In this document: piece after piece, positions 1-64,000 of the stretch
How the letters are laid out: each line of letters begins with the position of its first letter
Numbering within the stretch: the first letter of the stretch is position 1
Origin: Cliona cf. orientalis
Taxonomy: Eukaryota > Porifera > Demospongiae > Clionaida > Clionaidae
Assembly: GCA_963930775.1 (NCBI GenBank)
Contig: OZ005699.1
Span: 4,299,501-4,363,500, forward strand
Direction of reading: 5' to 3'
DNA length: 64,000 bases
Position numbers and translations under genes: made by a program
Notes under the pieces: model-generated
What the model was told of the DNA's origin: nothing
Seen by the model: only the letters and a program-made list of their open reading frames with translations
The model's database searches: none

Positions 1-449
1 TTCGAGTCAAGCGACTCAAATCACTGCATGAATATTAGATATGGCTACATGAGTACTCACATTCTTGCAAGCAATACATGTAGTTAGCCAATTCATTCCC
101 AGAAATAAATTGCAAGACAATTTCATGATCTAATGATTCATATTTATCCCAATCCAAAACATGAAAATAGCTATCAACTCCCTTCTGTGTGCTGGTGATG
201 TGTACATCCATAGCTGCAGAATGGAATAGCCTGGTTCTTGAGACTAGCTAGGCTAGAGATATGCACCAAAGGAAACTAGCATAAAATTATCTGCTTAATA
301 ACAAGTACGTACTATACAGCTGGTAAGCACCCATGGGCCATTGGTACACGTACTTATTAAACATACATGTACATGTACATAGCCGTGGATGGAGCTTAGG
401 AAGTACTGTAGTTAGAAACCAAACCCCGATTAGTAACAGCCCTTGAATA

Positions 450-636
450 CAGTGGAACCCCTCTATTCCAGACACCCTTGGGACAGTTTCATATGTAAGT
501 GTCCTGATTAAAGGAGGTGTCCTCATTTCAGGGGTAATTTTGTACACTTTTCTATGTAGCTGGGACCATGCGTGTAGTGTCCTGATTAAGGGAGATGTCC
601 TCATTTCAGGGGTGTCCTTATAGAGGGGTTCCACTC
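450..636. mobile_element. Tc1/mariner-like MITE, TA duplication
   Basis: A 187-bp element with inverted ends: CAGTGGAACCCCTCTAT on the left and its complement, with one mismatch at the outermost base, on the right. It is flanked by TA at 448-449 and 637-638. The interior repeats gtcctgattaa-ggaggtgtcc blocks. The CAGT-type terminus and TA duplication are typical of Tc1/mariner non-autonomous elements. The minus-strand open frame across it is a by-product of this repeat, not a gene. Confidence 0.75.
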
Positions 637-1495
637 TAGTAGCCACACATGGAGCTCAGCAAAAAAATAGTAGCTGCCCTTGAATGGTAGCCACAAGCAT
701 ATGCGAACATAATTAAGTGGGTGTGGCCACTTGCGCAAGCCATGAGCAATCGTTAGTTCGAGGCAAAAGGATGGCAGAAGATGTCCTTGGCTTAGTTCTG
801 CTGCTTATTTTTTGATCATGTCTCAGTTATTTGAAAAGTAGCCCTGAAAAACTAGTCTATCTTGTTATAAGTGATACATAGAGGATTGCTACCAAATTAA
901 TAAAAGTCGCCCTCGATTAGTAGCCACATTCCAGCAAGGCTGAAATTAATGGTAGCTGTGGCTACTTTTGGAATAAATATGGTACAACTGTACTCTAGTG
1001 TCCTGGATAAGCAAGTGCCCATGGGCGCTCGCCTATTTTTCACTACCTGAGGATTTATCCGGTGTGCTAGGCACTTACCATGTGCCAAACTATGCACAAA
1101 ACAAGTGGATGAAGTCAACTATAACTAGAGCTCATAGAGCACATACCCCGCGTGCCATGGCAATATCACCCATGGCTATGCCTCTTTTTAGAGGCCTGTT
1201 TTCTTTGAGGTTTATTCTGAGTCGTTCCCTCTGAGATCCATGATCACCAATGAGAAGACGCTCGAGCATGCACAGTAGACTCTCCATAGTAGAGAATCTC
1301 GAGCATGCGCAATAGACTTCATAATGTACTAGGTGGGCGTGTCCGATGTAGGCGTGTCCGACATACCTGCACGATTTGTTGCTTCCCTGGGTATTGCCTG
1401 GGGTTAAGAACGAGACAGAAGGTGTCTTACACCATCTAATCCCATTTATTGACCCTACTTTCGCCTAAATGTTGAGATTTGCCGATTTTTATGCT

Positions 1496-1532
1496 GACAG
1501 ACGACAGACAACAGACGACAGACGACAGACAA
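1496..1532. repeat. GACAGAC/AACAGAC simple repeat
   Basis: Short tandem copies of a 7-8 bp unit (gacagac, aacagac). A diverged relative of the adjoining sequence (the string 'tgctgaca/tggacag' followed by 'gcggggtaaa') recurs at 23340-23420, so this is probably part of a dispersed repeat. Confidence 0.55.
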
Positions 1533-2094
1533 ACCGATTGCTTTACCCCTTGCTGCGCATGAACGCACGCGGGGTAAAAATTGTATCGCAACTGCAATTC
1601 TATCTTGATCCCCTCTAGCTAACGTGCCAGTATCACATTTAGATACAGCAGCTGCTTCTTTATTTAACATAAAAGCTTCTTACACTAGCACTCCACTGCC
1701 ATGATTCAGCTGCTTGTCGCTGATAGAGTCAAAGCACAATCGAGCCAATCGTTGGCCACACCTTTGTAGTGGCTCTATTTTGTTCTCCAACATTTACTTT
1801 TCAAGGATACACAAGACCACTCTATGCATGTACAAATGTGACTATCTCATGGTTGGCCAAACAACCACGATAACCCACTTGAAAATTTCTCCCTAACTGG
1901 GGGACGAACTGTAGGCTTTAATTACAGGAATATAATATTATTGTGAGTTGCGAGTTTTTCTACAATCGCAATTAATTTAATTGATTCACAGACATATTTT
2001 TCAATTTATTAGCATGTGCAAAAAGGAGAAATGAGAGGGAGAGCCTGGGAACGAGGCTGGTATAATATATATAATGGAATTCAAAGAGTGATAC

Positions 2095-5000
2095 CTTTTG
2101 CAGAAGACAACATGAGTCACATCCTCTGTAAAACAGTCTGTTACTTCTCCTCCATGCAGCTTGATATCCAGCGCTATAAGATCCAAAGAGCAATCTGGTA
2201 TGGCCTACAAATTGAATACATTTATCATCCTCTCTTTCTTTCTAAATGACAAATACATGCATGTCTAAAGTATTCTTACACTTGTTGGATTTCCAATCTC
2301 AAAATAGTTGTCTAAATAAAATCTATATAGCAAAATTATGAACAATAATGTCATGGTATACAAGTTTTCTTGCGACTTACTTGTACTGGCGAAATAATCC
2401 CCTGGGAGCATCTTCTGTGTCCATGTACCGTTCCTCTATCATAGCTATTTCCTCTCTGGTCATTGGAATAGCCTTGCCTTGATCTCCATGCTAATAATGA
2501 AGAATGTATCACTAACTGACATAAACAGTACGTAATACAAACTTGCAAAGTGGTGTACGTGGTGGTAACATCAAAACTTGTTTACTAACCACATGTACAC
2601 GTATTATGGAATGATAGTGGAGCTGTAAGTACCATTCTTCTGCTCCTCAGGGCCGCCACTGATATACATTGTACATATACTGGTAATAGGGTCACATTAT
2701 TACTTCTATGTAGCTGCTCAGCAGAAGCCATAATATGACTAGACTAGTATAAAGTGTTTACTTCAAATACACTGTACATATTATAGTGCTATAGTAGCTC
2801 TGTACTCGACGCACTTGAGAAAGTAAGTTGCTACAATCATTGATATATGATCAACTTGAATGAGCATGCAGTTGAGCCTTCAATTTTAAGTGACTTGACC
2901 TTCTCTTATGACATGTATGGACATGTACATGTGTGAGTAGGAGTGTGGCAGCTATGCCCAGCGTGACTGCTACTCTAGGTGTGTCTACAGTATGCTATTT
3001 ACTTCGTAGGAGAGAAAGAGATTCATATCAAACAATGGAGTATACTCAGACACCTACGTGCACTTCTTAACGTAATCGTGGCATGTGCAGAATACATACC
3101 TTGGTTTGTACTTTCTTGAAGACTTCAGCCAGTGTCTCATCAGTTATAATATCATCAATGAAACTATCACCATACTACATATATACAACAATAGTCAAAT
3201 TAGGTCATTCAGGAAAAGTTTAATTGTTTACCTGATCATAACTTTCCAAAAACCTTTTGGCAGTAGCAGCTGATGTATGGAGCATATGTGATGGATTGAA
3301 TGGCAGACACATACCAGCAGACTGTAAAGAAAGTTTATCCCAAGTGAAAAGCATAGCACTAAAAGCATACCAAGATTTTCCTTTCTTTGGGGACAACATA
3401 CAAAATGCACAGTTGCCTATTCATCCCTCCCAAAATAGTTAAACTAGGTAGTGATACATTATGGCATGCACTGGAAATGGATAAAATTAATATTGCTACT
3501 TTATTTTGTGGACAAAATTATAATAAACTACAGTGCACACTAACCAAGCAGTCCAGAAACCAATCACACTTGATAACATCATACAGACCAGTACTGAAAG
3601 TCAACAAGAAACATTAACAATCAATAATAAGAATATACGACTGTACTGTATGATTATGATAACCTAATGATGCTGCTGGCTCTGACAATGACCTTATTCA
3701 CCAGAACACAGAAAGTGTCGGGTCCAGGATTTTGCACAAATGTACCACCATGCTGTTGAAAAATTTAATGCATTTTCATGTACAGAGAGAAAGAGAGAGA
3801 AACAATTCTGATTTACCTCCACAATTTTTCGCTCCATCTCTTGTTTGGATAGCTCCTTTGGGGCATTAACAACACAGAACTCCTTTCCTTCAAACATGTT
3901 TGATACCTCCTTGACACCAGAGACATCAGCCCGCCTGAATTGCTCAGCCACACCCCTCGGTCTCTCTATCCGTGAAGTGGCTACCTTACGTCTCTTGGAA
4001 GGCGGTGCCATTTCAGAGTCATCATCAAAGTGAGAGTGGGTAAGCCTCCCAGAGGCAACCTAGCATTGAAGCAGATATAGAAGGATGGGGCCATGGATTG
4101 GCAAACAGTCACTATAGCTTGATATTGCAACAATAGCAAACCACGAAACTTTCAACATAAATTTGGAAGTTTAATACGTGTACATACACCGTCATATATT
4201 TTGTACGTACATGTATGCTATACATGCACATGTAGTCAAACGGAACATAACAAATTTGATAATCCTTACCATTTTGAGTTGTTCCAGTTCATCGACAGTC
4301 ATACAGTCATACCACTCCTTGTCATCTCGCACCTTCTCCACACGAGGAAAGCGCAGTGTGCAGCCAGACTTGTACCTGTGCAATTATCATCATTCCAAAC
4401 CACTGACAAGCCTTATAGTCTTATGCACCCAGCAGCAGTGAATACTCTATAAAAATATGTGACTAACCAATGTGAGGAACTATTCCTACAATTACCGTAT
4501 AGCAGGAAATTTTCGAGGGAGAAAACTTTCGCGGATCGGTAGGAAAGGAGCATTTCGCAGAGAAAACTTTCGCGGAATGTTAAAACTGGTCGCATAATGG
4601 GTGTGGCATGCCTAGAATTTCGTGGAGAAAACTTTCGCGGATGGCGGAAAAATCACGAAATTCGTGAAAGTTTTCTCCCTCGAAAGTTTTCCGCTATACG
4701 GTACTTTCACTTGTTATAAAGAATAAATAATTCACCTGTCAGAAGGAACAATCTCTGCTGCTCTGATTTGAACAATTTGGGAGTTCCAAGGTTCAATCCA
4801 CATGTCCGGCTTCTCCTATACCGGGTATACATATACATGTACATAGGAGGTTTTTCATGCTGCTAGCCATAGTTTCTGATTCTAACCTTGAATCCAGGAG
4901 CCAGCAGAACACAGTCAGGAGGATTCTTGGTGTTGAATCGTCTCCAGTGAGGCTTCAGCTTCATACCTAAATCCCTCAGTTCCGCCAAAGAGTATCCAGA

Positions 5001-8000
5001 ACCCACCTACACACACAAATGTGGGGATTAATACAATAATTATACCATAGGTCGGGGGTTGAATGCGCAGTTAAACAATAGTGAATAGTGCAATACAAGC
5101 CAGATTCCAATTCTAATGATTGCAAATTGCCAAACAAGAAAGCCACATCTTCAATCTTAGCTACAGAGGTGTGGCTAATGAGGTTGCATGTGGGATGAAT
5201 AGGACACACTACTCGAGTGACAGTTGCGCTTGGCTGGGTGTCGGCAGGTTGACAATTGGCTTGAAGAATCAAAGAAGACTCATTCTAGACCATCGACAGC
5301 TGTATGCATATGCATGCAAATGGATCGAACACATGCATTTTTGTGATCACGAGCATGCACACTTGCTCAAAGGGGTGTGGTCATGATTCATTGCGTATTC
5401 TTTTTCCTGCGATTCTTTTGATTGCGTCATGTATAAAACACGCAATTCATAATCAAAAGAATCTCGCATTCAAAACCTGACCTACGGTATTGTCAGCAAT
5501 CTCAGTTATTTCATGTACATGTATATGTACATGTACATGTGCAAATGTAAATGCACTATCCATACACTAACTTTACAGAAGGAGTGGAAGATCTTTGATC
5601 TCTCCCCTGGCATCTCAGGAGGGACAGCAACTCCACACATAAAGTGGGATACCATTCCTGCACGACGCTACAGCAACAATATTCTTAATCGTAATCATTG
5701 TCGCGATGCATGTAATTCTTACCCCAACTCCAAAGTAGCCCCCTATGATAATTACATCGAGCTGGTCACTTAGGCTGTCAACATACTCTGGTTTAATTTT
5801 CAGCCAACCACTACCTACAGCAGCAACAGAATAGTCTATATCGGTATTTGGACTTATCAATCCTAACAGGTATACATTCTTAGACTAGAGTATCGTTACC
5901 CTTTCTCTTATCAGGCCTATAGAGTGATGATGGTTGCTTGATAATCAGTCCTTCCTCCCTCCTATCAATGGCATCGTTGAGAGAAGCAACAACCTCTTCT
6001 CTGATATAGAAATATACAATTTAATTAACAATTATTACTAAATTGTCCTCACTGCAATAACCAATAGAGCTAGCACGTACTTAGTATTAGCTTCTTGCCG
6101 ATCCACCAAGTGAATGCATCCCTTTATAGGCTGGAAGATCCTGCAATATAATTACACTAGCTAGTGTAAGTTGGCATCGTACAATGAGGAATTCATAACC
6201 AATATACTTTTTTAGTTGTTCAGCTCTTTCTTTGAGAGGACAATTGGCCAGGTTGGTATCATTGACCATCAATACATCAAACACCACAAAACACTGCTGA
6301 GCTCCTGTCATAATATGAGTAAGGAGGGATGTGGTTATTCACACTCATACGACATACAGCATACCCAGAGATATTGGTGAGAACTAAATTTGCAGCTGGG
6401 TCCCAAATTCACATAAGGGCAGATACAGGATTGCCAAATTATCAAGAGTACATGTATTATGCAAGTAATAATTTTGGTAAATTTTCTACTTCAGCAGTTG
6501 TGAAAGCAAAACAGTTGAAAACTTAAGTCCCTTTTGAATTTCCCTGGCTAAATTGTAATGTACAGTATTATCAGGATAGACATACCACCATCATAATCAC
6601 CCAGAGCCTTCACATCGACATTTTCTCCCTTTGGTCTGCAAACACAAAAAGATGCATACGATACTACCAAATTATATATGTACATCCCTGCTATACAATT
6701 CTGTACTATACTAGATATTCATTAGACAGTGACTTACAAGAAGCTTTCAGTCTCAGGGTCCCATCCCACCATCTCACCATCCAAGATACACGACTTCACC
6801 TTACTGGTGCAATACAATGCAGAGTAAGACTGCTGATGTACGTACATGTAAGTCATCATGGGGCTGATCGTTAGCTCGCTATATACATGTATGTATATAC
6901 AGTGTAGCCAATACTGCAGATACGAGCAATGCGTCACACAGTTTGTCTTGATACAGTATGGCCAGCAACTGTTCTGCTTCTTTTTATCTCCACAGTGTCT
7001 TTTCTCTTAGTTCTCTTGTGCTAATTGTTACTCGTCTGTTTCTCTTACCTCTAGTTCCTACCCAGCCGGCCGCTATATGTCAGTCATATTCAAGCTGGTG
7101 TTTGTACTGCTAACAGCTATGCTCCCTGGTGCTATCTTCTCTGTCTCACTTGTATTCTATTAGTAGCATCCAAGCTTATGCTATAGAATGGCTATATGTG
7201 TATTCTTGGCTTCCTTCCTAAGCTGTTCCTGCTATGCCCTTGCTCTTAGTCGCTCCAGCTCTCTTCCTTGGCCATCCACATGCATTCTACAGGTAGCTCT
7301 TTGAGCATACACAATGAAGGAACCAGTAGAACCACACTCATACCCATTACATTCAACATGGACAGACAGATAAATGGTCAACTACACTTCTGCTAAACAA
7401 AAAAATGTGGAGCTCACTCACGCTCACCCCCTTTAGTAATATTCATTGTATTATAATGTACATACAGTACCTGTTGAAACAGTCATGGATCTGAGGAGTG
7501 AAGCTGCCTTCATACTGAGTGCCTCCAAATGAACTGGTGTAATCTTTTGAACTAGAGATATAGTCCTACATCACAACACACTTCCTTAAATGCACCCTAT
7601 CCCTTACCTTCGGGAGAAGTAGCGATATTGATTTCCCTGCTTGTGTAGCTGCATACGATCTCCATCAAACTTGGTCTCAATATAGAACTGCTGATGTTCC
7701 ATCAGTTTCACTACCTAGATCACATAATATACAAACATGACAGTAATCCTGCACTATTATAATATCCAAGTATCCTTCCTCACAGCCTACTTGACAACCC
7801 ACCTGGTCAATGGCTGCTCTCTGGCCAAGCATGGGTCTAAAAGGATTGAAGTAGCTAATGGAGGCTTCATTCAGATGCACGCTCAGATCACGAAGATCAT
7901 TACAGACCTGTGATTATTTGAGTGCACTACAATCACTGCCACTACAAATACATGTATACACATTCGCTAGATCCTACTTGTACAGGTACCTTCTCTAGGC

Positions 8001-11000
8001 TGCTGCAGACACTGAAAAGATCAACAGCATCTGGATGGAACACATTCAGCACAGAGTTTTCACTGAGACCTGTCTTCAACTCCTACACAATACAAGCTAA
8101 ATGATACTACATGTACATGTATATTGTGTAATTACATTAGGGTAACTCGTTTTAGCGGGTACTAAATAGCCAAAAATGCACAATTTGGATCGACAAATAT
8201 CACACTTGCACTAATATTAGATGTCCAAACACGACCAAATTAACCCATCAATAAGACATGGAAGGAATAGCTGTACCTTGAGTATTATCCTTATGAGCCA
8301 CTTCTGTTCCAGAGCGCTAGTGTTCCTCAGCAGCAACTGCAGTGCCTTCCTCATCCCAGCACGATCTTTTTTCGTGTTGGACATGGCCAGGCCATCAAGG
8401 TACTCATTCACTTGGGAGACCATCAAGCTATTACAGATATTTCATACATGTAGGTACACATGCTTAGGAATTGTTATAGTCTATAAGAGGGAAGGGATTG
8501 CATGGGTCAGAGGACACACCATAGAGCAAACTGAGGGTCCAGTTTTCATGGATAGACAGCATGCATGGTTCAAAATTGCACGTAATGTATGGCGTGGGCT
8601 TTTATGTGCAATATACGTACATGTACAATTATAACCAAAATAATACCTTCCTTTCTCTGGGCAACGGTTTTTCAACACAAAGTAGGCAACACTGGCGAAG
8701 TCACCAGCATCCTACAAAAAATGCAAGTGAATAGCACAATGGACGAGATTCCTATTAGCAAAGTCACCAAGGAGTTCAAAGGAGTCTGAGAGTCCTTTGT
8801 ACAAGGATTTGAGTATGGGGTGCTTGGTAGTTTTTGAAGGGTTATCCCTTCAAAAACTACCAAGCACCCCATAGTAGTCATGCAGAAATTTTCACCAGGA
8901 GAACTTTTCATCAATTTTGCGACCCGTTCTCATTGGCAAAAATTTGTCACGGTAATTTTTGTCCTGTGTTAAAGATTGCATGGAGGGTATGGTGACGTTT
9001 ACCACATTGGCAAAAAATTTTTGACCAAATTTTTCTATAATACAAAGGTAGCTGGACTTGGCGAAATTTTATTCAGTGAAAATTTTCACATATATGGTAT
9101 GTGATGGAAATAATATGCAATAATAGATGCTAATTGAATCATTAATTGTTAGTTTGGACAATATACAGTACATGTATATCATGCAACATCCAGGTTTAAT
9201 TCTATGGTAGCAGAGCTTCTTATTTTTACTTGTACTCAAAGTGCAGTTCTCAACTACACTGTCATATACATGTACCATCTAAGTGTACATACTTGCTTGG
9301 CAGCAGTGGGAGCACGATAGTGCAGTAGCTTCTGAGCATCCATGCTGGTTTTAGCTATATTGAGGACCTCAATGTAGTGTTTGGCCAGAGCTGTTTCCTT
9401 CATGCCATAGGCAGGCCGACCGTTGTCCACTTGAGGAAGCAGCAGCCTCATAATAGCATAGAATGTATCTGGCTGCAAGGTTAAGATTACCACAGTAGGC
9501 ACAAGATATTATTATGCACAACCAATTGTTTATATGTTGTCAACAACATTCCAATGCTCCAACTAGCCTGCACTCTTGTTTGCAATGTACTGAATGGCCG
9601 GGAGGAGTCTGAGGACTACCGTATCCGATCTAATTAACGCGCCATGAAAAAATAATTACGAGTGCTGGGTGGCGCGCCATTAGAGCGTGAAAATTACCCT
9701 TCGCGACCAGGTGGTGTGCAAAATTTGTACACAAAAGTACAGGGACGCGTGGGTGGGCGCATTTAAATAGAGCGTGAAAATTGCACTTCAGGCCGAGGTG
9801 GCGCATCTATTAGAGAGGCGCATTAATTAGATCAGATACGGTAGGCTAATACATATAGTTAAACCAAAGTACGTTATTGGAACATACTGTGGTATCAGCA
9901 TCATCAGGGTGGAGTTTCTTGTGGGCCTGTCTCCACTGGTCTAAAAAGTTTGTGAGAATACGCTTTTTTCTCTCTGTCCCAGTGGTGTTGCTTATCCTCT
10001 CTAATAAAGTGCACAAATCCTGCAATGAATATGAACATGCACATAACTGTTATGATACCGTAGAAACTGGTTGTTAAGCGCATGTGCTTATAACACGTGG
10101 CAGCAAGAAAATATGCGCTTAATAAAAAGTATGCGCTTAACAGGAAGCATGCGCTTAATTAAAAGTGCTAAAACACGGTAGGTGGGGCGTGCGTAAAGAA
10201 CATGTTGAGGGTAGAAAGGCCTACAGCGATGGCCAAGGAGCGACCAGAGAGAGTAGCTAATTCTCGATGTTTTCTTCTCCAGCCTACTTCTAGCCTTCTT
10301 TCTGGGCCCGTGTAACCGATTGCTCGTCGTTCAGGTGGCTTGCTGGGCATGTGCGCCTAACAAAGAGCGGTAAAGCTCGCACAAAACTATGCGCTTAATA
10401 AAAAGTATGCGCTTAACAACCAGTTTCTACGGTATTATACTCAAATTGTGAAGTACATATATTATGTTAGAACAGGCAAGAGAGAAGTGAAGTTAGTGGA
10501 TGGAGAAAAAAATCTCAGGATCCAGCCGGGATTTGAACCCAGGACCTTCTGATATCTACACCTTCTGATATCTACACTCCGCTGCCATCAGGGCCCAGTA
10601 GCTCAGTTAGGAAGAGTGTCTGACTAGATATCAGAAGGTCCTGGGTTCAAATCCCGGCTGGATCTTGAGATTTTTTCTCCATCCACTAACTTCACTTCTC
10701 TCTTGCCTGTTCTAACAACACTAGCCTTTACCGGGCTTAATGGTAATTAGTCTCAATTACATATATTATATGTACTGTATCCAATCTATATAGTTAAGGT
10801 GCCTCTCTAATGAACGCACCACCTACGCCAGAATCCTAATTTTCGCACTCTCCACGCGGCCATGGTAATTATTTTTTCTAGGTGCATTCTAATTAGAGCA
10901 GTACAGGTATACTTACAATTGACAATAGCTTGATAATACTGGTACTCGATACTGAATATTGGAAGCCACGTTTTTTACACTCACACTAATTACAACGCAC

Positions 11001-12005
11001 CTCTCTAAAAGATGTGCCACCTGGACCAGAATGTTAATTTCCGTGTTCTAATAATTATACACCACCCAAGATCAGTAATTATTTTTAGTGGCACATTAAT
11101 TAGATCGGATACAGTAGTTAAGAAAGGGTTTGTATAAACAGTTCTGCATCCAACAACGGTGAGCATTTTCATTTTCATAGTAACCATACCACAGGTATTT
11201 GGGCGTGGCTACTATACTTTGAGCACTTGTGCTATCACATTTGAACACTAGCTTATGCTAGAGTGTAGTACACCACAGCCAATTGCTTATACTCTATTAC
11301 TTGAATTTGCTACAGTGAAGGAAAGATAGATCCTATACTCCACTACAATTATGGCCCAGCTAGAGCATCTGACTAAAATTCAGAAGGTCCGACATTCAAA
11401 TCCCAGCTGGATCCAGATATTTTTTTCTCTTTCCTCTATTTTTTCAACACCAGATTTGGTCATATTATAGTACAACATAATTAAGACTCGTGGGTATAAT
11501 AATATTATTGCGCAGGTACTCTCTTTCCTTATTTAGACACCTTTCTGTTGAAATCAATTTTCACACTTACATTAACATCATAAGCACATGAAGTGCAACA
11601 TCACCATGCACCCCTGTCTACATACAACGTATTCAAGGCCAGGAAAGGGCCTGGGGGGATGAGGCTACGTAGTCTCGCAAGCCACACCCTCTTTCTCTCT
11701 GAGATTGAAGGGTGTGGCTTGTGAGACTAGGGGTGGGCAGGGTGACTAGCGACCCCCTTCACTAGTTCTTTATGCAAAGTAGTATAGGAGACGCCATTAT
11801 TAATCAGCCTGACATCCCCCTTACACCTTGGGTAGCCACCCATCAGTCCACCTTCCTTGTACTATGGTCGGGGCATGTCATCATACTCCAGGTATCATAC
11901 CTGAAAGGGTATTTGCTGAACCACTTGAGGTCCCAATGATAGCGTTTTGCTACCATCTCCAATGTGATCGCCCGCTGTTGAGGGAGAAGAGGATGGAGTA
12001 GCCAT
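2095..12005 (-). CDS. LIG4: DNA ligase IV (ATP-dependent, NHEJ); 3' end not found
   Basis: Nuclear ATP-dependent ligase that seals double-strand breaks with its XRCC4 partner. I read 27 exons, all phase-consistent: 11901-12005, 9888-10019, 9293-9472, 8647-8711, 8277-8427, 7990-8082, 7803-7907, 7608-7714, 7471-7551, 6738-6803, 6586-6635, 6208-6304, 6081-6140, 5900-6000, 5723-5814, 5572-5667, 4887-5006, 4736-4815, 4270-4375, 3817-4059, 3664-3752, 3545-3593, 3232-3321, 3100-3174, 2381-2490, 2280-2322, 2095-2204. They give about 898 codons (human protein 911). Diagnostic segments are an N-terminal helical domain ([26 protein letters not shown]), the adenylation motif with catalytic lysine TKFDGDR near residue 292, [39 protein letters not shown], and VQIRAAEI with [12 protein letters not shown]1 follows ([20 protein letters not shown]), then the start of BRCT2 ([15 protein letters not shown]). 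The ATG was chosen because exon 1 ends IPFQ and exon 2 starts DLCTLLERI, as in other LIG4 proteins. The last 40 or so residues of BRCT2 are missing. Confidence 0.93.
4495..4701. mobile_element. Palindromic MITE in LIG4 intron, TA duplication
   Basis: A 207-bp element between LIG4 exons 18 and 19. Ends are CCGTATAGCAGG...CCGCTATACGG, with TA at 4493-4494 and 4702-4703. Both arms carry the motif TTTCGAGGGAGAAAACTTTCGCG or its complement in several orientations, so the whole element folds back. No coding capacity. Confidence 0.8.
5512..5541. repeat. ACATGT simple repeat
   Basis: An alternating ACATGT/ATATGT microsatellite in the LIG4 intron between exons 16 and 17. Shorter versions of the same hexamer occur at about 366-380, 4845, 6890 and 8110, a recurrent low-complexity signature of this genome. 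Confidence 0.7.
8814..8873. repeat. Perfect 28-bp hairpin with 4-nt loop in LIG4 intron
   Basis: Two perfectly complementary 28-base arms (8814-8841 and 8846-8873) are separated by TTAT. The arm begins TATGGGGTGCTTGG. It lies in intron 3 of the ligase gene, so it would be transcribed with the pre-mRNA. No target duplication is obvious, so it could be a very short foldback element or a hairpin RNA precursor; nothing else identifies it. Confidence 0.8.
9619..9841. mobile_element. MITE with CCGTATC ends, TA duplication
   Basis: A 223-bp element in LIG4 intron 2. Inverted ends are CCGTATCCGATCTAATTAA and TTAATTAGATCAGATACGG, with TA at 9617-9618 and 9842-9843. The interior has repeated blocks (gcgcc...ttagagcgtgaaaatt) in both orientations. 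A degenerate relative spans roughly 10797-11113 and ends in attaattagatcggatacagta. Confidence 0.8.
10058..10432. mobile_element. MITE with CCGTAGAAACTGG ends, TA duplication
   Basis: A 375-bp element in LIG4 intron 1. Inverted ends are CCGTAGAAACTGGTTGTTAA and its complement, with TA at 10056-10057 and 10433-10434. The heptamer-like motif 'atgcgcttaa' recurs at both sides of the element in sub-terminal tandem copies. Confidence 0.8.
10466..10716. repeat. Inverted pair of tRNA-derived repeats
   Basis: Two arms of about 91 bp (10466-10557 and 10626-10716) are near-perfect reverse complements. Each carries a tRNA-like B box (GGTTCAAATCCC) and a shared tail (TCTCCATCCACTAACTTCAC). Between them lie two direct copies of CCTTCTGATATCTACA and the A-box half of the right copy. 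It reads as two head-to-head tRNA-derived SINE units in LIG4 intron 1. Confidence 0.65.
10591..10664 (+). repeat. tRNA-like SINE head
   Basis: Internal promoter boxes A (TAGCTCAGTTAGGAAGAG) and B (GGTTCAAATCCC) and a foldable anticodon arm (TCTGA-CTAGATA-TCAGA) are present. The acceptor stem (GGGCCCA against CTGGATC) does not pair well. The anticodon AGA would mean a serine tRNA, which needs a long variable arm that is absent. I therefore call it a tRNA-derived SINE head rather than a working tRNA gene. Confidence 0.55.
11353..11414 (+). repeat. Degenerate second SINE head
   Basis: A diverged copy of the element at 10591: GGCCCAGCTAGAGCATCTGAC, then CAGAAGGTCCGACATTCAAATCCCAGCTGGATCC in pieces, followed by a pyrimidine-rich tail. 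Box A is damaged. Confidence 0.5.
11670..11729. mobile_element. 60-bp foldback with TAGTCTC ends
   Basis: TAGTCTCGCAAGCCACACCC at the left is matched by its complement (one mismatch) at the right, with only about 18 bp between. The TAGTCTC terminus is shared with the elements at 62715-63063 and 63629-63696. I see no clear target duplication here, so it may be an older copy. Confidence 0.55.
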
Positions 12006-12052
12006 ATCAACCAACGCCCACTTACCTAGCGACCTTTGTACCTAGAGTCACT

Positions 12053-12088
12053 AAAGCCACACCCCCAACCGGATTGGGGTGTGGCTTT
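12053..12088. repeat. Hairpin just upstream of LIG4 ATG
   Basis: Arms AAAGCCACACCCC and GGGGTGTGGCTTT with a 10-base loop sit 48-83 bp upstream of the LIG4 start codon. The arm shares its core (AAGCCACACCC) with the 11670-11729 foldback. It could be a transposon remnant or a promoter element; the sequence alone cannot decide. Confidence 0.6.
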
Positions 12089-12303
12089 CGGGACTGTGGT
12101 TGCGCATGCGTGTGGAACTGGGAGCATGGCCGGGCGCCATGGAAAACGTTGCTACCTGTGTTGCTGAAAACAGATAGGAAACAGAAAAACGGATTGAGAG
12201 CGGATCGTGACGGAGAAAGGAACAGAGATAGGTAGGAATTCAATAATTTTGATATAATTTAGGTGTACGTACACCCCCACAGTCCATCGATATACTAGTA
12301 AAT

Positions 12304-12627
12304 CAAGGGCGTAGACACAAATTATTTTCAAAGTGGGGGGGGGGGGGGGGGGGGGCTTTGTGACAACTGCGCGCAAAGCACGCGAAAATTTTTTGATCCT
12401 ATTGTGTCCAGAACGTTAAAAATGCATTAAAATCAGCTATTTCCAGCAATTATTTCCCAAATTTGTTGCATATCATTTTGGCTATCCAACTATGATTACA
12501 GTGAATACAACTAGAATTTCATCTAACTTTAACAATTCCATAATATTATATTATATAGTACATAAATTATTGCTCAAAAAGTGGGGGAGCTAAAGCCTCC
12601 CCAAGCCCCCACCTATCTACACCCTTG
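12304..12627. mobile_element. CAAGGG-ended foldback with poly-G run
   Basis: The left end CAAGGGCGTAGACA matches the complement of the right end (TATCTACACCCTTG) with two mismatches. A G21 homopolymer occupies 12335-12355. The same terminal hexamer CAAGGG starts the element inserted in the retrotransposon at 60508. No convincing target duplication. Homopolymer length may be an assembly artefact. Confidence 0.5.
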
Positions 12628-13717
12628 GTAATCTATGCACCAGTCCCCAACATTGAACTCTGAGTGCCAATTAAAAGTACGATTGGGAGCCCATGATCCA
12701 TAAAGTTTCTATGCAGTAGTTAGGCCATACCAAGTTAATTTTTTGTTTCTCGGATTCGGCGGGTCTGTTTTTGGCTAGTTTAAAAAATATATATAATTAA
12801 CATTCCTCACATTATAATAGTGATAGGCCAGGAATACTTGCTAGAAAGAGCACTCTTGGTCTGCTACTGATAGTGCTGTAAGCTAAACGATTGTCAAAAC
12901 TGCTCTGGAATGCAAGTAATCACTACTAAAATGATAGCTGGCTGTCTGTGGACTGGTGGTGTCTGCCTACTGCAGCGGCATGCATTTAATCTATATAGCT
13001 ATCAATTAAAGACCACTGGTTGTCTACTGCAGTGATAACCAATCGATTACTATATACGTAGAAATTTTGTCAGGAGAAAATTTTCACCAATTTCACCACC
13101 TGCTCTATGGCAGGATATGGCAACCTTAAGTTTTACTGCATTTTTTCAACAAATTTTTTCTGCAATATGAATTTTTCACCAGGTATGTATATGGTATTAT
13201 TGATTAAGTTTAGTTAACCAGGCTAGTGCTGTAATTTCATGTCATCTCAGTTTCTCAAAGGCTATAGAGGCTGGATAGCTAATAAGTGGAAATATACATC
13301 CAGCCCAACTCTGATGGAAAAATCTTAAGGCCATACCAATTTGATGTTTTGTTTCTCGGACAAACAGGAGCTGGAAACAGACCCGGCTGGTCGGCATGAA
13401 AAAAAAAACTAATGTGTGGCCTAGCAAATCACGAGCACAGTACCTACATAAGGCCATCACTTATAATAAAATATTTTCCCGTCCTCCGCCCACATGCTAT
13501 TTTGGCACCCGCCTCCTCACTTAGTTTCATTGGCCACACCCCTTGATTTGAGGCAGGTTTGGGGTGTGATCAGATTCTTGCATGCAAGCTCATGCTCAAA
13601 GTTACTGAGTTATATGCTAGCTAATAGCAGCAGAACAATAATATTATCAAAACAATAATAGAAAATATCCGCCCGCCCACATGGGTTGATGGCAAATCAG
13701 GGGATGGGAAACAAGTA

Positions 13718-14328
13718 CCGTATCCTCCCGAAAATAAGCCCCCTTCGAAAATAAGCCCCCTCCCCTCTTTGACCCTCAAGTTCTTGCACAGGTATGTTTC
13801 CCTCGATTATACCCCCCCCCCCCACCAAGTAGACTGCACACGTACACGCACGCGCAAGCGCGTATGTACGTACGTAACCCCGCCCTTCAATTAACTACGA
13901 GTACAAAGAGGAATCTTTTGTATATGGTGGTGGCTTTTAGAAAAGCCTGTTTTGACGTCATTCTGTTATGATGGCACTTCTAGCTTGGCGAAGACGCTTA
14001 TGAGCCGGTCAAGATGCTTTTGCTTTCCTCTGAAGACGTACACACACGGAACAAGTCCTTTCCCCACCGCCGATCGTCGTCTGTTACCGTCTAGATACTT
14101 GACAGGTCATCTCGCTGCTGCTCTTTTGGAGAAAAAAAAAACCCAGCAAACTCTGGATATTTCCCGCAGTACGTGACCAACAATGTTGTCGTCCTTCCAC
14201 ATGGCGACTGCAAAGGCCAAGGGGGGCTTATATTCGAGGGAAAGTGCATATTCGAAAATAAGCCCCCTCCCCAGTCTAGGTCATGTCTACTGCTGAAAAA
14301 GGGGGGGCTTATTTTCGGGAGGATACGG
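13718..14328. mobile_element. 611-bp MITE with CCGTATCC ends, TA duplication
   Basis: Inverted ends CCGTATCCTCCCGAAAATAA and the exact complement, with TA at 13716-13717 and 14329-14330. The motif 'gaaaataagccccc' repeats inside both ends. Short open frames inside are not gene-like. Confidence 0.85.
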
Positions 14329-14471
14329 TATATTACAAGTCATGGCCTAATATTATGCATAATACAATGAGAAATAATAGGGTTTAAAAACAATGTATGC
14401 AAAAGTAGTAGGCTACTATTTTAGACAGGATTTTTTGACAGCTTTAGCGAGTTTATACTGTGCACGGGTAT

Positions 14472-14784
14472 TTATATAGAGTCATCGTTAAGATCAACTT
14501 TTTCTTCATCTCCTTCCACTTTTGTGATGGTTTCATCTGCTTCTGTGGGTTGAGCAGCAGCAAAAGTAGGATTGTCAAACCCAACACATTCATAGTCATT
14601 GGATGATGCGGCAGCTGGAAGTACATCTGCTTCCATGGCTTTCTTTTCTGCCACTGGGGACTCATCTCGATCTCTCTGTGTAGCACTTGCTGTATTTCTC
14701 CTGAGAGGTAAGGGGGGTGGGGGTGCTGCTTCATAGCGGTCATGCAGTTCAAGTTGACCACCTTGGACATGATGATCACCATGC
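14472..14784 (-). other. Cytoplasmic tail exon of the giant receptor
   Basis: The last exon joins in phase (AG|G) after RRYEF. It has a proline patch [10 protein letters not shown] that fits a class II SH3-ligand pattern (PxxPxR), then [11 protein letters not shown], which contains a YxxV site and an NPxF site of the kind bound by PTB or clathrin-adaptor proteins. The C terminus is acidic ([12 protein letters not shown]). These motifs suggest endocytosis or signalling coupling; that is inference. Confidence 0.75.
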
Positions 14785-17700
14785 CTGTAAAACAATCAAT
14801 TATCAAAGTTCAACAGATAATATTACACTCCAAAGATAATATTATTATCATAATTATTGTTATACCTGAATTCATATCTCCTTCCTTTGTTGTGGCGGCG
14901 GTTGAAAATTTGAATGGCAATAATGACAATCAAAATCAGAACAACTGCTCCAGCTATGGCACCAACTATCGGTGCAACAATGTTCAATGTTGATGAGCTA
15001 CTTTCATCCACCTTTGGACCAGAAGTTGTGGACTCGATAGAAGTTGAAGACGGGCATATAGGATCACTGAGAGACTGCAGGAGAACTTGACACATAGCAT
15101 CAATGTTCAGGCTAACTCCTCCTACTGCCACTTTAGCTGTCTTACTCGTGACCCACTCCTGAAGGATGGATATGAACTCTGTATTACTAACAGCTGTTGT
15201 ACTGCTTAGTGTGGCTCTAAAGATGACATCATCTGAAATTTGTGGATCACAAGATAGTTGTGCAGCTGTGATGTAGGCTGCACTGACAGAACACTGGCAG
15301 CTCCGTTGTAACTCAGAGGCTACTTCTCCCGAGATGGATTGAAGTTTATCAACTGTGTCTCTAAGCTGTAGTACATAGAGAAGCATCAGTATCATTCCAA
15401 ATGCTTAGATAATGTACACCTACCCTCCATGTATTGCAGCTAACTACTCCTTGCATTCTCAACTGTAAGATAGAGCTGGGTGGAGCTGTGATAAAAAGTG
15501 AGCATTAATTTGGTGATAAAAAACAGAAAAGGATGCTACCAGATGTTTACTTACCATTAACTGTGATGGGAGGACTGCTAATTCCTTGTCCTACTGCTGT
15601 GCTTGCACTGACTGTAATTGAGTATGAGTTTATGAATCCCAAACCACCAATGACTTTGTAAGAATCCTCGGGTTGAGCAAACTCCAGCATCACCTCTTTT
15701 CTTCGACGGGACTCTAGAGTATCATATGCCACTGTGTAACCTGTGACCACCCCTCTGGCTTCCTCCAATGACAGCTTAACCCATGTGATGTTCATATGAG
15801 TGACATTCAGACGACTGCCATCCACATTTTTAGGAGCAGAGTTGGGGGCTGAATGATGTTATATATCACGCAGTGTATTCTTAAACTCTATTATGCATTT
15901 GACTCACTTCCTTCCTCTGTGAATATCCAGTTGCTAGTAAGAGGACCAAACCCAGCTGAAGTGCTTGCTTTTATTGAGACATTGTAGGGAATGAATTTGT
16001 CTAATAAGAAACAAACATTAATTTTAATACTGGCATCATTGGTGATATTTTATTTACTGAGATTGGGCACCACAATAGAATTCTGATCTCCAGGGATGCT
16101 TGCTTGGAAAATAGTGTCAGTACTAGTCTCGACTTGCATGCTGTAGACCTGAATAGCTCCATTAGCTGGCTCAGGCTCACTCCATGAAATCTGCAGGACT
16201 GTAGCTGAAATCTTGGTGAAGCTCAATGCAGCAATAGGACCAGGAACTGTGTTAAAGATAGTCACAATCAAACATGCAAGCATAAATTTTGAAAGAGAAA
16301 TAACATTATTTAGTTACCATCATCTGGTGTAGTGATAAGTTGAAATGCTGGCGGTCCACTTCCACCAGCAGTAGAAGCATACACACTACAGTTGTACAGT
16401 GAGCCAGCACTGAACCCAGTGATAGTGTAGGGACCTGTGCCTGTGTATGTTGATGGGAGGTTCAACACAGATTCATCTGGTTGGCAGGTAAGGGTGTAAG
16501 ATGTGATAACTCCATTTTGTGTTTCCGCTGTTGGAGGGTTCCATGAAAAACTTAAAGAGTATGGACTAACAATAGTAGCTGAAAATTCTGTTGGAGGGCT
16601 GCTGGGGCCTACAATTTAAGACAATCATATCATAGTAACGAGGTGTGCCTGTTTGCTTACCAGCTTCAGAGGTCATGAACATCATAACTGCAGTTGTTGT
16701 CTCTACATATGTATTCACACTATGAAGTTGATAGTAGTAGACAGTGTTTGGAGTCAGTGCTTGTAAAGAAATTTCATAGGTTATATTAGAAGCAGAGATG
16801 TCAGCAATTGAGTTCAGGGAAGGGCTTCTCAGATCAAGCATTTCTCTAACAGTTCCATAGTAGATGGTATATTGTTCTGGAGTATAGGCTAGGTGATATA
16901 TCACCCACTGCACTGTGACTGAGCTAGAAGAAGTATTCACTATCTGCACAGCACTGGGCTGGGCTGGAGCTCTAGGTCCTATATTTAGAACCACAAGGTA
17001 GAACTATGACACAACTGCACACTACAAATTACCAGTAACCTACCTTCAATAGTTGCTACTCCAGAAGTGAAAGCAGAGATGTCCAACCCTCCTGGTACAG
17101 ATATTGTGACAGTACAGTAGTATGTATATGTCCCAATGGTAGGCCCATTCACAGTAAGTTCACTTGTGCTTTCAGGCATGGCAGTATTGAGATTAGCTAT
17201 TAAAACGGTATCTCCATTATCAGCTATAATGTTGCTTCCATTTCTCCACACAAATGTTTTCTCCAGAATCACATCTGCAGGAACATTTGCAATGCACCTC
17301 AGTGTGAAGGTGTTGTAGGGAAGGATGTCTAGAGCAGTAACAGCTGGTGGGCGCATTTCAGCCACAAGCGTTGGAACTGTCCATGTGCATACAATGGTAG
17401 TATTAATCGTTATTGTACATAGCTAGCTGGTAACTCACATATAGCACGTAGAGACACATTATTGGAAGAGGATCCACTATTCAGAACAAAACTAAGATCC
17501 ATAGCTGATTCAACAGCTACTTCACACATGTAGAGGCCATCATCACTATTTAGTTGCAAGGGGCTGAAGATCAACTGAGCTTGATACTGATTGGGAACAT
17601 TTGTTTGAATTGAATCTGATATCCTCCTCAGAGATGAGTCTTCAAGCAAAGCTCCATTCTTCCTCCACACTGAAGTTACAACAACCTCACTATCCACTGC

Positions 17701-20700
17701 ACTGCTTAGCTGGATGGTGCAGTTGAGCATAAGAAGACTCCCAGCATACACTGGAGCAGCTGGTGGTAACACTGATAGTGTAGGTGGGGGAACTACACAA
17801 CGAAAATGCAAATTGTACGTAATCAAAAATGCCATTTTGAATTTCTTACTTTGTACAGAAACGTTTGCTGTTCTTATAGTAGACTGTTGTACCGTTTGAT
17901 AGGGAGAGCTTACAGTTGCCTGGCAGGTATACGTTCCTCCATGGGAAGTCAAAAGTGGACTGAATTGTATGCTGTATGTGGTCAGTCTTGACGGATTTCC
18001 AATGATTGGTTGATTTCCAACTATTAGCTCCCCTCCAGTTGAAAGGATGTTCCCTTGAGGTGAGAGCCATCTAATCTGAGGTTCTGATGTCAGGCCATCA
18101 GGGGTAGTCACTCTGCAGAGAAGAGAGAATATTTGCCCTGCAACGGACATACCACTTGTGATGATGTTAATGTCAGGGGGAAGAACATCTGCAAGAAAAA
18201 AAAATACAGCAGTTATACTGTATTCCAAGTAATATCTAGAATCTAACCATATTCTCTTGCTCTTCCCATTGCTGGCTCACTCAGTGGACCTTCTCCGGCA
18301 TCAGTGCTGGCAGATACCTGCACTATGACAAGCTGGTAAGGTTGTAAGTTGGTAATCGTGTAATTTGTAGTGGATGCATCAGATTGCAGTACTGCTATAG
18401 GAGATCCATCTGAATAGTTAATATAAAGACTATAGCTGGTAATGATGCCATTTGGAGTTGATGGCATGATCCATGTGACAAGTACAGAAGATGGACTGCT
18501 TCCTGCTACCTGGACATTCACAGGAGAGTCTCCTGGTACTGTAAGGTATTATAATCTTATGATGGTATGGCTGTATCTTAAAATGTAGCGTTTACCATCA
18601 CTAGCTGTAGTGAAGTTCAACATGGCACCAGGACCATCACCTCCGCTAGTAGTAGCAAAAACACTACAGATATAGAATGAATAGGGATGTAGAGCTTCAA
18701 ATGTGGTGGTAAGGCTAGTGGTTGTGGTAGCATTGACCGGAACACCATCGCTGTCACTACAACCAACTGTATATGATGTGATGATGCCATTTCTTCCATC
18801 TTCATTGGGTTGATCCCAAGACAATGTGACACTCCTAGACCCTATGCTCATAACCGAAAAGGAGTCTGGTTGTACTGTGGGTGCTATGAAGTATAAAAAC
18901 GAAGTGTATTATCAATCATGGCATTTGGTTGGTACATCTAACAAAATACCTCCTTCAGTAGTTTGGAATGTTTCAATAGCAGTCTCAGTTGTTGTGAAAG
19001 AGTTGCTGGCATCAATTCTGTAGTAGTACTGAGTGAAGGGATGGAGGCCAGTGATGGTTATTGAGTATGCCATATTGGTGCTAGTGAGATTTGTGGCTCC
19101 TTCTACAGCATCACTTCTCTGATCAAGGGTGTCATTGCTCAAACCATACACAATAAAGTAGCTCTCAGGTGTATATGCAGTTGCTGTCACTATCCAGTTA
19201 ATAGTTGCTTGCACTGCACCCACTGTGCTGCTAAGAATGATAGCCACATTTGGAGCAGTGGGACCTACAGAGAGATAGATAGTAATACTGCATACCTCAG
19301 GTTTAGTCATAGGAATAGCGACTCAAATGCATTGCCATTACTATACTGACCTCTGATGGTAACTGTTGCACTCTGATTACTCATCACTGTGTTGGATTCA
19401 GGAACACTGACTGAGGCAATGCAAGTATAAACTCCTGAGCTCACAGTTGTGGCAGAATTGACTGTGAGTGTGCTAGACTTCTCTGCACCACGACTGACCT
19501 CCTCCACCGAAATGGATATACCAGCAATGCTATTATCCAATTGCATCTCATTGTGGTACCAGCTTAGGTCAAGCGCTGGAAGAATACTGCCTGGTTTCCT
19601 AGCCATACACACCAGAGTGAAAGTGTTGAACGGATCAACATCAAGACCGGAATACAACAATGGTGAAACAGTAGTAGTTATTAATGGATCTGTGACATGA
19701 ATAAGAATGACAGAGTAATAAAAACTATGTTTCCATGGTATCACCTACCTATCACAGTGAATGTGAATATTGCAGTCCTTGTTACATTTGTGATGTAACC
19801 TGTGGCTTCAGTTGGGTAGAGAGTAGCTGTGCACATGTAGTTGCCACTGTCAGCTGTACTGCTAAGTGTATCATACTGAAGTATTGCTTGATAGCGGGAA
19901 TCACCCATCATGACCGGCTGCAATACTCTTCTACGAACAGTTCCATTCACATTCATTCCGTTAATCAACCACATCACTTCCACAGCAACAGCAGTATCAA
20001 CAGTGTCATCAAAGTCTATTGTACATCTTAGCTCTGCAGGCATTCCAGCAATGTTGGCATCAGACTGAGGGCCACTTATTTCAAGGTATGGTGATGGAAC
20101 TGCAAAAAATAGTTTATTAAGTGAAAATACTGGAACTTCCTATTATCTATTACTTTGCACAGTAATGTCAAGTGGCACAGAGTTCATCTGTTGCACTGAG
20201 AGCTCCACAATTGAAATTGATGTAGTACAAAAGTATTGTCCACTATGAGATGTAAAGAGTGGGTTAAACATCAGTGCCAGTGATGTGTTAGAGCCAGACA
20301 TCAGTGAAGTGTCTGACTGTAGAGGATTTCCTTCAGGATCAGTCCAAGAGGTAGCCACCACTACACTGTCACTCAAGCCAGCAACAACAGTACTAGTGCA
20401 TGTTACAGTGAAATTCTCTCCAGCAAGGGAGCTTCCCCCACTGACAATTGAAATCATGGGCGCTGGTAATGCTGATGGAAAAGCATAATGTATGCACTCT
20501 AATTACTGCAATTTATCATCGATACAGTACTTACCTTCAATTGTTACAGCAATTTGACGAGTGGCACCAGCGAATTGCACAAACTGACTAGACATGATGA
20601 CTGGCTGACAACTATATTGTCCACTGTCCATAGTGTCACTAACAGGACTAATGTAGACTGTTGTTTGGAAAGCCGATGGTCTAATTGCAGAGGCTGCTGA

Positions 20701-23700
20701 GATATTAATACGGCTGCCATTGGTGATCACTTCTCCTCCTCTACTCCAGATACTGTTCAACTCCACTGCAGTATCTACAAAACTTGTCAGTTGAAATAAG
20801 CAGGCTAGCTGCAGGCTTGTTCCAGTATAGAGAGGTCGATTGGGAAGGCCACTGATGCTTACAACAGGAGCTGGAACTATAATGAGAATAATATTATAAT
20901 ATTTTGCTTATTATGACTGTAGATACAATTAGTATTCCCACCTAGGAATAGACCTACCTTGAGCAATTATATCTTGGAGAGCTAAAACAGTGTACATCAA
21001 GTCACTTGATACTAGCTCTCCTTGGCATGTGTACTGCCCAGCATTAGAAGTGTACAAAGCAGAAAAGCGAACACTTATCATTGTTGTAGCTCCAAAAGAT
21101 ATAGGAACTCCTACAGTCACACTTCCATTGCTTGTCAGTTGTGTTCCATTGGGCCCAATCCACTGAATAACTATGTTTCCAGTTGCATTATTGACCCTTG
21201 TCACAGAACATATCAATGTAAGAGGCTCTCCAACAATTGAGCTGCCTTCAGCACTCACAGACCCCAGCAGAACTGCATCATGAGATAATTCATAAATTCT
21301 AATCACCTCCTTAAGGTGACCATTAAAATTTTTGTGGATACTATTATGTTTAATATCACCTGCTAAATTAATTATGCACTATAAATTGACCATTTCCGAG
21401 TACAAATCGCAAGATTCAGTACTTATAAAAGGAAAAATCACAGTATGTTGCAAATATTAACTGTGGCTGCTTAAAATCTATTCCTCAGAACTTTTTTATC
21501 CTAGCAAAACCCTGTAATCTACTATAGATGCTAGTTACTATCATCATCCCATTACAATGTTATACCTGGCTGAGGGGTCAGTAGATTGTGAATCACACTT
21601 GAATTTGTTCCATTGATGTTTGTTGCAATCACTTTGTAGTAATAGCGCGTATTTGATTGAAGATTCCTCAGAGTTACTGAGTAGACTTGACTAATAGCCA
21701 TTATGTCAGTGGAGCCAACTACTACTTCACTTGTATAGTTCAGCATAGTACGGTCCGTCCCATAAGTTACTGTGTAAGTCTCTGGAGTGTAGGCTACTAC
21801 TGGTACAAGCCACTCTATCACTGCAATTTCTGAGCTCAGTGTTGTGTGCACAACATCAATTGGTTGCACTGGAGCTGACGAACCTAAAGTAGACATTATC
21901 GATAAGGCAACATTATTGTACTTTGAAATTTACACAATCTTACCTTTGACTATAACTTCAGCTGTCTGTGAGTATGAGATCACTGGATCTCCAGGCACGC
22001 GAAGACTACCACTGCATGTGTATCTCCACCTACCAGCTGTCATTGCATACACTGAGAGTTGGCTAGTACTTGCCGAGTTCTGTAGGCCATTGTTGGTGAT
22101 GTTTATGTTGGTTTCATCATGACTCAGAGGCTGAACCACTTCAGAAGGAGAGGTTTGTCTCCAGATAATGGTCTTTGGTATGGTTACAGTTGATGGTTGA
22201 GTCACATTACAGTTGATTAAAATGAGATTGTAGGGAGAAACATCAAGCACAGTTGAAGTGGTAGGGTTTATATTAATGACCAAAGTAGGACCTAATAAGT
22301 ACAGTGAGACGAGATAAAATCTTAAAATGACCAAATATTATAATATTTACACCTGATAATTATGTTGAATAAGTGAATTGGATCAACAATTCTTACTTTG
22401 AGGAGTAACAGCCTCCATGTTAGAGTGAACAATCCTCTGCACGTACAATAATGATGGGCTAGTATCAACCACCACTCGACAGGTATATGTTCCAGTATCT
22501 GAAGTGACGCTGAGGGTACTGAAATCCACACTGGCTAGATAAAGATGTGAAGACATTGACTGCTGTGATACATTTGAAATGGACACACGGTCATCACTTC
22601 TGAGTGTTACTCCTGATTTCACCCACTCAACATCCACTAGATATGGAACATCAAGTGCAGAGTCAACCTCAATTGTACACCTCAGTGATAAGCCACTTCC
22701 GGAATAAAATGGACCACTCTCAGGGACTGTGGAAATTTCAATCATTGGACGTGGAACTAATGGGGAAGGAAAGAGAATTATTATCATCAGCAACTCACTT
22801 CCAGCAAAGCATGGGAGTTACTGGGTAAGTTACCACTTTAGGGTTACCAATAGCATTATACAACTAGATCTCTGTAGAGCACATACCCCATGCGCTGCAT
22901 CTGCATCCTGCAGTGCATCTGTCTGCACAGAGTTGAGAGCTATGGCACTATAAGCGTTCGCTTGTTGACGACCTTTACCTACATACTACTGTAAATCGCG
23001 AATATTTCGTGTCTAAAATATTTCATGCGATAATTTTTCGTGTTAAATAATTTTCGGACAAACGACCCTGTACCGCATTGTCGTTAATATTGCGCATGTA
23101 TTTCGTGCGTTTAATTTTCACACAAGCCATGCTATCCGAAATTTTTTAACATCGAAATATTCGCGATTTACGGTATGTTACGTTGTGTGCGTGAGCAGAA
23201 AGCACAAGAGGTACGGTTAATAGGCGTGACCAATAAAAACGCAGTTTTGTGATGCTTATCAAACGATGTGAAGCGTAATGAAGCAAATTTTTTAACAGTT
23301 TCAACAGTTGAGTTGTGCTTACGAGTCGCTCAGGTCCCTAGATCTCGAGATCTGGTGATTTTTGTGCTGATGGACAGAACTGATCATATGCTGTACATGT
23401 GCATGCGGGGTAAATATTGATAATGACAATCTCTCACTTTGAACTATGACAGTAGATGTTGCAGTTGAATTCAGAGGTAGAGATAGAATAGAGGATGTAA
23501 TAAGAGACACAAGGCACATATATACTCCACTATGTGATGTCTGAAGCGGATCAAATTCCAAGGAGGCAGAATAGATTGTTGTGCTTTCAGCATTTGTGCA
23601 GTTAGTTTGACCACTGATCTCCATACCATTGGGATTACGCCAGGTGATCTCAGGCACAACTGACAGAGCATCTTGCTGTGTCACACTGCAGGAAATGACA

Positions 23701-26700
23701 TACTCTTGTCCAGCAACACCTGTTCCTTCACTTGACGTAGACACATTTACAGCAGATACTGGCACTAGAAAATAATAGATATCATGAAATTACCACACTT
23801 CACCAAAGACCATTTGCATAATTGAGATCATACTATCATCCCAAAAGTTTACTTTTGATCATACCTGTAACTGCAATGGTCATGTTTCTCTCTTGTGTAC
23901 CATATGGTGTTGTGATCCTGCACACATAGAGCCTGTTGTGCAGGCTATCATTCACTGCAGGAATAATGAGCGTAGCCTGACTGGCTTCAGCTTCTGCCAC
24001 CACTTGATCATCAAATAGCCACTCAGCAAAAAGAATATTGAGATCAGAAAAACATGTGAACTGTGCACTACTGCCTAATACAAGAGGCCCTTCATCTCCA
24101 GTTATCTGTATACCTGTAGTATACCAAAAGTTGTGACAGAACAGGAACTCGTCTGCACATTACATAATAGAATCTAACCTTGAACATTCAGAGATACAAC
24201 ATTAGAGAGACCAGCAGAGTTCAGGACATTGCAAGAGTATGTACCAACCAGCCCATCAAGATCAATGATTATCTCAGCAAGGTTATCATATGTTGCAGTT
24301 ACTCCATCTCTTAATATTTGAAAGAGAGGATAGTCAGAGAGGAGCTCACTATCCTTGGTCCATATGACAGTGGCAGCAGGAGAGCCCGTGGACGTACAAT
24401 TGAGTGTAAATACAGAATTGTTTGAGTTGGCTACTGCCAGTGAGGAGACAGTTGGTGCCACTGTAAAGGATTAGAGTGTCACATGAAGTAGTAATGCATG
24501 ATACAATCTGATGCCCTCACCAGAAGAGCCTCTGAGGTATATTCCAATACGCAGATATTCGTAGTCATCACTTTCATTGGGAATCTTGCATGTATATACA
24601 CCCTCATGGCCAGCCATGATGGAAGGATTAGTGATGGGGGTCTCAACAGTCATTTGTCCAGGGTTGTTATTATCACCAAAGATCACATCAAAGGGATCGC
24701 TCTGAATGGTGGTTAAGATTGTTTCATCTGGACCAATCCACTGTCCAACAGCAGATCCACTAGAACCAGATAGACAGAGCAGCTGGGGGATCCGCCCATC
24801 AGAGCTGGCTTCCAGGATGGAGTTGTTGACAATGCGACCAACTCCTCCACCAACATAGAATCCAGCACCTATACAGTGACATCAATTGATTAACATTTAT
24901 CATAATAATTACTATCCATAATATTTGTTATGTAAGTTGTCCAATTTCTGAAATGGAACAGTTTCAATGCATATGAAAGAATGATTCGACTCTAGCTGTC
25001 TATATATGGTTCCTCGAGATATCTACACGATTTTTATTTGTGTTTTGTACATTGTACAATGTAGTGCACGATAAAGTTATGTGGTACACATTTAGTGACC
25101 GGCATTTAAATATTTCCAAAGACAGAACGTTGCTTTACGGTAATAAATTCTTTGTTCGAGATGGTATAATATGCTATACCCATAAATTCAATGTGCTACT
25201 CAGTTAACTTACCTACAACTTGAACCTGAGAGGAATCACTGCCATTGTTGCCTGCATTATCTGTAACTGTGCAAGTGTAGAGTCCTGAATCTGTTGATCT
25301 CAATGCATCGCGAGTAATAGTTTGAGTGATTGGATTGATGTTGTTCAATATGCAATTTCCTGTACAGTTCGATGACCACTGGTAGGTGTACACTCCTGTC
25401 CCTCCAGTAGCTTGGCAAGTAAGAGATAAGAATTCTGCAGCATTAATATGTGGACCCACAGGCATGCTAGCAATGAACACGCTGAGATCATCAGCTGCAG
25501 TTGACAAAATGATACTGAAATTTCTATAATAATGTATTACTACTGAACATTAAACTTACACACAATATTGAGTATGATGCTAGTGGAAGCAGTCAAAGGT
25601 GTTTGTAGTGCTAGGGAGTAGAGAGTGACTTGACAGGTGTACTGGCCACTGTGGGACACTCTCAGGATATTAAACTCAAGTGGCAATGTAGAGGCTGTTG
25701 GACGTCCAACAGAAATCCCATCTCTGTTAACTATCCGTTCACCATGTGAATCATACCAGGTAAGAATAGGCGTGGACTGAATACCCTGCTCTAGTACTGC
25801 TTCACATACAATGCTGTACATTGCCCCAGCAACTTCATTGCCAACAGTCATGATAGATGCTCTCACTGCATCTTCTGGTACTATAATAGATTAAGAAAGA
25901 CTTATGCAAGGGAGAAATGATGTTATGGATCAGTAATGTAAGCCTGTTGACATCATGGCTTATTATAACATTATACTTACTCTCTACTGTGATTGTTATC
26001 CTCCTTTCAAGCATTCCGTATGCTGTTATAGCCCTGCAGGAGTACTCTCTGTTATGGAGGTAGTCAAATACTGGATTAAACGTCAGATCCACTTGTTGGC
26101 TATTGGAAGTTTCCACTACATCACCATTAAACACCCACTGTATGCTCTGAATGCTCAAATCACTAATACATGAGATGGTGGCATTCTGACCAACTCTAAC
26201 ATTTGTGTTTCCAGCAAATATTAGTCCTAAATAAGAGAGATACATAATATTATCATCATGATGAATCTTCGTTGGTTATACACATGCTTTATTAATTACA
26301 GCTAGCTGACCTTGAATAGTAAGCATTTGTGTAGCAGGCTCACTGACTGAATTGTTAACAGAACATGTGTAGACACCTACAACATCTGAGGGCTGTGTGT
26401 ATACTCTGAGAAGGTTGCTATACATTGCAGCTACACCATCTCGAAGGATCTGGACAACTTCAAAAGTGTCATTGGCTACTACAGCTTCACCATCCTTTGT
26501 CCATATCACATTGGTCGCAGGTGACCCGGCAGTAGTACAGTTCAAAGTAAACACTGCACCTGCACTCTCTTCCATTGAAGTTATCCTGACAGGAGCTATG
26601 GTGTGATTGATTTTGATCATCATGAGAATCATCCATGGGGTATTGATATTATATCTTACTTATTAGTGCTGGCAAGTAGATGCCCACTAGCAGGGAACGA

Positions 26701-29700
26701 GGGACTCCAGTTTCATCAGGAATGAGGCAGGAGTACACTCCCTGATCACTGAATGTGATAAACTGTCCAGAGTGTAGGGCAATGTCCACGTATCCAGGAT
26801 CATTCACTCCCCCTAGTTCCACATCAAATGAGTCACTCGTGCTATATGTGATATCTTGCCCAGACGGTGCAATCCACTGTCCAATATTGGGTGAATTTGA
26901 ACCAGATATACACTGAAGACGTGACATCTGTCCAAAGTTGTCAGTAATAATAACACTATTATTTGGGAGTGGTCCAGAATTGTCAGGATCAAATGAGTAG
27001 AGTTGTACACCTAAGTGCATCAAATCCGGTTTAGTGCCTCATATAATGTATGCATATAGTGAAGAAAACTTACCTGAAACAAGTATCTCAACTGTAGCAG
27101 ATCCAGAGTTTCCTACATCATCAATGATCGTACAGGTGTGGTTCCCACTATCAGTAGCATGCACAATATTCTTCATGATAGACTGTTGAGCAGACTGTTG
27201 CAGTACGAAGCAGTCTCCAGTACAGGTGGAGTTCCACCTTGTTACTGCAACAGGAAATGGACCATCAATGAAACACATCAACTGGACAGATGATCCTGGA
27301 GCATAGACTGGCCCATGATCTGGATCAACGGTACTTGTTACCACCACCATTAGTGGGTAGGCTGCAAAAAAAAACACAAAACAGCATACCTTACAATAGA
27401 GTCACTGCAACAATTCTTACTTAATTGAACATCAATGCTGTACACAGAAGTTGCATTTAGTACACCCATGTGAGCTGGGGATGACACTGTAGCCATGCAG
27501 ATGTAGCTGCCTTCATCTCTAGTCCGTATGGGATCAAAGTACAGGGTGAGGTTTGTCGTGAGACCAGACGTAACTGGATCATAAAGGACAATATCTCCAG
27601 CTGATCTGATCTGTTGACCATCATCGTCCACCCACCACACAGTTGGTGTGTTCAACAGACCATCAGGTAACGTCACAGCGCAGACAAGTGTAAAGTTGTA
27701 ACCAGCAACTGGAAGGCCAATAGAGTCAATGGATGCTTCAATAGAGGTATCTGGAACTGAACAACATTGGCCATTAAGTTTAATAACAATATAGCATGTT
27801 ATTGGAAAGTAACGCATACCTTGAACAATGATTGTCACATTCTGCTCTTGTACTCCATACAGAGTAGTAACCCTGCATGTATACTGTCTGCCATGGATGC
27901 TGTCGTTCACTGGACTGAAGGACAGATCAATACTCGAAGAAGAACTGCTCACGATCACTTCACTATTATAAATCCACTGAATTGATGTGAATTCCAGATC
28001 AAATGAGCAAGTGATAGTAGTATATTCACCAACAGTAAACTGACCATCATAACCAGCTACTTCCAAACCTACCAAGAGCAAAAAATTTAATATATTGATA
28101 TCTTACCAACTCCAACCATGCTTATAATGCTATACCATTCACTTGAAGAGATGCTGGAGCAGAGTTACGTCCAAGAGAGTCGTGGATGATGCAGCTATAC
28201 ATACCCCCAATAGCTGAATAATGACCACTGACTTCAAGCAAATTGTCATAAGAAGCAGTAGTTCCATCTCTCAGAGTCTGAGTGGTGGTATAAACTAAAT
28301 CATTTGGCAGAGTGGAACCATCTTTAGTCCAAACTACAGTCAAAGCTGGTGAACCAGTAGAACTACAGTTCAGAGTTAATGGTGAGTTGCTGCTAGCTCC
28401 AAGTTGTAGAGAGCTAACTTGTGGGAGGGCTGAAAATGAGAAAATACAGAGGTATTATGGAAAAGCACCCAATTATTAATGTGTGTGCTCATGATCAGCT
28501 AAATGATTTACTGTTAAATCCTCTCAGGTATAGTCCAACATAGAGATAATGAAGATTCCCACTTTCATCCGGATTGACACAGCTGTAAACTCCTTGATCT
28601 CTTGATGTCAAAGATACTCCATCTTTAAGTTCAATGGATACAAACCCAGGATCATCAGCATCACCAGTGATGATGGTAAAGGAGTCACTTGGTCCTCCAT
28701 CAATTCCTCCACCATTTGGTGCAATCCACTGACCAACACTGGCTGCACTAGAACCAGATATGCACTGTAGCTGGGGAAATCTACCAGTAATGGAAGCACG
28801 AATAATGCTGTTGTTCTGAACCAGTCCAACTCCATCAAGGTAGAGTGCAACACCTAGATGCATAAACATGAACACATCTAATCATACAAAAATCCCTGTT
28901 TCATAACAATTGTACCTGACACAATCATCTGAATCATTGCAAATCCAGAGTGTCCAACATAGTCCACAACTGAACAAGTGTGAATTCCACTATCCCTTGA
29001 ATGAAGAGCATTCCTTGTCACTGACTGGGTTGTCTCTTCAAGTACAAAGCAATTTCCACATGTTGAGTTCCAGACATAAGTTAATAGCAGAGATTCTCCA
29101 TAAGCTTGACAAGTAAGGGTCACTGATGATCCGGCCTGATATACTCCAGCATCACCAGCTGGGCTACTGGAAATGTTCACTTGCAGTACAGCAGCAACTG
29201 GATTAATTATTATACATTGATGATCCCAAGATCACGATATATTATAATTCAACCCACCTTCTACTAAAATGTCAACATCTACAGACCTTGTAAGACTGAA
29301 GGGTGGTGCAGGTGATGTAATGATAGCTCTGCAGCTAAACTGACCACCATGAGATGCGCGGAGTGGGTTAAATTCTAGACTGCTTGTAATGTTGGTAGTA
29401 TATGCCAGTGTTTCACTGATTGTGATTCCTCCTCCATTCGATGCAATGAGGCCGTTTGATCCATACCACTGAACGATGATGGGATTAGTCAACCCTAGTG
29501 GAAATGTGACGATACAGGTGATTCTGTACTGCTGTCCTGCTGTGGCTACCCCTTCGGTTATTGCTGATACTTGCACATCATCAATGGGAACTATAAAAAT
29601 AACAATATCACTTTTGTACAGTGTAGATATACAAAAGTACATACTCTGAACAAATGGCTGCACTGTTTGCTCCTGGATGCCATAAGAAGCTGTGATACGG

Positions 29701-32700
29701 CAGGTGTACTCCTGGCCATGGATACTGTCATTTACTGGATTGAAGAGCAGCTGCAACTCAGAAGCTGTGGAAGTAACAACAACTTGGAGGTTATAGAGCC
29801 ATTCTATTGAAATCACATCAAGGTCAGAAGAGCATGTCATTGATGCACTTTCACCAACTGTGAACAAATTGCTACTCCTCCTAATACTGAGACCTGAAAA
29901 TATATTATCATGATAGTATCCCATTTTTGTACTATCAATCGATTACTAACCTTCGATTGTCGTATTTCTGATATCAGTTCCAAGGGTGTTGGAAACATGG
30001 CAGCTATACTCTCCAGTGATAGCATATGGACCCAAGTTTACTTCAAGCAGGTTGAAGTACATAGCAGTAGCTCCATTCTGGAGTATCTGTGACGTTCTGT
30101 ATGAGGCACTCTCAGACAATAATTGACCATCCTTCCTCCAGGTGACAGAACTAGCAGGCGAACCAGAAGAAATGCAATTGAAAGTGAAGAGTGATCCAAA
30201 GTCAGATGTTGTTTCCAGGGATGTAATGGTTGGTTGAGCTACAAAATTAGAGGAATCGATAAATTAATCATCATGCAGGTTACATAGAGTAGAAGTGAAA
30301 CTCACAATTGAATCCATTCCTATAGATTCCTATGTGTATGTAGTTCTGCACTCCATTATCGTCAGGCAGGACACAGGTATACACTCCTTGGAAGCTATTG
30401 GTTATAATATGGCCGGGAGCTTGTTGAATGATCAGTGATCCAGGATCACGTTCTCCTCCTTGGATGACATTAAATGGATCAATAACACTATCAGTGAGAT
30501 CATTTCCATTTGGAGCTATCCAGCGTCCAGTATTTGACATTGTGGACCCAGAGCTGCAATGGAAATCACTGAGGGTCTGGTCAGTATTGGCAATCACAAG
30601 TGTGTTGTTTTCAAGCAGACCTACTCCAAGATAATGAATTCCTACACCTGCAATATTATATGAAAATTACGGTAAACATAAGTGAATTATGGACACAGCT
30701 TTTCTAGCCTGCACAACTTACCAGATACAATTATCTCAATAGTTGCCATTCCTCTATTACCAAAAGCATCAGTCACAGAGCAGGTATGATTGCCAGAGTC
30801 TATTGAATGGAGAGCAGTCTGCATAAGATTTGATACTCTGCCTCCAAGGATAAAACAATTTCCAGTGCATGTCGATGACCACTGGTAAGATATCTGAGTA
30901 TTAGACTGTCCAGATATACCACATGTAAGGTTGAGAGATGACGAGGCTTGGTGCACCACTCCAGGTGGACTTACAGCTATTGATACTTCCAGAGGTTGTC
31001 CTGTATGTGGAAAGATTATAAACCCATTCATTGTTGTAAAATAGCGCTTACTCTCTACAGAAACTGGATACGTATAAGAAATATTAGTTGTCCCAACAAT
31101 AGCTTGACAAGTGTAGTCTCCTTCATGCATCACAGTTAGTGGATCAAATTCTAACACAGAGCTGCTTGTGGTAACATTGGCTACAGAAGGCCTCAGGGTG
31201 ATTCCACTGCCATTCGATGCTAATGGTACACCAGAGACAACCCATGAAATCAATGGAGTATCCATAATGCTTTGATCCTTTGTAACAGTGCAGGTGAGCT
31301 GGTACGTTTCTCCAGTTCTTGGTACACCTTGAGCACGAACTAGTACCACAAGGGCTGTATTGATGCAAACAAGTAAACAACATCATACTAGTTTCAATAC
31401 TTCAAATACTTACGCAACGCAACTGTGACAAAACTGCTTATAGTACTAGGAGTGGATGTAAAGCTATTGGATGCAACAACTCTGAAATAGTAAGTTGTGT
31501 TGGATGTCAGCCCAGTAATGTCCACTGAGTATAGCTGATTGGTTATAGTCAGCTCACTGCCACTTCCGACACTCTGACTCTGCAGATCAAGCACTGAACG
31601 ACTCGTACCATACTCAACATAATAAGTCTCAGGAGTGTAAGCAATTGAGGCTATCCTCCACTCTATTGTGGCAGTTGAATGTGTGGTATTGATGTAGCGG
31701 ACAGAGGTTGGTTGTGAAGGACTCCTAGGGCCTACAGTGGTATGTATTATTACAAAAGGCTCCTTACAGCAATAATTGACATACCGTTGACTACTACTGT
31801 GGTAGCAGCTGAAGACAATGATGATAAAACAGTGACATCACAGGTGTAGACGGATAGTCCAGGACTACTTGCATTCGTAGTCAGTACACTGGTGCTGGTT
31901 GCACTTCCAAGATTAAGCGTTGTGATACTAGTATCTTCACTGGATGTTAGAACAATGCCTGTACCTGAAGGACCAAGGTGCCACACAAATGACTTTGTTG
32001 CAGTAACATTTGCTGGTAAAGATGCAGTGCACACGATACTGAAGGTGTTGTATGGTGCAGCATCTAGTACAGTCACAGATGTGGGTTCAGTTTGCACAAT
32101 CAGACCTAGTTCTGGTGGGGTAAAGAATACTATCTCAATGTTCATCTGCCATCTTACAAACTAACCTGATATGCTCACTGTCTCCCTTCCAACGGCACTA
32201 ATTCCAATGATATGTGGTGATGTAGGGATCACAGAGGCATTGCATGCATACTCCCCATTATCAATAGATGTAATATAGTTAGAAATGGTCACTCTGCTCT
32301 GATAGACTCCATTCATAACTTCATATGTGTTGGATATTGAGACACTAGAAGAGTTTCTCAACTGTCCAGTAGGACCAAACCATAGCATAGCAACAGCCAC
32401 TTCACTGTTAACTGTTGCTGGTAGATTGATGGTGCACAAAAGCATTACTCTACTGTCACTATGAAACTGCCCACTGTTGACTGATATTTCAATTCTAGGT
32501 GGTGGAACTATGAGGAGAATGATACAAACTTAGTAATAACGAGTACTTACAATACTCATGGATTAAAAGGTAACCTACCTGAAATAGAAACTGTGTAAGA
32601 TGTTGTTGTCTGGTACGGACTTGTCAAAGCCGGAGAGGAGAGAGTGCCCTCGCAAGTGTACACTCCAGCAAGAGCAGTGGAGAGAGAACTGAAAGTGACT

Positions 32701-35700
32701 GTTTGACGTGTTCTAAGGGACTCATAAACTGGATCAGCCACTGTAATTCCACCTCCCGTTATTATGGCAACTCCATCTGGCCCTCTCCACAGAGTCTGGG
32801 CGGACCGAGTCAGACCACTTGCAGTCTTGAGAGCAATACAAGTGAGTGAGTAGCCACTACCAGCTCTCTGAGTCCCAGTGCTGGAAGGACTGATCTGGGT
32901 CATCAGTGAACTCGGTGGTACTGAGGATATATGGAAAAGAGATAGTTTCACATCAACGATCATAGGATTCTGCTTACCAAGGACAATAATGGTATAGTTC
33001 AGATCACGAGTCACTCCAGATGAATGGATTCTGCAAATGTAATTATTGCCATGACGCTGGTCAGTGACTGATGCTATGGTGAGCATGACAGCAGCTGATG
33101 AGCTGGAAGTTAGTACTGTGCCAGTTGAGTTTATCCACTGTACTAGGTTGGCTATTCCACTACTATCAATACAGTTAATGCTGACTGACTCTCCACTAGA
33201 GTACATAGCAAAGTGAGTTTCACCTGCAAACACATGTATGATCTAGCACTGGCTCTAAATTTATTAGCGCAGACTTACCCACTGCAGTGGTTGAATTTGT
33301 TTCTGAACTGTTAGCACTGATGTAGGTTGCTGTAGCAATGCACACACGTTCTCCAGTGTCACTTGGATAAGGATGAGAGAGGAAAACAAGTCTGGACTCA
33401 AACGTGGAAGTTACTCCATTTAGTAGTGACTGACTCAATTGATGTCCACCATCATTTGTATACATCCTAGAAGCACTGGAATATGTCCAAGTGACAAATG
33501 CTGGAACACCAGTTGTGGTACACTTGAGTGTGAACATAGGATCTGTTGTGCTTGTAATTGCACCAGTCGGAGTGACTGCAGTAACAGTAATACACATCAC
33601 ATTGAGAGTGACTGTGTGTACTCTGATCACACCCCATACAGCAATTTGCAGCAGGTTATCTTTACATTTCACAGACATTTTGCGGACATGCACATTAATG
33701 ACAATGTGTGCGCATACAAATACGCTAATTTCACAGTTTGACTATCCATAAAGATTGGACCCCTCAAAATTTTCCCACTATTTATATATATTATAGAAAC
33801 TGTGCCTCGTATTATTTACCAGAATACCCTTGGCTGTATAGTCCAACATGTAAAGTTTGCTGAACACCGTTCTCATCAGGAATGACGCATGTGTATACTC
33901 CTTCCTCCAACCTGGAAAAGGATCTGCCAGTTTTTAGCTGGAGCCCAATATAAGATGGAAAGTTTCCTCCTCCCCGCACCACTGTGAGAGAACTCCCAAT
34001 GCTCTGTGTTATTTCACCCCCATTCGGTGCAAACCATTGCCCAATGCCATTTGCTTGAGAACCAGAGCTACAGTAAATGGTACCAATCTGGTTATTGCCA
34101 TCTGCAAGTACAGTGCTGATATTTGAAGCAGGATTGTCATTAGCAAATAGACCAACTCCTAAACAAAAATCATATACAATCAATACAATCAATACAATAT
34201 GAAATATCCACCTACCAGTAATGGTTGCGATAGACACAGATGCTGAACCAGAGAGTGGGAGCACCATATCCTCAGCTATGCATTCAACCTTGTTGAAGCA
34301 AATGGGTGGAGTGGACTTTATCTTGAAAGTGGTGTCTGAGCCAGCTCTGGACTCAAACATCTGCACACCAGTTGAACTACAGTAGACCTTCCATTTGTAT
34401 CTGTAAACACCAGAACCACTTGATGCTTGACATTGGAATGATATCCATGTGGCAGCCTGATAACTTGGACCAGACGGGGTGGAGGTGATACTGACATCAA
34501 GTTCTGAAAAAATAGGTATGCTGATATTTACTATCCTTATAACTACAAAGCATCATGTGGTGCAACACTCTGAACTAGTAACTGTCTGGAATTTAAAGTA
34601 CAAGTGTGGATGTGGTGCTATTCTTCTATTAGCAAAGTAGAAATATTTCTGCATCAGTGTACTATCATGCTATGCCAACTTTGAATTTACCTGATGTAGG
34701 TGTCAAGGCATATACCAGATTACTCCACATGGTTCTTGGATGATTGAGACAGGACACTTCATAGAGTTGCTGTGTACCACTAAATGGATAGTTTCTGAAG
34801 TAACTGCCATCTGAGTTGAAGCCAATAGTGCCATAGTTTATACTTTCACTACTTGACAATGCACCACACTGATATGTGAAAATGCCATATGATTGATTTC
34901 CATTTGTGATGATGATGCCTTGGAAATTGCTTGTCTATAATCATATATTAATAATTTATAAACAATATGGATGAATATAGTTTTCTTACTCGATTGTCAG
35001 TGGAACCATCTTGAGGAGTTTCATCGAAGTTTGCAACCATCATCCAAGTACCAACAAAATCTTGGTCATCCTGTTGCTGAATGAAGGTATTTACTAGGCT
35101 CATTAACCCAGTAACCGAACTATGAACTTCATAGGAGATTTGCCCTGACTGGCGAATGTCAAAATTGATCCAGTATGGTGCTACAAGATAGTTATAGAAA
35201 TCAGACTCAGGGAATAGAATAGGAGAGTGGAGATGTGCCTCCCGTCCAAATGAGAAGTAGCCGTTTGAAGTGAGCTATAGTGTGTGCATGATGGCAGCAC
35301 AAAGGCAACCATGGCTTCAACAATATGGTAATCATTACTACTACGTCGCAATAGACTATTATGTTAACCCTATCATTTGCCATCCACTAGCTGTCATAAA
35401 TAAAGGCTAATTTAATCGTAAACTTGGTAAGGCAGGTATTGGTTGTACTCTTCATCTTTTACTCAAAAAATTGCACATTTGATCACTTTCAACAAGACAG
35501 TTGTATAGCAGTGACCTTCTATATTAATCAATGGAATGACTTTAGAGTCTACCCTTGATAATATGTAGCCCTGGAACTAAGCTATAATATTATGTTACAT
35601 GAGAATAGTCCTGTGTGACTAGGATGGCTCAGCATATTATTATGTTACATGCTAAACACCAACAAGATGGCTGCGTATGAGCGTGTTAGATACATACATA

Positions 35701-38700
35701 GACCAGTGTCTGGTTGCTGGTTCCCAAGGTGAATCCATCAGGGATATTAACTCCAACAGATGAAGCGTTGACTACATTTGGTAGGTAGTTTCTGGCTACA
35801 CCTTGTGTTACTCCGAGGTCAAGGAATGGAAGAAAGTTGTCACCTATTAATACAGTATCACGAGAGTAGAGGTCTTATACTCTCAATTCAGATCTAACTT
35901 ACTTAACTGATAGATGATATTGGTCCAGATACTCCCTGGTGAGTTGAGACAAGCAATGTTCCTAGCATTCATGCCACTGAGGTGATGATTCCGGTAAAAG
36001 TTTCCTGCAGCACTAAAGCCAATTGTTGCACCTCCTGCCCACCCCAGTTGACCACACTGGTAGATGAACAGAGCATAAGACTGCTGCCCATTGGTGATGA
36101 GAATACCTTGATAGGTATTGGTCTATATGCATGCATAAAAGATGGTTATATGGATCAGAATTATCACAGCACAGTTAGAACTCACAGTGGCTAGTGACCC
36201 TCCAAATTGAGGCACGCCATTCCAGTGTGCCACTAGCATCCAGTTCCCTCTAAACTTAACTTGCTTTTGCTGACTGATGAAGGAGCTAACCAGAGTTGTG
36301 TAGCTGGGAGAGGTCTCAACTGTGTGTATTTCATAAGTAATATTTCCAACCCTATTGCTGATGTCATTGTTTGACCAAAACGGTGCTACTACGTAAGTAG
36401 GTGGAGAAGATGGAGAGAAGAGTTGTGGAGTATTGTACACTACTGCTTCACCAAATGAAAAGAAGCCATTGGTAGACACCTGCACATGCAATAAAGAAAA
36501 ACAGTTACATTGTTTAGTTCAGTGAATGCTAACGTACAAAGACTGTGGTCTGGTTACTGCGCCCAAGTGGAAATCCCCTTGGAATATGTATGACTTCAGA
36601 TGAGCCATCAACCACTGATGGAAAATAGATTCTGGACACACTGGGAGTGACACCAAGTGTCAGGTAAGGGAATCCTCCTTGATCTAGGGAAAAACCAGTG
36701 GGATTACAATTGCAACAATTACTGTTCAGCCATTGGAACAGATTATCACAGCAATATTGTATGTTTCTTACTGAGCCCGTAGATGATATTTGTCCAGGTC
36801 ATATTGGAAGAATAATTCTGGCAAGCCACCAGCCGAGCACCGTTACCACTGAATATGTTGTTCATGAAGTTTTCTCCTTGAGCTTTAAAGCCAATGGTTG
36901 CATTTCCAGACCAGCCCATCAGTCCACATCGATACGTAAATATAGAGTAAGATTGAAATCCATTGGTGACGATCAATCCTTGGAATGTGTTGTTCTAAAA
37001 AAATCAAGCGGATGCAAAATCACTAGTTTCTAAGTGCATTCATGACATCCTGTTGACTTACTTGGACAATTTTGGGATCACTTGTAGCTATCAATAAAAA
37101 TGAGTTGTTATTTACCATCATAAAAACAAGTTGTCTGCTACTTACTATTACAATATACTGCTATATCTTCTGAATGTCCACAGCTGTGTGTTCCAACTGC
37201 CCTATGAGTGCAGCTAATCAGTCTTGTATCAGAAATTGTGCACTGAAGATCGTCAAGCCAAATTGGTCCCGAGCCAGAATTAAACCTATACATGTAATGC
37301 TTGATATCACTGGTGATAAATTTAAGATGTGTATTCTGTTGTACCCTCCACTGGCACTTGTCCTATAAGTAATAGCCCTTGAGAAGCCCAACTGTTGGCA
37401 AGCCACATTGGCATCTGTTCGGTCAAAATGGTCATCACAAATGGTACCCCACTGTCCATTGATGTAGATCTCAAGTCGTCCAGATGAGAATTTCTCATCA
37501 GCAACTGTTCCCCGGACCAACCTCAAATCACCATACCTTGGTTCTTTCATAAATATTGGTACCATCATACACATAGAGAAATGTAATTTGAATGATATAT
37601 TACCTGGACTGGGTACGCTGTTCCACTCAGCAACCAGCATCCAAGTGCCGGAAAAACTATTATTCTCTCTCTGACGTATAAACTTACTCACTCTGTGTAA
37701 CAGGGATGGGCTGGTGGTATTGGTATGAACTTCATATGAGACTGATCCAGCAGAGCGTGTGTCAATATCACTCCAGTATGGAGCTATGATATAGTTTGGT
37801 GTGCTTAACTCATTAAACAGGGAAGGACTCTCTAACGATGTTACTCGTTGACCAATGGAAATATAGCCATTGGTTGCAACCTGAAATTGGATATTATTCT
37901 AATTTACAATAAGGCAATGACTGTGTTTTCAACCATACATAAACAGTGGTTAGTGAAATATTTCCAAATACAAATCCAAACGGGACATCAATATCAGTTG
38001 AAGTGGTGTCATCAGCTGGTGAGAGATCCTTTTTCACAACATTAGTAGTGTTTCTTAGTTTAATGAATGGAAGATAGTCTACATCTGAATCTGCAAAAGA
38101 TGTCAAATTAGTAGGTATAGACTTGTCACCACCTTGACATTATTCAAAACTAAGTTGTAGCGAGTTCTACTAACCATTACAGTGATCCTCATCACTATTA
38201 TCACCGCAGTCATCAATACTGTCACACTCCCAGATGGAAGGAATACAGACAGCATTATTACATATGAAAGAGTTAGCTGGACACACTATCATAATAAAAT
38301 ATTATTATTGATAATTAAAACTGTGAACGATCATTAACAAGAATAATAACACACTTGAACATGTTCTTCCATCTCCAGCCAGAACAAGCCCATCAGGACA
38401 ATTACAGCCATAGCCCTCAGGATGTAATGAGCTTAGGAGACAAAAATGTGTGCAGTTCCCATTGTCTTCCTGACAGGGATTGGAGCCTAAATTTGGGCAC
38501 ATGGTGAAGTAATAAAAGCACATCAATTGTTGTAAGCTCACGTAGAGGCTGTAGATCTCTTGAAACAACTTGTATCCCGTACACGTCATAACTGACACCA
38601 CCTCCTATGTATGTACCACTACCAGGAGAACTTGCGGGGCCATTGAGCATCCGATTGAGGGCATAGTCACCCCAGTAAAGCCGGCCATTGTAGTATGAGA

Positions 38701-41700
38701 TAGAGGATGGATCTCGAATGGATGTTGTCAGAATCATGCGGTTTGATCCATCTACGTTTGATCTTTCAATTCTGTTCAAAGTGTAGTCTGCCCAGTAGAG
38801 CAACTGATTCTCATAGTCTATAGTAATAGCATAAGTGTCCATCAGATCTGTGTTATGCAGGACCATCCGTGAGTTTCCATCCATTGAAGCTCTCTCAATG
38901 GTATCAGTTCCATAATCAGTCCAATAAAACCACCTGAGTTATAATATTATATCAATTGGCAATTCAAATATTCAGCAACATATGCATGCATCCATTCGCT
39001 GATTATTACTGAGTTTTCGCTAAATATCCTCACCAAAATTTTCTGCTATAGTATTTCTATTTAATTTACCCAGTTGTAGGGTCCACAACAATGCCTCGTG
39101 GATTGATTAGACCCATAGTTCTGTTGAATAGCATTCGACGGTATCTTGTTGCTGGATCATAGACTTCAATATCATCAGCACAGTTGTCAACCCAATATAG
39201 CTTTTCATTGATCCAATCCCATGCAATATCATCTAAAAATTTGTGTTACATACATTGGATTCTGTGTGTGCATTCAATTTGTAGTCCACTTACTGACACA
39301 AGACATTCCTCCACTCACGAGAATTACCCTCTCTGTTGTGTTAAGGTAGCTTCTAATTATTCTATCATGGCTTGTGTCTGACCAGAAGATGTACTCTCTC
39401 CTACAGTGTAGGACATGTCATAAGTAGATAAGGAGTGGTAAGTAATATCACCGTTACCTGTAATCAAAATCTAGAGAATGAATGTAGGAGTATGTCAGAA
39501 TTGTTCTATATGCACTGCCATCAATATTCATACTTCGAAGGTAGATACGATCAGCGATTAGTATATACGGAGGGACTGCATGGTGAGTGGGTGATTAACA
39601 CGATGAAAGCTTTACTAAACCTCAATAACTCACTGATACAATCCCTCTGATTGTCATCCAAAACAAGAGAGTCAGGACAAGCACATGAGTATCCACTTGC
39701 ATTTGTTGCACTCAACAAGCAGAAGTGACTGCAGTTGCCATTGTCGTTTCCACACGGATTGGTAACTAGGAAAGATAATAATATTATCATTACAAATACA
39801 TCAAATCAGTGTGTGGCATTATGATGCCATTATCGTCATGGTAATGAGTGCTAACTGGTGATTGGCTGTCTTTCCTCAGATATGACGTGGATGCGGTATG
39901 GGTCATTCCCCGTGGAGACTAAGGTACTGACACTATTGGGAGTGTTGACAAAGGTGGTATAAATGACGTGCTGGCAGTGGTCACTCCAGTACAGCTTTTG
40001 GTCATAGTAGGTAATGCCCCAGGGACACTGAATGTTAACCCTCGTCAAAAGCCTTCGATTAGAGCCATCAGCATTAGAGCTCTCCAACTTATCCAAATTA
40101 TAGTCCATCCAGTAAAGAGTTTGAGTGGCATAGTCCAATGTCAATCCGTATGGTGCACTCAGGTCAGTATTATGAAGAATTGTCCTTGATGTTCCATCCA
40201 TAGATGCTCGCTCTATTCTATCAACAGTCCCATAGTCTGTCCAATACATCCACCTATTGAGCATATCATGTAAGACTAATTCAGATGTTTGACTTGGTCA
40301 TTGAAAAGCACTTACCTATTATTTGGATCTACAATGATGTCGGCTGGATTTGTATTTGATCCAGTATTGAAGAGTAGTTTGCGATTTCTTGTGGTAGGAT
40401 CATACACTTCAATGCGGTCTGTGGATGCATCAGCCCAGTAGAGCTTTTCATTAATCCAATCCCAGGCTAGACCATCTGCACAACAAGCAACAAACAGCAT
40501 TCTAATGTGCATCTCTATCGTATCTATCTTACAAGTATTGGATAGGCCAGAGCTTATCAGAACGGTAGCTCCAGTGCCGTTGATCCAAGCTCGATAAATT
40601 CTGTCATTGTTTCTGTCTGACCAAAACATATACCCTCTCCTATACAAAATAACATTAAATTATTGCTTTCACTAGTGTATCACTCAGTTTGTACCTGTAA
40701 TCAAAGTCCAGGGCTGATGGATAGCCTCCACTATATATAGTTGTGTACATTGTGCCATCCAGATATACTCGCTGGATACTGTTCGAGTAGCGTGTAAATA
40801 AGAGGTATGGAGATGCTGTATGTCATGTAATTAAAGTCATGACAAACCATAATCTGGATGGATTTCAGTTACACTTACGTCCACAGTTAGTCTCATCTGT
40901 TAGCATCATGCCATCCGGACAGCCACACCGATAGCCTTCTATTCTTGTCGAACTCAGTAGACAGAAATGGCTACAGTTTCCACGGTTGTTTCCACATGGA
41001 TTTTGCACTGAAATAATTAATACTTACAATAGCTTTAGAATCATCGAGGTAATCCTACACTTACCAATAGGCTGCCTATCCTCAGTTATTGCTGTGATTC
41101 CATACATATCGTTCGATGAGCTAGTAAGGTAGGCTGAACGGGGCGAGTTCACTGGAGTTGTTAAGATCCTATTGTAGGAGAGGTCAGTCCAGTAGAGCCT
41201 CCCGTCAAAGAAAGTAATGGAGTATGCATCATTGATCATTGTGGTAGTCACTAGTGCTCTATTAGATCCATCAGCATTTGACTTTTCAATCTTGTTTAGA
41301 GTATAATCTGTCCAGTAGAGGGTTTGTGTGTCATAGTCCAGGGTCAGGCCATAAGGAGCAGTCAAGCTAGTATCATGGAGAATAGTCTTGCCCGTTCCAT
41401 CCATAGAAACACGCTGAATTTTTGGCACTGTTGAATAATAGTCAGTCCAATATAGCCACCTATTAAGAAATGAAAGTAAGATCTAGACTTGATGTCATAG
41501 TGTATTGTACCCTGTGGTTGGATCCACTACAATGTCCCTGTTGTTCGAGTTAGTGCCAGTGTAGAGCAGGACTCTACGGTATCCAGTGGCAGGATCATAT
41601 ACCTCAATGACATCATTACAGGTGTCTGTCCAGTATAGCTTCTCATTAATCCAATCCCATGCAATTCCATCTATTGATATATCCATTATATCCAGCAATC

Positions 41701-44700
41701 TTTTCATCTGACATGAATTATCATAGATATTCTACCTGGGCAATTCAGTCTAGTGCTAATCATGATTGATGCTTGTGTGCCGTTTAGCTTAGCTCTCCAG
41801 ATTCTGTTGTTGTTATCATCTGTCCAAAACATATCATACCTCCTGGATGTGAAAATCGAACTCAGCATCAATCTTATGCAATCATGATGCAAACCTATAA
41901 TCAAAGTCAATTCCACGTGGTTGCCCTCCAGTGTAGAGAGTCACTATGCGCCTCCCATCCAAATCAACACGTCGAACATAAGGAGTTATTTGGGTAAACA
42001 GAAGACGAGGAGGGGCTATGGGGAATGCAGTGTGTACAAGAGACTTGGTTGTACAAGTTACTACTAACCAATGCATTCTGTCTGATTGGTATTTATGACA
42101 AAGCCTGTTGGACAAGAACAGTTGGAGCGAGTTGGACTTGCTGCACTAATGAGACATAAGGATATGCAGCTTCTGTTACTGCAAGGGTTTGCAACTGAAA
42201 GCAACAATAAATAGGTTAAGACTGCTCCAACTATGCATGCAATAATTATGTCAAACTAACCAAGTGGCTGCCTCTCCTCAGTAACAACATGAATACCATT
42301 AGGATTCCCACCAAGAGATGAAGATGTGATTGTGGTAATAGATGCAGGTGACGCTACTAAGATGGAATAGATGCGATCATAATACCAGTCAGTCCAGTAG
42401 AGTCTCCCTGCATGGTAAGTGACACCCCATGGATCACGAAGACTTGTCCGCAGTGTAACTCTATTGGAGCCAGTGGCTGAGGATCTCTCAACCCTATTAT
42501 TGGAGTAGTCAACCCAGTAGATGGTCTGGTTTTGATAGTCCAGTGTCAAGCCATAGACATTGGACAGCCCATTGCTGTGCAGAACAGTCCTGGAATTTCC
42601 ATCCATAGTTGATCTCTCTATTCTGTTTGTTCCAGCATCAGTCCAATACATCCAGCTGCATTGAAATGAAAATTTAATAGGTTACTCCATCTGTGCAGTG
42701 AATGCATAATACTTACCCTGTTGTAGGATCAACAACTATGGCATATGGTTCAGTGAGGTCCACATCAAACAGCACCCTTCGCACTCTGGTTACAGGATCA
42801 TACACCTCAATGTCATCATCACAGTAATCAGTCCAATAAAGCTTTTGGTTGATCCAGTCCCATGCCAGCCCACCTGTACAGTGACAAAGGCAATCACTTC
42901 GACTGCTCATGTATATTTTGTGAAGAGGTATGCGTTGTGCTTACCAACACAAGGTATACCGGTGTTTACTAATATCACTGGATTTGATCCATCCAGTTCA
43001 GCTCTCCAGATTCTGTCAGCACTAACATCAGACCAAAATAGAAAATTGTTCCTGTGGGAGTATCAAAGTTATAAGTGATACACAATGGCTCAAGCGACAT
43101 TTCCACCTGTAGTCATAGTCGACAGCAAACGGATTGCCACTAGAATACAACGATACACTGTTAGTTCCATCCACATCAATACGTCGGATATAGGGCTGGC
43201 TCAGTGTAAACAAGAGACCCAATGGAGCTGCAGAATATATTACAGCAATCATTAAATCATTGTAGTTACTCCCATTCACACAGAATATACCTATGCAGTC
43301 GCTCATGTTTGTGTCCAATACAAGGCCAGGAGGACAAGCACATTTGTAGCCTTCCGGACGGGTAGAGCTCAATAGACAAATATGGCTACAATTATTACCC
43401 AGGCAATCATTTGATGCTGCATGGAAAGACAAAAAAATTGCAAAGCAGTGTATTTCACGCTATGCTTGAGATACTAAACTCACCAGGTGGTTGCCTTTCT
43501 TTGGTGACTACATGTATACCATACGGATCTTGTCCAAAAGAGCCCGTCACTTGAGAAACAGCAGTAGGAGAGTTTATAGAGAGAGTGTAAATCCTGTTAC
43601 CACTCCAATCAGTCCAGTATAACCTTCCAGCAAAATACGTTATTGCAAAAGGATCTGTAATTCCAGAAGATGTTAGCACTACACGGCTTGTGCCATTTGC
43701 AAATGATTTTTCAATCCGATTGTTGGAATAATCAGCCCAATAAAGCACTTGGTTGTCGTAATCCAGTGTGATTCCATAGACATTACTGAGACCTCCACTG
43801 TGAAGGGTGATCCTGGAACTCCCATCCATCGATGCCTTCTCTATTCTATCTCTACCAACATCTGTCCAGTAGAGAACCCTGTATACATATCATTCATGAA
43901 TGATGCGTCATAAGTTTCAAGTGGTGTGTAATACTAGTGATTCCGTGCATTATCTGCTTACTTGGTAGTGGGATCAACAACAATGGCATGGGGTTCAATC
44001 AATCCTGTGTTGAATAGTACTGCTCTATAGCCACTTGTAGGGTCATACACCTCAATATCATCTTGGCAATGATCTGTCCAGTACAATTTTTCACTTATCC
44101 AGTCCCAGGCTAATCCATCTACATAAAGCATCGCACAACTGATGTCATGCATATGAGCTAATCTTTCAATCATATTATAACGTTAACGGGGACAACATAC
44201 CTGCACAACCTAAGCCTGAAGTCACCAAATTGGTGTAAGATGCAGATGTTGTTTCAACTCCAAGACCTCTTACAATCCGATCATTACTGTAGTCCACCCA
44301 GAATATATACCCTTGCCTTTAGCAAAATGATAAATCAGTTTGATACATCATGATTTTCATGCATGCAAACATTGAGCTTACTGGAAATCAAAATCTAGTG
44401 CACGAGGATAGGAAGCAGTGTAAAGGGTAACTTGATTCTGTCCATCAGTGTTTACACGTCGAACAGTGTTTGAGTATACAGAGAATAACAATCGTGGAGG
44501 AGCTACAAGATAAATTAATTACATATTATAATAAATAGTATGAATCCAGAAGCCTCTACTTACGTTTGCAGTGAGTCTGATTTTCGGTCAGAACATAGTC
44601 ATCGGGACAAGCACAACTGAATCTTGAGGTAGATACTGAACTCAACAGACACAAATGACTGCAGTTACCATTATCTTCAGCACAGGGATTAGGAACTACA

Positions 44701-47700
44701 TGTTGTCAAGCAAGAAACAATAACAACAGTATGGGACAATACAAGACGTACAATTTACCTCCAAATTGCAGATCTTTATCGATCACTTGAATACCATAGG
44801 GATCGCTTCCAATAGACAGCAGCGATGTTACTCTGCTTGGTGAGCTAGAGAGAGTGGAGTAGATACCATTGTAGCTATAGTCACTCCAGTAGAGCGTTCC
44901 TTCAAAGAAGGTCATAGCGAAAGGATCACGAATATTGGTAGTGAGAAGTCTTCGATTGGAGCCATCGGTATTGGAGCTCTCAAGTTTATTTAGAGCATAG
45001 TCAGCCCAGTATAGAGTTTGGGTTGCATAGTCTATCGTTAGTGCATATGGTGTCTGCAGATTGGTAATATGAAGAGCAGTTCGACTGCTTCCATCCATGG
45101 AAGCTCTCTCAATTCTCCTGGACCCTGTATCACTCCAGTAGAGCCACCTACCAGAAAATTCCATCATAATAGTATACAATAATAATTATCATAAATATTA
45201 TTATTATGAACGTACCCAGTACCAGGGTCAACTACAATGGAATATGGAGAGGTTCCAGTTGTAAGAAGTACTCTCCTATAATTGGAAACTGGGTCATATA
45301 CTTCAATCTCATCTTGACAGTAATCAGTCCAATAGAGTTTTTCATTTATCCAGTCCCAGGCCAGACCCTCTGCACAATAAGCAAAGCAAAGCATGATGTC
45401 CATTCAGCTGGATTACTGCAAGACAGCAAATATAGCAATCTCACCTGAACACTGAATTCCTGATCTGAGTAAAACTGTCACTTGTGATCCATTCAAAAAA
45501 CTTCTGTACAGTCTATCATTTCCAACATCCATCCAGAATACGTACTGAGTCCTTCAAGAGAATAAATTACAGTATTTTACAGTGCTATCTTGAATCAGTA
45601 GCGTCCTTTCGATGGTAAAATTTCTTACTTATAGTCAAAAGCCAGAGCACGAGGGCGGCCACCACGATAGACAGTCACACGCTCACTGCCATCAAGTCTG
45701 GAACGCTGAATGTAGTTATAGCTTCTAGTGTAGTATGAAAACAGCAGGTAGGGGGGCACTGCAAGTTGACAGAGTATGATAAATAGCCAATGGTATTATT
45801 TCGTCTAAGACTTGTGATCCATGAGGCTCACCTCTACATATATTGGGTTCATCTGAGTTGATGAGTCCATCAGGGCATGCACAGCTGTAGCCCTCTGGAG
45901 CAGTGGAGCTCAGCAAACACAGATGACTACAATTTCCATTGTTTACAGCGCATGTGTTGGGTACTGCAACAAGGAAGGAGAAGAACAACAAAGCATACCA
46001 TCAAGCACCCCAGAAAAATTCAACACACTACCACAACCTAATCACATAAGTTAACTGACCTTCACGCTGCTTTTCTGGTGATATTACATGAATGCCATAA
46101 ATATCTGAGCCAAGTGAACTTCCAAAGTATGCAACACTGTTTGGAGAACTAACGGGAGTACTCAGCAGCCTGTTGTATGAGTGGTCACCCCAGTACAGGA
46201 CTCCATCATAGTAATCGAGAAAGTATGGATCTGAAATCATTCTGTTGGTCAGAGTTGAACGGTTAGTGCCATCAACATTTGACTTCTCAAGGACATTACG
46301 ACTGTAGTCCATCCAGTAGAGGGTCTGGGTGTCAATATCAAGTGTTAGCCCGTAAGGAGTGCTCAAGCTGGTAGAGTGAAGCGCTATTCGTGCACTCCCA
46401 TCCATTGATGCTCGTTCAATCTTTGGAACTGATCCAGTGTCTGTCCAGTACATTTGTCTGCAGCGAAATTGAGCAATATCTCAACATTTAGCTAGGGCCT
46501 ATTAGACTCTATAATAATGACAATGGAATCCTACAGGTTCACCTGGTACTAGGATCTAGCACGATGCTTCTTGGTGCACTGTTTGAGCCAGTCCTTATTA
46601 GCACTTTACGATCTCCGGTTGCTGGATCAAAAACTTCAAGATCATCAGCACAGTTATCAGTCCAGTAGAGCTTCTCATTTGTCCAATCCCAAGCCAGACC
46701 ATCTGTCAACATAATATGAACTGTGCAATCATAGGAGACAGATATTCAATGATATACCTGCGCAAGATAGACCAGTGTTCACAATTATCATTGAATTCGA
46801 GCCATTGATTTGAGCTCTATAGATTCTGTCACTGTTGACATCAGTCCAAAACATATGCTCATTTCTAAACACCATACAAACATAAGTATCTATGTATGAA
46901 TTAAAAACTATAGTTGGATATTCACTTAAAGTCAAAAGCCAGTGCCCTTGGGTAGCCACCAGAATAAACACGTGTTCGTCCTCCACCATCAATGTTCACC
47001 TTTTCAACAAGTGATGAATAGCGAGTGTAGAGCAAGTACGGTGTCACTATAGTATTGTAACAGACAGATATAACTATTCCAGCTAAAGGTTACAGATAAC
47101 CACATGACTATAAAATATTATGGGAATAATAATTATTATTATATCTTAATACTAATTGTAGACTTACCATCTGGGGTTAGTTTATACACTAGGTTTGTCC
47201 ACACACTTGTTGTTGTATTAAGACAGGAAACAGAAGCTACATTCGTGGTTCCACTAAAGGGATGATTCTCAAACCAAGTACCACCAGCATTGAAACCCAC
47301 AGTTGCATTGCCATGCCAGCTTACAGCTCCACATTGATAGATGAATAGTGCATAACTTTCTGTCCCATCCGTGATCACAATTCCTTGGTATGAGTTGGTC
47401 TGAAAGTGTATAGCAAAAAAAGTTACCTCCATGTAGTAAGCAGCTGGAAGAGCTTACTCTATCAGCACTGGATCCGTATTCAGCCACATTGTCCCACTCT
47501 GCCACTAACATCCACAATCCTTCAAAATTTGTTTCAGTTCGTTGCTGAATATACTGGTTTACCACTGACAAAAGCTCAGTGCTAGTGTGAACTTCATAGG
47601 ATATTTGACCAAATGGGCGAGGATCATGATCTGCCCAGAATGGAGCAACAATGTAGCGGTAGGAACTAGAATTAGGAAATAGAACTGGGTTGAAAAAGTC

Positions 47701-50700
47701 AACACTCCTGCCAAAAGAAAGCAGCCCATTGCTAGAGACCTGTGGATGATAGCATAATATTGACAGTCATAGTCGAAAAATATATATATAACTGACTTAC
47801 AGACAGTGAAGTAGAAGCTGTGCTACCAAATGAGAAAGGTGTTGAAATAGTAACATTGGCTGACTTGGAATCAAGGGCAGACATTAGAGGGACTTGATTA
47901 ACACCGGTAGTACTTCCAAGTTCAACAAAACTGATATAAGATCCATCTAAAGGTGGCATAAATTTAGCGTATGTATTAAACCCAATTGGCCATGATACTT
48001 ACAAAGCTGATATACAACATTGCTCCAATCACTCCTTGGTGAATTTAAGCAAGCTATGCTATGAGCATTGCTATCTCTGCTGAGTTTGTGGTTCCTGTAG
48101 TATCTTCCATCAGCATTAACGCCAATACCCGCACCTCCAGACCACCGCATCTGGTGACAGTTGTATGTAAACACAGCAAAAGACATTTGTCCATCTGTGA
48201 TGACAACTGCTTGATAGGTATTGGTCTAAATATTGGATACACAAGATAAGCAACCACAATACATGTAAAATTTGGAGCTAGCACAAACTTACAATGCCTA
48301 AGTTTCCAAGGTACTCTGGTACACTGCTCCACTCTGCAGCCAGCATCCATGTTCCATTGAACTTAACTTGCTCTTGCTGGCTGATGTAGGTGCTCACAAA
48401 GGTCAGAGAGTCACTCTGGCCAGTATACACCCAGTAGGATACTGCCCCTACACCCCTTCTGATGTCGTTGTCACTCCAAAATGGAGCAACAAGGAAATTA
48501 TAGAAGCTTGTTCCAGGAAACAAATGTGGAGAGTGATATGGAAATGGTCTTGCAAAGGATAGTATGCCATTTGTGGAAACCTGTGGAACTATAAACTTTA
48601 AACCAGCACAGCCCTGCAGTATGGTGAGGCCTTACATAAATAGTGGTTTGGTTGCTGTTACCAAATGGAAATCCTCCAGGTATTGGTATAGAAGTAGAAA
48701 TTGAATCTTCAGTATTAGATGGCAACATAGTTCCACTTCCATCCAGAGACAAGAATGGTAGCTCCCGTAAATCTGAACAAAAGATGAAAGTACAAAACAT
48801 GATAGGACACTTTATGCACATGATTGTCATCAGCTTACGCAGCTGGTAGACAACATTGCTCCAAATAGTCCTGGGTGAATTTAGGCATGCAATGGCGTTG
48901 GCACTGTTGCCACTGAGTTCATGAATGTCATAGAGCTGATCATTCACTTTGAATCCAATTACTGCATCCCCTGACCACTGCAGGCTCCCACAGCGATATG
49001 TGAAGACTGCAAAGGACTGATATCCATTGGTTATCACAATCCCTTGAAACGTATTTGTCTACAGGAAAAAGATTGTGCTATGAAAGTGTTCATGTACACT
49101 TTAAAGCTCTGTGCTACTTACAAGACTAGTGGACTGTCCAGACTGAGGTACACTGTTCCACTCAGCCACTAACATCCAAATGCCATTGAATTTAGACTGC
49201 AGGCTCTTCTGGACATATCTATTGACTCTGCTGAGCAAGGTGGGACTGGTGGTGGTGTTATGTACTTCATACGACACCCTCCCCACCCCAGTGGCAATGT
49301 TAATGTTGCTCTCAAAGGGAGCAATAATGAAGTTGGAGGTACTGGAGTCGGAAGAGAGATTGGGGCAACAGGTCACTCCTCTTCCAAAGGACAAGTACCC
49401 ATCATTGCTAACCTGTGTGGTATCAATATTCACATGTTGTGTATTTGTTATGACTAGTGCTGCGCATGAATACAAGACATGCAAAATTGATGACCATGCA
49501 TGCTACGGCATATCCTCTCATTTACTTGCACAAACTGACATTGAAAAGTTGAGAATAGCAAACCATCATTGCATTTGCATGCAATATCATGGTCCAGGTG
49601 CTGATCCAGAAATTTTGCATGGAAGGTGGCTGATGAGGTGGCTACCCATAGTAAACTATACTGGTGCAAGTGGGGTGGCTGGTTAATAATGGTGGACATC
49701 TCCTATACTACCTTGTATAAAAGAACTAGTGAAGGGTGGGTGGCTAGCCACCCTATCCACCCTCCCCTGGATCAGCCCCTGTGGTCCGTTCTTGTCTTAA
49801 TTAACCTAGAGTCGGTTGTTTAAGCTGCTGGTAGCCATGCTATGCTACACATGTAAGTCTGTATTACATTGATCAAAGTACTGTCCATCAATTTAATGAG
49901 CTCACATACACGTAGGTCACCATAATATCTCATCCCGGATCCCCAGACTATACCCTCTGTGAGCGAAAACAGATCTGGCAAACATGGATGCTTTCCTTAG
50001 TTTTATAGGTGGAGTCATGTAGTATGGTTTGTCATAGTGGCAGAACAAACCTGTATTCTGATTGGTCAAACATAAGGATCAATTCAGTAAACTGCATAGG
50101 CAAGAGCAGATCTACACTGTGATTAGTCCAAAAAGTCACATGTCCTTAACAGAGCTGAGCTATGATCTGATTGAAATACTCAAATTCCCTTCAGGATCAG
50201 TGTGTCCATGTGCACCACACCCCTTTTCCCTCATAGAGGGTGACCACCACAAGGTAATATGCATAATATCAATATTCAATTATTCATCAAGCCTGCACCT
50301 GCAGTGCTACAATGTCATACTCGTGATTTTCATTTTGATTATGATTTACTACGTCACTGGTATGTGTGTACAGGCTATAGGAGGCATGAATTAACCTATT
50401 AATATCCCAGAGTTGCAGGCTAGCAATGCTAAATTAAATATGGGTTACGTACAGCTAGTTACAGCTTGCAAATAACCACTAGCTGGTATAGACTTCATTT
50501 TCTCTCGTACCACTGGAGGAAAGTGTGCATGGCAACACAACTCCACGATAATTATGTGTCCACACCCATAACATAGCTACACCCAGTGGCTTCCTATAAA
50601 AGAGTCATTGCAGTATAATTCTACAATGTCATGCACAAACATTAATGATGGATGACCACGTGGTACCAATTCATTTGAGTGATTCCAATCAGCAGGAAGC

Positions 50701-52101
50701 TGTATGGTATTACTACCATGGAGCCTCTCTAGTGGTACCACATGGTAATCCATCATTAATAATGTATCACAGGGACTATCACCATTACAACCAACCAAAA
50801 AGCCATCAACTGTACTATATCACTGTATCAATAACGTGATATTAACCACACCCCTTACAAATAAGTAGTATATCTTGCTGGTACTCATACAGCCTAATAA
50901 CATTGGCTTGCTCTCGGCCATACATCATACCGGTAAAAACTTTTTAAAGAGTACCTACTAATTGTACTCGAAGTGTGTCAGTCAGTGATCATCGACCGAG
51001 GGCAAAGCCAATAAACTGTCAAGACTGCTCGAGTACTATAATCGATTTGTAAAACACAATTGAGATGCAAACCACAGCTAGCTACGTTATAGATAAACTA
51101 TGTACTACTGAGGTTATCACGAGGTGGTTATGCAAGTAGACACCTCGGCTCCACCTCTGTGTCTATATTTATTTGCATAACCACCTCGTGTATATAATAT
51201 TATGATAGCATATAGTTTGTCTGGCTTGTAGCTACTACAGCTGTAGTTGAACTACCATCTGTTGCTGTGTAACCGTAGTATAACTGCCCTAATTGGCAGT
51301 TAGACTACACCTTGGTGATTATAAACACTAGGCGATGCACCTATGTACTGTAGTATAAAAGGTGATACACAATTTGCAGGAGTTATTCGTCTCGTGGGAA
51401 AGCTTATGTTTGGCAAGCAATTTTACTGTAGCTATCAGGCAACAACATACTCATTGCAGTTATGATTTCATTGTGATTGTATCAACAGTTTTGGCTACCA
51501 TGCTGTAATAATTACCAGGGGAAGAGTGATTCACTAGCAACAACTGTGGTACTAATACAAGGCGTTGCAACTACATGTTGACATCAAATCCAGAAAGAGA
51601 TATTTACACTACTACAGTACTGTGCATGTTGCACACACTCTCTAACACAACTACAAGCTATTATATTGCACAAGGTGGGATAATTACTTTGGGTGACACA
51701 TCTGATTTTGCAAGTTTAGTGGGGGCATTCAGAGGTCCTTTAGGAACGTCATTCGCATGTATTCTATGCACTCACATAAACAGCTGTCTGTGTTGAGTTT
51801 CCAAATCCAAATCCAAGTGGGATGTTGATTGCACCAGACAGTCCATCATTCAGAACAGGCAAGACCACACTGTCCACTCCAGCTGTCCTGCCCAATTCAA
51901 GAAATGGAAGATTACCTTTAAAAAAAACAGAAGAAAAGAACCAATTATTATATCTGCTACACTTGCAATAATATCATTACTTGACTACACACAGTAGCAA
52001 TACACAAGTTCTTCCAATTCCACTACATTGAGCTTACTCTGTGCTACAGAGCTTGAAGCAATAGCAAGCAACACTGCAGCAGCTAGTAATCCCGTCTTCA
52101 T
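14472..52101 (-). CDS. Giant NIDO-YWTD/EGF-SRCR-Ig-FN3 transmembrane receptor-like protein
   Basis: A single-pass surface protein. The start is the ATG at 52101, which opens a hydrophobic signal peptide; the stop is TAA at 14472-14474. Order from the N terminus: 3 NIDO units, 7 YWTD propellers each with an EGF, 1 LDLa, 3 NIDO units (the first with an SRCR inside), about 30 Ig with one FN3, a mixed block of 8 FN3 and 8 Ig, a juxtamembrane domain, TM and tail. I estimate about 8,500 residues. Introns are mostly 50-150 bp. Where I checked boundaries (exon 1, NIDO 1, SRCR, TM, tail) splice phases agree. I found no second signal-peptide exon or internal terminal exon, so I treat it as one gene, but a split into two genes, for example near 34.5 kb, is not excluded. 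Modules imply adhesion or ligand binding; the ligand is unknown. I do not recognise a named orthologue. Confidence 0.75.
14866..15486 (-). other. Juxtamembrane cysteine domain, TM helix
   Basis: Two exons (about 15421-15486 and 14866-15365). The first reads [17 protein letters not shown]; the second has a helix, C-Q-C, 'LSCDP', a strand segment [11 protein letters not shown], '[10 protein letters not shown]' and ends near DPIC. It resembles a small SEA-like alpha/beta domain that I know from other sponge surface proteins, but I cannot name a family. A Ser/Thr/Glu stalk follows, then the TM segment [20 protein letters not shown] and a stop-transfer RRHNKGRR. Confidence 0.7.
15555..21884 (-). 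other. Mixed FN3/Ig membrane-proximal block of the giant receptor
   Basis: From N to C: FN3 (21567-21884), five Ig (about 19353-21270), three FN3 (18248-19264), three Ig (17045-18190), four FN3 (15555-16980). FN3 domains show the expected W near the B strand and Y-x-(V/I)-x-V-x-A in the F strand, for example [28 protein letters not shown]. One FN3 is split over two exons (16058-16250 and about 15910-16003). The order Ig type E, F, G, then an FN3 starting 'GPxAPxxPxxV' recurs three to four times and so is itself a duplicated cassette. Confidence 0.78.
21945..34505 (-). other. Ig-like array: about 30 domains with one FN3
   Basis: Consecutive one-exon domains carry the C...W...(D/S)xGxYxC Ig signature. 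Five recurring types can be told apart. A has W(S/N)STCTGNCF; B has [18 protein letters not shown] and ends in GIYLRGF-like; C has CTxxGSPAxxVxWTKDG; D has GExxxxTCxxDLxxxxIxWxYN; E has AGxxYxxxCxV...PLxxSHxGxYxC. Order along the protein is A-B-C-D-E, two further Ig types, FN3, E, then A-B-C-D-E four times, then two more Ig. Type A exons recur at about 30722, 28915, 27075 and 25212. The single FN3 is at about 31415-31733 (FN3 '[10 protein letters not shown]'). Confidence 0.8.
22989..23173. mobile_element. MITE in receptor intron, TA duplication
   Basis: A 185-bp foldback between two Ig exons. The ends are CTGTAAATCGCGAATATTTCG-like on the left and the complement of CCGTAAATCGCGAATATTTC on the right, one mismatch at base 2. 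TA at 22987-22988 and 23174-23175. The right terminus reads CCGTA, as in the other TA-flanked elements of this window. Confidence 0.78.
34690..38092 (-). other. NIDO block II: three units, the first interrupted by an SRCR domain
   Basis: Units have the same three-exon plan as block I. Leading exons are near 37945-38092, 36541-36684 and 35702-35845 ('FLPFLDLG', 'GFPYLTLG'). Unit 4 runs from [12 protein letters not shown] to WNSVPSPG, is then broken by the SRCR exons, and resumes with [12 protein letters not shown] at about 36980. Units 5 and 6 are uninterrupted. A 430-bp intron with AT-rich repeats (about 35279-35701) lies in unit 6. Confidence 0.85.
37080..37560 (-). other. SRCR domain nested inside NIDO unit 4
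   Basis: The first SRCR exon reads [20 protein letters not shown], then '[23 protein letters not shown]' in outline (GxWGTICDD signature and VACxQLGF). After a GG|G phase-2 intron the second exon gives [12 protein letters not shown], '[22 protein letters not shown]'. This is a complete scavenger-receptor cysteine-rich domain. It enters at a phase-1 junction (CCA G|) and leaves at a phase-1 junction (AAT A|), so the module is symmetric and could be shuffled without shifting the frame. Confidence 0.88.
38176..38287 (-). other. Single LDLa module
   Basis: One exon codes '[16 protein letters not shown]', then '[18 protein letters not shown]', with six cysteines and the calcium-binding D..DCGDNSDE signature of the LDL receptor class A fold. 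It directly follows the seventh EGF and precedes NIDO block II. Confidence 0.9.
38353..47047 (-). other. Seven YWTD beta-propellers, each followed by an EGF module
   Basis: Each propeller has six LDLR class-B blades; in the first they read LLYTRY, MFWTDV, LYWTDN, MYWTDT, LYWMDY, LYWGDH. Every propeller is followed by one exon coding a six-cysteine EGF of the type NGNCSHxCLLSS...CxCPDG. EGF exons lie near 45834-45964, 44572-44697, 43290-43419, 42063-42194, 40878-41008, 39632-39768 and 38353-38488. Spacing is 1.19-1.28 kb, and exon boundaries fall at equivalent places, so the unit spread by tandem duplication. LRP-type receptors use the same propeller-EGF pairing to bind ligands and release them on acidification; that function is inference here, since the many LDLa repeats of LRPs are missing. 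Confidence 0.88.
49595..49781. mobile_element. hAT-like miniature element, 5-bp duplication
   Basis: Inverted ends CAGGTGCTGATCCAG and CTGGATCAGCCCCTG (one mismatch), flanked by TGGTC on both sides (49590-49594 and 49782-49786). The CAGG terminus and short duplication suggest a hAT-related non-autonomous element. Confidence 0.55.
50645..50760. repeat. Foldback in receptor intron 2
   Basis: ATTAATGATGGATGACCACG and GTGGTACCA on the left are answered by TGGTACCAC and ATGGTAATCCATCATTAAT on the right, with two mismatches. The short loop has no coding signal. Probably a MITE; no duplication was recognised. Confidence 0.55.
51118..51190. repeat. Perfect 18-bp-arm hairpin
   Basis: CACGAGGTGGTTATGCAA (51118-51135) is exactly complementary to 51173-51190. 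Inside, GTAGACAC and GTGTCTAT extend the stem imperfectly, so the loop is short. Probable miniature element. Confidence 0.65.
52038..52101 (-). other. Exon 1 of the giant receptor: signal peptide
   Basis: The ATG is followed by [20 protein letters not shown], a classic signal peptide with a basic n-region, alanine/leucine core and AxA-like cleavage end. The exon stops in phase 1 before GTAAGC. The next exon (51776-51915) resumes in phase with [12 protein letters not shown], the segment that precedes each NIDO domain in this protein. Confidence 0.85.
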
Positions 52102-52979
52102 TTTTACTGCACACTGCATCTTGCATGGACGCAGCCCCACCCACTCGTTACGTCTACTGAATGGCGACGACCATTACCAACCATTGGTCTCAGGCAGAAG
52201 TTCTGTCTTATTAATCTTCGCGTAACCCGAAAGCAGGGACCATACATTATCTTTGCCGAAAGAAAGATTGTGTATACGCTGATAGACCAGGGAATACGGA
52301 TCGAGTGGCAAGAACGGCCCCGCGAAAATTTTCAACCATAGAAAATACCGGTGGCCTAAAACCCTGTCACAATAGCACGCGAAATTTTGGGGGCCACTTG
52401 ACCCTGATAGACTAATTGGTGATACTCTACCATCCACTGTAGATACATCAGTTCGCCCGGGCCAGTCCGGCGTACACTAATACATGCATGAGCTCACCAC
52501 TGTATACCTACAGAGGAGGTAGGACAGGCTTGACCTTTGGCTAATAGTTCACTAATTAAATCGCAAGTAGAGGCTTTCGTGAAGATTTTTAGAGGATATC
52601 GTTGCGATTTTCGAACTTAGCGCTATTGATTTAGTGGGGGAGCCCCTCTTAGTTAGCACTGTAGAGCAATTTTTATGCCTTTGGAATGTTAATCAAAGCG
52701 GCTAATTGACATTCCAGAGACCAAAAAATTGCTCTACAGTGCTAACAAAGAGGGGCTCCCCCACTAAATCAATAGCGCTGAGTTCAAAAATCCCAACGAA
52801 ATCCTCTAAAAATCTTCACGAAAGCCTCTACTAGCAATTTAATTAGTGAACTATTAGCCAAAGGTCAAGCCTGTCCTACCTCCTCTGGTATACCTACATG
52901 ACTGTAAAAATTCGGCGACCCCGTACCTATTATGTTGAGCGCGCGCACAGGTACTAGGTGCAGGGGGCAGATCATCACG
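52102..52979. promoter_or_regulatory. Probable divergent promoter interval
   Basis: This 878-bp interval lies between the receptor ATG (minus, 52101) and the ATG of a plus-strand first exon (52980). It must hold the promoters of both if the plus-strand exon is real. Almost half of it is the foldback transposon at 52511-52887. I saw no convincing TATA box; the 52920-52960 stretch is GC-rich (gagcgcgcgcaca). Confidence 0.4.
52511..52887. mobile_element. 377-bp foldback transposon, 9-bp duplication
   Basis: Ends CAGAGGAGGTAGGACAGGCT and the exact complement; the inverted arms extend about 150-165 bp with few mismatches. GTATACCTA is duplicated on both sides (52502-52510 and 52888-52896). Long terminal inverted repeats with a 9-bp duplication point to a Mutator-like non-autonomous element. 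It sits between the divergent start codons at 52101 and 52980. Confidence 0.85.
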
Positions 52980-53081
52980 ATGGATATAAACCACTCACCT
53001 TCTCCTTCCAGGCTCGCCTGCAACCTACTCGATCTCAAGTTGGATAACAAACGACTTACTGAAGAACTGGAAAACTGTAAG
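52980..53081 (+). CDS. First exon of an unidentified plus-strand gene (partial)
   Basis: The ATG opens a 34-codon frame (MDINHSPSPSRLACNLL, then DLKLDNKRLTEELENCK) that ends in phase 0 exactly before a strong donor, AAG|GTAAGC. The second half has the heptad leucine/charged pattern of a coiled-coil start. It is divergent to the giant receptor. No second exon was found in the 11 kb to the window end, which is mostly mobile elements, so the rest of the gene, if it survives, lies beyond 64000. An in-frame upstream ATG exists at 52932. I do not recognise the protein. Confidence 0.45.
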
Positions 53082-53187
53082 GTAAGCTACATGTCCCCAC
53101 AGCTCAGCGAGAGGCTATAGAATCGTACATGCATAATGAAGGTCTTTATGAATATTTATGTGCCCGTGATCTTATTAAAAATCTTTA

Positions 53188-53245
53188 ATTGGGGCGAGCC
53201 TGAGCGAGCCCCACATAAACGGTACAGCTATGCGCGAAATATATC
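53188..53245. repeat. GGGGCGAGCCTGAG repeat end (inverted partner at 62497)
   Basis: AATTGGGGCGAGCCTGAGCG, then ACATAAACGGTACAGCTATGCGCGAA in pieces. The same sequence stands in reverse orientation at 62497-62553. The core TTGGGGCGAGCCTGAG also begins the inverted arm near 55734 and ends its partner near 63470, so four copies of this terminus exist in the window. Confidence 0.6.
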
Positions 53246-53920
53246 CCACCTAAGTATACCTAAGTATTATATCAGCCGGGGTATAACTAGGATATTTTCC
53301 CTCCCTGAGGGGTACAAGGGAAAATATGATCCATATTTCCCTCCCTCTGGCTATGACCTTGACCAATCAGAGCCATTGTTTAGTTCACACAAGCAGTCAC
53401 ATCATCATACCTACTATATGTGCGTGTGCATCAGCACAGTGCTACTTCTCATTGCACACACACTATACTGTACATAGGCAGTAGACATTGTTTACATAGA
53501 CACGGAAACACACGCACACTAATTGACACTAATCAGGAACCAATTAGCTATCACTCGATCTGGCAGTTCTACCACGTGGCAAGTTCAACTGCAAGTGAAC
53601 TGTACTAGCTGCTAGTCCAAGTCTCCATAAGGGTGCAGGATTGGATCAATATACAAAGTATACTAAAATATATCACAAATATGCGTATAACTGTCTAACC
53701 AATGGATTATACAAATATACATAAGTATACCTCAAGTATGCGTATAATTATCTAATCCAATACTATGCCTAAATATAATATATAATTGTATCAGTGTTGA
53801 AGGCAAGTATAATTTGCATAAAGTGCATAATTATATAGACATTATACAACAAATATGCAATAGTATACCCTATACAGTCTAACTGTATAATGTATAATAT
53901 GTATAATTAGTATACTATTA

Positions 53921-54044
53921 ATTTCAATGTCCGAGTCGCCTATCAGATAAAGTTTAATTGTCCGAGTCGCGTGTCAGACGTAGTTAAGTTTAGACGTCCG
54001 TGTCGCGTGTCGGACGTAATTAGGTTTAGACGTCCATATCCAAC
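53921..54044. repeat. Minisatellite, four units of about 30-36 bp
   Basis: Units built on GTCCGAGTCGC(C/G)T(A/G)TCAGA and TAGTTAAGTTTAGAC, diverging towards the right. They lie immediately before a foldback element in an AT-rich region. No coding frame. Confidence 0.6.
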
Positions 54045-54283
54045 ATAATTGAAGGGCTGAGAGCCATAGTGGGCTAACCCACAAATGTTGAATTAGCCCC
54101 CCGAATCTTGAAAATACGTTTAAAATGTGTTTCATGAGCTGCAGAAAATTCACATTTCTGAAAATTTTAGTAACTTGGTAGAGTAAAATATAATATGGTT
54201 TTTAGTCCATTTTTGGGCTTTTTAGACAATTCCCCATATTTAATTTGGGGTTAGCCCACTATGGTTCTCGGCCCTTCAATTAT
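54045..54283. mobile_element. Foldback element with ATTGAAGGGC ends
   Basis: About 36-bp inverted ends (ATAATTGAAGGGC...CATAGTGGGCTAACCC) with two mismatches. TA borders are consistent with a TA-duplicating MITE. It sits between the minisatellite and the 125-bp tandem array. Confidence 0.65.
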
Positions 54284-54290
54284 AACAACA

Positions 54291-55047
54291 TCTCCAAGAG
54301 GGGCGAAATATGACTTTATGCAAATCGGATATTATACAAATATACTGTATAATTATACATAATGTATACATGTAATCTATAAAGATGTATAATTAATATG
54401 CAAATTATGCATTTTATACACCTCCAAGAGGGTGAGATATGACTTTATGCAAATTAGACATTATACAAATATACTATATATAATTATACATAGTGTATAC
54501 ATGTAATCTAAAGATGTATAATTATGCAAATTATGCATTTTATACACCTCCAAGAGGGTGAGATATGACTTTATGCAAATTAGACATTATACAAATATAC
54601 TGTATAATTATACATAGTGTATAAATGTAATCTAAAGATGTATAATTATGCAAATTATGCATTTTATACACCTTTGAGAGGGTGAGATATGACTTTATAC
54701 AAATTAGACATTATACAAATATACTATATAATTATATATAATGTATAAATATAATCTAAAGACGTATAGTTATGCAAATTATGCACTTTATACACCTCCA
54801 AGAGAGTGAGATATGACTTTATGCAAATTAGACGTTATACAAATATACTGTATAATTATACATAATGTATAAATGTAATCTAAAGACGTATATAGTTATG
54901 CAAATTATGCACTTTATACACCTCCAAGAGAGTGAGATATGACTTTATGCAAATTAGACGTTATACAAATATACTGTATAATTATACATAATGTATAAAT
55001 GTAAATCTAAAGACGTATAGTTATGCAAATTATGCACTTTATACACC
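54291..55047. repeat. Six tandem copies of a ~125-bp AT-rich unit
   Basis: Units begin CTCCAAGAG(G/A)G at 54291, 54421, 54547, 54671, 54795 and 54921, giving lengths of 130, 126, 124, 124, 126 and about 126 bp. Each reads on through ATATGACTTTATGCAAATTAGACATTATACAAATATACT-type sequence to GCAAATTATGCA(T/C)TTTATACA. The first copy is the most diverged. This is a local satellite array, without CRISPR-like spacers. Confidence 0.85.
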
Positions 55048-55565
55048 AAGGGAATCACAAAAGACTTAATATAGACTACAGTTATACAGTATAGTATATA
55101 ATATATTGTAGTAATAAGAGAAGCACACTACTCAAATAGACAAATTATGCTGGTCATATACGAATTTAAGCTTTATTATACAGTATATTATACATATAAT
55201 ATGTATAATTAAGTAATAAACCTTAATAGTATAATAATGTAAGAGTATAACTAGTATAAAGATCCATTACTGCACAGCTCTCCAAGTCTCAGTAGCCATT
55301 GCCCGAGTTTGTTGAACAGTGAAACTATTCTATTTGTTTTCGAAGCTACCTGACTGTCTTCTGTTCACGGAAAGCTGAAGCACTGATTGATTCAACTAGC
55401 CATGGTTCCGTGACTCAAGCCATCCGTCATCGGTTGTTTCTTTGCTGGTTTGTTTTTACTGTGCAACTCTCTTTCTGTTCGAAACTATTGTTGCTAGGTT
55501 AGAACGGTTGTTGCTATGCATGTAGACTATGGTGCGCGTGACTTTTAGCCAATCAGGTGGGATAT

Positions 55566-55690
55566 ATAATAGTTATAGCACGGTTGCCAGGGATTTATGG
55601 CGACGTAAACCGCCCTTGTCCTCGGGCTACGCCCTCGGACTCGGGTCGGTTTACTGCCATAAATCCCTGGCCCCGTGCTATAACTATAAC
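55566..55690. repeat. GC-rich foldback with TATAGCACGG ends
   Basis: AGTTATAGCACGG, then CCAGGGATTTATGGC...AAACCG on the left are mirrored by CGGTTTACTGCCATAAATCC, then CCCCGTGCTATAACT on the right. The loop is GC-rich (CTCGGGCTACGCCCTCGGAC). Likely a miniature element lying next to the left long inverted arm. Confidence 0.6.
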
Positions 55691-55696
55691 TTATAT

Positions 55697-56235
55697 ATTA
55701 TTATTACTAGTGTCATGCAGGGCCTGTTTGGGGCGAGCCTGAGCTGAGCCTCTGAAAGTCTCTGTCAGTAGCTGAGAGTCGAAAACTTTAACAAAGCTAT
55801 AGCACGATAGATCATGAAGATCACTGACACATATCCAAGCAGACAATGACAGACAGTCTCATATAGTGCCGTGTAGGCCTATACAGCTGCATGACAGACG
55901 GTTCCCTCCGACACGTACTACCGGGTAGTGTCTGCCAACAGTCGAGATAAAATTTAGTTTTAGCTGCCTCTATAATTTGTGAGAGTCAGTAAGTAGCAAC
56001 ACGTCTATCTTTATCGCGTTCTTAGCTGGTCCTTGCGCTGTTGAGCTGACGACGAGCTCTGTCTCGCTCTCTCCTCTGAAGTCCGGCTGATAGCTAGCTA
56101 AATTTGCAATTCGCTAAATTAGAACGGCGTATATACGGCCCGTAGCCCAGGCATGAGAATGCGCAATAGAATATTTCGCGCTTATGCCCATAGAGCCATG
56201 CTGGGCATATATTTCGCGTGACCGACGTACCATAT
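55697..56235. repeat. Left long inverted arm flanking the retrotransposon
   Basis: About 540 bp, reverse-complementary to 62554-63494 once the nested element there is discounted. Shared landmarks are GGGGCGAGCCTGAGCTGAGC, CGTGTAGGCCTATACAGCTG, GACGACGAGCTCTGTCTCGC and CATGCTGGGCATATATTTCG. The inner end lies 5 bp from the A1 repeat of the Ngaro-type element. Confidence 0.8.
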
Positions 56236-56240
56236 ATATA

Positions 56241-56464
56241 AGGTTTAACCCCGGTTAAACCGAGTTAACTGTGATTGGAGGCGTGCGGTGTGCTATGGCT
56301 ACGAAGGTCAGAATGCGCATGCGCAAATCAGGGGCGGAGCTGATTGGTCCGATTCTTGTACTCGCTGCGATAAAACCCAAGCGGTTGCTATAGATATCGT
56401 TCAGTCTAACAATTTCGAGCAGCTGCAACAACGTACGTTCGGTTGGGAGCTACGAAGATAGCTA
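56241..56464 (+). repeat. Split direct repeat A1
   Basis: A 224-bp sequence matching 61970-62193 almost perfectly (visible differences such as GCTACGAAGG/GCTACAAAGG and GGGGCGGAGC/GGGGCAGAGC). It starts AGGTTTAACC followed by the complementary GGTTAAACC 2 bp later. Confidence 0.88.
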
Positions 56465-56498
56465 GAAAAAGACAGCTCAATTCACCAGCAAAGGAAAA

Positions 56499-58045
56499 AT
56501 GGCAACGCCTTCCACTTCATCAATACCGGCGACGGAGGGGCTCCCGGTGTTGACAGCCCCGGTTACGACTGTAGCGACTTCTTCGGTGGCAACGATATCG
56601 TCATCTGCAGGTGGGTTTTTTGTGTCAGCTTCACTTAAACCACCCTCCCCCCTCCCTTCCCCGAATTCTCTTTTGTTTGGTATGCTAGTTAGGCAGTTTT
56701 AATAATTTGGTCAGTGTGGTGGCAGAGTATAGTCGCCAGTGATGGAATGGTTTGTACTGTGTTTGAGTGGAGTACAAGTTGATGTTAAAGGTGGTTGGTT
56801 TGTTTGCTCATGGAGTGGTAAACACTGGTGGTTACAGGAGCGAGTTGGTGTGGTGTTGGAGTGGAAAATGAAATAATTGGTGTTGATGTGGATATGGCTA
56901 AAAGGAGTGTGGAATTAACAGGAGTGGTTGAAGTTGTGGTTAATAAAATTGAGAGGGTGATGGTTTGATGTGGTCCGTGATCGAGGATGAGGTCAGTGTA
57001 TTTGGTGGGTTGGGAGCTGTGTTAGATTATGCGGCTTATACGGCAGACATTTTGGTGCAACACACTTAAAGGCTATTCTTTTATGTGTTTGTTGGCAGGT
57101 GTGCCAGTGGCGTCAGGGGTGATGTTGGGGACGTTACCGCCTCTTGGTCTTCTTCCTAGTCTACCGTCGTTTGCAGCTGCTTCAGTGGCTTCGTCTGCAA
57201 GTGTGGTCGCCCCAATGGTAACAACAGCGCAAGGAGAGTCATCCGGGGCTGCAGTGATCCCGGCAGGTGGCTATATGGGGGAAGGTCTACTCCCAGTACC
57301 GGATAAGTTGGTGAAGAAGATTATAAAATTGGAGTTCGTGGAGATGCAGGAACTGCTTCCAGAATCTTGGTTGAGGGAGGAGGAAGAGAACAAGAGTACG
57401 ATTGGCTTCCACCGTAGGAAGAACGCTGCCACAACCAACATCTTTCAATGGCTACAATGCTACTCAGCTATGGTTGGGGTCTTATCACGGGCATACCCAC
57501 ACATGGTTCCGGACCTCATGGCTTACCTGGCCATGATTGTTCGATGCTACAGGGACTTTGAAGATCTACATTGGGCCCAATATGATCGTATGTATCGGCG
57601 TCAAGCAGCAATTACAAAAGATCTGCGATGGGGGAGGATTGATTCTACACTATATAGCAAGTGCTTTGCCGGAAAGGCAAGACGCAGGTCAATGTGTACG
57701 TATTGTCTGAGTGACAATCACACGGCTCAGGAGTGCCAGGACAATCCAGCTAACATCTCCTGGCCATGGGTATCTCATCACGAAGCTAATACGCCTCAGG
57801 ACACACGGTTCCAGGGTCGCATGCTACCAGCAGTAGAGCCTTCTCAGTTTGGTCCAGGTCGCCGAGGAACTTGTGATCTATTTAACGCTGCGGGTGGATC
57901 TCGGTGTGCATTCAACCCATGCAAATTCTTGCATTTGTGCTCTGAGTGCAGGGGTAAACACCCTCGAGCGGCGTGCCAGGCCGGCAGGAGTGGATCAGGG
58001 AGAGGTGGTAGGAGCACCCAGCCAAAACGTCCAAGGTTGGAGTAG
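56499..58045 (+). CDS. gag: Gag-like protein of the Ngaro-type element (one probable intron)
   Basis: The ATG at 56499 opens MATPSTSSIPATEGLPVL. The frame runs into a good donor (CTGCAG|GTGGGT, exon end 56610). An acceptor TTGGCAG at 57092-57098 restores the frame as a glycine codon. The spliced product would be about 352 residues. The middle is a conserved Gag-like helical region (KIIKLEFVEMQELLPESW, FQWLQCYSAMVGVLSRAYPH). It is followed by a zinc knuckle CTYCLSDNHTAQEC (CX2CX4HX4C), a second Cys/His cluster (CDLFNAAGGSRCAFNPCKFL...) and a basic Gly-rich tail. It presumably packages the RNA for reverse transcription. Without splicing, an ATG at 57029 would give a 338-residue form. Confidence 0.8.
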
Positions 58046-58625
58046 TTTTGGCTCAACCTACCCCGGCAGAAGACTGTGTGGAGAGATAGAACATCATCGT
58101 ATTATTATTATCATGATATATAGATATTAGGAATATAGCCACAGCATTATTGTTACTAGACCAGTTAACCAACCCCACCCCCCACCCCCTGGTATTTGTT
58201 TATCCAAGCTGCTGTTGATATAATCATGTGGTATGAGTGTAAGAAATTAGAGGGGGTACATACATGTACATCGGGGTGCAGATGTAATGGCGTGAGACAT
58301 CGGATAGTGACTAATTCAGATATTTCGCTGGGAGGATTTCTGGTACTGCTATCCAGGGTTATGATCTTATTGCTGTTAATACTTCTGTTGGCCTTTTTTG
58401 TCCACCTCACTAGCAGGTGTGACCTGGGGAACTTCCCCATCTTTACTGTTAGGCTTTTTATTACTAGATCTCACGGTTAGGCCATGTCCACCCCTGTAGG
58501 GGGTGTGACCTGGGGATTTTTTCCCCACACCTTTTACTTTGATAGGCATCCTACATGTACAAGCGTACGTATAGGTAGGGAGCGCGAGAGTGTCAGGGAA
58601 TGATCAAAATATTCTCTTATTGCAG

Positions 58626-60385
58626 TTCAGGATGGAAGATATGTTTATACAGAGGAATTGCAATGCCTTCATTCCTGTCGACGCCATACAGGAAAACAAG
58701 ACGTGCCTGAACGGTTATGCAATATCATCACGCCATTGCACATAGCACAGTGGGAAGCTATGCTTGAAAAGCATCCAGATAGGGCGTACGTGGACTACCT
58801 CCTAAACGGTATTAAAGAAGGCTTCCGGATTGGCTATGGCAAATCTGGCTCTAGGGAGGAGTTATCCTCAGCAAGAAAAAATATGCAATCAGCAACGGAG
58901 AACGCTGATGTGGTGTCGGGTTATTTACAGGAAGAGATGAGAAGAGGGGTACTATTGGGCCCATTCCATCCAGCTGAGATTCCGGGCCTCCATATTAATC
59001 GGTTTGGGGTGATTCCGAAGTCGGGTAAACCGGGTAAATGGCGTCTTATTGTAGACCTCTCCCATCCTGAAGGGAGGAGTGTCAACAGCGGGATCGATCC
59101 ACAGTTGTGCTCGCTATCGTACGTACGATTAGATCAGGTAGTCGAGCAATTACTGACGTTGGGTCCTGGGACTCAACTGGCAAAACTGGACATCAAGAGT
59201 GCATATAGGATAGTACCAGTCCACCCGGAGGATAGAATATTGTTGGGGATGCAATGGCAAGGAGAGGTGTACGTGGATGCAGCATTACCTTTTGGGCTAC
59301 GATCAGCACCAAAGATATTTAATTCTCTGGCTGATGCCTTAACATGGGTTCTGAATCACCATGGTGTGGAGCATCTATGGCACTATTTGGATGATTTTTT
59401 GACGTGCGGTAAGCCAGGCACTGATGAGTGCCTTGAAAGCTTACAAACTATGGTGGAGATTTGCCGGAATCTAGGAGTCCCCCTGGCCATAGAGAAGTTG
59501 GAAGGTCCAGCGACATGCCTTACATTTTTGGGCATCGTCATTGACACGATCTTGCAAGAGCTACGTTTACCAGAGGACAAGTTGAAACGATGTAGGGAGG
59601 TAGCACAGTCATGGCTAACAAGGAAGAGATGTACAAAACGCGAGTTTTTATCCGTTGCTGGCCAGTTGCAGCATGCCGCTACAGTTGTGAAACCTGGGAG
59701 AACTTTTCTGAGGAGATTATTTGATTTCAGTAAGGTAGTGAAACATCCGGATCACCATCTGCGTTTATCGGCAGGGGCACGTTCAGACTTAGCTTGGTGG
59801 TCTGAGTTTTTAGAAGCTTGGAATGGGGTATCCTGGATGATTACCGCCAACAAAGCAGTGCCAGATGTCATACTGACTTCCGATGCGTTAGGAAGTTGGG
59901 GGTGTGGGGCATTTTGGGAGCAACGGTGGTTCCAGGTAGCTTGGGAAGATACGAGCTGTTCACCCTCTGCGAACATTACAGTGAAAGAGTTAATGCCCAT
60001 TATTATAGCCGCAGCACTGTGGGGAAAGGAGTGGCAAGGGAAGGTGATCAATTGTCGTTGTGACAATCAGGCAGTGGTGGCAGTGCTCCAGAGCAGATCT
60101 AGCAAAGAGGCGGAGGTCATGCATTTGTTGCGGTGTCTGTTTTTCTTTGAGGCTGTGAGCTCATTTCATATCCAATCGTCACATATAGCGGGAGTAAAGA
60201 ACACTTTAGCTGACGATATATCACGGAACAAATTGTCTTCTGTTCTGCAGGTGCTGGGGCCACAGGCCGAAGCCAGTCGGGTCACCCCTCCCCAGCTTCT
60301 TCTAGATCTTCTCATCAATGTCAAACCAGATTGGACCTCGCCAGCTTGGAGGAGGATGTTCAACGGTATTTTGAGCACGGTCTAG
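58626..60385 (+). CDS. pol: Reverse transcriptase-RNase H of the Ngaro-type element
   Basis: The frame opens after a TGA with no early ATG and begins at an acceptor-like TTATTGCAG (58617-58625). A phase-compatible donor lies inside gag at 58008 (GGTG|GTAGGA), so a spliced Gag-Pol fusion is possible; otherwise the first ATG is at 58760. RT motifs: KWRLIVDLSHPEGRSVNSGI, LAKLDIKSAYRIVPVHPEDR, LPFGLRSAPKIF, the catalytic YLDDFLTCG, and FLGIVIDT. RNase H follows, with acidic residues in LTSDALGSWGCGAFW, KELMPII, CDNQAVVAVL and ADDISRN. The motif set is that of DIRS/Ngaro-group RTs. The frame overlaps the YR frame at its 3' end. Confidence 0.9.
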
Positions 60386-61556
60386 CGGATTCCACTAAGA
60401 GGACATACCAGGCTGGAAAGAAGAAGTTTATTCAGTTTTGTCATTTATATGCTATCACTAATCCCTTGCCTGTTTCACAGTCACTATTATGTTGTTATAT
60501 ATCATACCAAGGGCTTATAGACCCCAAAGGGGGAGAGGGCATGTAACTGCCATACATGATAGTGTACCTAGCAAAGTTCAAATCAGACAGTGGTTTGTAA
60601 CTAATTATAGTAACAGCTGCTGTCTGGATTGCATTAGTGCTATGGACTGATAACATGGATTTACTATTTTTAGCCTATGGATTTGAAGTTTGCCAGGTGC
60701 CAGTTACATGCCCTCTCCCCCTTTGGGGTCTATAAGCCCTTGATCATACTTAGCTAAGTCTGGATTAGCCTACTCCACGATAAAAACTTACTTGTCAGCG
60801 ATTAGACATCTCCAAATCTCAGCTGGTCTGCCAGCCCCAGAAGTGACATCGATGCCGAAGCTCTCCCTAGTTGAAAGAGGTATTAGACGTTTGAAATCTT
60901 CGGAACCAGGAAGAACCCGACTGCCAATCACTCCTGGGATTCTACGTCAGCTGCGTGCTCTATGGTCGTCGCATGCAAGTGAAGTTGATTACATCATGAT
61001 ATGGGCGGCATGTTGTACTGCCTTTTTTGGATTTTTCAGGATGGGAGAAATCACAGCTCCCTCGCCATACTCTTTCAACCAGGATAGTCAATTAACGATT
61101 GCAGATGTAGCTGTAGATGACTGTAGCAACCCCACGGTACTTAGGATTCGTCTAAAGAAGACCAAGACTCAACAGTTCAAAGCTGTCGACATTTATTTGG
61201 GTAGAACGGATGATGATCTTTGCCCAGTGGCAGCATTGCTAGCCTATATTGCAGTGAGGGGCATGTCTGCGGGACCTCTGTTCTTCTTTCAGGACGGGCG
61301 ATACTTGACTAAGGAATCATTTATTTTCTGGGTACGGTCAGCTTTGGATACCCTCGGCATTAATAGTGCGGAGTATGCAGGTCACAGCTTCCGAATCGGA
61401 GCAGGAACAACGGCGGCAGAACGAGGAATCGAGGACTCAGTCATAAAGATGTTGGGGAGATGGGAAAGTTCAGCCTATCAAATATATATTCAGACACCAC
61501 GGGAGCTCTTAGCAGCAATGTCAAGGAAATTAGCAGCGCCACCAACTCAGAAGTAG
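60331..61556 (+). pseudogene. Tyrosine recombinase (YR), interrupted by a miniature element
   Basis: The YR cuts and rejoins the DNA copy during integration. The N-terminal SAM-like part (GLADSTKRTYQAGKKKFIQF) is in frame 1 and overlaps the RT end. The catalytic part is in frame 3 and reads from about 60750 to the TAG at 61554-61556. The catalytic set is visible: R in FFRMGEI, K in LKKTKTQQF, HSFR for H-x-x-R, the tryptophan GRWESS, and the nucleophile Y in YQIYIQTP. The break is a 235-bp element plus a 7-bp duplication; 242 bp is 80 codons plus 2 bases, exactly the observed frame change. This copy would therefore encode an intact YR but for that insertion. Confidence 0.85.
60508..60742. mobile_element. 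235-bp MITE inserted in the YR gene, 7-bp duplication
   Basis: Near-perfect inverted ends of about 40 bp (CAAGGGCTTATAGACCCCAA...). ATCATAC stands on both sides (60501-60507 and 60743-60749). No coding capacity. The terminal CAAGGG is shared with the element at 12304-12627. The superfamily is uncertain: the duplication length is short for hAT and long for piggyBac. Confidence 0.85.
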
Positions 61557-61713
61557 AGTGTCAACCCAGTACCTTTTTATTTCTATTGTGTTATCTGTTA
61601 TGTCAGGGAACATTATTTCTTCATCAATATGGTATTTTATGATCGGATTAATATACAAAACAACTCACAGACTCCATGGGGGAATTGACTTGGAGGGAGG
61701 CGTGGCCTCTGTG

Positions 61714-61969
61714 GACAGGAGTGGAGTATGGGTGACTCCACTTGGGGCCCTCCAAGTCACTGCAGCAGGGGTACATAGGAGGGAGAGAACATCAAGGGAA
61801 GGCCAAAAGTGGGCGGGGCTGAAAGGAGTGGGAAGGTCAAAGGTCAAACAGCACGACCCCGGCCCTCCAATTGGCCCGGGGGCCCCCCGCTCAGCCACGC
61901 CCTCAACATGTTAGCTCGGCACGACCTCCAAACATGTTCTAACTAAATCCGGAGAGAGACAGTTAAATA
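61714..61969 (+). repeat. Split direct repeat B1
   Basis: A 256-bp copy starting GACAGGAGTGGAGTATGGGT and ending GAGAGACAGTTAAATA, immediately joined to A2. It matches 62281-62489 except for an internal segment of about 43-47 bp that is missing in B2 (near AAGGTCAAACAGCACGACCC). Confidence 0.88.
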
Positions 61970-62193
61970 AGGTTTAACCCCGGTTAAACCGAGTTAACTG
62001 TGATTGGAGGCGTGCGGTGTGCTATGGCTACAAAGGTCAGAATGCGCATGCGCAAATCAGGGGCAGAGCTGATTGGTCCGATTCTTGTACTCGCTGCGAT
62101 AAAACCCAAGCGGTTGCTATAGATATCGTTCAGTCTAACAATTTCGAGCAGCTGCAACAACGTACGTTCGGTTGGGAGCTACGAAGATAGCTA
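61970..62193 (+). repeat. Split direct repeat A2
   Basis: Second copy of the 224-bp A repeat, directly abutting B1. The B1/A2 junction reads GTTAAATAAGGTTTAAC, an inverted repeat of 6-bp arms around a 5-bp centre, the shape of a tyrosine-recombinase crossover site. Confidence 0.88.
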
Positions 62194-62280
62194 CCCACCC
62201 ACCCATCCCGTTTATCCCTAGTCCTCTGAGGCTGTGATTCTGGTATAGAGAGGCCTCGGGGTGACCAGTGCCGAGCGTAT

Positions 62281-62489
62281 GACAGGAGTGGAGTATGGGT
62301 GACTCCACTTGGGGCCCTCCAAGTCACTGCAGCAGGGGTACATAGGAGGGAGAACATCAAGGGAAGGCCAAAAGTGGGCGGGGCTGAAAGGAGCGGGAAG
62401 GTCCCCCTGCTCAGCCACGCCCTCAACATGTTAGCTCGGCACGACCTCCAAACATATTCTAACTAAATCCGGAGAGAGACAGTTAAATA
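62281..62489 (+). repeat. Split direct repeat B2 (deleted copy)
   Basis: A 209-bp copy of B1 carrying an internal deletion, ending in the same GAGAGACAGTTAAATA. It marks the 3' end of the element; the next bases are a TA repeat. An 87-bp spacer separates it from A2. Confidence 0.85.
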
Positions 62490-62496
62490 TATATAT

Positions 62497-62553
62497 ATAC
62501 AATTCGCGCATAGCTGTACCGTTTATGTGGGGCTCGCTCAGGCTCGCCCCAAT
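62497..62553. repeat. Inverted partner of the 53188 repeat
   Basis: TTCGCGCATAGCTGTACCGT, then TTATGTGGGGCTCGCTCAGGCTCGCCCCAATT in pieces, is the reverse complement of 53188-53240. It directly precedes the right long inverted arm. Confidence 0.65.
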
Positions 62554-63494
62554 TATGGTACGTCGGTCACGCAAAATATATGCCCAGCATGGCTCTATGG
62601 GCATAAGCGCGAAATATTCTATTGCGCATTCTCATGCCTGGGCTATGGGCCGTATATACGCTGTTCTAATTTAGCGAATTTCAAATTTACACTCGTGCCT
62701 GCATGTGTATTGATTAGTCTCGTCCCCAGACCCCACCCTCGAGGAGGAAAAGGGTCTGGTGAACTTGGGCAGAATCCTTGGGCCTGTGCTGAGGAATTTC
62801 CACGCGCCAATGAGATCGTAGCTTTGGCTCAGTCATATGACAAGCTTACCGCAGGAATGCAACATCGCTATACCGTCTGTATGGCTATTCAATTTCGCCG
62901 ACCAATCACATGCAAACGCAGCCATAGCGACCAATCAGAACCAAGCTTTGCATGGCCTTGTCAGCACATATGCGCATGCGCCGTAGAACGAGAACCGAGG
63001 ATTCAGCCCAAATTCACCAGACCCTTTTCCTCCTTTTGGGGGTGGGGTCTGGGGACGAGACTATGTATTGATCAGCTAGCTAGCTACCATTGGCATCAAA
63101 GCTATGCCGTACCGCGCCGGGCTCCAAAGGAGGAGAGAGCGAGACAGAGCTCGTCGTCAGCTCAACAACGCAAGGACAAGCTAAGAACGCGATAAAGATA
63201 GACGTGTTGCTAACTGACTCTGACAATATAGGCAGCTAAAATTAAACTTTGTTTTCTCTTGACTGTTGGCAGACCGTGACTATGTGGAGGGAACTATCAT
63301 GCAGCTGTATAGGCCTACACGGCACTATGAGACTGTCTATTACTGTCTGCTTGGATATGTGTCGGTGGTCTTCATGATCTATTGTGCTATAGCTTTGTTA
63401 AAGTTTTCGAGTCTCAGCTACTGACAGAGACTTTCAGAGGCTCAGCTCAGGCTCGCCCCAAACAGGCCCTGCATGACACTAGTAATAATATTAT
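62554..63494. repeat. Right long inverted arm, with nested element
   Basis: Reverse complement of 55697-56235 (for example GGTACGTCGGTCACGC, GCATGACACTAGTAATAA). It is interrupted at 62715-63063 by a separate miniature element. Without that insertion its length is close to the left arm. Scattered substitutions show that the arms have diverged moderately. Confidence 0.8.
62715..63063. mobile_element. 349-bp TAGTCTC-ended element, 9-bp duplication
   Basis: Inverted ends TAGTCTCGTCCCCAGACCCC and complement, with sub-terminal GGAAAAGGGTCTGGTGAA repeated inverted. TGTATTGAT is duplicated at 62706-62714 and 63064-63072. A 9-bp duplication fits a Mutator-like superfamily. It inserted into the right inverted arm after the arms had formed, since the left arm lacks it. 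Confidence 0.85.
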
Positions 63495-64000
63495 TATTAT
63501 GGCTGTATAAATGTGTTTTAGTAATCGTTTATTATGCATGTTATGGTCGCCCCTCTATTATCTATCGGTCGTGACATGGAAATGGTCGTTAGTGAAAGAA
63601 GTGAGTATTATGTGGGTGATCTATGGGCTAGTCTCATGATCCAGCTCCCTAAAAGGCACGCGAGCGTATGTTTTAGCAGGCTGGGTCATGAGACTAATCT
63701 ATGGGCTAGGCATCTCTACCATATAGCGGGAAAGTTTCGTGGGATCCAGTTTTTGCCAGTCTTCAAAATGCATGATCATTATACACTGTACTCGTGCTTA
63801 TTTCATTGGTGTTTGCATGTGGTGTCATAGTACAAGTTGTGGTGTGCTTAAGTTATAATGAAGCTGGTTATCTCTGTACACATGAAGCCCACACGTGCCG
63901 AGTACGTAAGACAAATGATCCGTTGAGCTGCATTAAAGACCATCTTTGATGAACAGAACAAAAAATCCACAACCAAAATTTAACTATCGATCATGCCGCA
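63495..64000. other. Right flank, no supported gene
   Basis: Apart from the 68-bp element I see no exon with known homology. The open frame starting at 63534 runs through that element and so is not credible as a gene. Confidence 0.5.
63629..63696. mobile_element. 68-bp TAGTCTC-ended miniature element, 10-bp duplication
   Basis: The ends TAGTCTCATGATCCAGC and GCTGGGTCATGAGACTA pair over 17 bp with one mismatch. ATCTATGGGC is duplicated at 63619-63628 and 63697-63706. The total of 68 bp is among the smallest elements one could expect to move. It shares its terminal heptamer with the 62715 and 11670 elements. Confidence 0.75.

What the first reader, a model, noticed from the sequence alone, without database searches (positions are those of the whole stretch)
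14472..52101. Giant sponge receptor with an unusual NIDO-propeller-SRCR-Ig-FN3 architecture
Seen: one minus-strand exon series from a signal peptide (52101) to a TM segment and tail (14472) with six NIDO units, seven YWTD propeller-EGF units, one LDLa, one SRCR, about 38 Ig and 9 FN3. Known: nidogens combine one NIDO with EGFs and one propeller, LRPs combine propellers with many LDLa, and neither carries Ig arrays. Inference: a lineage-specific adhesion or recognition receptor, possibly for self/non-self or microbial contact. I know of no described protein with this order.
Basis: partly seen in the sequence, partly recalled or inferred. Interest (0 to 1): 0.85.

Follow-up and report, generated by a model that had tools for sequence, protein, structure and literature searches.

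The report
Giant three-copy sponge cell-surface receptor
The stretch most likely encodes one enormous sponge cell-surface protein of about 8,800 amino acids with an unusual domain order, and two more genes with the same order lie on other chromosomes, which indicates that the design is real, old and kept by selection.

Summary
A gene model gives one minus-strand gene, ATG 52101 to stop 14472: 109 exons, 8,812 aa, one signal peptide, one membrane helix, 6 NIDO, 7 LRP-type propeller-EGF units, 1 LDLa, 1 SRCR, 38 Ig and 9 FN3. The decisive evidence is new. The genome, matched to Cliona cf. orientalis by 11 chromosome lengths, holds two further copies on chromosomes 5 and 6: 102 of 103 domain units of the window gene recur in order in each, at 59-60% identity and dN/dS 0.15-0.16. 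The NIDO-to-Ig seam is an intron of only 68 and 56 bases there, so two adjacent genes are very unlikely. Purifying selection (103 of 103 units with dN/dS below 0.5 between the closest copies) argues against fast-evolving self/non-self recognition and favours a fixed, long-reach adhesion or matrix receptor. Transcription and function are untested. Partial precedent: Stylissa carteri (PMC4772301).

The parts
52038..52101 (-). Exon 1: start codon and signal peptide (an in-frame ATG also at 52119)
   Evidence: a candidate signal-peptide exon of similar sequence in the chr5 paralogue at 7686983
47168..51915 (-). NIDO units 1-3, three exons each (A, B, C); intron of 2,363 bp inside NIDO 1
   Evidence: Pfam NIDO 6.5e-75, 3 stretches; exons
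38355..47082 (-). Seven YWTD propellers, each followed by an LDLR-type EGF (28 propeller exons, 7 EGF exons; the third exon of propeller 3 probably starts at 44118)
   Evidence: Pfam Ldl_recept_b and FXa_inhibition in the parts submitted; propeller 5 + EGF matches LRP2/LRP4/LRP6 in PDB; exons
38175..38285 (-). Single LDLa module
   Evidence: Pfam Ldl_recept_a 1.6e-9; read in the chr5 and chr6 copies
36772..38090 (-). NIDO unit 4, split by an inserted SRCR between its B and C exons
   Evidence: same order NIDOA-NIDOB-SRCR-SRCR-NIDOC in both paralogues
37146..37543 (-). SRCR domain, two exons (37543-37345, 37285-37146)
   Evidence: Pfam SRCR 3.7e-25; PDB CD163, DMBT1 and others; exon end corrected
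37062..37087 (-). 26-nt micro-exon (TTSDPKIVQ) that returns the frame from phase 1 to phase 0 after the SRCR; it stands where the end of NIDO exon B would be
   Evidence: read by eye in the DNA of all three copies; ends of the other B exons
34691..36683 (-). NIDO units 5 and 6
   Evidence: Pfam NIDO
31785..34503 (-). Ig 1-7 (types B C D E A F G)
31414..31731 (-). FN3 1
21944..31354 (-). Ig 8-30: A, then the five-Ig cassette BCDEA four times, then F G
21566..21883 (-). FN3 2
19351..21272 (-). Ig 31-35 (A F A F G)
18248..19264 (-). FN3 3-5
17044..18188 (-). Ig 36-38 (A F G)
15555..16978 (-). FN3 6-9 (one split over two exons)
14979..15485 (-). Linker exon and cysteine-rich juxtamembrane domain without a convincing Pfam or PDB match
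   Evidence: 91 matches genome-wide, these three genes included; alignment A1
14901..14969 (-). Single transmembrane helix (ends approximate)
   Evidence: highest hydropathy of the whole protein, 3.28 against 1.78 for the next
14472..14900 (-). Cytoplasmic tail (PPPPLP stretch, FDNPTF) and stop; its last exon has no other match in the genome

Best explanation
One gene of a three-gene family encodes a giant type I membrane protein. From outside inwards: a head of three NIDO domains, seven LRP-type propeller-EGF units, one LDLa and three more NIDO domains, one of which carries an SRCR in a loop; then a stalk of 38 Ig and 9 FN3 domains; then a cysteine-rich juxtamembrane domain, one membrane helix and a short tail. 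Shown here: the gene model, its order, three co-linear copies and long-standing purifying selection. Inferred: the stalk, very roughly 190 nm if fully extended at about 4 nm per domain (a recalled figure), holds the head far from the cell, where NIDO, propeller and SRCR surfaces bind a conserved partner in the sponge's matrix or on neighbouring cells, while the tails couple different copies to different intracellular partners (the last tail exon of the window gene matches nothing in the other two). I take it for a conserved adhesion or matrix-tether receptor rather than a polymorphic recognition receptor.
For: Single gene in the converged model. Two paralogues on other chromosomes with 102 of 103 window units in the same order; LDLa, which had no HMM, read in both. 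NIDO-to-Ig seam introns of 187, 68 and 56 bp. Protein identity 59.1, 59.6 and 78.1%; overall dN/dS 0.15, 0.16 and 0.19. 103 of 103 paired units with dN/dS below 0.5 between the chr5 and chr6 copies, two partial chr5 pieces being dropped first. In 7 exon families all 39 repeat positions group by position across the three genes, so the internal duplications are older than the gene copies. The window's last tail exon matches nothing else in the genome, while the chr5 and chr6 tails resemble each other by eye. Propeller nearest to LRP6/LRP2/LRP4, SRCR to CD163/DMBT1.
Against: No transcript or protein evidence. In 13 of 24 parameter settings the model was split. The paralogue models fell into 12 and 7 pieces at one setting and were single at the other, long introns being the likely cause. 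No signal peptide for the chr6 copy was found in the 4.3 kb searched. The chr5 copy has an in-frame stop in one FN3 and a frame break in one Ig, so it may be decaying. Constraint is not even: the juxtamembrane domain is the loosest class (dN/dS 0.49, 0.39, 0.26) and some Ig units near the membrane keep only 35-48% identity. Synonymous sites against the window gene are near or at saturation. No ligand is known; NIDO is not specific to nidogen (PMC10280926, passages). Pairwise dN/dS cannot exclude positive selection at single sites or polymorphism within the species.
Confidence: 0.5

Rival explanations
1. A receptor for microbes or algal symbionts: NIDO, propeller and SRCR surfaces bind microbial or dinoflagellate surface molecules and the tail signals or drives uptake.
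For: An SRCR of the CD163/DMBT1 type is present. SRCR domains are numerous in sponges and co-occur with LDLR and YWTD domains in Stylissa carteri (PMC4772301, passages). A nidogen-like gene was among those reported in the response of Dysidea avara to symbiont consortia (PMC11229196, passage). Symbiodiniaceae sequence was found in the sequenced Cliona sample (PMC12639293, passage).
Against: One SRCR among about 70 domains. No diversification seen between copies: all 103 units are under purifying selection. Three copies, not an expanded array.
Confidence: 0.2
2. A self/non-self (allorecognition) receptor.
For: Long Ig-FN3 ectodomain with one membrane helix, as in some allorecognition receptors (recalled).
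Against: Order conserved in three unlinked genes and purifying selection over nearly the whole length. No polymorphism data either way.
Confidence: 0.08
3. An LRP-like endocytic or scavenger receptor: seven LRP-type propellers and an LDLa bind soluble cargo, taken up through an NPxF-like tail motif.
For: The propeller tested matches LRP2, LRP4 and LRP6 best; FDNPTF in the window tail resembles the recalled LDLR motif.
Against: One LDLa only, against the many cargo-binding LDLa of LRPs. The motif is not seen in the chr6 tail. A stalk of 47 domains would be unusual for cargo uptake.
Confidence: 0.12
4. Two adjacent genes, an N-terminal NIDO-propeller protein and an Ig-FN3 receptor, wrongly joined by the model.
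For: Each half has a relative elsewhere: NIDO-propeller with FN3 and a membrane helix at chr15 5.517-5.543 Mb (the middle 10 kb not fetched), and Ig cassettes with the juxtamembrane domain at chr13 2.01 Mb. The model splits under 13 of 24 settings, though never at this seam.
Against: Seam introns of 56-187 bp and the same junction in all three copies. Only one membrane helix stands out in the whole model, and the only clear signal peptide is at the start.
Confidence: 0.03

Closest known systems
LRP2 (megalin), LRP4, LRP5/6 and LDLR
   Same: Tandem YWTD propellers, each followed by an LDLR-type EGF; single membrane helix. For propeller 5 + EGF, single-propeller LRP6 chain 7nam 206 bits, nidogen 1npe 110.5 bits
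   Different: One LDLa; NIDO domains; 38 Ig and 9 FN3
Nidogen (entactin)
   Same: NIDO plus EGF plus YWTD propeller
   Different: Six NIDO and seven propellers, the tested one closer to LRPs; membrane-anchored; Ig and FN3 arrays
SNED1 and other NIDO-FN3 proteins (recalled)
   Same: NIDO followed later by FN3
   Different: No propellers, SRCR or Ig array in SNED1, as recalled
Ig-FN3 adhesion receptors (Dscam, Sidekick, titin-like arrays; recalled)
   Same: Long Ig array followed by FN3 and one membrane helix; one symmetrical exon per Ig here
   Different: NIDO-propeller head; 38 Ig; unnamed juxtamembrane domain
Sponge SRCR proteins with LDLR, YWTD, Ig and FN3 partners (Stylissa carteri, PMC4772301, passages)
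   Same: Overlapping set of domains in sponges
   Different: The passages read do not give NIDO, this order, this size or membership of one protein
Halichondria panicea receptor repertoire (PMC8242945, section 13 with the Figure 1 legend)
   Same: NIDO, SRCR, FN3, Ig and LDLa are listed among domains of receptors
   Different: The legend does not say which domains share one protein, and the figure was not held

Membership tests
Nidogen | NIDO domain | tested here: met
   Pfam NIDO, 6 units
Nidogen | Propeller of nidogen type, one per protein | tested here: not met
   Seven propellers; for propeller 5, LRP6 chain 206 bits against nidogen 110.5 bits
Nidogen | Secreted, no membrane helix | tested here: not met
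   Clear membrane helix near the C-terminus
LDLR/LRP family | Propeller-EGF units of LDLR type | tested here: met
LDLR/LRP family | Clusters of LDLa repeats | tested here: not met
   One LDLa
LDLR/LRP family | NPxY-type endocytic tail motif | tested here: inconclusive
   FDNPTF in the window tail; not seen in the chr6 tail
Ig-superfamily adhesion receptor | Ig array, FN3, one membrane helix | tested here: met
Ig-superfamily adhesion receptor | Cell-cell binding activity | not testable with these tools
   Needs a binding assay
SRCR superfamily | SRCR domain | tested here: met
   Pfam 3.7e-25; PDB CD163/DMBT1
Polymorphic allorecognition receptor | Diversifying selection between copies | tested here: not met
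   dN/dS below 0.5 in 103 of 103 paired units between the chr5 and chr6 copies
Polymorphic allorecognition receptor | High polymorphism between individuals | not testable with these tools
   One genome only
Sponge aggregation factor | Calx-beta domains (and the Wreath domain, recalled) | tested here: not met
   No Calx-beta among the Pfam families of the 5,662 residues submitted or among the 25 families shown of 41 for the 47 Ig/FN3 exons; propellers 3-6 were not scanned with Pfam

The most novel reading that the evidence does not exclude
All 47 Ig/FN3 exons from 34503 to 16000 begin and end in phase 1, so any of them can be skipped without loss of frame, and a five-Ig cassette is repeated in tandem. 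The three genes could therefore make a large set of stalk isoforms by exon skipping: a Dscam-like splice-coded recognition or cell-spacing system in an animal without neurons, with a conserved NIDO-LRP-SRCR head and copy-specific tails.
Probability: 0.08. Interest if true: 0.88.

Novelty: new variant of a known kind. Interest (0 to 1): 0.62.

Why it matters
Nidogen itself is thought to have arisen later than the last common ancestor of animals (PMC10280926, passage), yet here NIDO, LRP-type propellers, SRCR and a huge Ig/FN3 stalk are united in one sponge receptor kept in three copies. It is a concrete, testable candidate for long-range cell or matrix attachment in a sponge, a case of a domain inserted inside another domain, and a lead to an unnamed juxtamembrane domain shared by dozens of loci in the genome. 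It also shows how sponge genes may have built adhesion receptors by exon shuffling.

Tried and rejected
First gene model over-split into 218 exons because short exons were cheap; discarded and retrained with a minimum exon length. Exons predicted inside the 2.4 kb intron of NIDO 1 and at 22978-22862 were dropped as unsupported. The SRCR end was corrected after comparing the three copies. The likely start of the third exon of propeller 3 (44118) was seen only at the end and is not in the 8,812-residue model.

Juxtamembrane domain: the best PDB matches of the profile lie in the membrane helix, apart from one weak partial match at E 0.71; Pfam gave no domain shared by most members, the commonest being PF22812 in 4 of 20 (best 2e-6); AlphaFold2 on the single window sequence gave mean pLDDT 41.5, not usable, so no fold search was made. 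A SEA-domain idea was considered and not tested further. NIDO unit 2 has no sequence match in PDB at E up to 1.

Synteny: 126 flanking ORFs of the window against the two fetched paralogue regions gave only short, scattered or repeat-like matches, so a larger segmental duplication was not supported; only part of the flanks was held.

Paper searches found no description of this architecture in the listings and in the passages opened; one search was on the species and on the genome. Supplementary files, most subscription journals, sponge protein databases and the Ensembl annotation were not available.
Full report
What was checked. The window lies at C11:4299501-4363500 of a 216,785,154-base genome. 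Eleven contig lengths returned (C1 37.50, C2 14.80, C4 11.51, C5 11.46, C6 11.33, C7 9.99, C8 9.97, C10 9.79, C13 8.93, C15 8.35, C19 7.22 Mb) equal the chromosome table of the demosponge Cliona cf. orientalis, odCliOrie1.1 (PMC12639293, passages read). The totals differ slightly (216.79 against 217.17 Mb; 149 contigs against 307 scaffolds). I take the species as identified by this match, not by a sequence comparison.

Gene model. A splice-aware Viterbi model trained on the window's own long frames and allowed to start several genes converged on one minus-strand gene from ATG 52101 to stop 14472. An in-frame ATG also lies at 52119. Curated and corrected at the SRCR it has 109 exons, 108 introns (median 63 bp, longest 2,363 bp) and 8,812 residues. 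About 15 residues of propeller 3 are probably still missing. The signal peptide is at the start, and one membrane helix stands out, hydropathy 3.28 against 1.78 for the next stretch. Under 24 settings one gene was kept in 11, two of which ran on to 14084. Five runs broke it in two, inside the intron of NIDO 1 or inside propeller 1. Eight runs with nearly free gene starts gave 6 to 17 pieces, cut mostly inside domains, two of them also just before the LDLa. None of the 24 broke at the NIDO-to-Ig seam.

Domains. Pfam on four pieces (5,662 of 8,799 residues; propellers 3-6 and 18 Ig units were not in them) found NIDO, Ldl_recept_b, FXa_inhibition, Ldl_recept_a, SRCR, Ig families and fn3. The 47 Ig and FN3 units scanned singly gave fn3 in 9, Ig_3 in 28, Ig_2 in 26 and ig in 24. 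A simple C-W-YxC pattern was met by 29 of 38 Ig exons, and all 38 have at least two cysteines. For propeller 5 with its EGF, a single-propeller LRP6 chain scores 206 bits and nidogen 110.5. The SRCR matches CD163, DMBT1 and relatives.

Two co-linear paralogues. NIDO and propeller searches of the genome (each scored only the best 150 candidates) showed clusters on other chromosomes. HMMs from window exons gave 0 matches in 3 shuffled windows and full sets on C6 (about 4,129,699 to 4,072,158, minus; 103 matches) and C5 (about 7,681,922 to 7,635,214, minus; 105 matches, two domains being broken in two). Of 103 units of the window gene, 102 pair in order with each copy; only the tail does not. The LDLa had no HMM; it was read in the same place in C5 and C6. 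Identities are 59.1% (C5), 59.6% (C6) and 78.1% (C5 to C6); dN/dS over all paired codons is 0.15, 0.16 and 0.19, with synonymous sites near or at saturation against the window gene. The juxtamembrane domain is the loosest class (0.49, 0.39, 0.26), and some Ig units near the membrane keep only 35-48% identity. Between C5 and C6 all 103 paired units, after two partial C5 pieces were dropped, are below 0.5, median 0.17, none above 1. In trees of 7 exon families, all 39 repeat positions group by position across the three genes; some supports inside the groups are low, and in one group (NIDO exon C of unit 4) the window sequence does not stand outside the other two. So the internal tandem duplications, among them the five-Ig cassette, are older than the gene duplications. 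A search with one Ig exon of type C (73 of 73 candidates scored) put its 15 best of 34 matches in these three genes, five each. With one FN3 exon (31 of 31 scored) the nine best and 12 of 21 matches lie in them, four each. The three best matches of the juxtamembrane domain are also theirs. I count three members in this assembly.

Why it is one gene. The NIDO-to-Ig seam is an intron of 187 bp here, 68 bp in C5 and 56 bp in C6, too short for a terminator plus a promoter, and it is the same in three unlinked loci. Against this: the paralogue models split into 12 (C5) and 7 (C6) pieces at one setting and were single at a stricter one. No signal peptide of C6 was found in the 4.3 kb searched, while C5 has a candidate at 7686983. 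C5 carries an in-frame stop in an FN3 and a frame break in an Ig, so that copy may be decaying, or the sequence may be wrong there.

A domain inside a domain. NIDO units are made of exons A, B and C, with a phase-0 border between B and C. In NIDO 4, exon B ends early in phase 1, two SRCR exons follow, and a 26-nt micro-exon (TTSDPKIVQ) brings the frame back to phase 0 before exon C; the same pieces can be read by eye in the DNA of C5 and C6. Its length and place fit the missing end of exon B. I infer that a phase 1-1 SRCR cassette was inserted by exon shuffling into a NIDO loop before the three genes split.

Juxtamembrane domain and tail. The exon 15365-14827 carries a cysteine-rich domain with 91 matches in the genome, these three genes included (145 of 145 candidates scored). 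In 20 aligned members, the window's and 19 of the other 90, three cysteines are invariant and two more, with one tryptophan, nearly so. Neither a PDB profile search nor Pfam gives it a convincing name; the single-sequence AlphaFold model is uninformative. The last tail exon of the window gene has no other match in the genome (3 of 3 candidates scored). The C5 and C6 tails resemble each other by eye and not the window's.

Where it came from. A chr15 locus has NIDO, propeller-EGF, FN3 and a membrane helix without Ig matches in the 20 kb fetched (5,526,001-5,536,000 not fetched). A chr13 locus has the B-C-D-E-A Ig cassette with a match to the juxtamembrane domain. The giants look like a fusion of these two kinds of receptor; this is inference.

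How it may work. Shown: architecture, three copies, constraint. Inferred: a long stalk presents a ligand-binding head. Constraint over nearly the whole length suits a fixed adhesive or matrix partner better than self/non-self recognition. Microbe binding and cargo uptake remain possible. Nothing here tests a ligand.

Comparison with what is known. It shares defining parts with nidogen, LRPs, Ig-FN3 adhesion receptors and SRCR proteins, but fails a defining feature of nidogen (secreted, one nidogen-type propeller) and of LRPs (LDLa clusters). Paper searches found no such order in the listings and passages seen. Closest in print: SRCR domains co-occurring with LDLR modules and YWTD only in Stylissa carteri among three sponges, and with Ig and FN3 in all three (PMC4772301, passages), and NIDO listed among receptor domains of Halichondria panicea (PMC8242945, passages and section 13 with its legend). 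A survey of 1,747 SRCR proteins in 29 animals does not use the word NIDO in its main text (PMC10855680, passages). I also saw passages of PMC11229196, PMC10280926 and PMC5395295; all other papers were seen as search listings only. I rate it a new variant of a known kind, namely mosaic adhesion receptors.

Noticed in passing
window 57026-61556, + strand: Three open frames: one without Pfam match (gag-like by its cysteines, my reading), one with reverse transcriptase (RVT_1, 2.4e-14) and one weakly like a tyrosine recombinase (Phage_integrase 0.008, below cut-off). It looks like a DIRS/Ngaro-type retrotransposon (recalled kind), in a stretch with higher G+C (0.47-0.50).
   Followed up: partly
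window 14979-15365 and 90 other places in the genome: A cysteine-rich domain just outside the membrane helix, shared by many loci, without a convincing Pfam or PDB match.
   Followed up: partly
G000:C5:7639583-7639885 (L031) and 7651164-7651443 (L033): The chr5 paralogue has an in-frame stop in an FN3 exon and a frame break in an Ig exon, although the rest is under constraint: recent decay, allele or sequencing error.
   Followed up: partly
G000:C15:5516640-5542771 (L038, L039): Alternating NIDO, propeller-EGF and NIDO units with near-identical repeats, then FN3 and a membrane helix: a separate NIDO-propeller locus, apparently in recent tandem expansion (middle 10 kb not fetched).
   Followed up: partly
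G000:C13:1992404-2016157 and C19:1676672-1715268: Clusters of matches to the same Ig type without NIDO matches nearby in the incomplete list; the 7 kb of chr13 read has the B-C-D-E-A cassette and the juxtamembrane domain.
   Followed up: partly
G000:C19 about 0.81-0.87 and 0.99-1.005 Mb: Further clusters of NIDO and propeller matches, not read.
   Followed up: no
G000 genome-wide, PF06119: At least 167 NIDO matches (150 of 204 candidates scored); six-frame matches, so exons are counted, not genes.
   Followed up: no
window 54543-55127, - strand: Short frames that match a tandemly repeated stretch near C5:7592100-7592800, probably a dispersed repeat.
   Followed up: no
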